In this document: in pieces, positions 1 through 64,000 of the stretch
Position numbering within the stretch: the first letter of the stretch is position 1
Layout of the letters: each line of letters begins with the position of its first letter
NCBI GenBank assembly: GCA_947561585.1
Contig: CANNZV010000426.1
Location: 542,414-606,413 of the forward strand
Source: Caprella mutica
Lineage: Eukaryota; Arthropoda; Malacostraca; Amphipoda; Caprellidae
Direction: 5' to 3'
DNA length: 64,000 bases
Program-made: the position numbers and the translations under genes
The notes under the pieces: model-generated
What the model was told of the DNA's origin: nothing
Databases searched by the model: none
The model's input: only the letters and a program-made list of their open reading frames with translations

Positions 1-74
1 TATAAAACATTTAGTCTCTTTGATAATAACTAAATATTTTATAGAGGTAAATCGATGACATACAGGTGAAGTTA

Positions 75-289
75 TAGGGTCAAGCAGATAAATTGCGGCC
101 TCTAATAACAGAAACATCATAGTTTCAAAACACTCGTTAAAAACTCGAATTCATAAATTTTAGCATGCACTGCGCTTCTTTTGATAGCTATGCAACATTT
201 TAATGTAATTCCAGTTCAGAATGTTTTAGACTCTCATAAGAGGGCCACAATTAAAAATTAAAGGGCCGCAATTTACCTGCGTGACCCTA
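75..289 (+). mobile_element. TAGGGTCA-type MITE, copy a
   Basis: TAGGGTCAAGCAGATAAATT at the left, and AATTTACCTGCGTGACCCTA at the right, with an interior around GCTATGCAACATTTTAATGT. Short length, terminal inverted repeats and no coding capacity fit a MITE. Confidence 0.75.
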
Positions 290-1197
290 GGTGAAATCAC
301 AAAGCAGAAATCATTAATTTTGAGCAAGACTTCGTCACAGCTTTTAGCAAAACGCAATAGCTATCTTCACCTCTATAATATATTTAGAGTTCTTATCAAA
401 GAGACTAAAATTTTTCGTTATCTTCACCTCTATAAAATATTTAGTTATTATCAAAGAGACTATATATTTTATAGAGGTGAAGATAACGCAAAATTTCAGT
501 CTCTAATTAGAACTCTATTTTCAAGCGCTATTTTATAACTCTCTGAAAATTATTAAATGCTTTCATTTTCAGGTAGCTTAATCCATGAAATTGATATATT
601 CGCAAGGCTGATCTGAAGCTAGTTTTTCAAATTTGTTTTCTTTAGATATGGACTCTAAATATTTTTTTCTCCGGTTTATTTTTTGCATTTAGCTTATAGC
701 TGATACGAAGTCCAGCTGAATACCATGGGTTTCTGTTTTTCAGATCATTCCAAAATATAAATTAATAATTATTTCACAGATTTACTTGCTTTCAAGAGCA
801 TACCTATTTCCATATATTGACTGGGTACTTTTTTCAATTTCGTTTTTACTCTTGAAAGTTCAAATAGCTTTTAGTGTTCTCCATAATATACAACTACATC
901 TCAATACACCTAATGGAATTTGAAATTTATTAATTTATTACCAAAATTTGTGCTTTCAAAACTTTCACATTTTTACTTCTGGACTTTGAGATGATACCGA
1001 TATTCAGAAATATTTTATACTTAAATAAGTTATTAATAGTGACATTTTTTATAGTAAGTAGACCATTTTTATAAGTATCTAAACCTGCAAAATGTCGATA
1101 TTTGGAACAGATTACAAAATAGTTAAATTAGATTTTATATACTTCTTTAAATTACTCTCTACTCTAATCTTAAAGCAATGCCTGCATAATAATTAAT

Positions 1198-1434
1198 CAC
1201 ACAGGCAAATTGCGGTCCTTTAATTTCTAATTGCGGCCATATTGAAAAAGTCTCAAAATCCTTCTGAAATAAATTTATATTGCATTGTTGAATATCATAA
1301 TAAGCTCATTTTTTGCTAGATTTTATTTATTTAGAGAGTGCTTTGAAGCCATGATGGTTATTAATGTTTCTAAGATAAGAGACCGCAATTAGTTAAAGTG
1401 CCACTATTTACCTACTTGACCCTAGTCTAGGACT
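1198..1434 (-). mobile_element. TAGGGTCA-type MITE, copy b (degenerate)
   Basis: CACAGGCAAATTGCGG at the left, and TTTACCTACTTGACCCTA at the right. The interior is in the opposite orientation to copy a, and the left terminus is eroded. Confidence 0.6.
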
Positions 1435-1504
1435 CTAGGTAGTTGGTATATGCTTTATTAATATTGCTTTATTAATATTACTTCATTATATATATGCTTC
1501 ATTA

Positions 1505-1736
1505 TAGGGTCACGCAGGGAAATTGCGGCCCACTCACTAACTGCGGCCTCTAACAACTGAAAAATCATAGCTTCACAACACATGTCAAAACTTAAATTAA
1601 TAAGTTATAGCATGCACTGTGCTTCTTTTGATAGCTATGCAACATTTTAATGTAATTTCAATTCAGAATATTGTAGACTCTCTTGAGAGGGCTGCAATTA
1701 AAAATTAAAGGACTGCAATTTACCTGCGTGACCCTA
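1505..1736 (+). mobile_element. TAGGGTCA-type MITE, copy c
   Basis: TAGGGTCACGCAGGGAAATT at the left and TTTACCTGCGTGACCCTA at the right, within TATA sequence, consistent with a TA target duplication. Interior as in copy a. Confidence 0.78.
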
Positions 1737-2329
1737 TATATATATATGCTTCTTTTATTCGTAAAAAGCAACCGGTTTAAGTCATATTCGTTAGCGAGTG
1801 ACAATTTTCGTCATTGAGTTAAAGGTTAGGTATTTTGTCTAGAGTTACGTTTCTTTAATGCTGATTTTTCTTGGTTCCTTGTATTTATTTTAACTATTGT
1901 CTTGTTTGGAATTTGATAATTTTTGAGGTATACTAACAACTTAAACCTTCTTACTTATTATTTACACGTTTTAATTTAATAATCTTTTTCAGGATTTTAA
2001 AGTCTTATTATATACATATAGGTATGAACTCCATATAAGGATATTAGATGTTATAGTAATTTTTCACTATAAAAAGGGAAAGTTTAAGAATAATTTTCTG
2101 AACAGTTGGATATGGTCAAGGTTAGTGTTGAAGGGTTAACGTTGATTCTTTAAAAAATGTGATTTCTTAATCTTAATTTCTTTTTCTCGTAATTTTCAGC
2201 TTGTAACTCTAAAACCAAATTCTCTTTAATTTTGTACAGGAAACTTAATTCAGTCAGTTTAGCAGTGAAAGTATGACTTATATAAATTACTTCATTACAA
2301 TTTTATTTATTGATAAGGCACCAGTAGCT

Positions 2330-2740
2330 CTATCCTGAAGCTTTCTTGTGGTGAATGGAAGAGAAAGGGGTCTCTTTGGCCCCGAACTCTTATAATTTGG
2401 ATTATTAATGGTTCTTTTTCAGTTTTATAATATTTATCATTTTTAACGCCAATTGCAGTTTTAGAGGATAGCACTAGGTTTATGCTATTTTTGTGTAAGC
2501 TTCATTTACTATCATCTTTTCATTTTAATCTTCCATCCGAGAGTGCAGCCCCTGTTGTTTAAATTATGTCCTTTTTTATTACTTGTTAAGTGAATGCATT
2601 CACGGAGAAGCTTTTCTGTATCTAAGATTATTGTCATTTTTTCATGGAGGTACTGCTTCTTCCAGTCCCTTGTATTTAATTTCCTTTGACCTCACCGATG
2701 TGGCCTTTGGGTCCGAAGCAGATGCTAAACCCCTACTAAG
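2330..2740 (+). repeat. SINE-like dispersed repeat
   Basis: Plus-strand copy with TTTTAGAGGATAGCACTAGG, TTCCATCCGAGAGTGCAGCC and an end at GCTAAACCCCTACTAA. Confidence 0.6.
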
Positions 2741-2922
2741 ATTAACAGTGATTGATATTTGATTACTTATACTAAAAAAAATATCATAATCGTTAAAATG
2801 TAAGATATTCATGTTTCATTTTTAAGAAATTTTACCGAATGACACTATGTAACTGTCATTCATTGAAGCAAGAGGCAAAGGAATTTTCAATACGAACTGT
2901 TGCAAATTAAATGATGACCGTG

Positions 2923-3003
2923 CGGGGGGGCTTATGACCTAGGGGGGCTTATGACCGGGGGGCTTTTGACCGGGGGGGCTCTTGACCGGGGGGGCTTATG
3001 ACC
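2923..3003 (+). repeat. G-rich 17-bp mini-array
   Basis: About five units of the type GGGGGGGCTTATGACC with G runs of six or seven. Four or more long G tracts on one strand make a G-quadruplex plausible. The equivalent site in the second copy of the duplicated segment (about 35660) lacks it. Confidence 0.85.
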
Positions 3004-5100
3004 TACACCCGACCAGATCACTTCCCCTTACAAGAAAGCTGAAGAAACAAGCGACAGCAGTGCAAATCTCCTTTTTCTTAATTGGTAAGGAGTTGAATTT
3101 GTTGAATTTAATTAGTTTTTTTTTTCAATTAGTTTGTAATATATTCCTTTGTAGTATTGACTACAGTAAGTATTCTACGGATTGGAATTAGACGTTATCT
3201 GCCAGTCTCAAATTAATGGAAGATAAATGAAGTGTTTAAAAAAACTATGTTTCTCATGCTAAACATCAATTTAACACTATAGCTACTTGTAAATTCCGAA
3301 AATAGTTCTGTTCTGCTTAACTTGTTAGGATGAACAAAATATGGAAAGATTAATTCTTTTTCTTCATGTCACTCCTCTTTTTCCTTTGCTGAAGTATTTT
3401 GTAAGATTTTTCAAATTCGAAACACACTCTTATCACAATAAGGATTTTAATCTGTGCGTTCTATTTTCCTTTAATATTGTTTTCTATCAATTCTTGTTTC
3501 TACCTTGCAACTCAAATGTGTAAAATTTAACTTAACCAAATAAGCGTCGAATTAACATTGTTCATAAATTAGATATCTTTTGTCATGTAATCTAATTTGG
3601 TAGTTTTGAATCTCCTTAAACTAGGACGCTCAGGCATCTATCTGTAGGTTCGTAGCAAATGTTTATTTGAAATTTTCTTATAAAATAATATGGTGTAATT
3701 TACGTAACGTAGAATATATTAATTTATTATTCATTACTTCTGCAAATGAATTTCTATTGCTATCTTTGAAAAACCTAATAGTATGTAATCTAGCATTATT
3801 TTATATTGTAGATTCATGTTCTTTAGTTTTATACAACCCTAAATTCAATGAAAACTATTTATTTTTAGAAATGTATAAATAAAATTTAAATAGTTGTTTA
3901 AATTATACCCAACCTTAAAATATATAGCTCAATTTTATAACAAGAATTAATTGTATCGAAATGACTGAGCCTTAATTTTAAACTCTCCAGTTGTCATAAA
4001 TTTTAGTTTTACTCCAATTATAGTACAAGTTGAACAATTCTTATCATTCTCTTGAAGGCTCCTTTAAATTTTTTTTTTCATTCCATTAAAACTGTAATGA
4101 CTACTCTAATGCTCATTGAGAAACTTTCCTATAGATTATCTCTTGAGAGACGTAGACGCTCCATTACATACTTCAGCGATGTTGCGTTTAATTAATAAAT
4201 AAAAGATAGATCACATCATTCATTTTCTTACACATCAAATTTTACTGTAATGTATTTTTTGTAAAATATAAGCATAGCTGCAATTGGGAATTTACGAAAT
4301 TAAATAGGCAAAGATTTTTAGATTTTTGATATAACTGCTTGTGAATTAGGCTTAAAATTTCAAACCGAATACAAACAATTAAATAACCTGATGAAATATA
4401 AAATCCATCAAATTACAGCATTTAAAATCTCAAATGGATTAAGCTACAACTTGGTAATAGTTTATTGTATTCAATAACCTAAAATAATTGTTCAATCAAA
4501 TGGCTTTAATAACAGATAAAAAGTATTGGTGTTTACTTATTTTATAAGTAGTAATAAAATGTAGAAAAAAAATTTACAATTAATTTGATGATGGTTGTCA
4601 AAACAGGATAAATAATTGAAATTCTTCCCAATTCCATTTAGACTAATTTTAATAACTTTCACCATATGTTGAATGAATTAAGAATCTAAGAACAGAGGAC
4701 TTCGATAAAAAAGAAGAAAAAAAAAAAAGAAACTTAGTAGTACCAACCAAATAGAAAAAAAGCTTTGAGCGCTGAATAGCTTTGGATAATAGCCGAGAAA
4801 ATGTCTAAACCGAACAAATAATTTAAAGGTGTTAAAGAAACTAAGTTAGTTAAAATCATATCTGAAGAGGATTAGTTTAATGTTCTTGTGTGAATTGTCA
4901 TTGTATAAAATATTTGTGGAATTAAGGGGATTTGACAAAGCTAAAGGAAGAAATTAATTCGCTAAATTACCTCAATATATAGTGATATATAAATATATAA
5001 AGTGATAAAAACCACTTTTCAGCACATAATGCAACAAAAATAATTGAATTATCTTAATTTATTCATAAGTTACGATCAGTTGAAGTCAGGTTTCCTCTTT

Positions 5101-6675
5101 GTGGTCCAAACTGTATGTTACGAAAAGTATGGTGAAAGCAACTTAAGTAGGTTTGTAATACGCTAATTAATAAAATTTCTTCTTATTATTACGAAATTAT
5201 CTTCCACCCTTCGGCTAATGACAGCAGAAAAGCTACTCTGTGGAGCTTTCTGTCATTTAGTAGGTGGTTTAACGTAATTGTTCTAAGTGTACTACATCGG
5301 AATTAAAAACCATATGGTCGACAGCAAAAGAAAAATAGATACAAATGATTTTCAAGAGACAGTTGAACAGAAATATTGGTACCATGAACAAAGTCCCTTA
5401 CCACCAGTCAGTAACAATGCTCATGAATCATGGATGCAGAAAAATTCAAGCATAGATGACTGCACTGAAGAATGGATAAAAAACTTTTGGTGGCACGCTT
5501 GATGCCTAAGTGCTTATTTAACTAACAATTGCGGATTTGCAATTGAATAACATAAAATTGATAAGCAAGATAGAAAAGCAGAATAGATTAAAATATACAC
5601 AGACTGAAAAAATAACCAATTTCGAAAGTAATAAAATATCCAAGTCAATTCTCACTAATTGTACATATAGTTAGTTCTACCAAAATGAAATTAGAAAAAA
5701 TGAACCCCTAAACTATTAAATAATATTTTACACCTCCCCTTATAATCATTAATTTCACTATTTAAACACTGCCATCCACATATACGAATAAAATTTAATA
5801 GCAACTTGATCATAATGCCTTCTATAATAATAAAACATTGCTAGAATACTGAATAGTAATTCTAAAGTAAGAATATGATTAAACATTTGTATATGATTCC
5901 ATTAGAAATTAGAGAAATTTAGATAATGTTTTAGCAAGTTAGAATAACAGACTTCTATTCCTAAATGAAATCTATCTACTACTTCGTAGCGTTAGAATTA
6001 ATTAGTACAGTGAAACTCTTCGAAGTCACTTCATAACTCAGGTGCAGCAGAATAGTTTTCCATGACTAAATTTCTAGAAAACTATGGTCATTTGAGGGAA
6101 AACTTACGCAGTATATCATTTTCCATAAAATAATCATAGAAAATGCTTTACAACTTAGGTGGATTTCATAACTCAGGTCCTTCATTAGTCGGGTGATTCA
6201 TAACTCATAACTCAGGAGTTTTACTGTAGTTCAAAGTCTGCTGTGGAACCTAAAGAAATATCGCAAATGTCAAAAGGAAACTAAATGCAAGGGACACGGG
6301 GAAGCGGTCAAAAAGGAAAGTTCTTTCTTTATTATTTATGCAAGAAATGAATCGAAGAATTTAGGATATCCTACTTTCATAGTAGAGCGAGATTAGGAAA
6401 GTATAATTATCAAATAGTAACACTTACAATTGGATTCTTCTCCTTCTTACCATGACATTCGACAGAGTAAACTCTTGAAATACTTAGCATCAACCAATTT
6501 TAGGTTTAAGAATAAAACTCTCTTGTTAGGACAGTTTTGAAGGAATAATAATAGCTGCATAAAATAAAACTATACCCATTTATTGTATTAACTTTTTATC
6601 CACCATAGAAATCAATTATAATCAGTTATAATTCATACTATAATAACATCTAAAATTATTAAAGGCATGCGAGAT
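5101..6675. other. Non-coding, downstream of gene A
   Basis: AT-rich. It contains weak SINE-like remnants at about 5210-5500 (CAATGCTCATGAATCATGG type) and 6230-6330 (AAGGAAACTAAATGCAAGGG). The 71-codon frame at 5287-5502 comes from such a remnant. Nothing else is seen. Confidence 0.5.
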
Positions 6676-6681
6676 TTTATT
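6676..6681 (-). promoter_or_regulatory. Candidate polyadenylation signal of gene A
   Basis: AATAAA on the minus strand, about 35 nt past the gene A stop codon. The spacing is plausible for a very short 3' UTR, but the region is AT-rich and the hexamer could be chance. Confidence 0.4.
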
Positions 6682-6715
6682 AATAAAAGTTAATTAATGA
6701 CAAAATTTAAGTCTA

Positions 6716-6881
6716 TTAAGTTTCTACTTCAATTTCACTGTCACCAAAAATCAAGATGGAGGTAATTGCCTTCAAACATTCAATGATGGCCGCTATATTC
6801 TCCTCTAGAGTAGTGTAGACTATTTTGTGCTGCTCAACAAACTGTGCAGCCTTGTGGATTGACTCTTCATTGTACAAATTC
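6716..6881 (-). CDS. Gene A exon 10: C-terminal helix and stop
   Basis: Acceptor TTTGACAG. The exon encodes about 54 residues with KIVYTTLEENIAAIIECLKA, matching KLVYTDLENDLANILVVLRE in gene B. This is probably an amphipathic or coiled-coil helix. The TAA stop is at 6718-6716. The tail after the conserved helix diverges between paralogues. Confidence 0.85.
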
Positions 6882-9800
6882 CTGTCAAATAAATTAAGCA
6901 ATAAAATATCAGCAGACAAAAGTTAGAAGTTTTCGGTATTTAGAGTACAATGATAATTGGTGCAAGAGATAATAGATTAAAATACAACATATAATGAGCC
7001 AAAAAAACTAGCTTTGGAAATCCTAATCTACACAGAAATTTAAATTAGTTTAATCAAATTAGTTTAGTAAATTGAAATTATGTTATTGAATTTCTCTATT
7101 AAACAAATTGAAATATTCATTTAAAATTCATTTGATGTACACCCATACATAATTTATTATATTATTTTGTGGAAAATAAAAATTAAGTTAGAGAAAAGTA
7201 ACTGCTGATCCTAAACCCATTCGCAAATCATCTCTATAAATGAACCTAATTGAACGGAAATTTATGAACTACAATTAATTAATAACATACGTAATAATTT
7301 CTTTAATTTAGTAAGGGTTTAACGCCTGCTTCGGAACCAAAGGCCATATCGCTGACGTCAAAAGGAAATTAAATACAAGGGACTAGAAGAAGTAGTCAGA
7401 AAGAAAAGTGGCTCCATGAACAAACTCACTTACCACCATCGGTGACAATGCTCATGGATGCAGAAAAGCTACTCCGTGAATGCAATCACTTACCAAGGAA
7501 TGTGACGAAACGGGACACAAGCACCGGTGGCTGCACTCACGGATGGAAGAGCAAAATGAAGAGGTGATAGTAAATGAAGCCTACGAGCCTACCTAACACA
7601 AAAATCTAAGACCTCGTAGTTGAAGAGCATAACCCTAGCGCTATCCTCTAAAACTGCAAGAAGCGTTAAAAAAATAATAAACATGGTAAAAATGAAAAAA
7701 AATATCCAAATTACAACAGTTTGGGGCCAACATGCGTGATAGAATGAAACAATTCAATGCGCAAAAATCATGGATTACCTCTACTACATTTCACTTAGAT
7801 TAATCAAGTCATGCAAATTTATAAATTATACTTACCATTCATTCGGCTGTGCTCCTGTCCAGATTAATTCCTGTTTCATTTTCAGTGTTATAGCCACAGC
7901 TGGGATGATTTCTTTATACAGAGAACCTAAAGATACCTTTCTATCGTTGATTAAATCAGGTTTCAAGAAGTCGGTAATTTCCTCCGAGTAAGTAACTTGT
8001 TTGTTTAACATTCTAAAATCTTTGTAAACAGATTGGTCGAACATTGCACCAGAAATGGCTTCATTGCCTTTAGTTTCACTGCCTTTAGCTCCTTTCTCTT
8101 TTTTTTTCTTAGTTTTATTATCTCCTGAGGGTAGTTCATCTGATATCTCACTGCTGATCAAAAACTTAAATGTATCCGGTTTGGAAGATTCCGCAGAATC
8201 AACCAGAATTGAAAACTCATCCTTTTTAGAATTTTTCTTTGGTTTTTTGTTTTTGCTTGTATTTCTTGACTTTGGTCTCTTGGGCGATTGTTCTTCTTCT
8301 CCGAACTCTTTAATCAAATTCACGGCTCTTTGGTCAGCATTTGTGGTCTTTTTGTTGTACTTCTCGAGCACGTAAGCGAGAAATAGAAGCCGCTTCAGTG
8401 TCCAATCCAATTGCATTCCAGGCTTTATGCATGGCACTTTGAGAAAAAGTTACCTATAATCATTTGTTTATAAAAAATATAGAAATAGAAAATCTACTAT
8501 GAATTTAGTTATTTATCAAGGAATGTGAATGATATGAACGCAAAGAAGAAAGTGAACAGGTAAATTCAGGTAATATATAATATCTCCAAAGCTATAATAC
8601 TAAAGATTGTTATCAGATAAAAATTATTGGGAAGCAAAGAGTTATGAAATTAAACATATCAAGCTATTGAAATTGAACACCAAAAAAAGTGATTGAAAGA
8701 ATATCATAATGCCCTTGTCTAGTAGATTTATAGTAGTGGTGTCCATGATGTTTAACTATATTACATCTTATCGCACCGAACATCAGATTAGTCTTATGTA
8801 ATCGAATAAATGAATGAAAAAAATGGTTCTCACTTGTTTTTCGGCAGACAAATCTCTCGTGAAATATTTTAGTGAAGTCCAAATAAAGTGTAATCACTGC
8901 TGTCAGCAAATCTAAATTGCCGGGGATGTGCTCTTCGAAAGCTTCTTCGTATTTCATCAGCACCGCAGTATTTACATGCCTGCAAAAATATCAGGACGAA
9001 TATGATATTGATACCATCTAAATAGGGATTTTGGAAATAAAAAGATCTGATTAGGGATATGAATTACAGAGCTGTAAGACGATTTAGTTTCTAGATTTTT
9101 AGAAATTACGACAGTTACATTATTGAAATATTTAACAGGTACTTCTATAAACAGAACATCTGATTTCATTTTACTTTTTTTTCTAATAAGGAGTAATGTT
9201 CCGTACCAAAATCAATATAATTTTGAAAAGAAACTTGATCAGCATGGTAAAGGTTTCATCACCGAGGCCGTAATAAGATCAAGTACAAGATACTCAAAGA
9301 AGCAGTCAGAAAGGGAAGCGGGTCCGTGAAAAGAGACTCAAGCATCGGTTACTTTACTCACGGATGGAAGAGGGAAATGAAAAAGTGAAGGTAAAAGAAG
9401 TCAACGAGCCTTCCTAGTAAAGAAAAAGTTAACCCAAAATGAAATAAACAACCCATAATCAAAATAACAATTTAGCCACAGTGATGTCCGGTATGACTAT
9501 GAGCTAAGCTTTGGGTAACATTTACGTTTTTACGATAGACTAACAATCTATCGTTAAAATATATACAGTTTGGGAAACAAAAATGTTTCCGCTTTTTCAA
9601 ATACTTGTAAATCGTTAAACAACAGACGAAAAAACTGTATATTGGTCTCTTTTTATCTGTCTTTTAACAGGTAAAATCTATCTATTATCAGGTAAAAACT
9701 ATTTTGAACTGATGAACACAGTTTAAGAAGAGGTAAGCAAAGAGTGAGGATGACTATTTTTTATCATTGCGCAAAAGTTATTCTTAGACCTAACTCTGTT

Positions 9801-12800
9801 ATTTTACTTAATAAAAGGCTGTGATTAAAAGGAAAAAAACAATATTATGGTAGACATTTTAATACAGTGTGTTCACACTTATTCCTTTGAAACTATTTTA
9901 AAATTGAATAACTTCAGTTACATTTTGATCTCATCGAAGTTTTCAATAGGAATATTCGTTCGTCGCTTGTTCATTGCATGGTTAATGCCCGCTTTAACTT
10001 GCATTTTAACGCCGCGGAAAAAAAGATCTTCTGAAAATGTGTTTACACTTGTGTTTTTTTTTATCGATGATGGAAAAATCACTTTAAATTTTTACTACGG
10101 CGATAAAAAAAAAAATGCATGTGTGAACACATTTTAAGAACAGCTTTTTTCCGCGCTGTAAAGAATGCAAGTGTGAAGCGGGCCTTAACCATGCAATGAA
10201 CAAGCGAAGAACGAATAGTGAAAACTTCAATGAGATCCATATGTAACTGAAATTGTTCTATTTCCAAATAGTTTATAAGGAAGAAGTGTAAGCACCCTGT
10301 ATTAAAATGTCTACCTTTATATTTTTCCTTTTTTATTCACTGCCTTTTAGTAATTAAAATCACAGAGTTAGCTCTAAGAATAATCTTCGCGCAATGACAA
10401 AAATAGTCACCCTCACTCTTTGCTTACCTGTTGTTTAACTATCTCCTTCAGTTCAAAATTGTTTTTACCTGTCAATAGTAAAAAAAGAGGCGGAGAAAAA
10501 AAAACTAAGATACAGTTTTTTCGTCCATTGGTTAACGATTTACAATTATTTGAAAAAGCGGAAACATTTTTGTGGCCCATACTGTATATTCTAATTTCTT
10601 AGTAAAATTAAACTCATGGATTTATTTAGACGATCCAAACCTAACTGACACAAAATTTCGTTACTAATCAAAAAGAATTAAAAATTTACACGATTGAAAT
10701 TCCAAAAAGGAGAATGTAACTTACTCAAAGAACAAAGGCCTTATAGGCAACAGAAAACCGATCATCAGAAGTTTCGAAAGACTGAATAGTTTCCAAGCAT
10801 TGGGAGTATTATCTCCTTTTAGGGCGTTATCATCGGAACTTGACATTGCGCTAATATTGTCAGATACATACTTCAAACTTTGAACTTTTCTCATCTGAAA
10901 AACATAAACGGTTCTTATTTGGTTAAAAGGAGTTCTATTCAACGGAATATTCATAATTTCGAGAGGTAATTAGCTGCTACTGTAAAAGAAATGAAATAGC
11001 AATTCATACGCTTACTTCTATTCTGATAAAATTCCCAAGTGTATTTATTTGACAGAAGTTTCTATCTCTTTCGTTCCTCATTTTCTCATTAAGAACCTAT
11101 AAGTTTCTCTAGTAAACTTAACTTAAGGATCTAATGTGAAAGAGCTGGTGGTCTTTCATATGTTAGTTGAAAGCATATTTTTCGAATTTGAATATTAATT
11201 TTGTTTTGAATTGCGGGTGGAAAAATTACGTTGTTTGATGTATTGGTTATTTATTGTATTACTAAATATTTTTTATTTGTATAAAATTTCTACAGATGCC
11301 CATCAGCACTAGTCTTGAATAGGCCTTCATGATTCCTTAGATTTCGAATATCAGTAGGCCTAATTACGATTGTTTCAATAAAAAATGTATAAGATCGAGT
11401 TTGAAGGTTTTTTGAGTGCTGTGATCACTTTGAATTAACAATAGAAATGAAAATTGTGACCAAATGACAGTTGGTCACAAATTTCACCCGGGTTTTCCAT
11501 CTTCGTTTCTGATGTTAAATAGTCATCTAAAATTTCAATGCTGCTTTTATCTTTCGAATTTATTTCATATTCCTTGTTTGTATCTTAATTCATACAACAT
11601 ACTTCATCCTTATTCTCGAAATCAATAGCCTTCATCACAAATCCATTAGCAACTTGCACTAAGAACGCATAGCACTTTGAAAAATTAACGAAGCCCGCCA
11701 TTTCCTTGGTTCTTATTCTGACTGGTAAGTCCATATCTTCAAACTTATATGTCTGAAATGTAAAATAATAAATCAAAGTGTCCACACTTTCAGATTCATG
11801 GGATGAAGAGAAATGTGCAGCAGAAATACTTACATTAAAGAACTTCATCCTCTCATTGGTAGGTAATGATCCGCTTAACAAGATAAGGGCATTCTCCATT
11901 TCAACGGCGATGATCTTGTAGGGGAGTTCTTTCTTATGATTCTTCGGACACTTTACTAAGTAGGAACCCAGTTCTTTTACTATATCGAACAATTTCTCTC
12001 TGTCACTCTTGTTTTGATACAGCCCCTTGCCGACTGAAATTTATAGAAGTGAAACAACTTAAAACATTACTATTCTTTAATATTACTTTATCATTTCAAT
12101 TATACATATAAGTGAATATATGGAAAGAAAGTTATTTCCTGCGTCATCTACTTATTATCTACTTATTACACGAAATGTAATAAGTAGACTGAAAGTAAGA
12201 GAAACTATATGACTGCCAATAGTAGAGCGCATACCTTCGAGGCTTCGCTGCCTCTTATAAATGATACCAAATTTCACGCAATTTGGTCGAATACTTTGAG
12301 TTATTGAGTTACAAATGACCTTGACAAATGAATCGCTCTCAAATTTTATCAGATGGTTCCTGTACATTGACAATCAATTTGGTTGAATACTTTTTGAGTT
12401 AAACGAATAACAAGATGATAAATAAATTAAGGAATACCGCCTGATGCATTACCTTCCACAATTTGCAAAGGTAAAGATGAGTTGTAGAGGGTTTAATCAA
12501 ACCAAAGTTGCGAGTTCAGAGGGGATACACGTATAAATGTAGAAACTTTACGTATAAATGTAAAACTATACGTATACAGGCATCCCCGCTTTAGTTACCA
12601 AATCACAACTATGTTTAGTTACCAAACGGTAACTAAAGCGAATAAAAGTAACAAGAAATTTATAATTGTCACTCCTCGATTATATAACTCATTTTCAATG
12701 AGTTATAGAACGAAATTTTGTTTTAGAGTTATTAGATTACTACGTATATGAGCATATTAATAATAATGATATACAACAGTCTTTCATTGTTTGTGACTGT

Positions 12801-15800
12801 GATGAAAAAGTTTAAAGTCGTGCATTTATTAAATGTTTTAAAATCCATCCAAAGCTTAACACTCACTCAGTATATGTGAGTGATTAATAGATACTTAGAT
12901 TTCTATAATTATTGTGCTACATTGAACAAACCGCAATTTTATGATCTATGAAATGTTTTTGGTAGTAGGGTATTATAAGTTCCAAGTTATTGGTTGGTTC
13001 TACAATTTCGGACACGTCAGAAAAGAAAATATTATAATTATTATTTAACTTCTATTCTAATTGGTATCATGGATACCAATTGAAATTTAAGTTAAATAAT
13101 GATAATTATATAAAGATTTTCACGTGTTCGAAAATATGGAACCGTGCAATAATACGGAACGAACCCTAAAATGAGACATGTTAAATTTATGAACCAATTG
13201 CTTCTAATAACCTCATCTGGATTATAATTTTGATGTTTTTTTTAGTTACCGTGAAATAAACACAAAAAATTGTCTCCGTTTTCTATGTCTACGAACGGTT
13301 CTTATTTCGAAACATGACTTGAAATAAGTACCACTTTTACTGAAGTGAGTTGTACTTAAAGTGAGGCCTGCCTGTAAACGTAAAACTTTACGTATAAACG
13401 TAGTAACCTAATAAATAAACGTAGAAGCTTAATATGGAAACGTAGAAACTTAATATGGAAACATAGAAGCTCAACGTAGATGTTTATCGTAGAAAGTTAG
13501 AAACGTTGCCAGGAAATAATTATCAAAAAGAGAATGACGGAGAAAAATGTGCTGCCACAATGAGTGCCTAAAAGCAACTGAGTGAATAGAATGTTAGTTT
13601 CGACTTTGGAGAATATCGGTAAGTCTCATACGGGTGCCGTTTTTTTTAAATCTCTGGCAATAGTGTCTACTTTGAGTATATGTTTAGCAAGAATTTATAG
13701 GTTTGTTTTCCAACCACCCAAGGTACAGTTGACAGAAGTGACATGAAATATTGTAAAATAATACAGTAATTTTTAGGCAATGGACTAATCTGACGTAGAA
13801 AAATAGTAGCAAGAATTAAATTCTTAAATTGAAATGATAAAATTCATGTATTTCTTAGATTTAGTAGTGGGATTTAAAAGTTCCCAATTGTTCGCGCGAA
13901 CCTGTTCCTAAAAATAAAAATTCTTCCTGGATTACAATTTTGGAGTAAAGCATACATAATGGATTTGGATAAATTCAAGCATTCATCTAGTATTTCACAT
14001 TATTCTAACGAATTGTCAATCTTGAGATATTTGGAATATGTTTGTAAATAAAATGATTCATTGAGCTTGTATACCACATACGCAAAAGTTGATATAATTC
14101 TACATCAACCGATGAATGTGAACGAACCTGTTGCTAGACAGTTTGAATCCCACCACTGTCAAAGTATGTATGGACGGTAGAGTGGAGGTTAGGTTATACT
14201 ATAGTGACTATACTATCCATTGTGCAAAATTATAGCAAAATAAAATTAAAGCTTCAAAATGTTTTAGAAGAAATATTTCATTGAGTCACAAAGTCTGACG
14301 AATTTTATGGAAATAAAATAGTTGATTATTCCCTAAGATTTTGTTGCTCCATACTAAAAACTATACATTATTAATTTTAATATACAGGGCAACAATCGTA
14401 ACTGTCAGATATTAGCATTATGAATGAACAAACGTAGTTAAATGGATAACAACAATATGGTACCAATCGGGAACTGAGCTGAAAACTCCAGGGTACAGGA
14501 ACATAAACGGGTATAGTACCTAGTAGACGACACAAAAATATGACGTCACCACAACAACACATTCCTTGTTTGTGACCGAGCGGCTCATAATTCTTCGTAT
14601 TTGCATGTTAATTTCGAGAAGTTTGAAGTCATTTTATAGGGGTTTCGTGCAAAAGAAAAACGGAAATGGCGATTGAACCTTAAAGTTGATTATATAGATA
14701 TAATTCAGGTGTGTTTTTATTGTTCATTTCTTTAACTTATCTCTAAAAAAATAGGGTCTTGAAAATAGGCTACCTAGGAGCCTAAACTAGTGCTAGTTAA
14801 CTGCTAAATTGTAGTTCCTATGAATAACAAATAAGAAAAAAAATAATGGAAATACAATTTAACCAATGCCTAGTTAGTAATTGATAAGAAATAATTCAAT
14901 TTATAAGTGATTAAGTTTAAGAAAATTTTTCCATGTTTCAAAGTGTGGTCAGAGTCGCCATTTTGAGTCACCCGGTGGTCACGTCAAACTATAGATTCAA
15001 TCAGCTGATTACCATACCCTATGTTACTGTATCCTGGAAAACTCCATTAAAGCTAAAAATACCAGCCTATGAAATTTTCATAAATTAGACAGAGTTAGAA
15101 GTCTGGGCAAACTTTCAATATAATTGAAATTGTTCAAGAAGGTATTTAATATATATTTTGGATGCAAATTTTTCAATGCATCTGGTTTTTTGTTATTCGT
15201 ATGAAACAGTTTATACCGAATTTTATCAAATCTTAGCTTCTTTCTAAAAATTGATATATAATACCTACTTTGTTTCGTTACTCACCCAAAGATTTGGTCG
15301 TATATCTAGCTTGTACAACCTTCAGCCAAATTTGTCTCGATGAAAGACTAAAATCAAACACCATGGTAGCACTGGTAGTCAGAAATTGTTCGGTAAACTT
15401 GTGAACATTAAAGGTAGCCGTAGGATTGAAATCATTGGAACCAGAGTCACCCGATTCAGCAGAGGACTGATTTCTCACAACTGAACTTGAACTTGTAGTT
15501 TCACGGGATTCACAGCCTATCACAGGCTGTTTTTTGAAAGATATTTCGTCGTCTTGCGCATCACTCTGCTCAGTGCTACCACCAGTAGATTGCGCACCAC
15601 TCTGCTCAGTGCTACCACCAGTAGATTGCGCACCACTCTGCTCAGTGCTACCACCAGTAGATTGCGCACCACTCTGCTCAGTGCTACCACCAGTAGATTG
15701 CGCACCACTCTGCTCAGTGCTACCACCAGTAGATTGCGCACCACTCTGCTCAGTGCTACCACCAGTAGATTGCGCACCACTCTGCTCAGTGCTACCACCA

Positions 15801-18800
15801 GTAGATTGCGCACCACTCTGCTCAGTGCTACCACCAGTAGATTGCGCACCACTCTGCTCAGTGCTACCACCAGTAGATTGCGCACCACTCTGCTCAGTGC
15901 TACCACCAGTAGATTGCGCACCACTCTGCTCAGTGCTACCACCAGTAGATTGCGCACCACTCTGCTCAGTGCTACCACCAGTAGATTGCGCACCACTCTG
16001 CTCAGTGCTACCACCAGTAGATTGCGCACCACTCTGCTCAGTGCTACCACCAGTAGATTGCGCACCACTCTGCTCAGTGCTACCACCAGAGGATTGCACA
16101 CCACTCTGCTCAGTGCTACCACCAGAGGATTGCACACCACTCTGCTCAGTGCTACCACCAGAGGATTGCACACCACTCTGCTCAGTGCTACCACCAGAGG
16201 ATTGCACACCACTCTGCTCAGTGCTACCACCAGAGGATTGCACACCACTCTGCTCAGTGCTACCACCAGAGGATTGCACACCACTCTGCTCAGTGCTACC
16301 ACCAGAGGATTGCACACCACTCTGCTCAGTGCTACCACCAGAGGATTGCACACCACTCTGCTCAGTGCTACCACCAGAGGATTGCACACCACTCTGCTCA
16401 GTGCTACCACCAGAGGATTGCACACCACTCTGCTCAGTGCTACCACCAGAGGATTGCACACCACTCTGCTCAGTGCTACCACCAGAGGATTGCACACCAC
16501 TCTGCTCAGTGCTACCACCAGAGGATTGCACACCACTCTGCTCGGTGCTACCACCAGAGGATTGCGCACCACTCTGCTCAGTGCTACCACCAGAGGATTG
16601 CGCACCACTCTGCTCAGTGCTACCACCAGAGGATTGCGCACCACTCTGCTCAGTGCTACCACCAGAGGATTGCGCACCACTCTGCTCAGTGCTACCACCA
16701 GAGGATTGCGCACCACTCTGCTCAGTGCTACCACCAGAGGATTGCGCACCACTCTGCTCAGTGCTACCACCAGAGGATTGCGCACCACTCTGCTCAGTGC
16801 TACCACCAGAGGATTGCGCACCACTCTGCTCAGTGCTACCACCAGAGGATTGCGCACCACTCTGCTCAGTGCTACCACCAGAGGATTGCGCACCACTCTG
16901 CTCAGTGCTACCACCAGAGGATTGCGCACCACTCTGCTCAGTGCTACCACCAGAGGATTGCGCACCACTCTGCTCAGTGCTACCACCAGAGGATTGCGCA
17001 CCACTCTGCTCAGTGCTACCACCAGAGGATTGCGCACCACTCTGCTCAGTGCTACCACCAGAGGATTGCGCACCACTCTGCTCAGTGCTACCACCAGAGG
17101 ATTGCGCACCACTCTGCTCAGTGCTACCACCAGAGGATTGCGCTCCACTCTGCTCAGTGCTACCACCAGAGGATTGCGCTCCACTCGCCGTAGAGTCTTC
17201 TTTAATAGATGGCACACCACCCAGGATAGAGTCATCTTCAATAGAGGGTACACCGTCTGTCGTAGAGTCACCTTCAAGACGTGACACACTGTTCTCCGTA
17301 GAGACACCTTCAAGGGATAACCTGTAGCTTGTAGTAGTATCAGGAGGTACATAGTCTAAATGTGCACCGCTCTCTGTCAAGACGCCTTCAAATGGTGCAC
17401 TACTTGCCGCAGTCATATCTTCACCAAATAGGGATTGCGCACCACTCTCTGAAGATGTGAAAGGATCTTCAATTATTGATAGCGGACGACTTGGAGGATT
17501 TGAGATAACATCAAAGGAAGTCGCACTGCTCCCTGACGAGACTCTTCCATCTGCAGTGCTAGGTCTGGAAGTATCCACTCCTTCACCTGCCGGAGCATTT
17601 CCGGAAGCCCCTTCTCCTTGACCTGCCGTGGCATTTCCGGAAGCCCCTTCTCCTTGACCTGCCGTGGCATTTCCGGAAGCCCCTTCTCCTTGACCTACCG
17701 TGGCATTTCCGGAAGCCCCTTCTCCTTGACCTGCCGTGGCATTTCCGGAAGCCCCTTCTCCTTGACCTGCCGTGGCATTTCCGGAAGCCCCTTCTCCTTG
17801 ACCTGCCGTGGCATTTCCGGAAGCCCCTTCTTCCTGACCTGCCGGGGCATTTCCGGAAACCCCTTCTCCCTGACCTGCCGTGGCATTTCCGGAAGCCCCT
17901 TCTCCTTGACCTGCTGTGGCATTTCCGGAAGCCCCTTCTCCTTGACCTGCCGTGGCATTTCCAGAAGCCCCTTCTCCTTGACCTGCCGTGGCATTTCCGG
18001 AAGCCCCTTCTCCTTCACCTGCCGTGGCATTCCCGGAAGCCCCTTCTCCTTGACTTGCCGTGGCATTTCCGGAAGCCCCTTCTCCTTGACCTGCTGTGGC
18101 ATTTCCGGAAGCCCCTTCTCCTTGACCTGCTGTGGCATTTCCGGAAGCCCCTTCTCCTTGACCTGCTGTGGCATTTCCGGAAGCCCCTTCTCCTTGACCT
18201 GCCGTGGCATTTCTGGAAGCCCCTTGACCTGCCGTGGCATTTCTGGAAGCCCCTTCTCCTTGACCTGCCGTGGCATTTCTGGAAGCCCCTTCTCCTTGAC
18301 CTACCGTGGCATTTCCGGAAGCCCCTTCTCCTTGACCTACCGTGGCATTTCCGGAAGCCCCTTCTCCTTGACCTGCCGTGGCATTTCCGGAAGCCCCTTC
18401 TCCCTGACCTGCCGGGGCATTTCCGGAAACCCCTTCTCCCTGACCTGCCGGGGCATTTCCGGAAACCCCTTCTTCCTGACCTGCCGGGGCATTTCCGGAA
18501 GCCCCTTCTCCTTGACCTGCTGTGGCATTTCCGGAAGCCCCTTCTCCCTGACCTGCCGGGGCATTTCCGGAAACCCCTTCTCCCTGACCTGCCGGGGCAT
18601 TTCCGGAAACCCCTTCTCCTTGACCTGCCGTGATGGGTCCGGAAGATGACCTATTAGCAGCTCGATTCGTAGCTTCAGTAGTAGTCAAAGTTGTACTTGA
18701 ACTCAAAGATGGAACATCGGATGATGAAATACGATAAAACATTGGGCATACTGGAAGAAATCGAAGCAAATTTTAAATATTAGAATAATATCCCATAGAA

Positions 18801-21515
18801 TCAAATTATAATAGCTATAAAACACAGCAATATTAGACAATCGGATGTGACTATGTTACCGATAGATATATTGAACTGATTGTTCATGATCTTCAAACAA
18901 CAATCCTCATAAGGGAAGATTGCCATCAATGGGACAAAAAACACAGAAAAATAGATATTTCATTTACTATGGGCAAAAGATGAACAATAAAAACTCTTAT
19001 GTAATATAGGTATTCCCTTATAAAATGAAACAAACTAGAATGCTATCACATTTTCTGTTGACTAGAAAAAAATTAAATTAAAAAATATAAATTGTCCCAT
19101 TGTATACCAGCACTGGTGAACAATGGGACATGTCCTGGTGAACGATGGGACAGTACATTGAACTATAATATTGTTGAGGTTATAGTCTAATTTCAAGTTC
19201 GAATTATGTTGCCCCACACTTAGTATATAATATCAGTTCAATCACTTTAACGTCCTCTAGTTTCACAGATTCCATGTCAGGAACATTTGGAAAATGGAAC
19301 TCATTGCACTTGAATCTTCACCTTACATCAACATTTCGTATTCATCTTTTTATTCCCTTTGGCCAACAGAAAACGTTTCAGTGGTCGCTTCAAACTCTAC
19401 AAGAACATAAACCTTTATTTCCAACTTTTTCCGTAGAGGTTTTAGTTCATCAAGTGTGCATATTTATTATTTTCATTCACTTGTTCAGACGAATGGACCA
19501 GTTAGATAAAATTTCTGTACCAGACCAAGTACAAGAGTTTACAGGCTATCTACGGATACTTATGATGTGATTTCGTAGGACATATCTTATTAGTGGCACC
19601 AGAAAAAAGCCCTTCTTTCTCTGGTGTAGCCGTTGCAATCATGCTGCGTTTTCTTTATTTTATTATGTGAAATTTTTTGTATTTCCTGTACTTTGTGATG
19701 TCCTCAGATTGTAAGGCCCTTGATCATGGTCGAAATTCCCGCTTCAGCTGGAAGTTCTGTTTCTACAAGAAGCCCTGAAGCAACAGTTTACGTTATTGTA
19801 TCAAAAATAGATATTTATTGATTCTTATTGAATAACTAGACCGTTTGGTTGTTAAACAAATTTTCTATCACAATGATCACATAACACCATTTTGAAAACA
19901 TATGGGTATAGTGACTCAACTACTAAAGTATAAAGACAATCCTTTCATGTGATCATATTTTACATACTACTTAATATTAAAGAAGAATGCTCTAAGCATT
20001 ATATGTTAAATTAACAAATTTATAACAATTAAAACAAAGTAGGAAAAATTTAGTTTTCTCACCTTTAAAACACGTTTTCGCTGTTACGCCCTGTTGACTG
20101 CACCCCAACCGCTAAATGCAATACGAGTGAATGCACTGAAGTGTGCTTAATTTACCAGTTACCACCAAGATGTTAAAAAGTACCCTCAAATAAAAGTTAT
20201 GTGGCATGTCCCATTGTTCCTAGTGGACCATTGATAGCAATCATCCCCTACATATAATTATATGCACTATTTAATGCATATTGATGGTAAATTATTTATT
20301 ATTTTAATATTGAGCGATCAATATGTTAATTGTGAAACATATTCATATCATCCTACAGACAATGATATTGATAAGATCAAAAAATATATTTACCATTAGA
20401 AGAAGAATTGGGTTCACGAACTGAATGCTGGCAGATATACTTTCCATAGGAATCCCAGATTCCTTTGAAATCATTCAAACAAATACACGAATTGGAATGT
20501 TCATCTTTGTAAAATTGGGAAGTTGCATACACACTGAAGAGCTTAGCCACATATTCAAAGTAAGGGAGGTACTTTCTGAGGTAGCCGAGTTTCTGACTAT
20601 CTTGACAGACCAAACGAATTAAATTCATAACTTGTGTGTTGTATGCATTGCACATCACGTACCTGTATAGAAAATACTTCATTTTTAATAATCGAAGAAT
20701 TTTTTTGAGAGTTATAATGAATATATACTTTAATACATACCTTCTACTATGAAAACAACCGCTGGACAATTTCAGAAAAAGTAATAACAGAGTACTGATG
20801 GCCAAGTCGTTGTCGGAATTTGAATTTTCCACCTCTCTCAACCAATCAGGAATTACAGGAATTTTATATTCTTCTTCAGAGTGCCTTCCAAGAATTGGCA
20901 GATAGTCGATACCCAAATCTCCAGCTGCTATTCTAGCTCTGATAAATGCATGAAGCTGACCAAGTAAGTTATTTTCATGGGAATACAGTTCACTCCTTTC
21001 TTCATCCGTCAATTTTTTAGAGTCGTCGATGAACACTTCAAGAAGCCTGTGGAATTGTTCGTTCAGAAATTTTTCAAGGGATTCGTTTTGATCTGGTTGT
21101 ATGAAAGTCTCGTACAATTTTGCCTCTACTTCTCCATAAGGCCTGAAATGAGTAAATAGATAGGAGCTTGAAATTTATAATTAATTAAGAATAAGCATTT
21201 TTCACATATCCAGCTTATTAGAAAACACTGTTGCTGAAAAGGTATCTCATCTAAATAACCCACGATACACTAGAGAACAGATTATTCCTATTAATTGAAG
21301 CATCTTTATAAATTTATAGTATCAATCTAAAGATACGAATTAAATTATTTTACTGGTTTATGTTATTATCAAGATATATAAATGAAAAACAATAGAGAAA
21401 CAAATTTTCCAAAAATTAGTTACAGTTCATACGACTAAGTAGATTATATAAGTAGCTACACTTACTCATGACGCATCAAGTTAACGACTTTACAATTCTT
21501 GAATTGGCAGTCCAT
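6716..21515 (-). CDS. Gene A: 10-exon paralogue, unknown family, giant repeat exon
   Basis: Exons, 5' to 3' on the minus strand: 21515-21466, 21142-20741, 20662-20394, 18750-15286, 12033-11834, 11752-11603, 10894-10725, 8979-8834, 8436-7836, 6881-6716 (stop TAA). The joined length is 5619 nt, exactly 1873 codons. Every intron is GT-AG, and the phases (2,2,1,1,0,0,2,1,2) match gene B exon for exon. That match, plus residue similarity in all flanking exons, is the main proof of the model. The protein is a helical N-terminal module (residues 1-241), a Ser/Gly/Thr-rich repeat exon (241-1396), and a helical C-terminal module with a lysine-rich insert. The start ATG (21515) has A at -3 and G at +4. 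A TTTCTACAG acceptor lies 22 nt upstream, so a 5' exon, probably leader, is expected. I see no signal peptide from this start. I do not recognise the family and offer no function. Confidence 0.85.
7314..7735 (-). repeat. SINE-like dispersed repeat, gene A intron 9
   Basis: About 420 bp. Read on the minus strand it runs from a TTTGGCCCCAAACTG-like start, through ATAGCGCTAGGGTTATGCTC and CCATCCGTGAGTGCAGCCAC, to a conserved end with GACGTTAAACCCCTACT-type sequence. A GGTTCGAAG/GGTTCCGAAG motif near the conserved end resembles a tRNA-type B box, but no A box is clear. I call it SINE-like for its size, copy number and defined end. Confidence 0.65.
7836..8979 (-). CDS. Gene A exons 8-9: helical core and lysine-rich insert
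   Basis: Exon 8 (8979-8834) encodes LDLLTAVITLYLDFTKIF, a counterpart of FEALTTVIAVYVDFTYNF in gene B. Its donor is A/GTGAG. Exon 9 (8436-7836, 601 nt) starts with MQLDWTLKRLLFLAYVLEKY, then a lysine-rich stretch (SPKRPKSRNTSKNKKPKK) resembling a bipartite nuclear localisation signal, an acidic/Ser region, and VSLGSLYKEIIPAVAITLK near the end. The exon 8/9 codon is split A|TG. The basic insert suggests a nuclear or nucleic-acid-associated protein, which is inference from composition only. Confidence 0.85.
9245..9420 (-). repeat. SINE-like repeat, partial, gene A intron 7
   Basis: GAAGCAGTCAGAAAGGGAAG, TCACGGATGGAAGAGGGAAA and GTCAACGAGCCTTCCTA match the middle of the family. Both ends are lost. 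Confidence 0.5.
9566..10584. mobile_element. Foldback DNA transposon in gene A intron 7
   Basis: Ends CAGTTTGGGAAACAAAAATG and its near-inverse CATTTTTGTGGCCCATACTG, with TA on both sides. Pairing continues inward along almost the whole 1.02 kb, with the centre near 10080. Examples are AAGCGGAAAC with GTTTCCGCTT, and CGCTTGTTCATTGCATGGTT with its inverse at about 10190-10210. No transposase is visible. Confidence 0.8.
10725..12033 (-). CDS. Gene A exons 5-7: start of C-terminal helical module
   Basis: Exon 5 (12033-11834, 200 nt) ends in the conserved block ENALILLSGSLPTNERMKF, matching QNAMALLSGSLHTKERLAV in gene B. Exon 6 (11752-11603, 150 nt, phase 0 both ends) starts TYKFEDMDLP. Exon 7 (10894-10725) contains VQSLKYVSDNISAM and the hydrophobic stretch LLMIGFLLPIRPLFF, which could be a buried helix or a membrane-associated segment. 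Gene B has a similar hydrophobic helix here. Donors are GTAAGT, GTATGT and GTAAGT. Exon 5 is 200 nt in both genes. The 3.25-kb intron 4 upstream holds a 0.8-kb transposon, and the 1.7-kb intron 7 downstream holds a foldback element. Confidence 0.85.
12190..12480 (+). repeat. Dispersed repeat in gene A intron 4, related to 22780-23080
   Basis: TAGAGCGCATACCTTCGAGG, TCTTATAAATGATACCAAA, and an end GGAATACCGCCTGATGCATT then ACCTTCCACAATTTGC. These are shared in order with 22780-23080. Probably the degenerate 3' end of an old retroelement. No frame survives. Confidence 0.5.
12577..13374 (+). mobile_element. 0.8-kb TA-flanked transposon, copy 1, in gene A intron 4
   Basis: Begins CAGGCATCCCCGCTTTAG, ends TAAAGTGAGGCCTGCCTG, and is flanked by TA. 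It contains TTTAGTTACCAAACGGTAAC near the start and an internal hairpin around TTGGTATCATGGATACCAAT. It is non-autonomous and present in at least three copies in this window. Confidence 0.82.
15286..18750 (-). CDS. Gene A exon 4: 3465-nt repeat-coding exon
   Basis: Single exon, acceptor TTCTTCCAG, donor G/GTGAG, phase 1 in and 1 out, residues about 241-1396. Order: a short Ser/Thr-rich unique start (CPMFYRISSSD); a 12-residue array GQGEGASGNATA (about residues 280-629); a unique acidic Ser-rich spacer (about 630-760) that decays into degenerate 12-mers; a second 12-residue array SGAQSSGGSTEQ (about 761-1302); and a unique end containing FNVHKFTEQF. The start (Cys-Pro-x-x-Tyr) and the end (F-N/D-V-x-K-F) match gene B, while the arrays do not. 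No stop interrupts 1155 codons. The composition predicts a disordered, extended region. Long open frames on the opposite strand and in other frames are a by-product of repeat units whose length is a multiple of three. Confidence 0.85.
15553..17185 (-). repeat. 36-bp coding minisatellite 2 of gene A (SGAQSSGGSTEQ)
   Basis: About 45 tandem 36-bp units arranged in three pure blocks. Reading the protein N to C: about 18 GAQSS units, then 13 GVQSS units, then 14 GAQST units. Within a block units are almost identical, including silent positions. Blocks differ by one or two bases (for example GAGGATTGCG, GAGGATTGCA and GTAGATTGCG on the plus strand). This is the pattern of successive local amplifications. 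The N-terminal side decays into degenerate 12-mers (17190-17340). Confidence 0.95.
17582..18630 (-). repeat. 36-bp coding minisatellite 1 of gene A (GQGEGASGNATA)
   Basis: About 29 tandem 36-bp units in the frame of exon 4. Variants include A/V at the fifth position and T/P in NAT/NAP. One unit is shortened by 9 nt (near 18215-18225) and keeps the frame. Most units contain an Asn-Ala-Thr sequon. All length changes visible are multiples of three, as expected if the reading frame is under selection. Confidence 0.95.
18905..20255. mobile_element. Possible degenerate transposon in gene A intron 3
   Basis: ATTGCCATCAATGGGACA near the left is inverted as TGTCCCATTGTTCC, then GACCATTGATAGCAATC, near the right. 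Further ATGGGACA motifs lie at about 19125-19150. A 98-codon plus-strand frame (19274-19570) is inside, but I could not match it to a transposase. A weak call, based on the inverted ends only. Confidence 0.35.
20394..21515 (-). CDS. Gene A exons 1-3: N-terminal Cys/Tyr helical module
   Basis: Exon 1 (21515-21466) encodes MDCQFKNCKVV and ends with a phase-2 GTAAGT donor. Exon 2 (21142-20741) encodes an amphipathic, acidic region with EKFLNEQFHRLLEVF near its start and NSNSDNDLAISTLLLLFLKL near its end. Exon 3 (20662-20394) opens with RYVMCNAY and carries a Cys-x14-Cys pair, several Tyr and a Cys-x-Cys-Leu motif. All four of these cysteines are conserved in gene B. Intron 2 is only 78 nt, a multiple of three, with no stop in frame, so retention would insert 26 hydrophobic/basic residues. 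The Cys/Tyr spacing loosely recalls small-exon effector families of sap-feeding insects. That is only a resemblance, and the lack of a signal peptide argues against it. Confidence 0.82.
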
Positions 21516-21892
21516 TGTGATTCCTTTGTTGATATTTCTGTAGAAATAAGAAAATTTAGTAGAAAAGGCAGGATTTGAAAACGCTACCAATATGGATTTA
21601 TTAGATATTATCTTGGTTGTAAGTTACTTAGTTAATAATATATTAGGTAGGTAGCTATATAACTAACCTGTTGCACAATTCTTGATAATTCCAAATTTAA
21701 AAGGAAATCAATGTCACAAGATAAATTGATACTTCTGAAATAAATATTTTATACAAATTAAAGTCTCCCAATTCAGCTTTAATACAATTGACTGTAAATA
21801 GTCTAATATGTATAAATTGTATATAGTTATTGAATAGGTGCAGTCTGCATATCTGATATGGTACAGAGTCCATATTCATAATACATTTAGAA

Positions 21893-22075
21893 TGGGGTTA
21901 TGTCTGCGCAACCAAAGACCATATAGCTGACGTCAGACGGAAATTGCCAAAGTACAAGGTAAGAAGCAGTCAGAAAGGAAAGTGGCTCATGAACAAAATC
22001 ACCAAACACCGGTTGTGACCATCTATTGAATGCAGACAACCTACTCCATGAACATAGTCAATCAAGGAATATATA
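21893..22075 (-). repeat. SINE-like repeat, partial
   Basis: GGGGTTATGTCTGCGCAACC, ATATAGCTGACGTCAGACGG and GAAGCAGTCAGAAAGGAAAG match the conserved end of the family, read on the minus strand. Confidence 0.5.
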
Positions 22076-22364
22076 TAAATAGAAATAAATACCGGTGTGC
22101 CTATAAAGTGCCCGGTACCAATTAGTGTCTTATAGACTTTACATGATTATTTAAATCCTATGGTTAATGATAATTTACATATTTGATGGTTGACGACTGA
22201 CAAACAGTTGACTTAACTGGCCCAAGAGGATTTTATGCGAATTTTATTTGCACCGTCGGGCTCATTTGAAATGGAGTTCACCACATACATATATTTGGTG
22301 TCTAGGGAAATTGATCCCCGGTGATTCCCGGTCATATTTTTTCGCTTATACACCTATTATTCAT

Positions 22365-22685
22365 CTATCTATTATTGGTGTATATATTAATTACAAAACG
22401 TATAATAGAAATATGCTCATTAAAATAGATTAAGTTTTTTAAAGCAACTAAGTAATATAAAGGTAAAAATTCTAACAAAAAAATAAATCTTTTTATATTT
22501 AAATAAGTAACAATAAATGCTTTCAAATATACATTTGGCAAAAAAATATTCAATAGTAAAATCCAATTACAGGCGTATCCCACAACTCTCATTACAACTA
22601 GCTCAAATGACAACTCAAATAAATCAGGAACATGTCTCGTAATTATTTCTTCTGGAATAGAAACCAATCGAGTAACTTTTGACAA
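22365..22685 (-). other. Open frame upstream of gene A, possible exon relic
   Basis: A 106-codon frame with a hydrophobic helical part (VMRVVGYACNWILLLNIFLP). The LLLNIFLPNVYLK segment faintly recalls gene A/B exon 7 (LLMKIAIFLPLKVLV). I find no clean splice pair or neighbouring exons, so it may be chance. Confidence 0.15.
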
Positions 22686-22779
22686 TTTTATCGGTATTTT
22701 TCATTTAAGCCTCTAAAGCTTTAGTTAACTATTACAAACATCATCAATGCAGGTAGGACATGCAGATAAAAAATAATTT

Positions 22780-23080
22780 TACGGTGAACTAGATGACATC
22801 ACTCGTAGAGCGTATACTTCACCGCCGTTTATAAATTACCTTCACCTTTAATGCGATCACTCCCAAAATATAACAAATTAGTTTCTGGATATTGACCAAT
22901 CGTACCACCGAATTCCATGCCATTTGGTTGATTAATTTTAGAATTATAAATGACCGTCGTTTCCAAATCTAGGCAGTAAGATTAACTACTTTTTCAGTTA
23001 TGCGACTAACAGCAAGATGACAAATCAAATGAATAAATACCGCCTGTGAAAGCACCTTCCGCAATCTGAAAAGATAATAA
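22780..23080 (+). repeat. Dispersed repeat upstream of gene A, related to 12190-12480
   Basis: TAGAGCGTATACTTCACCGC, GAATTCCATGCCATTTGGTT, AATACCGCCTGTGAAAGCAC and CCTTCCGCAATCTG, in the same order as the copy at 12190. Confidence 0.5.
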
Positions 23081-23330
23081 TTTAAGTATAGTATATACCA
23101 TTAAATGATTTTCAATCTATCCCGCCTGCACGATCTGGATCATAATGTTAGTAATATTTACGGAGAAAACAGCTTAAAGGTAGTGAATGAACCATTCACC
23201 ATCTGGTTAATATTTCCTAACACGTAAATTATAGGTAAAGCTCTTAGAGCGCCCAGTACATGCACCGTAAAAGCGTTCTTTGTAACGATCAGCGTTCGTT
23301 GTAACGATACATTACAATCACGATTACAGC

Positions 23331-24814
23331 GTGATTAAGCCAGGCCATTCACTTAAAAAGAGATCCATTATGAAGATTGTTGATGCTGAGACTGTATATG
23401 ATGAACCATTGAATATTGCTGAGAAGTTTAATGTGGATTTTGCGAATGTTGGTAGCGGAATTGCCGAGTCTTGTCCTAATGTTATTAGTTACTTTTTAAA
23501 TTGGTTAACTGGTAGCTACTGTAATTCTTTCCGGTTCAAACCTTTGTTCTCCTCTGATGTTTGTAAAATTATAAATTCACAAAAGAATAAATCATGTCCA
23601 GTTACTGTCGTTCCAGTTCATATTCAAAAATATATTAGAGAAATAATTTCTCCTGTTTTATGTATTCTAATAAATAAGTCTGATGTCTTGCGTGTTTCCT
23701 AGGTCTTTGAAATTAGCTAGAGTTATTCCTCTTTATAAGAGTGGTGATAGTACTGATACTGCAAACTACAGGCCGATATCTGTATTGTCTGTCTATAGTA
23801 AAATATTTGAAAAGGCCGTTCACCAGCAATTGTATAATTACTTCGAGGATAAGGATATATTTTTCAACGGTCAATATGGTTTCAGAGTAAAGAGGGGTAC
23901 TTTGCAATCGTGTACTGGTATGATGCAGTATCTGTATGATAACTTGGATAAGGGAAGCAACGTTTTGTCGATATTCTTAGATTTTCAGAAGACCTTTGAT
24001 TCTGTAGACCACAGCGTGCTGTTGCACAAACTGTATCACTATGGTGTGAGGGGCTTTACCTATGACTGGCGTAAATTTTATTTGAGTGAGCGTGCTCAGT
24101 ATGTTAATGTAGACAATGTTAATTCATCAACTTGTTTTCTAACTCATGGTGTACCCCAAGGATCAGTTCTTGGCCTGATTTTGTTTTTAGTCCTGATCAA
24201 TGATCTCCCTAATTCATCTAATTTGCTTAGGTTCAATCTTTTCCGATGATGACAGCACTATCACGTATAGTTTTAGTCCACAAGATTCTAATTTGGTCAG
24301 CACTATTGTGAATAGCGAGTTAGATCAAGTTTTTAAGTGGTTATGTTCTAATAAAATTCAAATTAATGAGGAAAAGACCATATGTATTATATTTTCCTAC
24401 AAGAATAAAATAACCATATCAGAACTTAGACTAGGAACAAGTACTCTAGTTCAGACTGTAAATGCGATTTTTCTGGGATTGCATTTGGATGAGAATCTGA
24501 GAATTGCGTCACACGTTGAATATGTTTCCCGTAAGGTTTCAAGGTCCTCCGGTATATTAAACAAAGTGAAGCATCACTTTCCCACTGATATCATGATAAA
24601 TTTGTACTACTCATTAATCCATCCTTATCTTACGTATGCAATAGAATCCTGGTTCTGTGCACCTAATTACCTAACAAATAGAATCACTATTCTGAAAAAA
24701 AGATGTTTACGTAATGTTTATAATTTACCTTATGATGCTCATACAATAGACTATTTTAGTATTTCTGAAATATTGACTCTACCTTACCTTTATAGACGCT
24801 CTGTACTAATATAA
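23331..24814 (+). pseudogene. Reverse transcriptase remnant of the LINE
   Basis: Three overlapping frames cover one RT domain: 23331-23702, 23683-24249 and 24200-24814. Visible motifs are ANYRPISVLSVYSKIFEK (RT block 1-2), LDFQKTFDSVDH (catalytic block A, the first Asp intact), HGVPQGSVLG (block B) and FSDDDSTI (block C, the FxDD-type catalytic site) with the thumb region after it. The two frame shifts, near 23690-23700 and 24220-24245, inactivate it. RT of this type makes cDNA by target-primed reverse transcription. Confidence 0.88.
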
Positions 24815-25177
24815 AGGTTTAAGACAATTAATGTTGAGTATGATTGTAATCTTTTGAATATGCTTGTCCGTAATAGGGATGTAAATTGTACACTCTATCA
24901 TCACCCGTAATAGGAATGACTATGCTTTACCAAGATAAAGGAGAGCTATTTCACAAAATTGTATTCTGTTTAGAGGTGTTTAATTGTGGAATAATTTACC
25001 CATGAAAATTAAAACTTAAGTCGCTTAATTTTCAAAAGGCACATTGGTGAATTGTATAATGGATTGTAATATCATTGTGTTTCTTTGTTTCTTATTTTAA
25101 TTGCATCCAGTACCGTATTGTCTAACTCTAATAATAATTTTTCTTTAATCTCTCCTTTAATAATTCCATAAATAAAT

Positions 25178-25260
25178 ATTCATTTTTTATATAGGTGATA
25201 TTCATTTTTTATATAGGTGATATTCATTTTTTATATAGGTGATATTCATTTTTTATATAT
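25178..25260 (+). repeat. 22-bp tandem tail of the LINE
   Basis: Four near-perfect copies of a 22-bp unit containing TTTTTTATATAGGTGATATT at the very 3' end of the retrotransposon. Confidence 0.85.
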
Positions 25261-25265
25261 GATAG

Positions 25266-26339
25266 TATGTTGTTGTAGGTATGAATAAATTGTATGCTTC
25301 ATGAATAAATTGTATCATTGTATCATTATTTAGTTAAGGGGACCGTACATGGAAAAATCTGAAAATTAAATCGATTTTTTTTTATTCTGTGAAAATTTAC
25401 TACAGTGAGTCAGGTGGCGCCTGATAATACCCCCACCTTTGAGTGGCTAATAGAGAGCATCGGGGTCTCACGGGGATTGAGTGCCGCACAGAGCAATAAT
25501 CGAACTTTTGAGGTTTTTTATCCTTATTTTCTGACACTTCTAAGAAGTGTAAAATTTTTGTATTCAAAAGTATAGAACTATTTTTTGGTTGAAGCTATGG
25601 AACTGCGGTTTTTGCAAATCATTTTTCAGGAAATTCTCTACAAAAAACTGAGAGTCAATTTTTGAATTTAGAATTTTTTTTCGATATCTAAAATTTTGAT
25701 TTTTTTTTTGGAGAAAAATGATCTTTTCGAAAACTAATACGAATTAAAAATCGGTTTCCACTATTTCGTAGAGAATCGAATTGCAATTCGAATGCAAAAA
25801 AAAACCAAAAACGTAGCTTAAAAATTGTCTTAGTTCTATATTTTTTAAAAAGGTTCGAAATTCGTTCGAATTTCGAATAACTCATTTTCTATGAGTCCAA
25901 TTAAAAAAAATGTCAGTAACAAAAATGTCTTAGAATTCAATTTTACATATACGTACAAAGTTTCATAAACATAACTTCATTAATAAATTTTTTCCGAAAT
26001 CCATGTTAAGAAGGGGATTTAAACTTCGTAAGTTTTTTTTAACAGCATTTCAAAGGAACCTTAATGAAGGTAAACAATCACAGATTATTTTTATAGGAAA
26101 TTTTTTAATGAAAATCTTATATTTATATAACTTATATAAATGCACGAAATAGTAGGGTAGGTACAACTGTCGCTTAAAGTACTATAAGATAAAAAAGGTG
26201 TTATTTTTCAACTTTACTTACGTAGATATCTGTGTAACTACAGATATCTACTACATGATTGCATACCTACATGCAAACTAATATGCAATAGTTAATAATC
26301 GTTCACTAAACTGAATACAATATAAAAATATATTATTTC
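25266..26339. other. Non-coding, between LINE and 19-bp array
   Basis: AT-rich with long A/T homopolymers. It contains a degenerate repeat with GGGACCGTACATGGAAAAAT (25339). A stretch (AACAGCATTTCAAAGGAACC, about 26041) recurs near 63850. No gene is seen. Confidence 0.5.
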
Positions 26340-26606
26340 ATTTTCTGATTCTTAATGTTTGTTTGGTGTGAATAAATGAAGAATATATTAGAATAGAATA
26401 TTGAATTGTCACACCTTTTTTTTATTTTTATAGAAATTTTCTAATCAGAGAAAATGTGGCAGAAAAGGGTAACCAAATCAAAATAATTAAAATTTTAAAA
26501 ACAATACTGTATATTAAGTGTTTATTGTCAATTGTAAAACCTCGATCTGATTAAAATCAATGTTTGACTAGCTACTTGGTAGACGAATGAATTATTTGTT
26601 AAACCA
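26340..26606 (+). mobile_element. Fragment related to hAT interior
   Basis: TTTGGTGTGAATAAATGA, a GTCACACC segment, AATCAGAGAAAATGTGG and TTTGACTAGCTACTTGGTAG match, in order, the interior of the hAT copy at about 43990-44220. No termini are visible. It abuts the 19-bp array. Confidence 0.55.
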
Positions 26607-27600
26607 TATCAAACGGCACGGATAATCATACGGCGCACAGATGATCAAACGGCGCACAGATGATCAAACGGCGCACAGATGATCAAACGGCGCACAGATG
26701 ATCAAACGGCGCACAGATGATCAAACGGCGCACAGATGATCAAACGGCGCACATATGATCAAACGGCGCACATATGATCAAACGGCGCACAGATGATCAA
26801 ACGGCGCACAGATGATCAAACGGCGCACAGATGATCAAACGGCGTACATATGATCAAACGGCGCACAGATGATCAAACGGCGCACAGATGATCAAACGGC
26901 GCACAGATGATCAAACGGCGCACAGATGATCAAAAAGCGCACAGATGATTAAACGGCACACAGATGATTAAACGGCACACAGATGAGCAAACGGCACACA
27001 GATGAGCAAACGGCACACAGATGAGCAAACGGCACACAGATGAGCAAACGGCACACAGATGAGCAAACAGCACACAGATGAGCAAGCGGCACACAGATGA
27101 TCAAACGGCACACAGATGATCAAACGGCACACAGATGATCAAACGGCACACAGATGATAAAACGGCACACAGATGATCAAACGGCACACAGATGATCAAA
27201 CGGCACACAGAGAATCAAACGGCGCACGGAGAATCAAACGGCGCACGGAGAATCAAACGGCGCACGGAGAATCAAACAGCGCACGGAGAATCAAACAGCG
27301 CACGGAGAATCAAACGGCGCACGGAGAATCAAACGGCGCACGGAGAATCAAACGGCGCACGGAGAATCAAAAGGCGCACGGAGAATCAAAAGGCGCACGG
27401 AGAATCAAACGGCACACGGAGAATCAAACGGAGCACGGATAATCAAACGGCGCACGGAGAATCAAACGGCGCACGGAGAATCAAACGGCGCACGGAGAAT
27501 CAAACGGCGCACGGAGAATCAAACGGCGCACGGAGAATCAAACGGCGCACGGAGAATCAAACGGCGCACGGAGAATCAAATGGCACGCGGGGAATCAAAC
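26607..27600. repeat. 19-bp minisatellite, about 52 units
   Basis: Unit of the type ATGATCAAACGGCGCACAG. Subfamilies follow one another along the array: CGCACAGATGATC (to about 26935), CACACAGATGAGC (about 26985-27090), CACACAGATGATC (to about 27205), and CGCACGGAGAATC (to 27600). The 3' edge runs straight into a SINE-like sequence. Nineteen is not a multiple of three, so the open frames through it repeat only every 57 nt, and I regard them as non-genic. Confidence 0.95.
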
Positions 27601-27770
27601 GAAAATGAAGAGGTGATAGGAAATGAAGCCTACGAGAACCTACCAAAAAAATCTAAGATCCCTTAGTTGAAGAGCATAAAACTAACGCTATCCTTTAAAA
27701 CTGCAAGTAGTGTTAAAAAAATGATAGACATGATAAAAAAAAACAATTCATAAATTACATTTACTACATA
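27601..27770 (-). repeat. SINE-like repeat, partial, beside the 19-bp array
   Basis: AAATGAAGAGGTGATAGGAA, GAAGCCTACGAG and CTAACGCTATCCTTTAAAAC match the 5' half of the family. The missing half is replaced by the 19-bp array. Confidence 0.6.
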
Positions 27771-30316
27771 CAGTATCAGGATAGAGCCCTGTAGGTGGAT
27801 GAAATGAATATGTGATAGAGTATGAGGCCTAATTTAAGGCCCGTTTAAACGCTACGATAAATTGAAGCAATTTATTCGAGATATAGCGCAATTAAGTTTC
27901 CGATTGAAACAACATTAGGCTGGAACTTATTTACGCTTTATCTCTAATTTTCCAGCTTCCAAATTTTTTGATAATTTTTTTCACATGACTGGAGGCCGTT
28001 GATATAGATTGTTTTCATGATTGTTAAATAACCGTGTAGTGTGGTTCAAGAGTCTCTGTCCCCCGAAGTACATATATTTGATGCTATAGGTTAGGAGCAT
28101 GTTGAATCTGCACCCTTCATTAATCGGTTCCCACCAATAAAATCCAAAAAATAATAATATTCCATCAAACACCCCTATGCATCACAACTTGCAATTCTAT
28201 TTTGATTCAGCCAAAACGGGAAATAAAAATAACTTAATCTTACTATTTGACACAACCCCTGATTCAAAAATGTTTGAATATGTATGAGGATTTCTGTTTA
28301 CAAGTTTTCTATAAAATTCATCATTAAGAAGTAAAACATTTATTAGAAAGAACAAATGTTGCTCTTTAGTCTTTCCAATGGTGTGCGTGGTTTAATTTTC
28401 CCATATCTGATGCATTTTTTATATTATTGAAAGGGACGGTGATCGCTTAAGCTGCTGATTGTTGGGGTATTTACCTTATCTGAAATTAACAACAAATGTA
28501 CCTTTCCTGACACCTAAATCTTATCCTAACCTACCGAAAACTTAATTGCGCAATATCTCGAAAACAAGGTGCTTGTACAACAAATGGTATTCGTGAAAAA
28601 TGTCTAAAAATTGGTCCTCTTACTTACATGTACAGGGTGTCCGACACTTCTGTTGCCAAACTTCAACATAAGGTTGCATTCGTCGTAATAAACACTTTAT
28701 ATTCCATGAAGGAATGGTCTAAAATGCTTAGTTAAAGAGTTACAATGTTAGGAAAGTAGTATCTGTACCATTTATTATTATTAGTTAACATATTTTTTTT
28801 TAATGTTGCGATAAGAAACAAAACATTTTCAACTGTAATTATTAGGAGCACAAGAAACATAATCTTAAATTAGGTTACATGTTTAAAGAATGTGTTCAAT
28901 TTGCCGCCCATTTCTTGCGATGCAAGCGTTCAAAAGTTTTTCCGCAAGGATTCGTGAAACTCCTAGTGGCTTTGCTCGCGTCCGACAATCATTGGACAAA
29001 CGTTTGAACGGCTGTATCGCAACAAATGGGAGGCAGTTTGAACACATTCTGTAAACATGTAACCTAATTTAATATTATGTTTCTTGTCTTACTGTTAATT
29101 TTTTTTGTTTCTTATCGCAAAATTAAAATAATAACGTTAACTAATAATAATAAATGGTACAAATCTACTTTCCTAACCTTGCAACTCTTTAACTAAGCAT
29201 TTTAGACCATACCTTCATGGAATAAAAAGTGTTTATTTCGACGAATGCAACCTTATGTTAAAGTTCTGCAACAAAAGTGTCGGACACCTTGTATACCAAA
29301 ATATCGAAAACCAAAGGTAGACTTAAAGCACAAATTTAGTATATCACTATCGTCTAAAACTAAAAAGCGGAATTAAAAACTGATGCACATAATGAAAAAT
29401 TTATAGAGAAAATACAAAATCTAATTTAAAGCAGTTTAAGGTAGCCATGAATGGAATAAAAAAAGGGATTTTCACAAGAAATAGGTACCTAACTTCTACT
29501 TAACAATTGGAAATAAAAGAGAAGGTACGAATTAGATATCAGTTAGTTCACTTCCTTCTACCACCTAAACCTTCGATATATGGAGCCCATGAATTGTTAT
29601 AAAATTCGGTTAAATTTGTGGTTTAGGTCCGCCTCAGATTTTCGATATTTTAAAAGGTAAAATGATTCATTTCAAGAAGTTTTTCTCAAAAATATCATTT
29701 GTTGTGGAAACCTAGTTTTGGAGTTATAGCGAAATTAATTTTCCGATAGGTTAGGTTAACTTTGGAGGGTGTGAGGAGATGCATTTTTAGTCTATTTCTG
29801 ATATAACATCAAAAATATGTATATCGAAAGACGTGCCGCACCAAACTCCCCTGCAAGTACGACAGGCTAGCGGATAGAACGAATTACATAAACGTTTTCA
29901 TCACAAAACGATCTCATAAAAAGTAAAGAGCAGAAAATTCGCGATAAAATGCAAACGAGTAACCTGCCTAATGTTATACCTACCGGAAAGCTAAATTGAG
30001 TTATATCTCGAAAACAAAGCGCTCCACAGAAATTTGTATTCGTGAAAATATTTTTAAATAGCTCTTTTTACCTATATTAGGCTAAATAAAGTGTCAAAAT
30101 ATAGAAAATTGGAGGTTGACCTAACCTAAAGACAAAAATAACCAAAAATTAAGACATAATATTGAACAAAATATTATTAAAAATGACATTAGCAAAAAAC
30201 TAGATTGTACCGGCCATATTATGAATAGAGATCGCACATGTACAATCTTTAAGTATTGGTCTGAAGATACTACCTATATGTTCTGCAACAGACATTTCAT
30301 ATACTTGTTATGTAGA
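27771..30316. other. Non-coding, old repeats around the mariner foldback
   Basis: Outside the foldback element, the sequence ATCTCGAAAACAA then GTATTCGTGAAAA occurs at about 28553-28610 and again at about 30004-30050, indicating an older dispersed repeat. No coding frame of note. Confidence 0.5.
28633..29291. mobile_element. Mariner-type foldback element (two inverted 3' halves)
   Basis: CAGGGTGTCCGACACTT at the left and its inverse AGTGTCGGACACCTTG at the right, flanked by TA dinucleotides (28631-28632 and 29292-29293). Both halves carry the end of a transposase frame reading toward their own terminus: NGCIATNGRQFEHIL on plus (to about 29053), and a related CIARNGRQIEHIL on minus. The element is thus a head-to-head fusion of two 3' ends of a Tc1/mariner-like transposon. 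It sits inside an older repeat containing ATCTCGAAAACAA. Confidence 0.8.
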
Positions 30317-30575
30317 TAGGGTAACGCAGGTAAATTGCAGTCTTTTAATTTTTAATTGCGGCCCTCTCAAGAGAGTCTCTAAAACATTCTGAACCGAAAT
30401 TAAATTAAACTGTTGCATACCTAGTACCAAAAGAAGCGCAGAGCACGCTATTATTGTCGCTATATTCATTAATTTAAGTTTGTAGCGAGTGTTTTGAACC
30501 TAGATAGGCTATGATGTTTTTTGTTGTTAGAAGCCACAGTTACTTAGTGTGCCGCAATTTACCTGTTCGACCCTA
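30317..30575 (-). mobile_element. TAGGGTCA-type MITE, copy d
   Basis: TAGGGTAACGCAGGTAAATT at the left and ATTTACCTGTTCGACCCTA at the right. The interior contains CTCTCAAGAGAGTCTCTAAA, inverted relative to copies a and c. Confidence 0.75.
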
Positions 30576-31020
30576 CATAGATACCTGAACATCAATCTCA
30601 CCTAATGCACCTAACCGTTGTATTGTGCTAGTCTATTAATTATTTATTTCGACTGATTAGATGGAAATACCCACGAGCTTCAATTTGATTCTACATTTGA
30701 CAGTAAATCACTTAAGTATTTATTCACAGCCAACACGTCTTGCCTCCATGAATGTTCAGATCATAATGGGAATTTTATCATAATTTTTACAGTCAATCTT
30801 TTCTCTTATTTCTGGGTTTGGTTTCGTATATTTTGGTGTTCGCGATGTTAAAGATTAAGAAATGACGATAGTAGTAAAACAAAGTAGCAAATATCTATCA
30901 GAAATTGAACATCCTAATGTTACTTTCTATCAGATATTTTGTATTTACCCTACTAATACGGTAATACCGAAAATATTATACTACAATAAGATGCACTACT
31001 CTCGCCAATTTGAAATATAG

Positions 31021-32243
31021 TAAGGACAATCGAGGTATGTTGTGTGCGTGACGTCATAATTATTTAAAACAATTGAAGAAAGTAAATTTGTAAAAAAATA
31101 GTTATTAAATTGCATAATATAATACATAAATATATATTAAATAAATTATTTAACCTGCTACACTCCTAATTTTCTTTTCAAATTTGTTCCCTTGATTATG
31201 TCCCGTCACAAATCACTCAAGTGTCGCAACCTATCAATATAAATATATATACAGGCAGGCCTCGCTTTAAGTACAACTCACTTTAGTAAAAGTGGTCCTA
31301 ATTTCGAGTCATGATTCAAAATAAGAACCGTTCGTAGACAATTTTCTGTGATTATTTCACGGTAACTAAAAAACATGAAAATTGTAATCCAGATGAGGTT
31401 ATTAGAAGCAATTGGTTCAGAAATTCAACATGTATCATTTTAGGGTAAGTTCCGTGTTATCGCACGGTTCCATATTTTCGAACACGTAAAAATCTTTACA
31501 TAATAATCATTATTTAACTTTTATTTCAATTGGTATCCATGATACCAATTAGAATAGAAGTTAAATAAAAATTATAATATTTTCTTCTCTGACGTGTCCG
31601 AAATTGTAGAACCAACCAATAACTTGGAACTTAGTACCCTACTACCAAAATTTTTTCATAGAGCATAAAATTTCTGTTTGTTAAATGTAGCACAAGTATC
31701 TATTAATTACTCACGTATACTGATGTGAGGGTTAAGCTATGGATGGATTTTAAAACATTTAATAAATGCACGACTTCAAACTTTTTCATCATAGTCACAA
31801 ACAATGAAAGATTGAAATTAATAATAATATGCTTATATATACGTTTTACTCTTATAATAAATTTTTTTACTATAACTCATAGAAAATAAGGTCTAAATCA
31901 AGGAGAGATAATTATAAATTTCTAGTTATTTTTATTCGCTTTAGTTACCGTTTGGTAACTAAACTGAGTCGTAATTTGGTAACTAAAGCGGGGGATGCCA
32001 GTATAATTATATATATTGGCATTCCTAGTAAGTTAGTTATTGAAGAGTAAAGCTTTGTGAGCTGTTATCACAAATCGAGTAATTTGTGACAGTGACTTTA
32101 ACAAGGCAACACACATAAATAGAAAATTAAGGTTAAGCAGTGTGAATAACATGAATAGATTCATCACTGTTTCTTATAATGTGTTGCTGTTGTGTTGCTG
32201 CTGTTATGACGTCACGCAAACAACATACCTGGATTGTCCTTAC
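31021..32243. mobile_element. GACGTCA-type palindromic MITE, copy 1 (interrupted)
   Basis: Left TAAGGACAATCGAGGTATGT then GTGACGTCATAA. Right TTATGACGTCACGC then ACATACCTGGATTGTCCTTA. Removing the nested 0.75-kb transposon leaves about 470 bp. Inverted similarity extends outward to GGTAATACC (about 30955), so the true terminal repeats may be about 70 bp longer on each side. Confidence 0.75.
31252..32001 (-). mobile_element. 0.8-kb TA-flanked transposon, copy 2, nested
   Basis: Inverse of the copy at 12577. It starts CAGGCAGGCCTCGCTTTAAG, ends CTAAAGCGGGGGATGCCAG, and is flanked by TA. It interrupts the GACGTCA-type MITE at 31021-32243, so it inserted after that element. Confidence 0.82.
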
Positions 32244-32995
32244 TATATTTCAATTCTAGTTCCCGCTTTCGAAACCATGTGGCATAGAAAATTGAAATGG
32301 TCGAAAGTAGTGTATAATATCTTTGCTAATACTTTCTTAAAAGAACGGAAGTCAATATATTTATTATAATATGGATTGTATAGTATCGAATTTCACCTAC
32401 AATCTAAGCATTTGATTAACCAGTTTTCATTTTATGATTGTAAGTATAGAGAAGAATTTTTTTTAGGGTCAGGATTATCAAAATGTTTGAATAGATTTAC
32501 TAATTATGAATTGAGTGACTTAATTACGTCCATTTTCACTTGTTGCCAAATGTTATGTGTTGGTATTTTGCTTCGTTGTCGAGATATCGGAAATTTTTTG
32601 ATATATACATACTTATATTTTATAGGGAATTTCACTTAAAACAAACATTGTTTGACGAAAACCTAAATTATAAAACTTCTTAGTTTTTACTATATTGACT
32701 CCTACCAAATTATTCACAAGTGCTTACGTTATTTAACAGATGATATTTAGTAGAAAATTAACGAAATATATGGAACTAAGAAGTATTTTGGATACCAAAA
32801 ATTATAGTCACCTAAATAGTTAATTAAACAGTCACGTAAATTAACTATTTAGGTGACTTTATAATTTGTAGAAAAATAAATATTACAGACAATAATTACT
32901 ATTTTACTACATTTAATAACATTAGAATGTGTTGGTAGTAAGGTCTGTTGTGTTAATGTGTATGTGTAACTTTTTTAATGTGTATGCTTGGTGAA

Positions 32996-33040
32996 AGACA
33001 TTTGGCCGAAAGACATTTGGCCGAACGGACATTTGGCCGA
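32996..33040 (+). repeat. TTTGGCCGAA cluster, left
   Basis: Three tandem units of GACATTTGGCCGAA(A/C). It pairs in inverted orientation with the cluster at 39984. A second inverted match lies inside, at 33255-33282 and 39838-39865 (CGGAAAAGTGTATCCGTC). Confidence 0.7.
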
Positions 33041-34795
33041 AAGAACTTTATTTTGAAAAAAATGGATAGCAATATTATTTAATTTAATAAAAATAATTAA
33101 TTTAGATAATATAATAACCTAACCAATGATAACAAGTTCAAAAGTATGAAGAGAAGCTTCACCACTCCTTATATTTGCGATGAAATCCATGATCAGGAAA
33201 AATTCAAATTGATGAGCAATATATGATTGCAGTTCGTAATATGGATACACACTATGTACAATCGCGGAAAAGTGTATCCGTCCAATTGCTGAGGCGCGCA
33301 TGAATAATCTAGTTCCCACTGTACCACGGATTATCATACGCTACCCCAAATTCTCATTTTACCCCCGCATGTAAGAAATTTCGATTCTTTTTAATGCAGT
33401 GCGGGACATTTCGTCTTCAGCCATCATGGTGAAAGGTCATCAAATTTCTCTCTCTCTATTTAAAAACTTGTGTTTTAGGCAGATCGAAAATTAATCTTTC
33501 TTTAGATACTAATTTCACTTAGCCTGGATAAGTTATTCTTCAGTCTTTCTAGCTGAGGACTCTATTTTTTATTGTCATGCTCATATGGAACTATATCTTT
33601 TACTTATACATTTGTAAATGAATTTTTTTTCGCTTCTTCTATTTTCTAAGTTCTAGATTCAAAATTTTAAGCTGTATTTTTCAACTCGGTGAAAAATTGT
33701 TAAATCTACCATTTTTAGGCAGCTTAATCCTTGAAATTGAGACATTCGAAAGACTGATCAGATTTCTGAGCTAGTTTTTTTCTTCTTGGATATGAACTCT
33801 AAATATTTTTACCGGTTGAGTTTTTGCTTTTTGCTGATAGCTGAGACGAAGTCCAGCTCTATATCAAGTGTTTCTGTTCTGGAGATCATTTCGAATTATA
33901 AATTTATCAATATTTCACAGATTTTCTTGAAATTGCTGATGGAATTTGAAATTCATTACCAAAATGTGTTCTTTCAAAACTTTTGTATCTTTACTTCTGA
34001 ACTTTGAAATAATACCGAACTTCAGAATTTTTTTTAGAACATTTTTCTATAGCTAGTGGAACCATTTTTTATAGGTATCCAAACCTGCAAAATGTCGAGA
34101 TTTGGAACGGTTTACGAAATAGCTAAATTAGATTTTATGCACTTCTTTACATTACTTTGTACTAGAGTCATTAAGCAGTGCCCGCACAGTATTAAACTAT
34201 TTAATTTAAAAAAAATACGGAAATCTACTTTATATTATTGTGCCTAAATTCCTTTGAATACGATCTGTAGACATGGAATAGAAAGAAAAGAAAAAACACC
34301 TGAGCTGTAGCTTTTAACCACATTTTATTTTTTATTTTAGCCTCTAGACTCCTAGAGTTTAGGTAGGTATATACTTTATTAATTGTTTTATTATGCATAT
34401 GATTCTTCCATTCGTAAATAGCCGCCGGTTTACGTCAATACTTCTATAATGTAGACTGCAGTATATACTTTTTGTTTAAACTGTTCTTTCTGTATTTATA
34501 AATACCTTTAAATTTAAATCTTTTTCAGGTTTAGTCTCACAATACCTATAGATATAACCATATTTATGCACTTTAAAAAAAGGGAAAACCTACGAATAAT
34601 TTTCTAAACAGCTTGATGCTCAAGGTTAGTGTTAAACGGTAAATGTAATTACGTATATTCACCTAATTTATTTTTCCCGTAATTTTTAGCTTGTAACTCT
34701 ACTACCAAATTCTCGCTTTTTATTTTGTGCAGGTAACTCTTTAAGAAATTTCTTTCTTTCTGGGTAGCTAAGTATTTATAAGCCTGCATGAGCTC

Positions 34796-35029
34796 TAGAG
34801 TCACGCAGGTAAATTGCGGCCCTTTAATTTTTAATTGCAGCCCTCTCAAGAGAGTCTCTAAAACATTTTGAATCGAAATTACATTAAAATGTTGCATAGC
34901 TATCAAAAGAAGCACAGTGAATGCTATAACTTATTAATTTAAGTTTTGACGTGTGTTTTGAAGCTATGATGTTTCAGTTGTTAGAGGCCGCAGTTAGTGA
35001 GTGGGCCGCAATTTACCTGCGTGACCCTA
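34796..35029 (-). mobile_element. TAGGGTCA-type MITE, copy e
   Basis: TAGAGTCACGCAGGTAAATT at the left, and AATTTACCTGCGTGACCCTA at the right. It lies in the duplicated segment at a site not occupied in the first copy of that segment. Confidence 0.75.
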
Positions 35030-35034
35030 TCATG

Positions 35035-35480
35035 AAGCTGTTTGTGGTGGACTTTGGCCTCGAACTGTTGTAATTTGGATTATTAATTGTCTTTTTTCAT
35101 TCTTATTATGTTTATCTTTTTACCCCACTTGCAGTTTTACAGGGTAGCACTAGGTTTATGCTTTCAAACTACAAGGTCTTAGACTTTTGGGTTTGTTAGG
35201 CTTGTAGGCTTAATTTACTATCCCCTTTTCATTTTAATCTTCCATACGTGAGTGCAGCCTCCGGACCTTAAATTGGGTCCTTTTTATTCTTTAAAGTGAA
35301 TGCATTCTCGGAGTAGCTCTTCTGTATCCATGAGCATTGTCACCGACTGTGGTAGGTGACTTTGTTCTTGAAGCCACTTTCCTTTCTGACTGCTTCTTCC
35401 AGTCCCTTGTATTTAATTTCATTGTCAGCGATATGGCCTTTGGTTCGAAAGAAAACGTTAAACCCCTACTTAAATTAACA
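35035..35480 (+). repeat. SINE-like dispersed repeat
   Basis: Plus-strand copy. Its position is the counterpart of the copy at 2330 within the duplicated segment, so it was probably duplicated with it. It ends GTTAAACCCCTACTTAA. Confidence 0.62.
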
Positions 35481-37374
35481 GTGATTATTTATTAATAACT
35501 TTATACTAAAAAAAAAAAATCTTAAATTCATAATAGTGAATATGTAAGATATTCATGTTGCATTTATGAGAGTTTTCAACGAATGACACTGTGTAACAGT
35601 CATGAATTGAAGAAAGAGGCAGAGAATTTTTCGATACGAACAGTTGCAAATTGGATGATGACCAAGTTTTTTTCCTTTTTGTTTCGTTGAAATTCACTGT
35701 TTTGTAGAATAGCACTAGATAGGGATAACAATGTAGTCTTAGATTGTTTATTAATATAATTTGCAATATGTTTTTGCACCCTGTTTGTTCATTTTCCTCT
35801 TACTTCCGCGATTACTAGATTCTCATTCCGTAACATTCCATTAAAGAGTCTCTTTCATTCCATTCACGGCGTCTCTTTCTAATCTGACTGCTAGATCTAT
35901 ATTAAGGTCTTTTCTATTTATTTTCCGATCAACGAAATCTCTTTTCGTCACATTCCTTGCTAAGGATTTTTTTTTTGCATCCATGAGCGTTGTCTCCCAC
36001 TGGTGGTAGTTAATTCTTTCATGGAGTCTCTTTCCTTTCTAACTGTTACTTCAAGCCCCATATATATTCAATTTCTTTTCAATATCAGCGATATGGCCTA
36101 AAAACTTTCAATTAAATTGATTGGCAATTGTAAATTATTTCGTCCAAATACTTTACAATTGGTAATTGTAAATACACAACTTATGGTTTCTGTAGTTTCT
36201 GAAATACTGAATTCTTAAATACTGACTGTTCATATCCACTCCATGGTGATACACGGTTATTTATTTTGCTAGTATTAAAATTTGCAAATATTCAGAGTAC
36301 TGGTAATAATTAATTAAACTCTTATATAGTTACTTGTATATAATTTTTTTAACATCTATTGAGTTCATTATAGTTGTATCAACTATTTTTTTTAACTGTA
36401 GCTTTTTGTTTATAGACTAGTTTGGAATTCTGGACTCATTAAATCATTAAACTAAAAAAACGTTTAAACTCTTAAAATTTACTGACATATAACTTGCCGC
36501 TAAAATGAGAGTTTCTACAATATTTCATTAGTCTAGCTTGTGACATTCATATTTGAACATTTAAATAAAAATTAAGTAGTTTAGTGACATTGTTCAGTAT
36601 TTTCAACTTATTGTCTTTCATTTTTTTATTTTACAGTTTCGTTCTTAGCATCTCCTTTGACAAAAACGTTTAAGAAACAAATCGAATAAAATCAAATTCT
36701 TCCTTCCATTTTTGAAGCAAATATGTATTATCCTTTTTCAGTACAATTTATGTTTCCATAGGGCTACAATCTTATTTTAAAAAATGACCAATATTTAATT
36801 ACAAGAAATTAGTAAAATTCAATTATCTCTTTTGTAGAGTTCTTTAGATTCGTTTAAATTAATTCGACTTTTTTCCAATTAGTTTGTAATATAGTCCTTT
36901 GTAGCATTAATTGTAGTAAGTATTCTACGGATTGGAATTAGACTTTATCTAACAGTTAGTCTCGAGTAATGGATGATAAATGTAGCGTTTCTATAAAACC
37001 ACGTTTCTAATGCTAAACATCTATTCAACCTTATCTTGCAATTTCCAAAAATAGCTTTGTTGTCTTTTTTTCACTCATTTTAAAAATTATCCTTTTCTTT
37101 CCATCGTTCGCGGTATAACCTCTTAATTCATCAACATAGAGAAAAAATTAAAAATATTAGATCGAGGTGTCACTCTTTTTAGTCCTTTGGGTAAATATTT
37201 TGTAAGTTTGATTTTTAAAATTCGAAACACACTATGATCACAGTAAGGATTTCAATCTATCTGTGTTCTACTTCCCATTAATCTTGTTTCCTATCAAATC
37301 TTGTTTCTTCCTTGCCACTCGAATGTGGATACTATTAACATAACCAAATGTGCTTCGAATACACATTGTTCAGG

Positions 37375-37725
37375 CTTTTGGATGATAGCGCTAAGGTTAT
37401 GCTCTTCAACTACGAGGTCTTAGATTTTGTGTTAGGTAGACTCGTAGGCTTCATTTACTATCACCTCTTCATTTTCCTTTTCCATCCGTGAGTGCAGCCA
37501 CCGGTGCTTGCGTCCCGTTTCATCTCATTCCTTGGTAAGTGACTGCATTCACGGAGTAGCTTTTCTGCATCCATGAGCGTTGTCACCAAGGGTGGTAAGT
37601 GCCTTTGTTCATGGAGCCACTTTCCTTTCTAACTGCTCCTTCTAGTCCCTTGTATTTAATTTCCTTTTACGTCAGCGATATAGTCACGATATGACTGAAG
37701 CAGGACGTTAAACCCCTACTAAAAT
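37375..37725 (+). repeat. SINE-like dispersed repeat
   Basis: One of the least diverged copies: GATAGCGCTAAGGTTATGCT, CCATCCGTGAGTGCAGCCAC, and the end GACGTTAAACCCCTACTAAA. It has no counterpart in the 0.5-5.1 kb segment, so it is younger than that duplication. Confidence 0.65.
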
Positions 37726-39983
37726 AAAAAAAATATTATAGTATGAGATTAAAATAAAATCTATTCAATTTGTTTTATCTTGTTAATAATTGTTTGTAGC
37801 GTAATTCTAAGTCAATATCAGAGAGTATTTAATCAATTTGTTTGCAATTATTTTCAGATTCAATTCATTCTCTGTGATATCCATTTATTCATGCTTATCA
37901 CTTTTAGATTTTCAACGACATTTCTCCGTGAAAAGGAAGTGCATAAAATACCGAACTAATTTGTGTATTTTATTTATTGCTATGCGTTTGAAAAACTTTA
38001 ATCTTAGGTAAATATAGAATTAATTGTATATTGTAAGTTCATGTTAATCATTCAACCCTAAGCTTTTAAAAATTGTTCTAAGATTGATACTTCATGTAAA
38101 CTAGTACTAATTAGAAATCCTTTATTTTAGTAAGAATTGTATCGGGTAGTTTTTACTTTAGAATTAACCTGCAAGTGTATTTAGTCGTGTAGTAGTTTTT
38201 AAAAAAATTCCATAATTTAATTGTTATCTTTAACTTTTGTAAAACACTATTTTTAATAAATATAAAATAATTATCTATTTTCTATTATTGATCCTTTATT
38301 TATCTTAGTAAAAAACTAATATTTTATTATAGAGATAGAACTTCAAGTTTAAGCACCAAAACTGCAGAAGGTAGCTACAGTTAGTTCTCTTCAGAAACTT
38401 TCCTTTGTTCATCTCATAGAACTTTGTAACTTATTTTATTGTCAACGTTGGCGATGTGGCATTTATTAATAAAAGTAATGATCACTTCAGTTATTTTTAA
38501 TTCACGATATCACTGCTTGTTAATTGGTTGTGCATGCATTTAATATATAAAAATTTTAAACTGAAAAGAATCAGTTCACTTGATAAAAAATTCATCAAAT
38601 TACTGCATTTAAAATCTAAACTAAATAGATTAAGTTACAACTTAGTCACAGCTTTATTTTATTCTTTAGCCTAAAAGAATAACTTCAATAAAAGATAGAA
38701 AGTATCGGTATTGCCGTATAGGTAATTACTTATTTATAAGTTGCTGAAAATAGAGAAAAACGCTTGTCAGCAACTTGATGATTGTTGTCATTAAATTGAG
38801 ACGTAAGATAAATTATAATCATTTTAAAAACACAAATTTTAATAACTTCCTCATTTGGCCAATATATTGAATGAATTAAAAAAGATAATACACACAAAGG
38901 ACTTCGAAAAAGAAGAGAAACTTGTCTTATCGACGAAATTAGTCATCACTATTAATTTATTGAAATTCTGAATGCAAAAAATCTCCGGATTATAACCAAG
39001 ACTGGTTAAATTATTTAAATTCCAGCAAAATATTTAAATGTAAAAAAAATGCGAAGCTATTAAAAATCGTATCTTTAGACGATTAAATGCTCTTGTGTGA
39101 ATGATTATAATATAAAATATTCGTGGAATAAGATTTGACAAAACTATAAGTAAAACTATAGACATTTACTACAAAGTTGAAACGTGTATTATAGTTTTAA
39201 TAATATAGCCTATAGGAAAACAAATAATTTAAAGGTGTAAAAGAAGCGAAGTTATTTAAAATCATATCTGAAGAGGATTAGTTTAATGTTCTTGTGTGAA
39301 TGGTTGTCATAAATAATATATTTGGAATTAATGAGATTTGATAAAGCTAGAAATCTACTTTTACCTCAAATTCGAATAGTTATTAGTTTCAATATTAGAA
39401 CGACAATTGGTCGAAAGTAAATTGCATAAAAACATAAAGAGTAAATCGTACGAAATATTATATACCAAGGTTAATTGAATGGAAAATTTCAAAATTATAA
39501 TTATTTATTTCAAATTATAAAAATTACATGTATTCATTACAAAATGAACATTGCATGGATGATACAAATGAAACTATATGTTTATACTTTAATTTAAATA
39601 ATACAAAAATAATATCTAATCACTTGTCAGAAATCAGTATAAATCACCCCCCACCCCCGTCCCTCCTCTAGATACACATATCTAATCCCCCATTTCACCC
39701 AATTAACCCAGCATTTTACCCCAACAATAGGCTCCTCCTTCTTGGGGGATTTTTGAACGCGGAGGAATACTCTCTAAAATGCCATATGCAAAAAATAAGA
39801 AAGGTCAAAAATGCTAAAATAGCATACTACAACAGCTGACGGATACACTTTTCCGTGATTGTACACATTAGAATTTAATTTCCTTTTTTTGTAAAATAAC
39901 TTTTAATTCCATGGAAATAAAAATTGTAATCAAATTAAAAGGAGGCTGCAGTTCAGAATAATTATGGATTTACATTGAATTAA

Positions 39984-40060
39984 AGTCTTTTTGCCAAATG
40001 TCCGTTCGGCCAAATTTACGCCAAATATACTTTCGGCCAATTATCATTCGGCCAAGTGTC
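39984..40060 (-). repeat. TTTGGCCGAA cluster, right
   Basis: Several units of TTCGGCCAAAT type (CAAATGTCCGTTCGGCC and others), the inverse of the left cluster. Together they could be the ends of a 7-kb element, or two separate inverted copies of a small repeat. Confidence 0.65.
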
Positions 40061-40229
40061 CGCGCACGGTCTGCTGTTACAATTTTTATGAGCTCAATTG
40101 TCATAGGGCTCAATTATCTTGGTCAACGTAAGAATATTCGGTCAACGTAAGAATGCACATTGGCTATAGTTTTAACGATACACACGGCAATTGAAATTTA
40201 ATTATAACACATGCGCGTTATATAACTGA

Positions 40230-40775
40230 AGGACGTCCGAACTGGTGCACTAAGAGAAAATAAAAGTCGTAACAAGGTCACCATAAGTGAACCTGCGGAA
40301 GGATCATTATCGAATCAAAACACAAAAAAGTCTCTATCTCTCACACCACTCTCTCGCAAGAGAGAGAAAGACGTTGATGAAGGTGGTTATATTCGTGGTC
40401 TCTCGAATCCAGAAGAATACAAATAAACAGTGCTCAGTGAATATGGAATTTACGTACCTATCAAGTATATCTTGAGAGTCTCCTTAGCGATAGCACTCTC
40501 TTACGATAAAACCAATACAACAACTCTGAGTGCTGAACCACTTGCTCTGTGGAAGCTATGAAGACCATAGCCAGCTGTGAGAAGTGCTGTTAAACAGTTC
40601 TCCTTTGTCGAATGCATATTGCGTCCAGTCTAAAAAGTTTGACCACCTGTAGCCAAGGCTTGACTCCGTAAGTCTTGCGAGATAAGTTCTATCTCTCGCA
40701 GTTACAGACGACAAGGAGCGGTTAGTAACTCGTGCCTCACGAAAGTTGACGGGGCACTTCTGTTCATGTTTTAAA
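40230..40775 (+). pseudogene. rDNA fragment: 18S 3' end plus ITS1
   Basis: AAAAGTCGTAACAAGG, then GAACCTGCGGAAGGATCATT (ending 40309), is the universal 3' end of eukaryotic 18S rRNA. Only the last 60-80 nt of 18S are present. The bases between the two motifs (TCACCATAA) differ from the usual consensus, which favours a pseudogene. The following roughly 465 bp, GC-richer with hairpins (CTCTCTCGCAAGAGAGAG), is probably ITS1. I see no 5.8S. Its right boundary is a guess. Confidence 0.75.
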
Positions 40776-43038
40776 CACTAATCCATATCTAGTTATATGC
40801 AGGTAATTCTCGATTTATATCATGTGATTGGACCGGATAAATAGAGGTGGAAGATAAGTAGAGATACCATATTTGGTTTAAAAGAAATATGAACCTGTTA
40901 TTTTAGGGGAAACTTCAGAATTTTTTATTTTATTTTAATATAATTAGAGGGATAATAAATAACTTTTTTATGAAAGCTCTTTTCCCTTTCATTCATATTT
41001 ATTTAAAATATATTAAGAAAGTAAGCAGTTGAAGCAAAATATCGTTCTGAATTTTTCTTACAAGGAATGTTGCAGTATACAGGACGAATGAGATAAGTGG
41101 ATGAATTGAGACGTTGGAGATTAGCAGAAGCAAACTCTCCTCCGTTATGCTTGACGCTTATACCGAGAGGAAAAATTTCCAATTTAAGCGATACTCTTCA
41201 AGCATTGATGTACATATTCCATGTACATCCCATGGTTCATCTTTCACCATGTTCGTCACTAGGAGTGTGAAAATATTCTTTTTGATATGCTTCATACTCT
41301 TTGGAAAAATAATATGCTCAATTCATTAAAGTACTGCAATTCGATTGATAAATCTGATAAGTAGGGTTGTGACATTGCATATTATGCATATGCAGATGAA
41401 ACGTGCATATGCATGTATGCAAATGTAAAAATGCATATGCAAATAAGAAAATGAATGCATGCATTTAAAAAACATAGAAAATTAAAAAAAAAAAAACATA
41501 GAAAATTGCCCAGATAGAAATAAAAGAAGTAGCTACAGTGCTTGAAACTAGAAAAAATATATTGTACATAGAATTGAAGAAAGTAAATATAAAATGAACT
41601 GAAATAGACACTTAATTACTGTTCTCAGGCAATGAAACGATCATTTTAATTTTGTTAGGAGCAATAGCACTATTTCTGATTTTCGGTCATTCATAAACCA
41701 TATAGCGATATAGGTATATACGGATAGCGATAGTACCTTGAACTTTGTTCTAGCATTCAACTTCATTCCAGCAAGGTCCTTTTTGTAGTGGGTTTTCTCC
41801 TTCATTCTTTTCACTTTCTTCCTATTATTCTTTGGGGACGGTAGGCTTCAATGGACAGAACTAACTTTGACTCACTCTTATTTTATATAAAACAAGTATC
41901 AATGACTATATATTTTTTATTTCGAACGAGACACTATTAACAATTTGTGTAAGATTTAAAAGTAGGATCGTAAATGGTACTGTACCGCACAAATAGAGCT
42001 CCACTTTGATTATTGTATAGTGCTATAATCTTGTAATGCTCCGTAAAAGTCTTTAAATTATTTTTTGTTGTACTTTCATGGTAACAAAATTGTAGTATCA
42101 TTCACCAGAAATAAAAAAATATTGTAATACTGATAAAAACAATGTCTTTAAAGGACAAAGATTAAAGACTTTTCAACATGGAACCGGAATTTGAGGAATA
42201 GAATTAAGATGGTCGGCGAAACTCTATTTTGTAATCCTTGATAGTAAGAGGTAGCCCTGAGCCTACGTTTAGTTCTAGAATTTAAACTGTCTAGCAACCA
42301 GTTTGCGCGAACACCTTGAATTCTACCAACGACTTGAGATGGGGATATATGTCTGCTGGCCGCTAGGATATATGGATCAGAAGAAACGAAAAAGTTAAAT
42401 TACGATTTACTACAAAACGTAATTAAAGAAAACGGAACTACAAAAATATATAGTTAAAAATAACGATGAATAGGTGGTCACTTTGATCATAGCCGTCTTT
42501 ATTATTATTATGAAGTCGGATATGCTGTGATACGATATTTACTATCAAATTATAAATAAAATCTCTAGACCGTGTGGATGCTCAGTGTAATGCGTTTTAT
42601 ATCAAGTTCAATATGCACTCTGATAATAAAAGTACGCAAACTATAAGCATCATAGGCTGGTACGGGTTTAATCAACGATTTGAAAATGATCGTTTTTTAT
42701 TCAGATGATTATGTATATTTTTTTCGAAAAAGGTAATTCAGGATATTATTTTAAGGAACAGGTTCGCACGAAAATAATAATTGATTATTCCATTACAAAA
42801 AAGTTGGTTATCAAGCATCTAACACCATTAGAAAAGACCTCTTTAGATCACGCACCACTCGTGTAATGTGATGTCCAGAGAATATTTTCTCCATGCAAGA
42901 ACATTTTAGCAGATGAAAGAAGAAAATTCGGACATTAGCAATCAGCTTAAACTACACTTGGATACCAATACCATGTCATGGTGAAATGAAAATCTTTGAA
43001 GAGTTTAAATAAGTTGTATTTTTTTTAATCGTGTCATA
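40776..43038. other. Non-coding, between rDNA fragment and hAT pair
   Basis: Only the truncated hAT end at 41362 is recognisable. Remaining frames are short. Nothing else supported. Confidence 0.5.
41362..41480 (+). mobile_element. Truncated hAT end
   Basis: Begins TAGGGTTGTGACATTGCATA and continues with GCATATGC motifs, like the left end of the element at 43047. No matching right end follows before 43 kb, so this is a fragment. Confidence 0.6.
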
Positions 43039-43046
43039 CTCATGAG

Positions 43047-44793
43047 TAGGGTTGTGACTTTGCATATCTTGCATATTGATGAAAAAATGCATATGCATAT
43101 AAAAAAAGCATATGCAAATCTTAAAATGCATATGCAAATCTTGAAATGCATATGCAAATCTTGAAATGCATATGCAAATTTTGAAATGCATATGCAAATC
43201 TTGAAATGCATATGCAAATCTTGAAATGCATATGCAAATAGAAATTCCATATGCAAATAGAAAATGCATATGCATTTTTTATTTTGCAAATGCATTTTCT
43301 ATTTGCACATGGAATTTCTATTTTATATACATATAAAAATTGCTTATTAAAATAAATTGATTAATGATAAACTTCTAAATAAATAAATGATAAACATCAG
43401 GCGAATGTATAAGCTAGAGCTAGATATTTATTCTACTTCAAAAATTTAAATATTATAGATTAGGTTATATTGAGGTGGGGAACTTGGTTGAACTCTGTTT
43501 CTTAATATTCCAGATAATTATTAGAGATAACTTCAAAAACTTCTACAGAGCAGAGAAATAATGAAAATATATCTTGCGTTCATAGATTTAACATTCTCAG
43601 TAATTCCAGCAACAATAGAGCAAATTGAGGCGTGAGGCAGGTTAATCTCAAAAGTGATCACTAGGGTTGTGACAATATTCTTTATGAAAATTAGGCTTTT
43701 ATGCTTTAAGCTTGATAAATAGGTTTTTATGCTTTATATATATATGCATTTTATGCCTTAAAAATATATTTCTTTATGCTTAAAATATGCTTTTTCATGC
43801 TTAAAATATGCTTTTCATGCGTTCAGGTTAGCGTTAAATGCTCAACCGTATGCGTTCAGGTTAGCTTTATATGTTCTAATTTCTTTGAAATAAGGCCAAA
43901 TGTAATTGGAAGTTTTCTTTGATGGTATACTTCGTTAATTAAACCAAAAACAAAATAAAAATAACTAATTTAATATCTTGATTTTTACTGGATATTTTTT
44001 TTTGGTGTAAATAAATGAGATATATATTACTATATAATATAGAATAGTTACACCTTTTTAATTTCTATAGAACTTTCTAATCAAAGAAAACGTGGAGGAA
44101 TAGGTTACAAGATCAAATTACTGAAAAAACAATAAGTTAAGTGTTGGTTTTAAATTGTAATACCACTGAATATAATCAATTTTTGACTAGATACTAGGTA
44201 AACTAATAAAATATTTGTTATATTATAACTAATATTATTTGAGGGGCCGTTGTAGGATTTGTATGGTATGGTCAGAAGAACGAATAATTTTGATCTTTTT
44301 TTAGTGGGTGACCGTTTAAAGATCGGGCGCTGTACGAGCTTTACCTGTATAAAAGATGCTTCATATTTATGACTTGTTAATGTACTTTGAAGCAGACTTT
44401 ATGAGAAGTGTTTTAATATATAAAAATTCACAATTTAAAGATATTAACTTTCATTCTACATCTCAGTGATTTATCATTTTAACAATTAATAAAAAAACAT
44501 TTGGTGAAAAATACATGGGCTTCTTAGTAACAGCCTATTTCGAGAAATAAATGGAAATCTAGAATGTCTACTTAACTGAAATACGTTTAATTTTTTTTAA
44601 TTAAAATTATTTTCTGCATATCTTTTGTATATGCGTTTTATAAATGGATTTATTTTGCATATGAGTTTTATAAATGCATATGCAATTTATAAAATGCATA
44701 TGCATTTTATGAAACGCATATTTCCAGCGAATATGCACTAAATTTTTATGTGCATACACTGTATAATATGCAGTGCATATTGTCTCAACCCTA
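43047..44793 (+). mobile_element. Non-autonomous hAT element, copy 1
   Basis: Starts TAGGGTTGTGAC and ends with the inverse, GTCTCAACCCTA. It is flanked by perfect 8-bp target duplications CTCATGAG (43039-43046 and 44794-44801). An 8-bp duplication and short terminal inverted repeats are diagnostic of the hAT superfamily. Subterminal regions are crowded with GCATATGCAAAT motifs. I see no transposase frame, so it depends on a source in trans. An internal TAGGGTTGTGAC at 43662 suggests a nested or composite structure. Confidence 0.88.
43110..43260. repeat. 20-bp subterminal array of the hAT element
   Basis: Six to seven units of ATGCATATGCAAATCTTGAA. Each includes the octamer ATGCAAAT and the palindrome ATGCAT. 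Subterminal motif clusters in hAT elements normally bind the transposase. Confidence 0.85.
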
Positions 44794-45084
44794 CTCATGA
44801 GGATTCAATCACATAGTCTGACAAAGCTCGGTCAAATTTACATTTGGTTAATAAAATGGATTCACTTATTCATTAGTGAGCTAAGAAAAATTGAAGTTAT
44901 TGGAATATAAGGAGATGAGATTTATGAAACTTTTCAATATTGAACACTGATCTGATTTCGACAAATTTACATTAATCTGAACTTGGTTTGCATTTTACAA
45001 TAATTTTGGCAAGTTTTAGTGGGCAACGGTCTTCTCAATACCTATATTTTTATTTTCTATTGTTATTTTGAAGATATTTATTAG

Positions 45085-46648
45085 TAGGGTTGAGACAATA
45101 TGCACTGCATATTTCGCAGTGTATGCACATAAAAATTTAGTGCATATTCGCTTGAAATATGCGTTTCATAAAACGCATATGCAAAATATATGCATTTATA
45201 AAACGCATATACAAAATATATGCAGAAAATAATTTTAATTGAAAAAAATTAAACGTATTTCAGTTAAGTAGACATTTTAGATTTCCATCTATTTTTCGAA
45301 ATAGGCTGTTACTAAGAAGCCCATGTATTTTTCACCAAATATTTTTTTTATTAATTGTAAAAATAATAAAACACTGAGATGTAGAATGAAAGTTAATATC
45401 TTTAAATTGTCAATTTTTATATATTGAAGAACTTCTTATAAAGTCTGCTTCCAAGTACATTAACAAGTCATTAATATGAAGTATCTTTTATAGAGGTAAA
45501 GCTCGTACAGCGCCTGATCTTTAAACGGTCACCCACTAAAAAAGATCAAAATTATCCGTTCTTCCGACCATGCAAATCCTACAATGGCCCCTCAAATAAT
45601 ATTATTTATAATTTAACCAATATTTTATTAGTTTACCTAGTATCTAGTCAAACATTGATTATATTCAGAGGTAATACAATTTAAAACCAACACTTAACTT
45701 ATTGTTTTTTTCAGTAATTACATCTTTGTCAACCTATTCCTCCACGTTTTCTTTGATTAGAAAAGTTCTATACAAATTAAAAAGAGGTGTAACTATTCTA
45801 TATTATATAATAATATATATTTCATTTATTTACACCCAAAAAAAAAATTAAGATAGTAAATTAGTTAGTTTTATTTTGTTTTTGGTTTAATTAACGAAAT
45901 ATACCATCAATGAAAACTCCCAATTACAATTGGCCTTATTTCAAAGAAATTAGAACATATAAAGCTAACCTGAACGCATATCGTTGAGCATATAACGCTA
46001 ACCTGAACGCATAAAAAGCATATTTTAAGCATAAAAAAATATATTTGTAAGGCATAAAATGCATATATATAAAGCATAAAAGCCTTTTTATCAAGCTTAA
46101 AGCATAAAAGCCTAATTTTCATAAAGAATATTGTCACAACCCTAGTGATCACTTTTGAGATTCAATTTGCTCTATTGTTGCTGGAATTACTGAGAATGTT
46201 AAATCTATGAACGCAAGATATATTTTCATAATTTCTCTGCTCTGTAGAAGTTTTTGAAGTTCTCTCTAATAATTATCTGGAATATTTAGAAGCAGAGTTC
46301 AACCAAGTTCCCACCTCTTTATAACCTAATCTATAATATTTAAATTTTGAAGTAGAATAAAAATCTAGCTCTTATTCATTCGCCTGATGTTTATCATTTA
46401 TTTATGTAGAAGTTTATCATTTGAACATCGTTAATCAATTTATTTTAATAAACACTTTTTATATGTATATAAAATAGAAATTCCATGTGCAAATAGAAAA
46501 CGCATATGCAAAATAAAAAATGCATATGAATTTTCTATTTGCATATGGAATTTTTATTTGCATATGCATTTTAAGATTTGCATATGCTTTTTTTATATGC
46601 ATATGCATTTTTTCACCAATATGCAAGATATGCAAAGACACAACCCTA
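45085..46648 (-). mobile_element. Non-autonomous hAT element, copy 2 (inverted)
   Basis: Same family as the copy at 43047 but in the opposite orientation, with perfect 8-bp target duplications TTTATTAG (45077-45084 and 46649-46656). Interiors match along their length. It is about 180 bp shorter, partly because it has fewer subterminal 20-bp repeats. The two copies are 291 bp apart and can pair as a 3.6-kb hairpin. Confidence 0.88.
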
Positions 46649-47456
46649 TTTATTAGTTACTCTATAAAGTATAACTATTCTATAGTGAACTTATGTCTAG
46701 TGAATTAAAGAAGCCCCTTTATCTTTAGTTAATGATGAAGTGCCATAAATTTTAGAAAACTAAAGGTATGGTAATTTGTTCACTATTCAGGTTACATCCC
46801 AACTCATTCAGTACACAGGAGTTCACGATTGAACAGAAAAATCTCTAAACAGGAGAAAAATATATTTGTTTCATGAAAATTGAATTTATTACTGAAAAGT
46901 ATTTTTTTTGACAACGAGAATGGTTTTTCATATTAGGAATATGCTTTATTTTAAATTAAATCATATGGAGACCTAAAATTAAATGAAAAGTTATTCTGCT
47001 CTCCGCAGCATTTTGGTTGATAAAGTGAGATTTAATTTGAAACGATAAATTGCCTTTAGAGCAGTGAAAGTAAATTAAAATCATGACAAGAATTTAAAAA
47101 ACCTCTCACAATGCAAATTACAACAGTTTGGCACACAATGGATGCCAAACTCTCCAGCAGAGCAACTGCTGCAGAACCTTATAGTTTAATTTCCTGTGGT
47201 TTATAATCTATAGGAAAAAAATGTTGAACGTTGAACAAAAACTTTTACTAATCATGAATTAAAACAGGTGGACTCTTACCAATTATAAACTAAATTATTA
47301 ATATTTTGCAGTTAAATATCACATTCACAATTACAAAAGTGACAATTTTACTTAAACTATAAGGAAATCACACTTCATTTCTAAAAGCTTATTTATATAC
47401 TGAAAAGAATTCCTTTCTTAAAATTATGACTTATTCATCCAACTGGATAACTACAC

Positions 47457-47462
47457 TTTATT
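47457..47462 (-). promoter_or_regulatory. Candidate polyadenylation signal of gene B
   Basis: AATAAA on the minus strand about 140 nt past the stop codon. It is the first clear hexamer I noticed there, but the region is AT-rich. Confidence 0.3.
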
Positions 47463-47603
47463 TATAAAAGCTATTTTAAAATACTAAAATAAATAGAGAG
47501 TTTGTTCTTAAATTTAGGATATCTTGATCCAACGGGAAAACTACACCATATTTCAAAATTAAAGCACAGTTTGTACATTTCCATCCTTTCCTCAAAAATA
47601 GGA

Positions 47604-47748
47604 TTACTTTTCGAACTTTAAACATTCCTCAAGTTCACGTAGAACCACTAGTATGTTAGCTAAATCGTTCTCCAGATCCGTATAGACTAGTTTATTCTCC
47701 TGAAGATATTTGATGGCTTTTTCCACTTGCTTCGCAGTGAATAAGGTT
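47604..47748 (-). CDS. Gene B exon 10: C-terminal helix and stop
   Basis: Acceptor ATTTTCAG. Encodes VEKAIKYLQENKLVYTDLEN and a following Leu/Glu-rich helix, ending with TAA at 47606-47604. It aligns with gene A exon 10 from the start and is 7 residues shorter. Confidence 0.84.
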
Positions 47749-50700
47749 CTGAAAATAATTAGTAGATTAAAAACACAGTAAAGGGTATATAGGAATTTTA
47801 AATTAATTTAGTAGGGGTTTAAAGTCTGCTTCGGAACCAGAGACCATATCACTGACGTTAAAAGTAAATTAAGTACAAGTGACTGGAAGAAGCATTCAGA
47901 AAGTAAAGTGGCTCCATGAACAAAGTCACTTAACACCGTCGGTGACGATGGTCATGGACGCAGAAAACCTACTCTGTGAAAACAGTCACTTACCAAGGGA
48001 TGCGACAAAAATTGAGAGACACAGACACCGGGGACTGCAATAACGGATGGAAGAGGAAAATGAATAGGTGAGAGTAAATGAAGCCTACGAGTCTACCTAA
48101 CACAAAACCTAAGACCTCGTAGTTGAAGAGCATAACCCTAGCGCTATCCTCTGAAACTGCAAGTAGCGTTAAATAATTGATGAATATGGTAAAAATAAAA
48201 GAGAAAATTCATAATATTAATTCTTAAAACAGAGAAACTGAAGTACCTGAAATCTTTAAATTTTGGATAAGATTTGTAGATCTTTCTTTTGTTCATCAAA
48301 GTTTTATAGATGAATGGAATGATATTTTGGTACAATGTTCCGAGTGGTGTTTGTGGGTGGCCAACTACCAGATCTGGTTTGAAAACTTCTTTAAATTCTT
48401 TCGAATAGTTTTCTTTGTCATTCAGCTGTTTGAAATCTTCATATATAGCACGATCAAACACTGTCCCAATTTCCTTTATGGGCTTCAATTCAGTATTCTT
48501 CTCATCATTCTTAAGTAATCGGGAATTTCCCTCTTCCCCTTGTGAAAGTAATTTTGGATTTTTCAACGAACTATCCATCACAAATGTTTCCCTCTTTTCA
48601 TCTGGAACAGTCACAGATTCTTTGTCTTCGTTGACATTCAATTGTTTTTTCAGTTTGTCCGGCTTTCCTCCTTTACTCGATTTTTTTCTGTGCTTAGGTG
48701 AATCCACAGTTTCTTTTTTCAATTTATCTGGTTTCTTTGATTTCCCTCCTTTACTAGATCTTCTTCTCTTTTTAGGTGAATCCAAAGATTCTCCCATCGA
48801 TAGTATCAAATTGTCGGTTGATATCTTGGTTGCTTCATCAGCAATTTTGCTGCTGTACTTCTCTATCACATTTTTCAGGAAGAGGAGACGTTTCAAAGTG
48901 AAGTCGAGTTGCAGTTCTGGATTCTTCATAGAACCTTGCGGATGACGTAAGATATTAGTTTTTCCGACATATCAATAGCGCTAATTTTTCATTCTTAGTT
49001 GCTAAGATTATTCTAACATTTAGTCTCCAAACAGATTATCAGAATATTGTTATGCAAATAATAAATTTTCTTTAAAGACCAAAATTACATTTCAAAGTTA
49101 AGTACTAACATTATTTTAATTAATACCACCGTTATAATTCTTACCGTCCCAACGGAAATAGTTGCAGTAGAAATTGTAAGTGAAGTCAACATAAACAGCA
49201 ATCACAGTAGTTAGAGCTTCAAAATTGTTAGGCATTTTCTTGTCCATGATAGCCTCGTATGATTCTAATTTTGGAATATTTATACGCCTGAAAAAAAGAA
49301 ACTATGAAAAACTGACACGTTGATTAACCCATGGGATTATAGAGGATTTCAAACACCAAACAAGTTGTTTAGTGACAGGCCAAAGTATTTGGATAAAATT
49401 TTGGGATCGCGAATTTATAGTTGGTTTCCGAATCCGAACCCAAAATATTACCTAATTTGGTTTTGAACCTCCGAACGGCGAATCCGATTTTCAAACTTTC
49501 GATGAGAAAATTTGTCCGCGAAACAATCCGAACTTTAATTCTGATGAAAATTTTCAATCCTAAATTATATTCTTTAGCTTTCCTGATCTAAATTTAAAGT
49601 TTTCCCATTGGAAAAAATGTTTCAGATATCTACATCATTTATTAAATGAATTATCAATAAGAAGAAAAATATTACCTTATATAATTTCAAATTTGATGTA
49701 ACTTATTTGTGAGCTGAATTTAGAGATCGGCCAGCGGGCGGTTGCGTCAGTACATGTACTGTACATGTTCAACAAGTAAATTGAACAAGTTCAATTTTCC
49801 GTTTGAAACGTTCATCAGTAGTTAATTAGTTAATTTTTTATATTATCAAAATTTCCCTATGTTTCATTAAAGAGATATCAAATATTTAATGACTTGGCAA
49901 CCCTGAATATATCGGAAAATTGGGAAAGAGATATATCCGAAGTGCTGCGTGCATCGCCACAATAATTTCAAGTTTGGTAGTGTTCGTGTTTTTTTTTTCC
50001 CGGGATACGGATTAAAATAAAGACTTACTAACACACTGAAGTCTAAAATTTTTTTGATATCGGTTTAAACGAATTAGCGAACATTTATACGGAACACCCA
50101 ATTCTTATATTAAGTTATCTCTAGCTATAACCACAATGCCCACCTCTTACTTTGTACTATACAGTCTATACTTAAACAGAAAACAAAAAATGCATAGCTG
50201 AAAAGGTAATGCCTGTATAAGTAACCTAAATGCCTTGTTACACGGTGCGAGTTACTGTCGTGACAGTGGACAGCAGCTGTCCCACTGTACTCTCATGTCA
50301 GTAGCTTAATGTTCATAGCATTGAATTTCGATGACAGTTACTCTACTGATGCGGTCACACTGTGCGAGTAGCTGTACTACAGTAACTGTCTAGGCCAACT
50401 TTTATGTTTACTCGCACCATGTAACAAGGCCTTAAGACTAACACTAGAACAGCAAAACGAGATTTATTCTCCAAAACAGCCGCCGATGATCTAAATTTCT
50501 TCATATAGATATTAAAGCCAGGAAATGTCACTTTATCTAGCAATAAACAAAATCATTCTAATTTCAAGTGTTTGTCACCTTTTAAATGTTACACATAAAT
50601 CAATTACATTATTTTTAATACAGTATAGATTAAGATACTTACACACAAACCAATACTTTCAATGGTAGGAAAATAGCTATTTTCATTAACAAAGAAACGA

Positions 50701-53700
50701 GTGTGAAACGAGCGCATTCTTTGATCATTTTTTCGACGTGTCCATTCTCCAAATCCATAGCTTTAGTAATATATGAGCAAAAAGCAGTCAAGGCTTTAAT
50801 TTCTTCACTCTGAAAGTTGAAGAATTATAAATTAGCCCTCTTGAGATTTTGCACTTTTCCGTAACATTGATATTTATCATTCATTTAATTAATGAATTAC
50901 CTCCTTAACAACTTACTTCTCTAGTTCCGTATAATTCAATTGCTGTGTGAACTTGTGGTATAGTCGTTTGCATTAACACAGAATAACCCTGATAGAGCTG
51001 ACAGAAGAAACATATTTGACTGTTTAAGATGGAGCCTTTCTTTTGTATCTCGAATTCCACAGTCTGAAAGTATTTTGTTCAGAGTTACTGCTACAGAAAC
51101 ACAGCTGTCTATGAAAACATAGGCCAAAAATCATCTTAGATTTCAGTTACTTTATACAAATAACAAAAAGATGTTAACTAATCAAAGAGGAAGACATCCA
51201 GAAAAGAATGATAAAATAATTTACAAAGCATCCAGAGATAATTCTACAGAATGGAAAAGTTGTTACAATCATTTAATATCACCTTGCACACAGCTAATCT
51301 TTCTTTGGTGTGCAGTGATCCACTCAACAAAGCCATGGCGTTTTGAAGCTCTGTAACCAACATCATTCCAGGCAGTTCGTTAAACGTTTGGGGTGGTAGG
51401 TGGTTCACGCATTGGATCAGCCGTTCCATATTGTTTTTCAGATAGATTCGGCTTTCTTTGCTCTGAATCAATCCATTTTTAACTGTGAACCAAATGTACA
51501 TGTATTGGATAGGTAGAAGATTAAGCATAAAGTCCATATTTGAACGAAATTTTATTTAATTATCTCAATAAAAGATACAGAGTTGAGCATTATGCATATG
51601 TTCCGGGCAATTAAAGCCAAGGTTTTAGCAGCTCAAGTTTTTAAATTATAAATCTACAGTTTATTCCAACAATACAGAACCTCTCGGGGCGTTACAGGGT
51701 TTAAAAACGCTCAACGCACTCTTGAGAGTGCGAATTCGGTAAATTGCACGGAACACATACATTATTTATCACAAGTTCTAAAAGTTACGATACATTTTTA
51801 AATTAAACATAGTGTTTAAAGTCTGATTAAGAACCTAAAGTCATACAAAACTGTCGTCGAAAGAAAATTGAATGCAAAGTTCGACAGGAAAGTGTTCATT
51901 CGAAAACTACGAATATTTGAAGATGAAATTATGGTAAAATTTTAATGTTGAAAATTTATATGATTATTTGAAAATAAAACACAGTGGTTGCTCCAAATAA
52001 CAACTATAAAAAATACCTTTAAGAGATGCACTTCATTTTAATTACGTAATCTCACCTAAATTTTTCATATTAGATTTCGATCTTGAAACTTTGAGCAATG
52101 TATATTTCCCTAATAGATCAGAATCATTTTTCATAACTGCACAAGGAGTTAATTTATCCAAAAACTTGTTTACGTCAAATTTAGCCATGGGGTCAAATGG
52201 TGATTCGTCAGTAGTCTTGGAAAGCAGCTCTGAATCTATATTTTCCTTGAGGAAAATCTCTTCATCGAAGGTAAATTTTAAGGAATCATCCTTGCTCTCT
52301 ACATTACAGGATTTATCGTCTGGTGCAACCTTGTTCCTACTTGAGTTTCCAGGGAGTGAGGATGAATCTTTTGCAGATGCCCTCCTCTTTTTCTGCTTAA
52401 CATTCTCGGACACGCAACCACCTTCCGTCGACTCCTTCTTCTCTGGAGGCCCGCCGTCACCTTCCGTCGACTCCTTCTTCTCTGGAGGCCCGCCGTCACC
52501 TTCCGTCGACTCCTTCTTCTCTGGAGGCCCGCCGTCACCTTCCGTCGACTCCTTCTTCTCTGGAGGCCCGCCGTCACCTTCCGTCGACTCCTTCTTCTCT
52601 GGAGGCCCGCCGTCACCTTCCGTCGACTCCTTCTTCTCTGGAGGCCCGCCGTCACCTTCCGTCGACTCCTTCTTCTCTGGAGGCCCGCCGTCACCTTCCG
52701 TCGACTCCTTCTTCTCTGGAGGCCCGCCGTCACCTTCCGTCGACTCCTTCTTCTCTGGAGGCCCGCCGTCACCTTCCGTCGACTCCTTCTTCTCTGGAGG
52801 CCCGCCGTCACCTTCCGTCGACTCCTTCTTCTCTGGAGGCCCGCCGTCACCTTCCGTCGACTCCTTCTTCTCTGGAGGCCCGCCGTCACCTTCCGTCGAC
52901 TCCTTCTTCTCTGGAGGCCCGCCGTCACCTTCCGTCGACTCCTTCTTCTCTGGAGGCCCGCCGTCACCTTCCGTCGACTCCTTCTTCTCTGGAGGCCCGC
53001 CGTCACCTTCCGTCGACTCCTTCTTCTCTGGAGGCCCGCCGTCACCTTCCGTCGACTCCTTCTTCTCTGGAGGCCCGCCGTCACCTTCCGTCGACTCCTT
53101 CTTCTCTGGAGGCCCGCCGTCACCTTCCGTCGACTCCTTCTTCTCTGGAGGCCCGCCGTCACCTTCCGTCGACTCCTTCTTCTCTGGAGGCCCGCCGTCA
53201 CCTTCCGTCGACTCCTTCTTCTCTGGAGGCCCGCCGTCACCTTCCGTCGACTCCTTCTTCTCTGGAGGCCCGCCGTCACCTTCCGTCGACTCCTTCTTCT
53301 CTGGAGGCCCGCCGTCACCTTCCGTCGACTCCTTCTTCTCTGGAGGCCCGCCGTCACCTTCCGTCGACTCCTTCTTCTCTGGAGGCCCGCCGTCACCTTC
53401 CGTCGACTCCTTCTTCTCTGGAGGCCCGCCGTCACCTTCCGTCGACTCCTTCTTCTCTGGAGGCCCGCCGTCACCTTCCGTCGACTCCTTCTTCTCTGGA
53501 GGCCCACCGTCACCTTCCGTCGACTCCTTCTTCTCTGGAGGCCCACCGTCACCTTCCGTCGACTCCTTCTTCTCTGGAGGCCCACCGTCACCTTCCGTCG
53601 ACTCCTTCTTCTCTGGAGGCCCACCGTCACCTTCCGTCGACTCCTTCTTCTCTGGAGGCCCGCCGTCACCTTCCGTCGACTCCTTCTTCTCTGGAGGCCC

Positions 53701-56700
53701 GCCGTCACCTTCCGTCGACTCCTTCTTCTCTGGAGGCCCGCCGTCACCTTCCGTCGACTCCTTCTTCTCTGGAGGCCCGACGTCACCTTCCGTCGACTCC
53801 TTCTTCTCTGGAGGCCCGACGTCACCTTCCGTCGACTCCTTCTTCTCTGGAGGCCCGCCGTCACCTTCCGTCGACTCCTTCTTCTCTGGAGGCCCGCCAT
53901 CACCTTCCGTCGACTCCTTCTTCTCTGGAGGCCCGCCGTCACCTTCCGTCGACTCCTTCTTCTCTGGAGGCCCGCCGTCACCTTCCGTCGACTCCTTCTT
54001 CTCTGGAGGCCCGCCGTCACCTTCCGTCGACTCCTTCTTCTCTGGAGGCCCGCCGTCACCTTCCGTCGACTCCTTCTTCTCTGGAGGCCCGCAGTCACCT
54101 TCCGTCGACTCCTTCTTCTCTGGAGGCCCGCCGTCACCTTCTGTCGACTCCTTCTTCTCTGGAGGCCCGCCGTCACCTTCCGTCGACTCCTTCTTCTCTG
54201 GAGGCCCGTCGTCACCTTCCGTCGACTCCTTCTTCTCTGGAGGCCCGTCGTCACCTTCCGTCGACTCCTTCTTCTCTGGAGGCCCGCCGTCACCTTCTGT
54301 CGACTCGTTCTTCTCTGGAGGCCCGCCGTCACCTTCCGTCGACTCGTTCTTCTCTGGAGGCCCGCCGTCACCTTCCGTCGACTCGTTCTTCTCTGGAGGC
54401 CCGCCGTCACCTTCCGTCGACTCCTTCCTCTCCAGAGTCCCACCGTCACCTTCCGTCGACTCCTTCCTCTCCAGAGTCCCACCGTCACCTTCCGTCGACT
54501 CCTTCCTCTCCAGAGTCCCACCGTCACCTTCCGTCGACTCCTTCCTCTCCATAGGCATGCCACTACCTTCTGGCAACTCTTTCCTCTCCATAGGCATGCC
54601 ACTACCTTCTGGCAACTCTTTCCTCTCCAGAGGCCTGCCACTACCTTCTGGCAACTCTTTCCTCTCCAGAGGCCTGCCACTACCTTCTGGCAACTCCTTC
54701 CTCTCCAGAGGTACGCTACTACATTTTTGAACATTCGCTAATTCCTTGCGTCTTATTTGTCGTGGGCCAACTGCATAATGATCTGGACAAACTGAGAAAA
54801 AAAGAGATTATGAGCGCTTACATTTTTTGGGGCAATGACTATTTATCAGAAAAGATAGATTCTGTTAATTTATTTTTCTAAAAAAATAGTACAAAATCCA
54901 TTATATCTAGAAAATGACTAAAAAACGTAATTGCTTGAGAAAATTAAAATTATTTCTGCATATATTGTTAGCTCTGAAAATAAAGGCCGTAAAACAATTA
55001 AGTTTAAAATTAAATGTACAAAAGCTGTGAATACCTTTTCTTAAACCTGTAAATGAAAATACTCTAAAAACGCAAGTTAAAATACAGACATTACCCGCTT
55101 TAATTACCAAATCACGAATGTTCAATTACTAAACGGTAACTAAAGCGAGGAAAAGTAACAAGAAATTTATAATTGTCACTCCTCGATTATATCTCATTTT
55201 CTATGAGTTATAGTGAAAGAAAATTAGTTTTAGAGTTAGAGTACTAAATTAGCCTATTAATAAAGTTGTTCAGTGTTTGTGACTGAAAGTTTAAAGTTGT
55301 GAATTTATCAAAGGATTTAAAATTAAACCATAGCTTACTCTCACTCAGTATAGCCTAGGTGAGTTAGATACTTAGATTTCTATAATTGTTTTGTTACATT
55401 GAACAAACAGTAATTTTATGCTATATGACCTATTTTAGGAAGAAGGGTACCAAGTTCCAAGTTATTGGTACGTCCTACATTTTTGGACACGCCCAAAAAG
55501 AAATAATAATCATAATTATTATTCAACTTCTATTCAAATTGGTATCATGAATACCAATTGAAATAAAAGTTAAATAATGATTATTATATAGAGATTTCAT
55601 AGAGTTATGATAAACTACTCTAGAAAAATAAATGATAAACTACTCTAGATAAACTAGATTTTAACGTGTTCGAAAATATAGAACCGTGCGATAACACGGA
55701 ACTTACCCTAAAATGGGACTGTTGAATTTCTAAACCAATTTCATCCAATTTAACCTCATCTGGATTACAATTTTTACCCTTTCCCATATTGGCTACATGA
55801 TAAGTTTACAGAGGAAAATTTTCTTACTCACAATAGTATTATCTAGTCTAATTTTTATTAAAGTGAAAAAGGATTGCGATGAGAATTAATAACACATCTT
55901 TAGTATTTTAATTACACAAATTAAAAATGTTATAAATTTCTGTCCATTAGTAGAAGAATGACCTCTGTATAAGTCTGTCGAACATTTTAGAAACACCTTG
56001 TTATAAATGTGAAAAGAGTGTGAATCAGGAAGAATCATTCCAATAAACTTCTAAAGCAGTAATATAGTCCTTGTTGATGAAATGGATGAAAGACAATCAA
56101 TATGAATCATCTAGCAGACAGTATCTGGTACCTGTGGGCATCTAGTGAGCTGAACATAGTAGTCGTAAAGGCTAAATATACTGATAGTTCTCATTTAAAA
56201 GTAGGATGCCAATAAAGTCCTTCATTTCCTTGATGTCAGTAGAAAACGATGCACATTCAACTTTCTACCTGGCATAAAGTTAGGTTCAGTATATTAAATC
56301 ATCAAGCAGATCCATGGTCACTTCTTTAATTGAAATATTTGATTAGCGTCAGAAGAGTTTATGGTGGAATGGAGAATAATTTTGTGTTGGAGGATGGTTA
56401 ATATTGACAAACTATCAATTATTTTCACCAACCTTTCGTGAATGAAAAGAAGATGCAGCACTTTAAAAAAATAAAATAAAATATGTGGTCTAATAGTGTT
56501 TTGTGTTCAAATTATGGTTAAAATATCTTCAAAAATTAATATTCTATGTTAAATATCTACAATATTTTCAATAGAGTTAGGTATTTGTATTCTATCACGC
56601 ATGGGCAATATGTGTTCAGAGATGAAGCGGGCAATGCATTCCGTCTGGGAATAGTGTAGATACTGATGGAACAGTCAAGAAGCCCATTCGGGATACACCC

Positions 56701-59700
56701 ATTTTGATTAGTTTTTTTTATACTTTGGGAATCACCACATGGATAACAGGTGTAACATATACAAGTATCTGAATTTACCCAAATTTTAGTAGAATATGAA
56801 ATACTTACCATAATTGAGTAAGTCGCACAAACAGCTTTTGCATGTGACCTAATTGCAAGGTATGGAGTCTCTATAATTACTGTTAAATATCCACGAAAAT
56901 GTCTTGCCACACTTCATCTAAAAGAAATATGATCGAATAAATTGAAAGAAATTGTTCTTCTTCATTAACTGAAACCTCTACCATAACATGCATCACGAGC
57001 ATACGTGTTCAAGACAATTAGAATTATGTATCCCGTACGGGCTACTTGCACACTTAAGGTTTAAAATAAGAAGAGCATTCGTTGAGTCACTTCACTTCAA
57101 AGTGAAGCTAACATTTCAGCGAATTATATAGGCCTATTGGTTAAAAAATCCTTTTGTCAGACCGGAAAGTGTGGAGGAGGGATCTAAAACTACTTGGTTT
57201 AAAATTATATCGATTGTTTCTGTCAATGGAATATTCATTAATAAATTTTTACATCAAACGAGCCCATAATACATTTGTTACATTTAAAATTGGTAACATC
57301 TTTCACAAATTCATAAGGATTAGAACAAACATAACTATTGGTAGATATAGGGTTAAAGGAGCAGTTGTACGATAATTATTGTGAGCGATGCAATTCATTA
57401 AGTTATTCAATAATAAAGTAATAATATTCACTAAATATTAATGCTAAATGGGCCAAATTGACAATTAGCATATTGCACCTCACTGTACTCACAGATATCG
57501 TAAGCTTCCTTCAATTTTTAATCATGGTCTAGTCTAGTATTTTACAGCCAGTCAGTCTCCTCCGGCATCTCAACCATAGGACAACAAAAATTAGTGCTCT
57601 ATTTGATGCCCCCAACCAACCACCCTCAAATCTATAATTTTAATTCTTCTCCAACTGTTGAATTATCATTATGAGGAAATAAAGTTTCACGCTGGCTGCG
57701 AGAGGAGATTTTAGACGCAGCCATTAGTTGTCCACCACCTCATCTCCTTTCGACAATTGTCCGTACTTTGAGTTTCGCTACCAATAGAAGTCACGTAGAC
57801 AAATCGCTATGGTGATACGGTAGACTGATCATCATAAAGTGGCGTAATCGACAAGGAAGAGACTTGAGCAGCGAAGGCAGACTAATATGGTAAGCCGTGG
57901 GTATTAGTGGTGGTATGTTCTTATTACTAATTGTCAATCCCTAAAGAAGTCCAGTTACTTAAAAGCCGACGATTTAAAAGAAATCTAATTCTTAAAATCT
58001 AATTCTTAAAATCTAATTCTTAAAATCTAATTCTTAAAATCTAATTCTTAAAATCTAATTCTTAAAATCTAATTCTTAAAATCTAATTCTTAAAATCTAA
58101 TTCTTAAAATCTAATTCTTAAAATCTAATTCTTAAAATCTAATTCTTAAAATCTAATTCTTAAAATCTAATTCTTAAAATCTAATTCTTAAAATCTAATT
58201 CTTAAAATCTAATTCTTAAAATCTAATTCTTAAAATCTAATTCTTAAAATCTAATTCTTAAAATCTAATTCTTAAAATCTAATTCTTAAAATCTAATTCT
58301 TAAAATCTAATTCTTAAAATCTAATTCTTAAAATCTAATTCTTAAAATCTAATTCTTAAAATCTAATTCTTAAAATCTAATTCTTAAAATCTAATTCTTA
58401 AAATCTAATTCTTAAAATCTAATTCTTAAAATCTAATTCTTAAAATCTAATTCTTAAAATCTAATTCTTAAAATCTAATTCTTAAAATCTAATTCTTAAA
58501 ATCTAATTCTTAAAATCTAATTCTTAAAATCTAATTCTTAAAATCTAATTCTTAAAATCTAATTCTTAAAATCTAATTCTTAAAATCTAATTCTTAAAAT
58601 CTAATTCTTAAAATCTAATTCTTAAAATCTAATTCTTAAAATCTAATTCTTAAAATCTAATTCTTAAAATCTAATTCTTAAAATCTAATTCTTAAAATCT
58701 AATTCTTAAAATCTAATTCTTAAAATCTAATTCTTAAAATCTAATTCTTAAAATCTAATTCTTAAAATCTAATTCTTAAAATCTAATTCTTAAAATCTAA
58801 TTCTTAAAATCTAATTCTTAAAATCTAATTCTTAAAATCTAATTCTTAAAATCTAATTCTTAAAATCTAATTCTTAAAATCTAATTCTTAAAATCTAATT
58901 CTTAAAATCTAATTCTTAAAATCTAATTCTTAAAATCTAATTCTTAAAATCTAATTCTTAAAATCTAATTCTTAAAATCTAATTCTTAAAATCTAATTCT
59001 TAAAATCTAATTCTTAAAATCTAATTCTTAAAATCTAATTCTTAAAATCTAATTCTTAAAATCTAATTCTTAAAATCTAATTCTTAAAATCTAATTCTTA
59101 AAATCTAATTCTTAAAATCTAATTCTTAAAATCTAATTCTTAAAATCTAATTCTTAAAATCTAATTCTTAAAATCTAATTCTTAAAATCTAATTCTTAAA
59201 ATCTAATTCTTAAAATCTAATTCTTAAAATCTAATTCTTAAAATCTAATTCTTAAAATCTAATTCTTAAAATCTAATTCTTAAAATCTAATTCTTAAAAT
59301 CTAATTCTTAAAATCTAATTCTTAAAATCTAATTCTTAAAATCTAATTCTTAAAATCTAATTCTTAAAATCTAATTCTTAAAATCTAATTCTTAAAATCT
59401 AATTCTTAAAATCTAATTCTTAAAATCTAATTCTTAAAATCTGAAACTTCAAACTAATCCGCTCACAATAATTATCTATCTCTAATCTCCATATTAATAG
59501 AATTTCATTTTCCAGCTCTGATCGGTTCGTGTGCAGCGTCCGACAACTTGAGACCAACCCATTCTACTTCAAATAGTTGCCGAACACCTACAGCAAACTA
59601 CACTTTCAAACGCCTTAATTGAACACCAATATCCGAGAAAATTCAAGCGTAGTTGATAAATAAATTAATGACTATATTTATTAATAAAAATACTTTTTAA

Positions 59701-61656
59701 ATAATTCAAATCTTTCTTTTTTCTAAAATACAAATAAAATCCCTTTAATAAGTTTGTATTTTTGTACAGTAGTACAGTCATTTTTTGTTTTAACAATATT
59801 AATGTCAAATTATTGCTTAGTAAGAATAAAGTATATCGTGTGACATTGCAATGTTCAATAAAATCTAATAATGGAAATATATAATTTTATATAGAATTAT
59901 TTCTTACTAAATGCTATCGGTAGACTGCGCCACAATCAGTGGCGCCATCTTGTAAATAAACCAATTGAGATAAGTTTCTATCTAGATTCTAGCTCAAGTG
60001 AAGAGATTGCTTTTCTTTAAACTATTACTTGTGTACGAATTCACATAATCTTTTCACCATTTTGACGCAAACAAAGGTTGATTACTGCATTCATAAAATA
60101 ATATAAAAACAACAAACATACTCACGTACTCAGTGCTAATGTTTCCGCTAGGTGTCGTTAATTTTATTATACACTTTTGTATGAACATTTTAAAAATAAT
60201 TCAGCATTCAAATACTACATAACTAAATATTTTGAATCGATTTAAAACTAATTTGGCGATTGTTTAATTTTGACTTTACTGTCCCTTTAAGAATTGGTGC
60301 TAAAAACTTCGCTAATTTATATGATGGAGTATTGTATGATTTAAACTTAAATTTATTTTTGAAGAGAGATTTGTGAATAAAGGCAAATGAAGGTTTTTGT
60401 ACTATTTCTTTAGAAAAACAAAGTAAATACTTTGTTTAATGACGAATAACTTTATAAGAAACCAAAACTCACTTGTGTCCTTTGATGGGGCCGAAACACC
60501 AGGTAAATACCGATCAATCAAGTTCCCGTATCGACGAGTAACATTTCCAAAGTCATCCAGGCAATCACAAGTTTCCTGATGATCAATCTCGTTAAAGTGA
60601 CTAGTAGCATATACAAGGAAGATTTTAGCCACGTATACATAGTAACTAATGTAGTTTCCAAGATAAACAAATTTACTTTCATCTCGACAGACAAAACGAA
60701 GTAGATTCATAGCTTGATTGCAGTATGCATTGCACATCACATACCTGTACAGAAAGCAAGAAAAAGAAAATACAAACACAGTTATTATGCTAACCGGAAA
60801 AACACATTTGATATGAAATTCACGTTACCATTTCAATTCAAGTATTGCATACCTTCGACTGTGATAGCTGGTACTTGCTAATTTAAGAAACATCAGTAGC
60901 AATGTATTCATAAGTAGGTCATTATCGCTGTCTGATTTCTCCGAATCCTCCAACAAATATTTTAATGATGGAATAGGGTATTTTTTTGCTCCGATAAGAA
61001 TAAACATAATCGGTTTGCTAATTTCTTTGTCAGTTACTTTCATCTTAATTCTGATGAAGCTAACAGTTTGGTCGAGTAAATCTTTTCTGAAGCGATTTAG
61101 CACACGTCTATCTTCATCAGTCGGAGATTTCTCTTTGGCGTCGTACACTCCAAGAAGTCTGTGAAAGTTTTCATCCAAATATTTCTCGTATTGTTCATGA
61201 TGCTTCGGAAGAGTGAATATTTTGTGCAAATCCGAGTTAAAGTTTGTAGGCGGACTGAAATATAAAACAATTAATATATTAAGTCGACATTCATCGAAGG
61301 CAATTGGGATAAATCACATCTCATTCAAAACTAAAATAAAGAAATTTCAAAAGTTTAAGAAGGGACATCGAAAACTCTAGGTTGGATGTCAATATAGTCT
61401 TAAAAAGATTATCAGTGTAAGTTTAATGGCCTTTAAATTTGTTTTACATTATTATTATCTTTTGAAAGGGTTGAAAACCACTGCAGTATGTAGCCAGCGA
61501 TTTAATAAATATATATACGTATCAGAATAGCTTCTGGATCAGTCGTTTCATTTTTAAGCTATTCAAAACAACAAGGAGGCGCAGGCCCGTGGTATCTTAC
61601 TTCGGAGTGAAAATTAAAGCTTTTAAAATGTTATTAGAAAAGCTAACGCTGTCCAT
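47604..61656 (-). CDS. Gene B: 10-exon paralogue of gene A, 39-bp repeat exon
   Basis: Exons, 5' to 3' on the minus strand: 61656-61601, 61254-60853, 60744-60473, 54791-52056, 51482-51283, 51063-50917, 50809-50643, 49287-49145, 48934-48247, 47748-47604 (stop TAA). The joined length is 4956 nt, exactly 1652 codons. Intron phases equal those of gene A throughout. Residue similarity to A is clear in exons 2, 3 and 5-10 but absent from the repeat part of exon 4. Domain order: N-terminal Cys/Tyr helical module (1-244), Glu/Lys/Gly/Pro repeat exon (244-1156), C-terminal helical module (1156-1651). The start ATG (61656) was chosen because it gives MDSVSFSNN, a length and phase match to gene A exon 1. 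It is the least certain exon. I do not recognise the family. Confidence 0.83.
47811..48215 (-). repeat. SINE-like dispersed repeat, gene B intron 9
   Basis: Same family and same orientation as the copy at 7314, and in the equivalent intron of the paralogue. It contains AGCGCTATCCTCTGAAACTG and CGTAGTTGAAGAGCATAACC. It is probably an insertion older than the gene duplication. Confidence 0.65.
48247..49287 (-). CDS. Gene B exons 8-9: helical core with duplicated basic segment
   Basis: Exon 8 (49287-49145) contains FEALTTVIAVYVDFTYNF. Exon 9 (48934-48247, 688 nt) contains LQLDFTLKRLLFLKNVIEKY, then two successive basic segments, SPKKRRRSSKGGKSKKPDKL and SPKHRKKSSKGGKPDKLKK. These look like an internal duplication absent from A and resemble nuclear localisation signals. 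An acidic linker follows, then LGTLYQNIIPFIYKTL, the counterpart of LGSLYKEIIPAVAITL in A. The donor is AG/GTACTT. Confidence 0.85.
50225..50436. mobile_element. Palindromic MITE in gene B intron 7
   Basis: TGCCTTGTTACACGGTGCGA at the left, and TCGCACCATGTAACAAGGCC at the right. The interior hairpin contains ACAGTGGACAGCAGCTGTCC. It is about 200 bp with no coding potential. Confidence 0.7.
50643..51482 (-). CDS. Gene B exons 5-7: start of C-terminal helical module
   Basis: Exon 5 (51482-51283, 200 nt) contains LQNAMALLSGSLHTKERLAV and uses a weaker GTGATA donor. Exon 6 (51063-50917, 147 nt, phase 0) starts TVEFEIQKKG and is Cys/Gln-rich (ICFFCQLYQGYSVLMQ). Exon 7 (50809-50643) encodes EEIKALTAFCSYITKAM and the hydrophobic run FTLVSLLMKIAIFLPLKVLV, aligned to the hydrophobic run in A exon 7. 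Introns 5 and 6 are short (219 and 107 nt). Confidence 0.84.
52056..54791 (-). CDS. Gene B exon 4: 2736-nt repeat-coding exon
   Basis: Acceptor TTTTCTCAG, donor G/GTGAG, phases as in gene A. It begins CPDHYAVGPRQIRR (A has CPMFYR), runs through about 58 13-residue units, then a unique acidic/Ser segment with a basic patch (KQKKRRASAKDSS), and ends FDVNKFLDKL (A has FNVHKFTEQF). The exon is therefore homologous to gene A exon 4 at both edges, with a different repeat in the middle. The repeat region is dense in Glu, Lys, Gly and Pro and should be disordered and strongly hydrophilic. Confidence 0.85.
52420..54712 (-). repeat. 39-bp coding minisatellite of gene B (STEGDGGPPEKKE)
   Basis: About 58 tandem 39-bp units in frame. 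There is a clear gradient from the protein N-terminal side: LPEGSGRPLERKE and LPEGSGMPMERKE units first, then STEGDGGTLERKE (3 units), then STEGDGGPPEKNE (3 units), then a long near-uniform run of STEGDGGPPEKKE. Almost every unit carries a GTCGAC hexamer. Rare single-base variants (GDVG, GDDG, GDCG) sit in pairs or singly, as expected from local duplication. Confidence 0.96.
55085..55780 (+). mobile_element. 0.8-kb TA-flanked transposon, copy 3, truncated, in gene B intron 3
   Basis: Starts CAGACATTACCCGCTTTAAT and follows the other copies through the TTGGTATCATGAATACCAAT hairpin and CCTCATCTGGATTACAAT. It then stops before the right terminus. It carries a small internal duplication (GATAAACTACTCTAGA). 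Confidence 0.72.
57981..59442. repeat. 14-bp satellite, about 104 units, in gene B intron 3
   Basis: Tandem AAATCTAATTCTTA over 1462 bp. I see no substitution in any unit, which implies very recent expansion or a homogenised or assembly-extended array. It lies within the 5681-bp intron 3 of gene B, between the N-terminal module and the repeat exon. Stops occur in all frames, so it is not coding. Confidence 0.97.
60473..61656 (-). CDS. Gene B exons 1-3: N-terminal Cys/Tyr helical module
   Basis: Exon 1 (61656-61601) is short with a GTAAGA donor. A weak acceptor (TTGAAG) ends 20 nt before the ATG, mirroring the 22-nt leader in gene A. Exon 2 (61254-60853) is 402 nt, the same as in A, and ends SDNDLLMNTLLLMFLKLA then YHSRR. 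Exon 3 (60744-60473) opens RYVMCNAYCNQAMNLLRFVC and contains VYVAKIFLVYATSHF and CDCLDDF. The four cysteines shared with A are in register, and B has one extra Cys after MCNAY. Intron 2 is 108 nt and, unlike that of A, contains a stop in frame. Confidence 0.8.
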
Positions 61657-61676
61657 ATGAAGTGATTGTTTTAAAA

Positions 61677-64000
61677 CTTCAATAAGATGTATAAAAGATA
61701 AATTTTTCAGTGAAATCCCGTCATAGTCAACTTGTATTTAATAGAAACCAATTCTCCATCAATCTAAGTTAATGAAATCTAAGTTAGGTAAATTATCCAT
61801 AGGATAATTTAGGACAACGTCCTAGAGCTATCACGAGTACTTCAGTGGATCATTGAATTCGAAGATTTATCTTTGTATATGTCAACATATAGGTCAACTA
61901 TATGTCACCTCGGCTGGCGCTCTGCGGATTACAGTCCTGGCGAAAGTTCATCCGGCCGGACTTGGATGAGTGTTCCTACGGCAGATTTAATTGACTGAAA
62001 CTTTTTTTTAAAGTGGACGGAAAATAAAACTCTGTACAAGAATTAATATTTGCACACTAAACCAAAATTTCTCAAAAATACCTTGAAAGCGCAGTGTGGC
62101 TCTTAGAAATTCGTCAAAAAGCGAAGTAGCAAAAGAAAGTCTTTTTGCATACGAAACTGTAGTGCGATACTACGCCTTGTAGTGCTACTTTGAAGTGCTT
62201 AGTGTGTAGTTCCAAGTTAGCATAAGATAAAGACCCTTTAAAATGTGCAGTGCCACTTAATAGTGCTATTGCCCTTTTTAAACATAAGGACAATCGAGGT
62301 ATGTTGCTTGCCTGACGTCATAACAGAAACACTCATTGAATCATGTTGAAGACAATTTAAGAACATAACATTAGGAAAACTGTTTATTTATTTCCATGAG
62401 TCCATTTATGTTATTCACACTGTTTAACTAATATTCTAATTTTTGTGTGTTGCCTTGTTAAGGTCACTGTCACAAATCACAATTTATGACAATATTGATA
62501 GGTAGCGATAATCGAATGATTTGTGACTGACATAAGCAAGGGAACAAATTTAACCAGATAATTACGGGTTTAGCTGGTTAAATAATTTATTAAATATATA
62601 TATTTGCTAAAATAAATACCAATTAATAAATAGTTTAACAAATTAACCTTCTTTGATTGTTTTGAATACGATTTTATAGTGTTGATGTTATGACGTCACG
62701 CACACAATATACCTCGATTGTCTTTATAATATTTTAATTCTATTACCCGCTTTTGAAACCAGATGGCGCCACAATGCACTTTTGAAATAGAAATTGGCGG
62801 AGTATTATATATTATTGAGTTTAATATCTTTGGTATTACCGTGCTACCCAATTCAATCTTGCAATATGTTTTGCTATCTCTTTAGGTGTGTTCGCTTTAA
62901 ACATTTCTGTTGATGTGCAAAATACGCATTGAATCTTTCATTTTCATCCTATTATAATTTCCCATAATGGCTTGCTAGAAAATTTTGGAATAGCTGGCTA
63001 GGAGTTAGTCGATCTAAAATTTTTAGTTTTACATATATTCGTATTAATATTTAGATGTGGATAAGCATTGATATCATCCATGTAAATAGTACAGCAAAAC
63101 CTCGTAGTAGAGGAGAGTTACGTTCCAAGTTTGTTTGGTCTAGTAAGAAACTCACTTTATTAGTTTCCTACTAGACCAAAATAGTTTACTATAAGAGTAA
63201 AGCGGTGACTTTAATATTTCGATAACTATTTGTTCATGATAACTTTGATGCCAAATTAATGGTTACTATCATACCAATTTTGAAGGGAAACACATTTTGA
63301 ACAGCATGTTTTTTTTATTCAATTAAAATTAATATAATATTTTTTCAAATTATAATTTTATGAAATTAGAATTGTCTTCACTCTATCTAGTTTTCAGTAA
63401 CTTTTCACATCAACTTTTTTTTAGCACAGACTCTACTATAAAATCTCAAACCGATCCTGCCTTATGCTTTATCCTAAAAGCAGCATAAATAAATAAAAAA
63501 TATAATTCAAATTAAAGAATTATCTTTGAAACAGTATTGCAATTATTACTCCTGGTAATTTTTACACTAGAATAACAGTCAGGTGACAAAAATTGTGTTT
63601 TGTCTAGTACGAGGTTTTTTCCAGAACAGTTTCAAATTTTTTTTGGTCTACTAGGAGGTTTGTCTACTAGGAGGCTGGTCTAAAGCGATGTTTTGCTGTA
63701 CTTTTCTAGATTTGATGAAATTAGGACTCAAGAAATAAAGTACAAGTAAAGTTCGTACAATGCCCAGTACATGTACCGGAAAAGTGTCCTCGTTCGTTGT
63801 AACTATACATTAATTTGTTTAGTTGGGGAATATAAACTTTGCAAGTTCTTTAACCGCATTTCAAAGAGATCCTAAGGCAGGTAGACAATCTCTCATTATT
63901 ATAGGAAAATTGTAATCCAATGTTATACAATTAACTTATTTAAATGTAAAAAATAATAAGGTAGATATATCTAACTTGTAAAATATAGAATAGTCACACC
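61677..64000. other. Upstream flank of gene B
   Basis: Holds the MITE at 62285. From about 63745 (GCCCAGTACATGTACCGGAA) it resembles 23240 onward, upstream of gene A, then 26030-26420, with the LINE absent. A TTGTTTGGTCTAGTAAGAAA motif recurs in inverted and direct forms at 63130-63680, suggesting another degenerate element. No gene or promoter can be called. Confidence 0.45.
62285..62727. mobile_element. GACGTCA-type palindromic MITE, copy 2
   Basis: Uninterrupted copy of the element at 31021. TAAGGACAATCGAGGTATGT is at the left, and GTTATGACGTCACGC then ATACCTCGATTGTC at the right. Outer similarity (CGCCAATTT and GGTATTACCG) continues to about 62855. The interior has GTCACAAATCA on both arms. 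Confidence 0.75.

Follow-up and report, generated by a model that had tools for sequence, protein, structure and literature searches.

Two tandem paralogues of ten predicted exons in Caprella mutica share an exon plan and differ in their repeat exons

The question raised by this stretch of the Caprella mutica genome is how two large genes on the same strand are related, and what kind of protein they may encode. In the window, by which we mean the whole stretch of 64,000 nucleotides analysed, we reconstructed from splice sites and reading frames two minus-strand genes, A (21515 to 6716) and B (61656 to 47604), each with ten exons and with about 26 kb between them (Table 1). The joined coding sequences measure 5619 nt in A and 4956 nt in B, both multiples of three, in frame throughout and with a single, terminal stop codon each, just as the preliminary description had reported whole numbers of codons; its outer ends, the stop codon of A at 6716 and the ATG of B at 61656, were likewise exact. 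Across the introns of both genes GT stands at 18/18 donors and AG at 18/18 acceptors, an expected result given that these sites served as the selection rule for exon choice. Intron phases run 2,2,1,1,0,0,2,1,2 in A and in B, and so the equality claimed earlier for nine introns was recovered in the rebuilt models (9/9). Were the phases independent, such agreement would arise by chance with a probability of (1/3)^9 = 5e-5, which is a guide only, since the exons were partly picked to match between the genes. As in tandem paralogues, homologous exons follow one another in the same order, intron positions and phases coincide, and the two copies share a strand and lie close together; the comparison of the sequences supports both their paralogy and a common exon plan. 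Two short introns of gene A, intron 2 (20663-20740, 78 nt) and intron 5 (11753-11833, 81 nt), have lengths divisible by three and no stop in the coding frame; retained in the transcript, they would lengthen the protein by 26 and 27 residues, respectively. Intron 2 of gene B contains a stop.

Table 1. Coordinates of the exons, repeat arrays and polyadenylation-type motifs of genes A and B, in window positions.
Feature	Position	Strand	Homology support
Gene A exon 1 (start codon)	21466..21515	-	
Gene A exon 2	20741..21142	-	
Gene A exon 3 (YVMCNAY block)	20394..20662	-	
Gene A exon 4, repeat exon	15286..18750	-	
First tandem array, gene A exon 4, 36-nt unit GQGEGASGNATA	17578..18632	-	
Second tandem array, gene A exon 4, 36-nt unit STEQSGAQSSGG	15554..17186	-	
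Gene A exon 5 (LLSGSL block)	11834..12033	-	
Gene A exon 6	11603..11752	-	
Gene A exon 7	10725..10894	-	
Gene A exon 8 (DFT block)	8834..8979	-	
Gene A exon 9 (LQLDWTLKRLLFL block, lysine-rich stretch)	7836..8436	-	
Gene A exon 10 and stop	6716..6881	-	
AATAAA, gene A, 34 nt past stop	6676..6681	-	
Gene B exon 1 (start codon)	61601..61656	-	absent
Gene B exon 2	60853..61254	-	tblastn and alignment to A
Gene B exon 3 (YVMCNAY block)	60473..60744	-	tblastn and alignment to A
Gene B exon 4, repeat exon	52056..54791	-	last 75 aa align to A
Tandem array, gene B exon 4, 39-nt unit ESTEGDGGPPEKK; diverged 5' part (LPEGSG units)	52419..54722	-	
Gene B exon 5	51283..51482	-	tblastn and alignment to A
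Gene B exon 6	50917..51063	-	
Gene B exon 7	50643..50809	-	
Gene B exon 8	49145..49287	-	tblastn and alignment to A
Gene B exon 9 (LQLDFTLKRLLFL block, lysine-rich stretch)	48247..48934	-	tblastn and alignment to A
Gene B exon 10 and stop	47604..47748	-	alignment to A
AATAAA, gene B, 141 nt past stop	47457..47462	-	

To compare the two genes exon by exon, we searched the whole window by tblastn with the N- and C-terminal parts of the proteins, the arrays being masked. Cross matches between A and B were obtained for exons 2-3 (E 1.6e-46), exon 9 (7e-19), exon 5 (8e-6) and exon 8 (1.4e-5), and were absent for exons 1, 6, 7, 10 and the end of exon 4; elsewhere in the window nothing fell under E 0.3. 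Global alignment against 300 shuffles gave Z values of 1.0, 21.5, 22.7, 7.2 (last 75 amino acids of exon 4) and 11.1 for exons 1 to 5, and 4.1, 3.9, 10.5, 18.7 and 9.8 for exons 6 to 10, with the best shuffle exceeding the real score in exon 7 (18.5 vs 17.0) and exon 1 (21.0 vs 4.5). Seven exons are well supported, and identity over the joined modules is 36%; exon 6 is the least similar (12/49 identical), and exon 7 (14/46), exon 10 (14/47) and the end of exon 4 (21/73) stand at about 30%. For exons 6 and 7 we also ranked phase-matched candidate pairs lying between exons 5 and 8, chosen by simple splice-site rules (32 pairs). Taken singly, exon 7 came joint first (at 32) with two rival pairings and exon 6 fourth (at 23), and the proposed chain of both was top among the seven chains listed.

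How old is the pair? Over 759 aligned codons, mismatch at codon positions 1, 2 and 3 was 0.49, 0.38 and 0.61. The NG86 method, applied to two sequences only, returned a dN of 0.65, a saturated dS of 3.4 and a dN/dS of about 0.19; that dS could not be estimated in 5 of the 10 single exons is itself a sign of saturation. At conserved residues, 53 of 82 fourfold sites differ (0.65, vs 0.73 expected if independent). The excess of third-position mismatches and the near-saturated fourfold sites together point to an old pair under purifying selection, and an old duplication diverging at ordinary rates explains, as far as these alignments tell, the distance between A and B. The same figures leave the suggestion that the genes evolve fast unsupported; rapid turnover is clear solely in the arrays of the repeat exon. 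That turnover, the 36% identity despite an unchanged exon plan, and the low similarity of exons 6, 7, 10 and the end of exon 4 would all suit fast-evolving conflict genes (of meiosis, the centromere, host-parasite interaction or the effector type), whose sequence races while the exon plan stays. We consider this unlikely, for near-saturated synonymous sites and a most divergent third position characterize a constrained old pair, and two sequences yield no rate.

Where large arrays are absent, most 2-kb steps of the window have a GC content of 26-35%, and the window contains many interspersed repeats. One such family lies in intron 9 of both genes in equal orientation (7303-7730 in A, 47803-48215 in B), with further copies at 35079-35478, 37381-37727 and 2401-2745. 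The two intronic copies are 86% identical, and the A copy is nearer to one at 37376 (89%); set against the near-saturated fourfold sites, this identity and the closer copy elsewhere indicate separate insertions, most simply, rather than relics of the duplication. A candidate extra exon (B, about 48180-48100; A, about 7660-7590) was rejected as interspersed repeat, though its two versions resemble each other and are open in part: the one in B matches 11 further places in the window, that of A among them, and the reading frame passes from exon 9 to exon 10 without either. Elsewhere, a broken reverse-transcriptase frame with the look of a LINE occupies 23286-24814 on the plus strand (RVT_1, E 6.4e-21), a 19-bp tandem array of about 51 copies lies at 26608-27584, with two plus-strand frames that stay open through its later part, and a large inverted repeat resembling a foldback element, with arms of about 1.4 kb that are 87% identical and many TGCATATGCATTTT-like motifs, spans 43325-46470. 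Intron 3 of gene B holds a nearly perfect 14-bp satellite of 104 copies (57981-59442). Rfam and tRNA scans of the whole window found nothing.

The arrays of exon 4 are of low complexity and rich in Gly, Ser, Thr and Glu, and strict patterns counted 27 and 45 units in the two arrays of A and 51 in that of B. The repeat exons reach a GC content of 55% (15286-18750) and 59% (52056-54791) in an otherwise AT-rich region, and because of the repeat period they also carry long antisense open frames. Of the 33 distinct variants in the three main arrays, 14 were synonymous against a fraction of about 0.27 expected (15/39 when the B array is extended by its short 5' part), where for the first array of A 18 of 29 units were used and 11 with more than 8 mismatches, probably produced by a register shift by a short unit, were left out. 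This excess is only marginal (p 0.04), which counts against the reading that we favour below. Their composition and unit numbers would agree with a secreted structural or mucin-like protein of the glue, silk or cement type, in which the repeats were the working part and a leader lay upstream of our models. Exon 1 has no homology support, and an acceptor-like TTTCTACAG sits directly 5' of the start codon of gene A; given this uncertainty, a leader on a further upstream exon is possible. Against it, by eye and by hydropathy no leader or signal peptide was evident at the modelled N-termini (exon 1 itself being uncertain), a search for an upstream coding exon common to A and B found none (best E 0.03), and the best-conserved parts are the non-repeat modules, and we regard a secreted product as rather improbable.

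As for the modules, leucine-rich, helix-like patterns were seen by eye in exons 2-3 and 5-9. Structure models built for the region of exons 2-3 and for exon 2 alone were all helix, with a mean pLDDT of 38.3 and 46.9, respectively, the longer one including 26 residues of read-through intron. Structure prediction, which had been proposed for each module, yielded for the N-terminal one helical models at confidences too low for the helix assignment to be trusted or a fold search to be meaningful, and they hint at most weakly at a helical fold. Exon 9 contains a basic, lysine-rich stretch with SP-[KR] sites; basic stretches are widespread in proteins and are no proof of nuclear location. In exon 7 a hydrophobic stretch is aligned in both genes, with a Kyte-Doolittle 19-residue mean of 1.55 in A and 2.29 in B, and comparable peaks occur in exons 2 (1.60) and 10 (1.71) of gene A. 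Such a stretch could anchor a membrane or organelle protein, but the value in A is borderline, buried helices give the same signal and exon 7 is among the weakest-supported exons, and we give this reading little credence. That one copy or part of a model is non-functional or mis-spliced (a decaying duplicate, or wrong exons 1, 6 or 7) is highly improbable, as 5619 and 4956 nt run without a stop or frameshift despite near-saturated fourfold sites.

Homology searches did not place the family. Profiles of Pfam, NCBIfam and PHROGs gave no significant match (best E 0.016, 15.3 bits vs a cut-off of 123.3), nor did PDB sequences searched with single-protein and profile queries (best E 0.11). Pattern searches returned 22 and 600 matches in viral contigs and 137 and 74 in prokaryote genome contigs, with no relative among them, and a literature search with words for the array, module and satellite sequences found no match. 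The preliminary description, too, had been unable to place the family; the match to a known family that could have overturned it was sought in the four profile and structure collections and did not appear. 'Undescribed' here means only that no match turned up in these collections and contigs, none of which is a full catalogue of eukaryote proteins. That an old tandem duplicate undergoes repeat turnover within a single exon is well known, and the kind of event here is ordinary; it is the family itself that is unplaced.

Considering these data, we tentatively favour, at slightly less than even confidence, the reading of A and B as an old tandem duplicate encoding an intracellular, helical two-module scaffold with a replaceable repeat spacer, probably nuclear. 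One ten-exon eukaryotic gene was duplicated in tandem long ago, with protein-level constraint on both copies. The product would be mainly alpha-helical, with a first module from exons 2-3 and a second from exons 5-8 and the start of exon 9, linked by a long flexible spacer supplied entirely by exon 4, in which simple units of 12 or 13 residues were amplified independently in each copy. The basic stretch of exon 9 may serve nuclear targeting or nucleic-acid contact, and each end of the scaffold would bind partners while the spacer sets their reach. Of this picture, the data show the common exon plan, the paralogy, the near-saturated sites, the constraint and the differing repeats, whereas we infer the nuclear place, the scaffold role and, weakly, the helical fold; the collections and contigs searched offer no relative or fold to anchor a function, and exon 7, with its hydrophobic stretch, might span a membrane. 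It is possible, though doubtful, that the pair represents an undescribed family that strictly preserves its two helical binding modules but time and again clears the spacer exon and fills it with new tandem repeats, and if so its paralogues would vary in reach and charge on a constant plan. If confirmed, the pair would provide a natural comparison, equal in plan and modules, with exon 4 arrays unlike in period, sequence and charge, and would make the function of the spacer and the speed of its replacement testable.

Proteins with two conserved modules and an expanded tandem-repeat linker form a general kind, which A and B resemble in their conserved flanks and fast-changing, low-complexity middle carried by a single large exon, though the searches linked them by sequence to no named member. 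The leucine-rich patterns recall ARM/HEAT-like scaffolds, from which A and B differ in having no significant Pfam match and in that their N and C modules show no mutual relation (hhalign probability 0.1%). Among the bicycle effector genes of aphids, paralogues are likewise known by a kept exon plan despite sequence divergence, but those genes average about 17 exons, nearly every internal exon is of phase 2, their proteins carry CYC motifs, and N-terminal signal sequences occur in a related cluster (PMC9168663). A and B have ten exons of mixed phase, neither of the two proteins contains an exact CYC (a single loose C-Y-C spacing match occurs in B) and no leader is seen; on the phases and the motif, we rejected membership among the bicycle genes. 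In A and B, exon phases help to recover an old paralogy at 36% identity.
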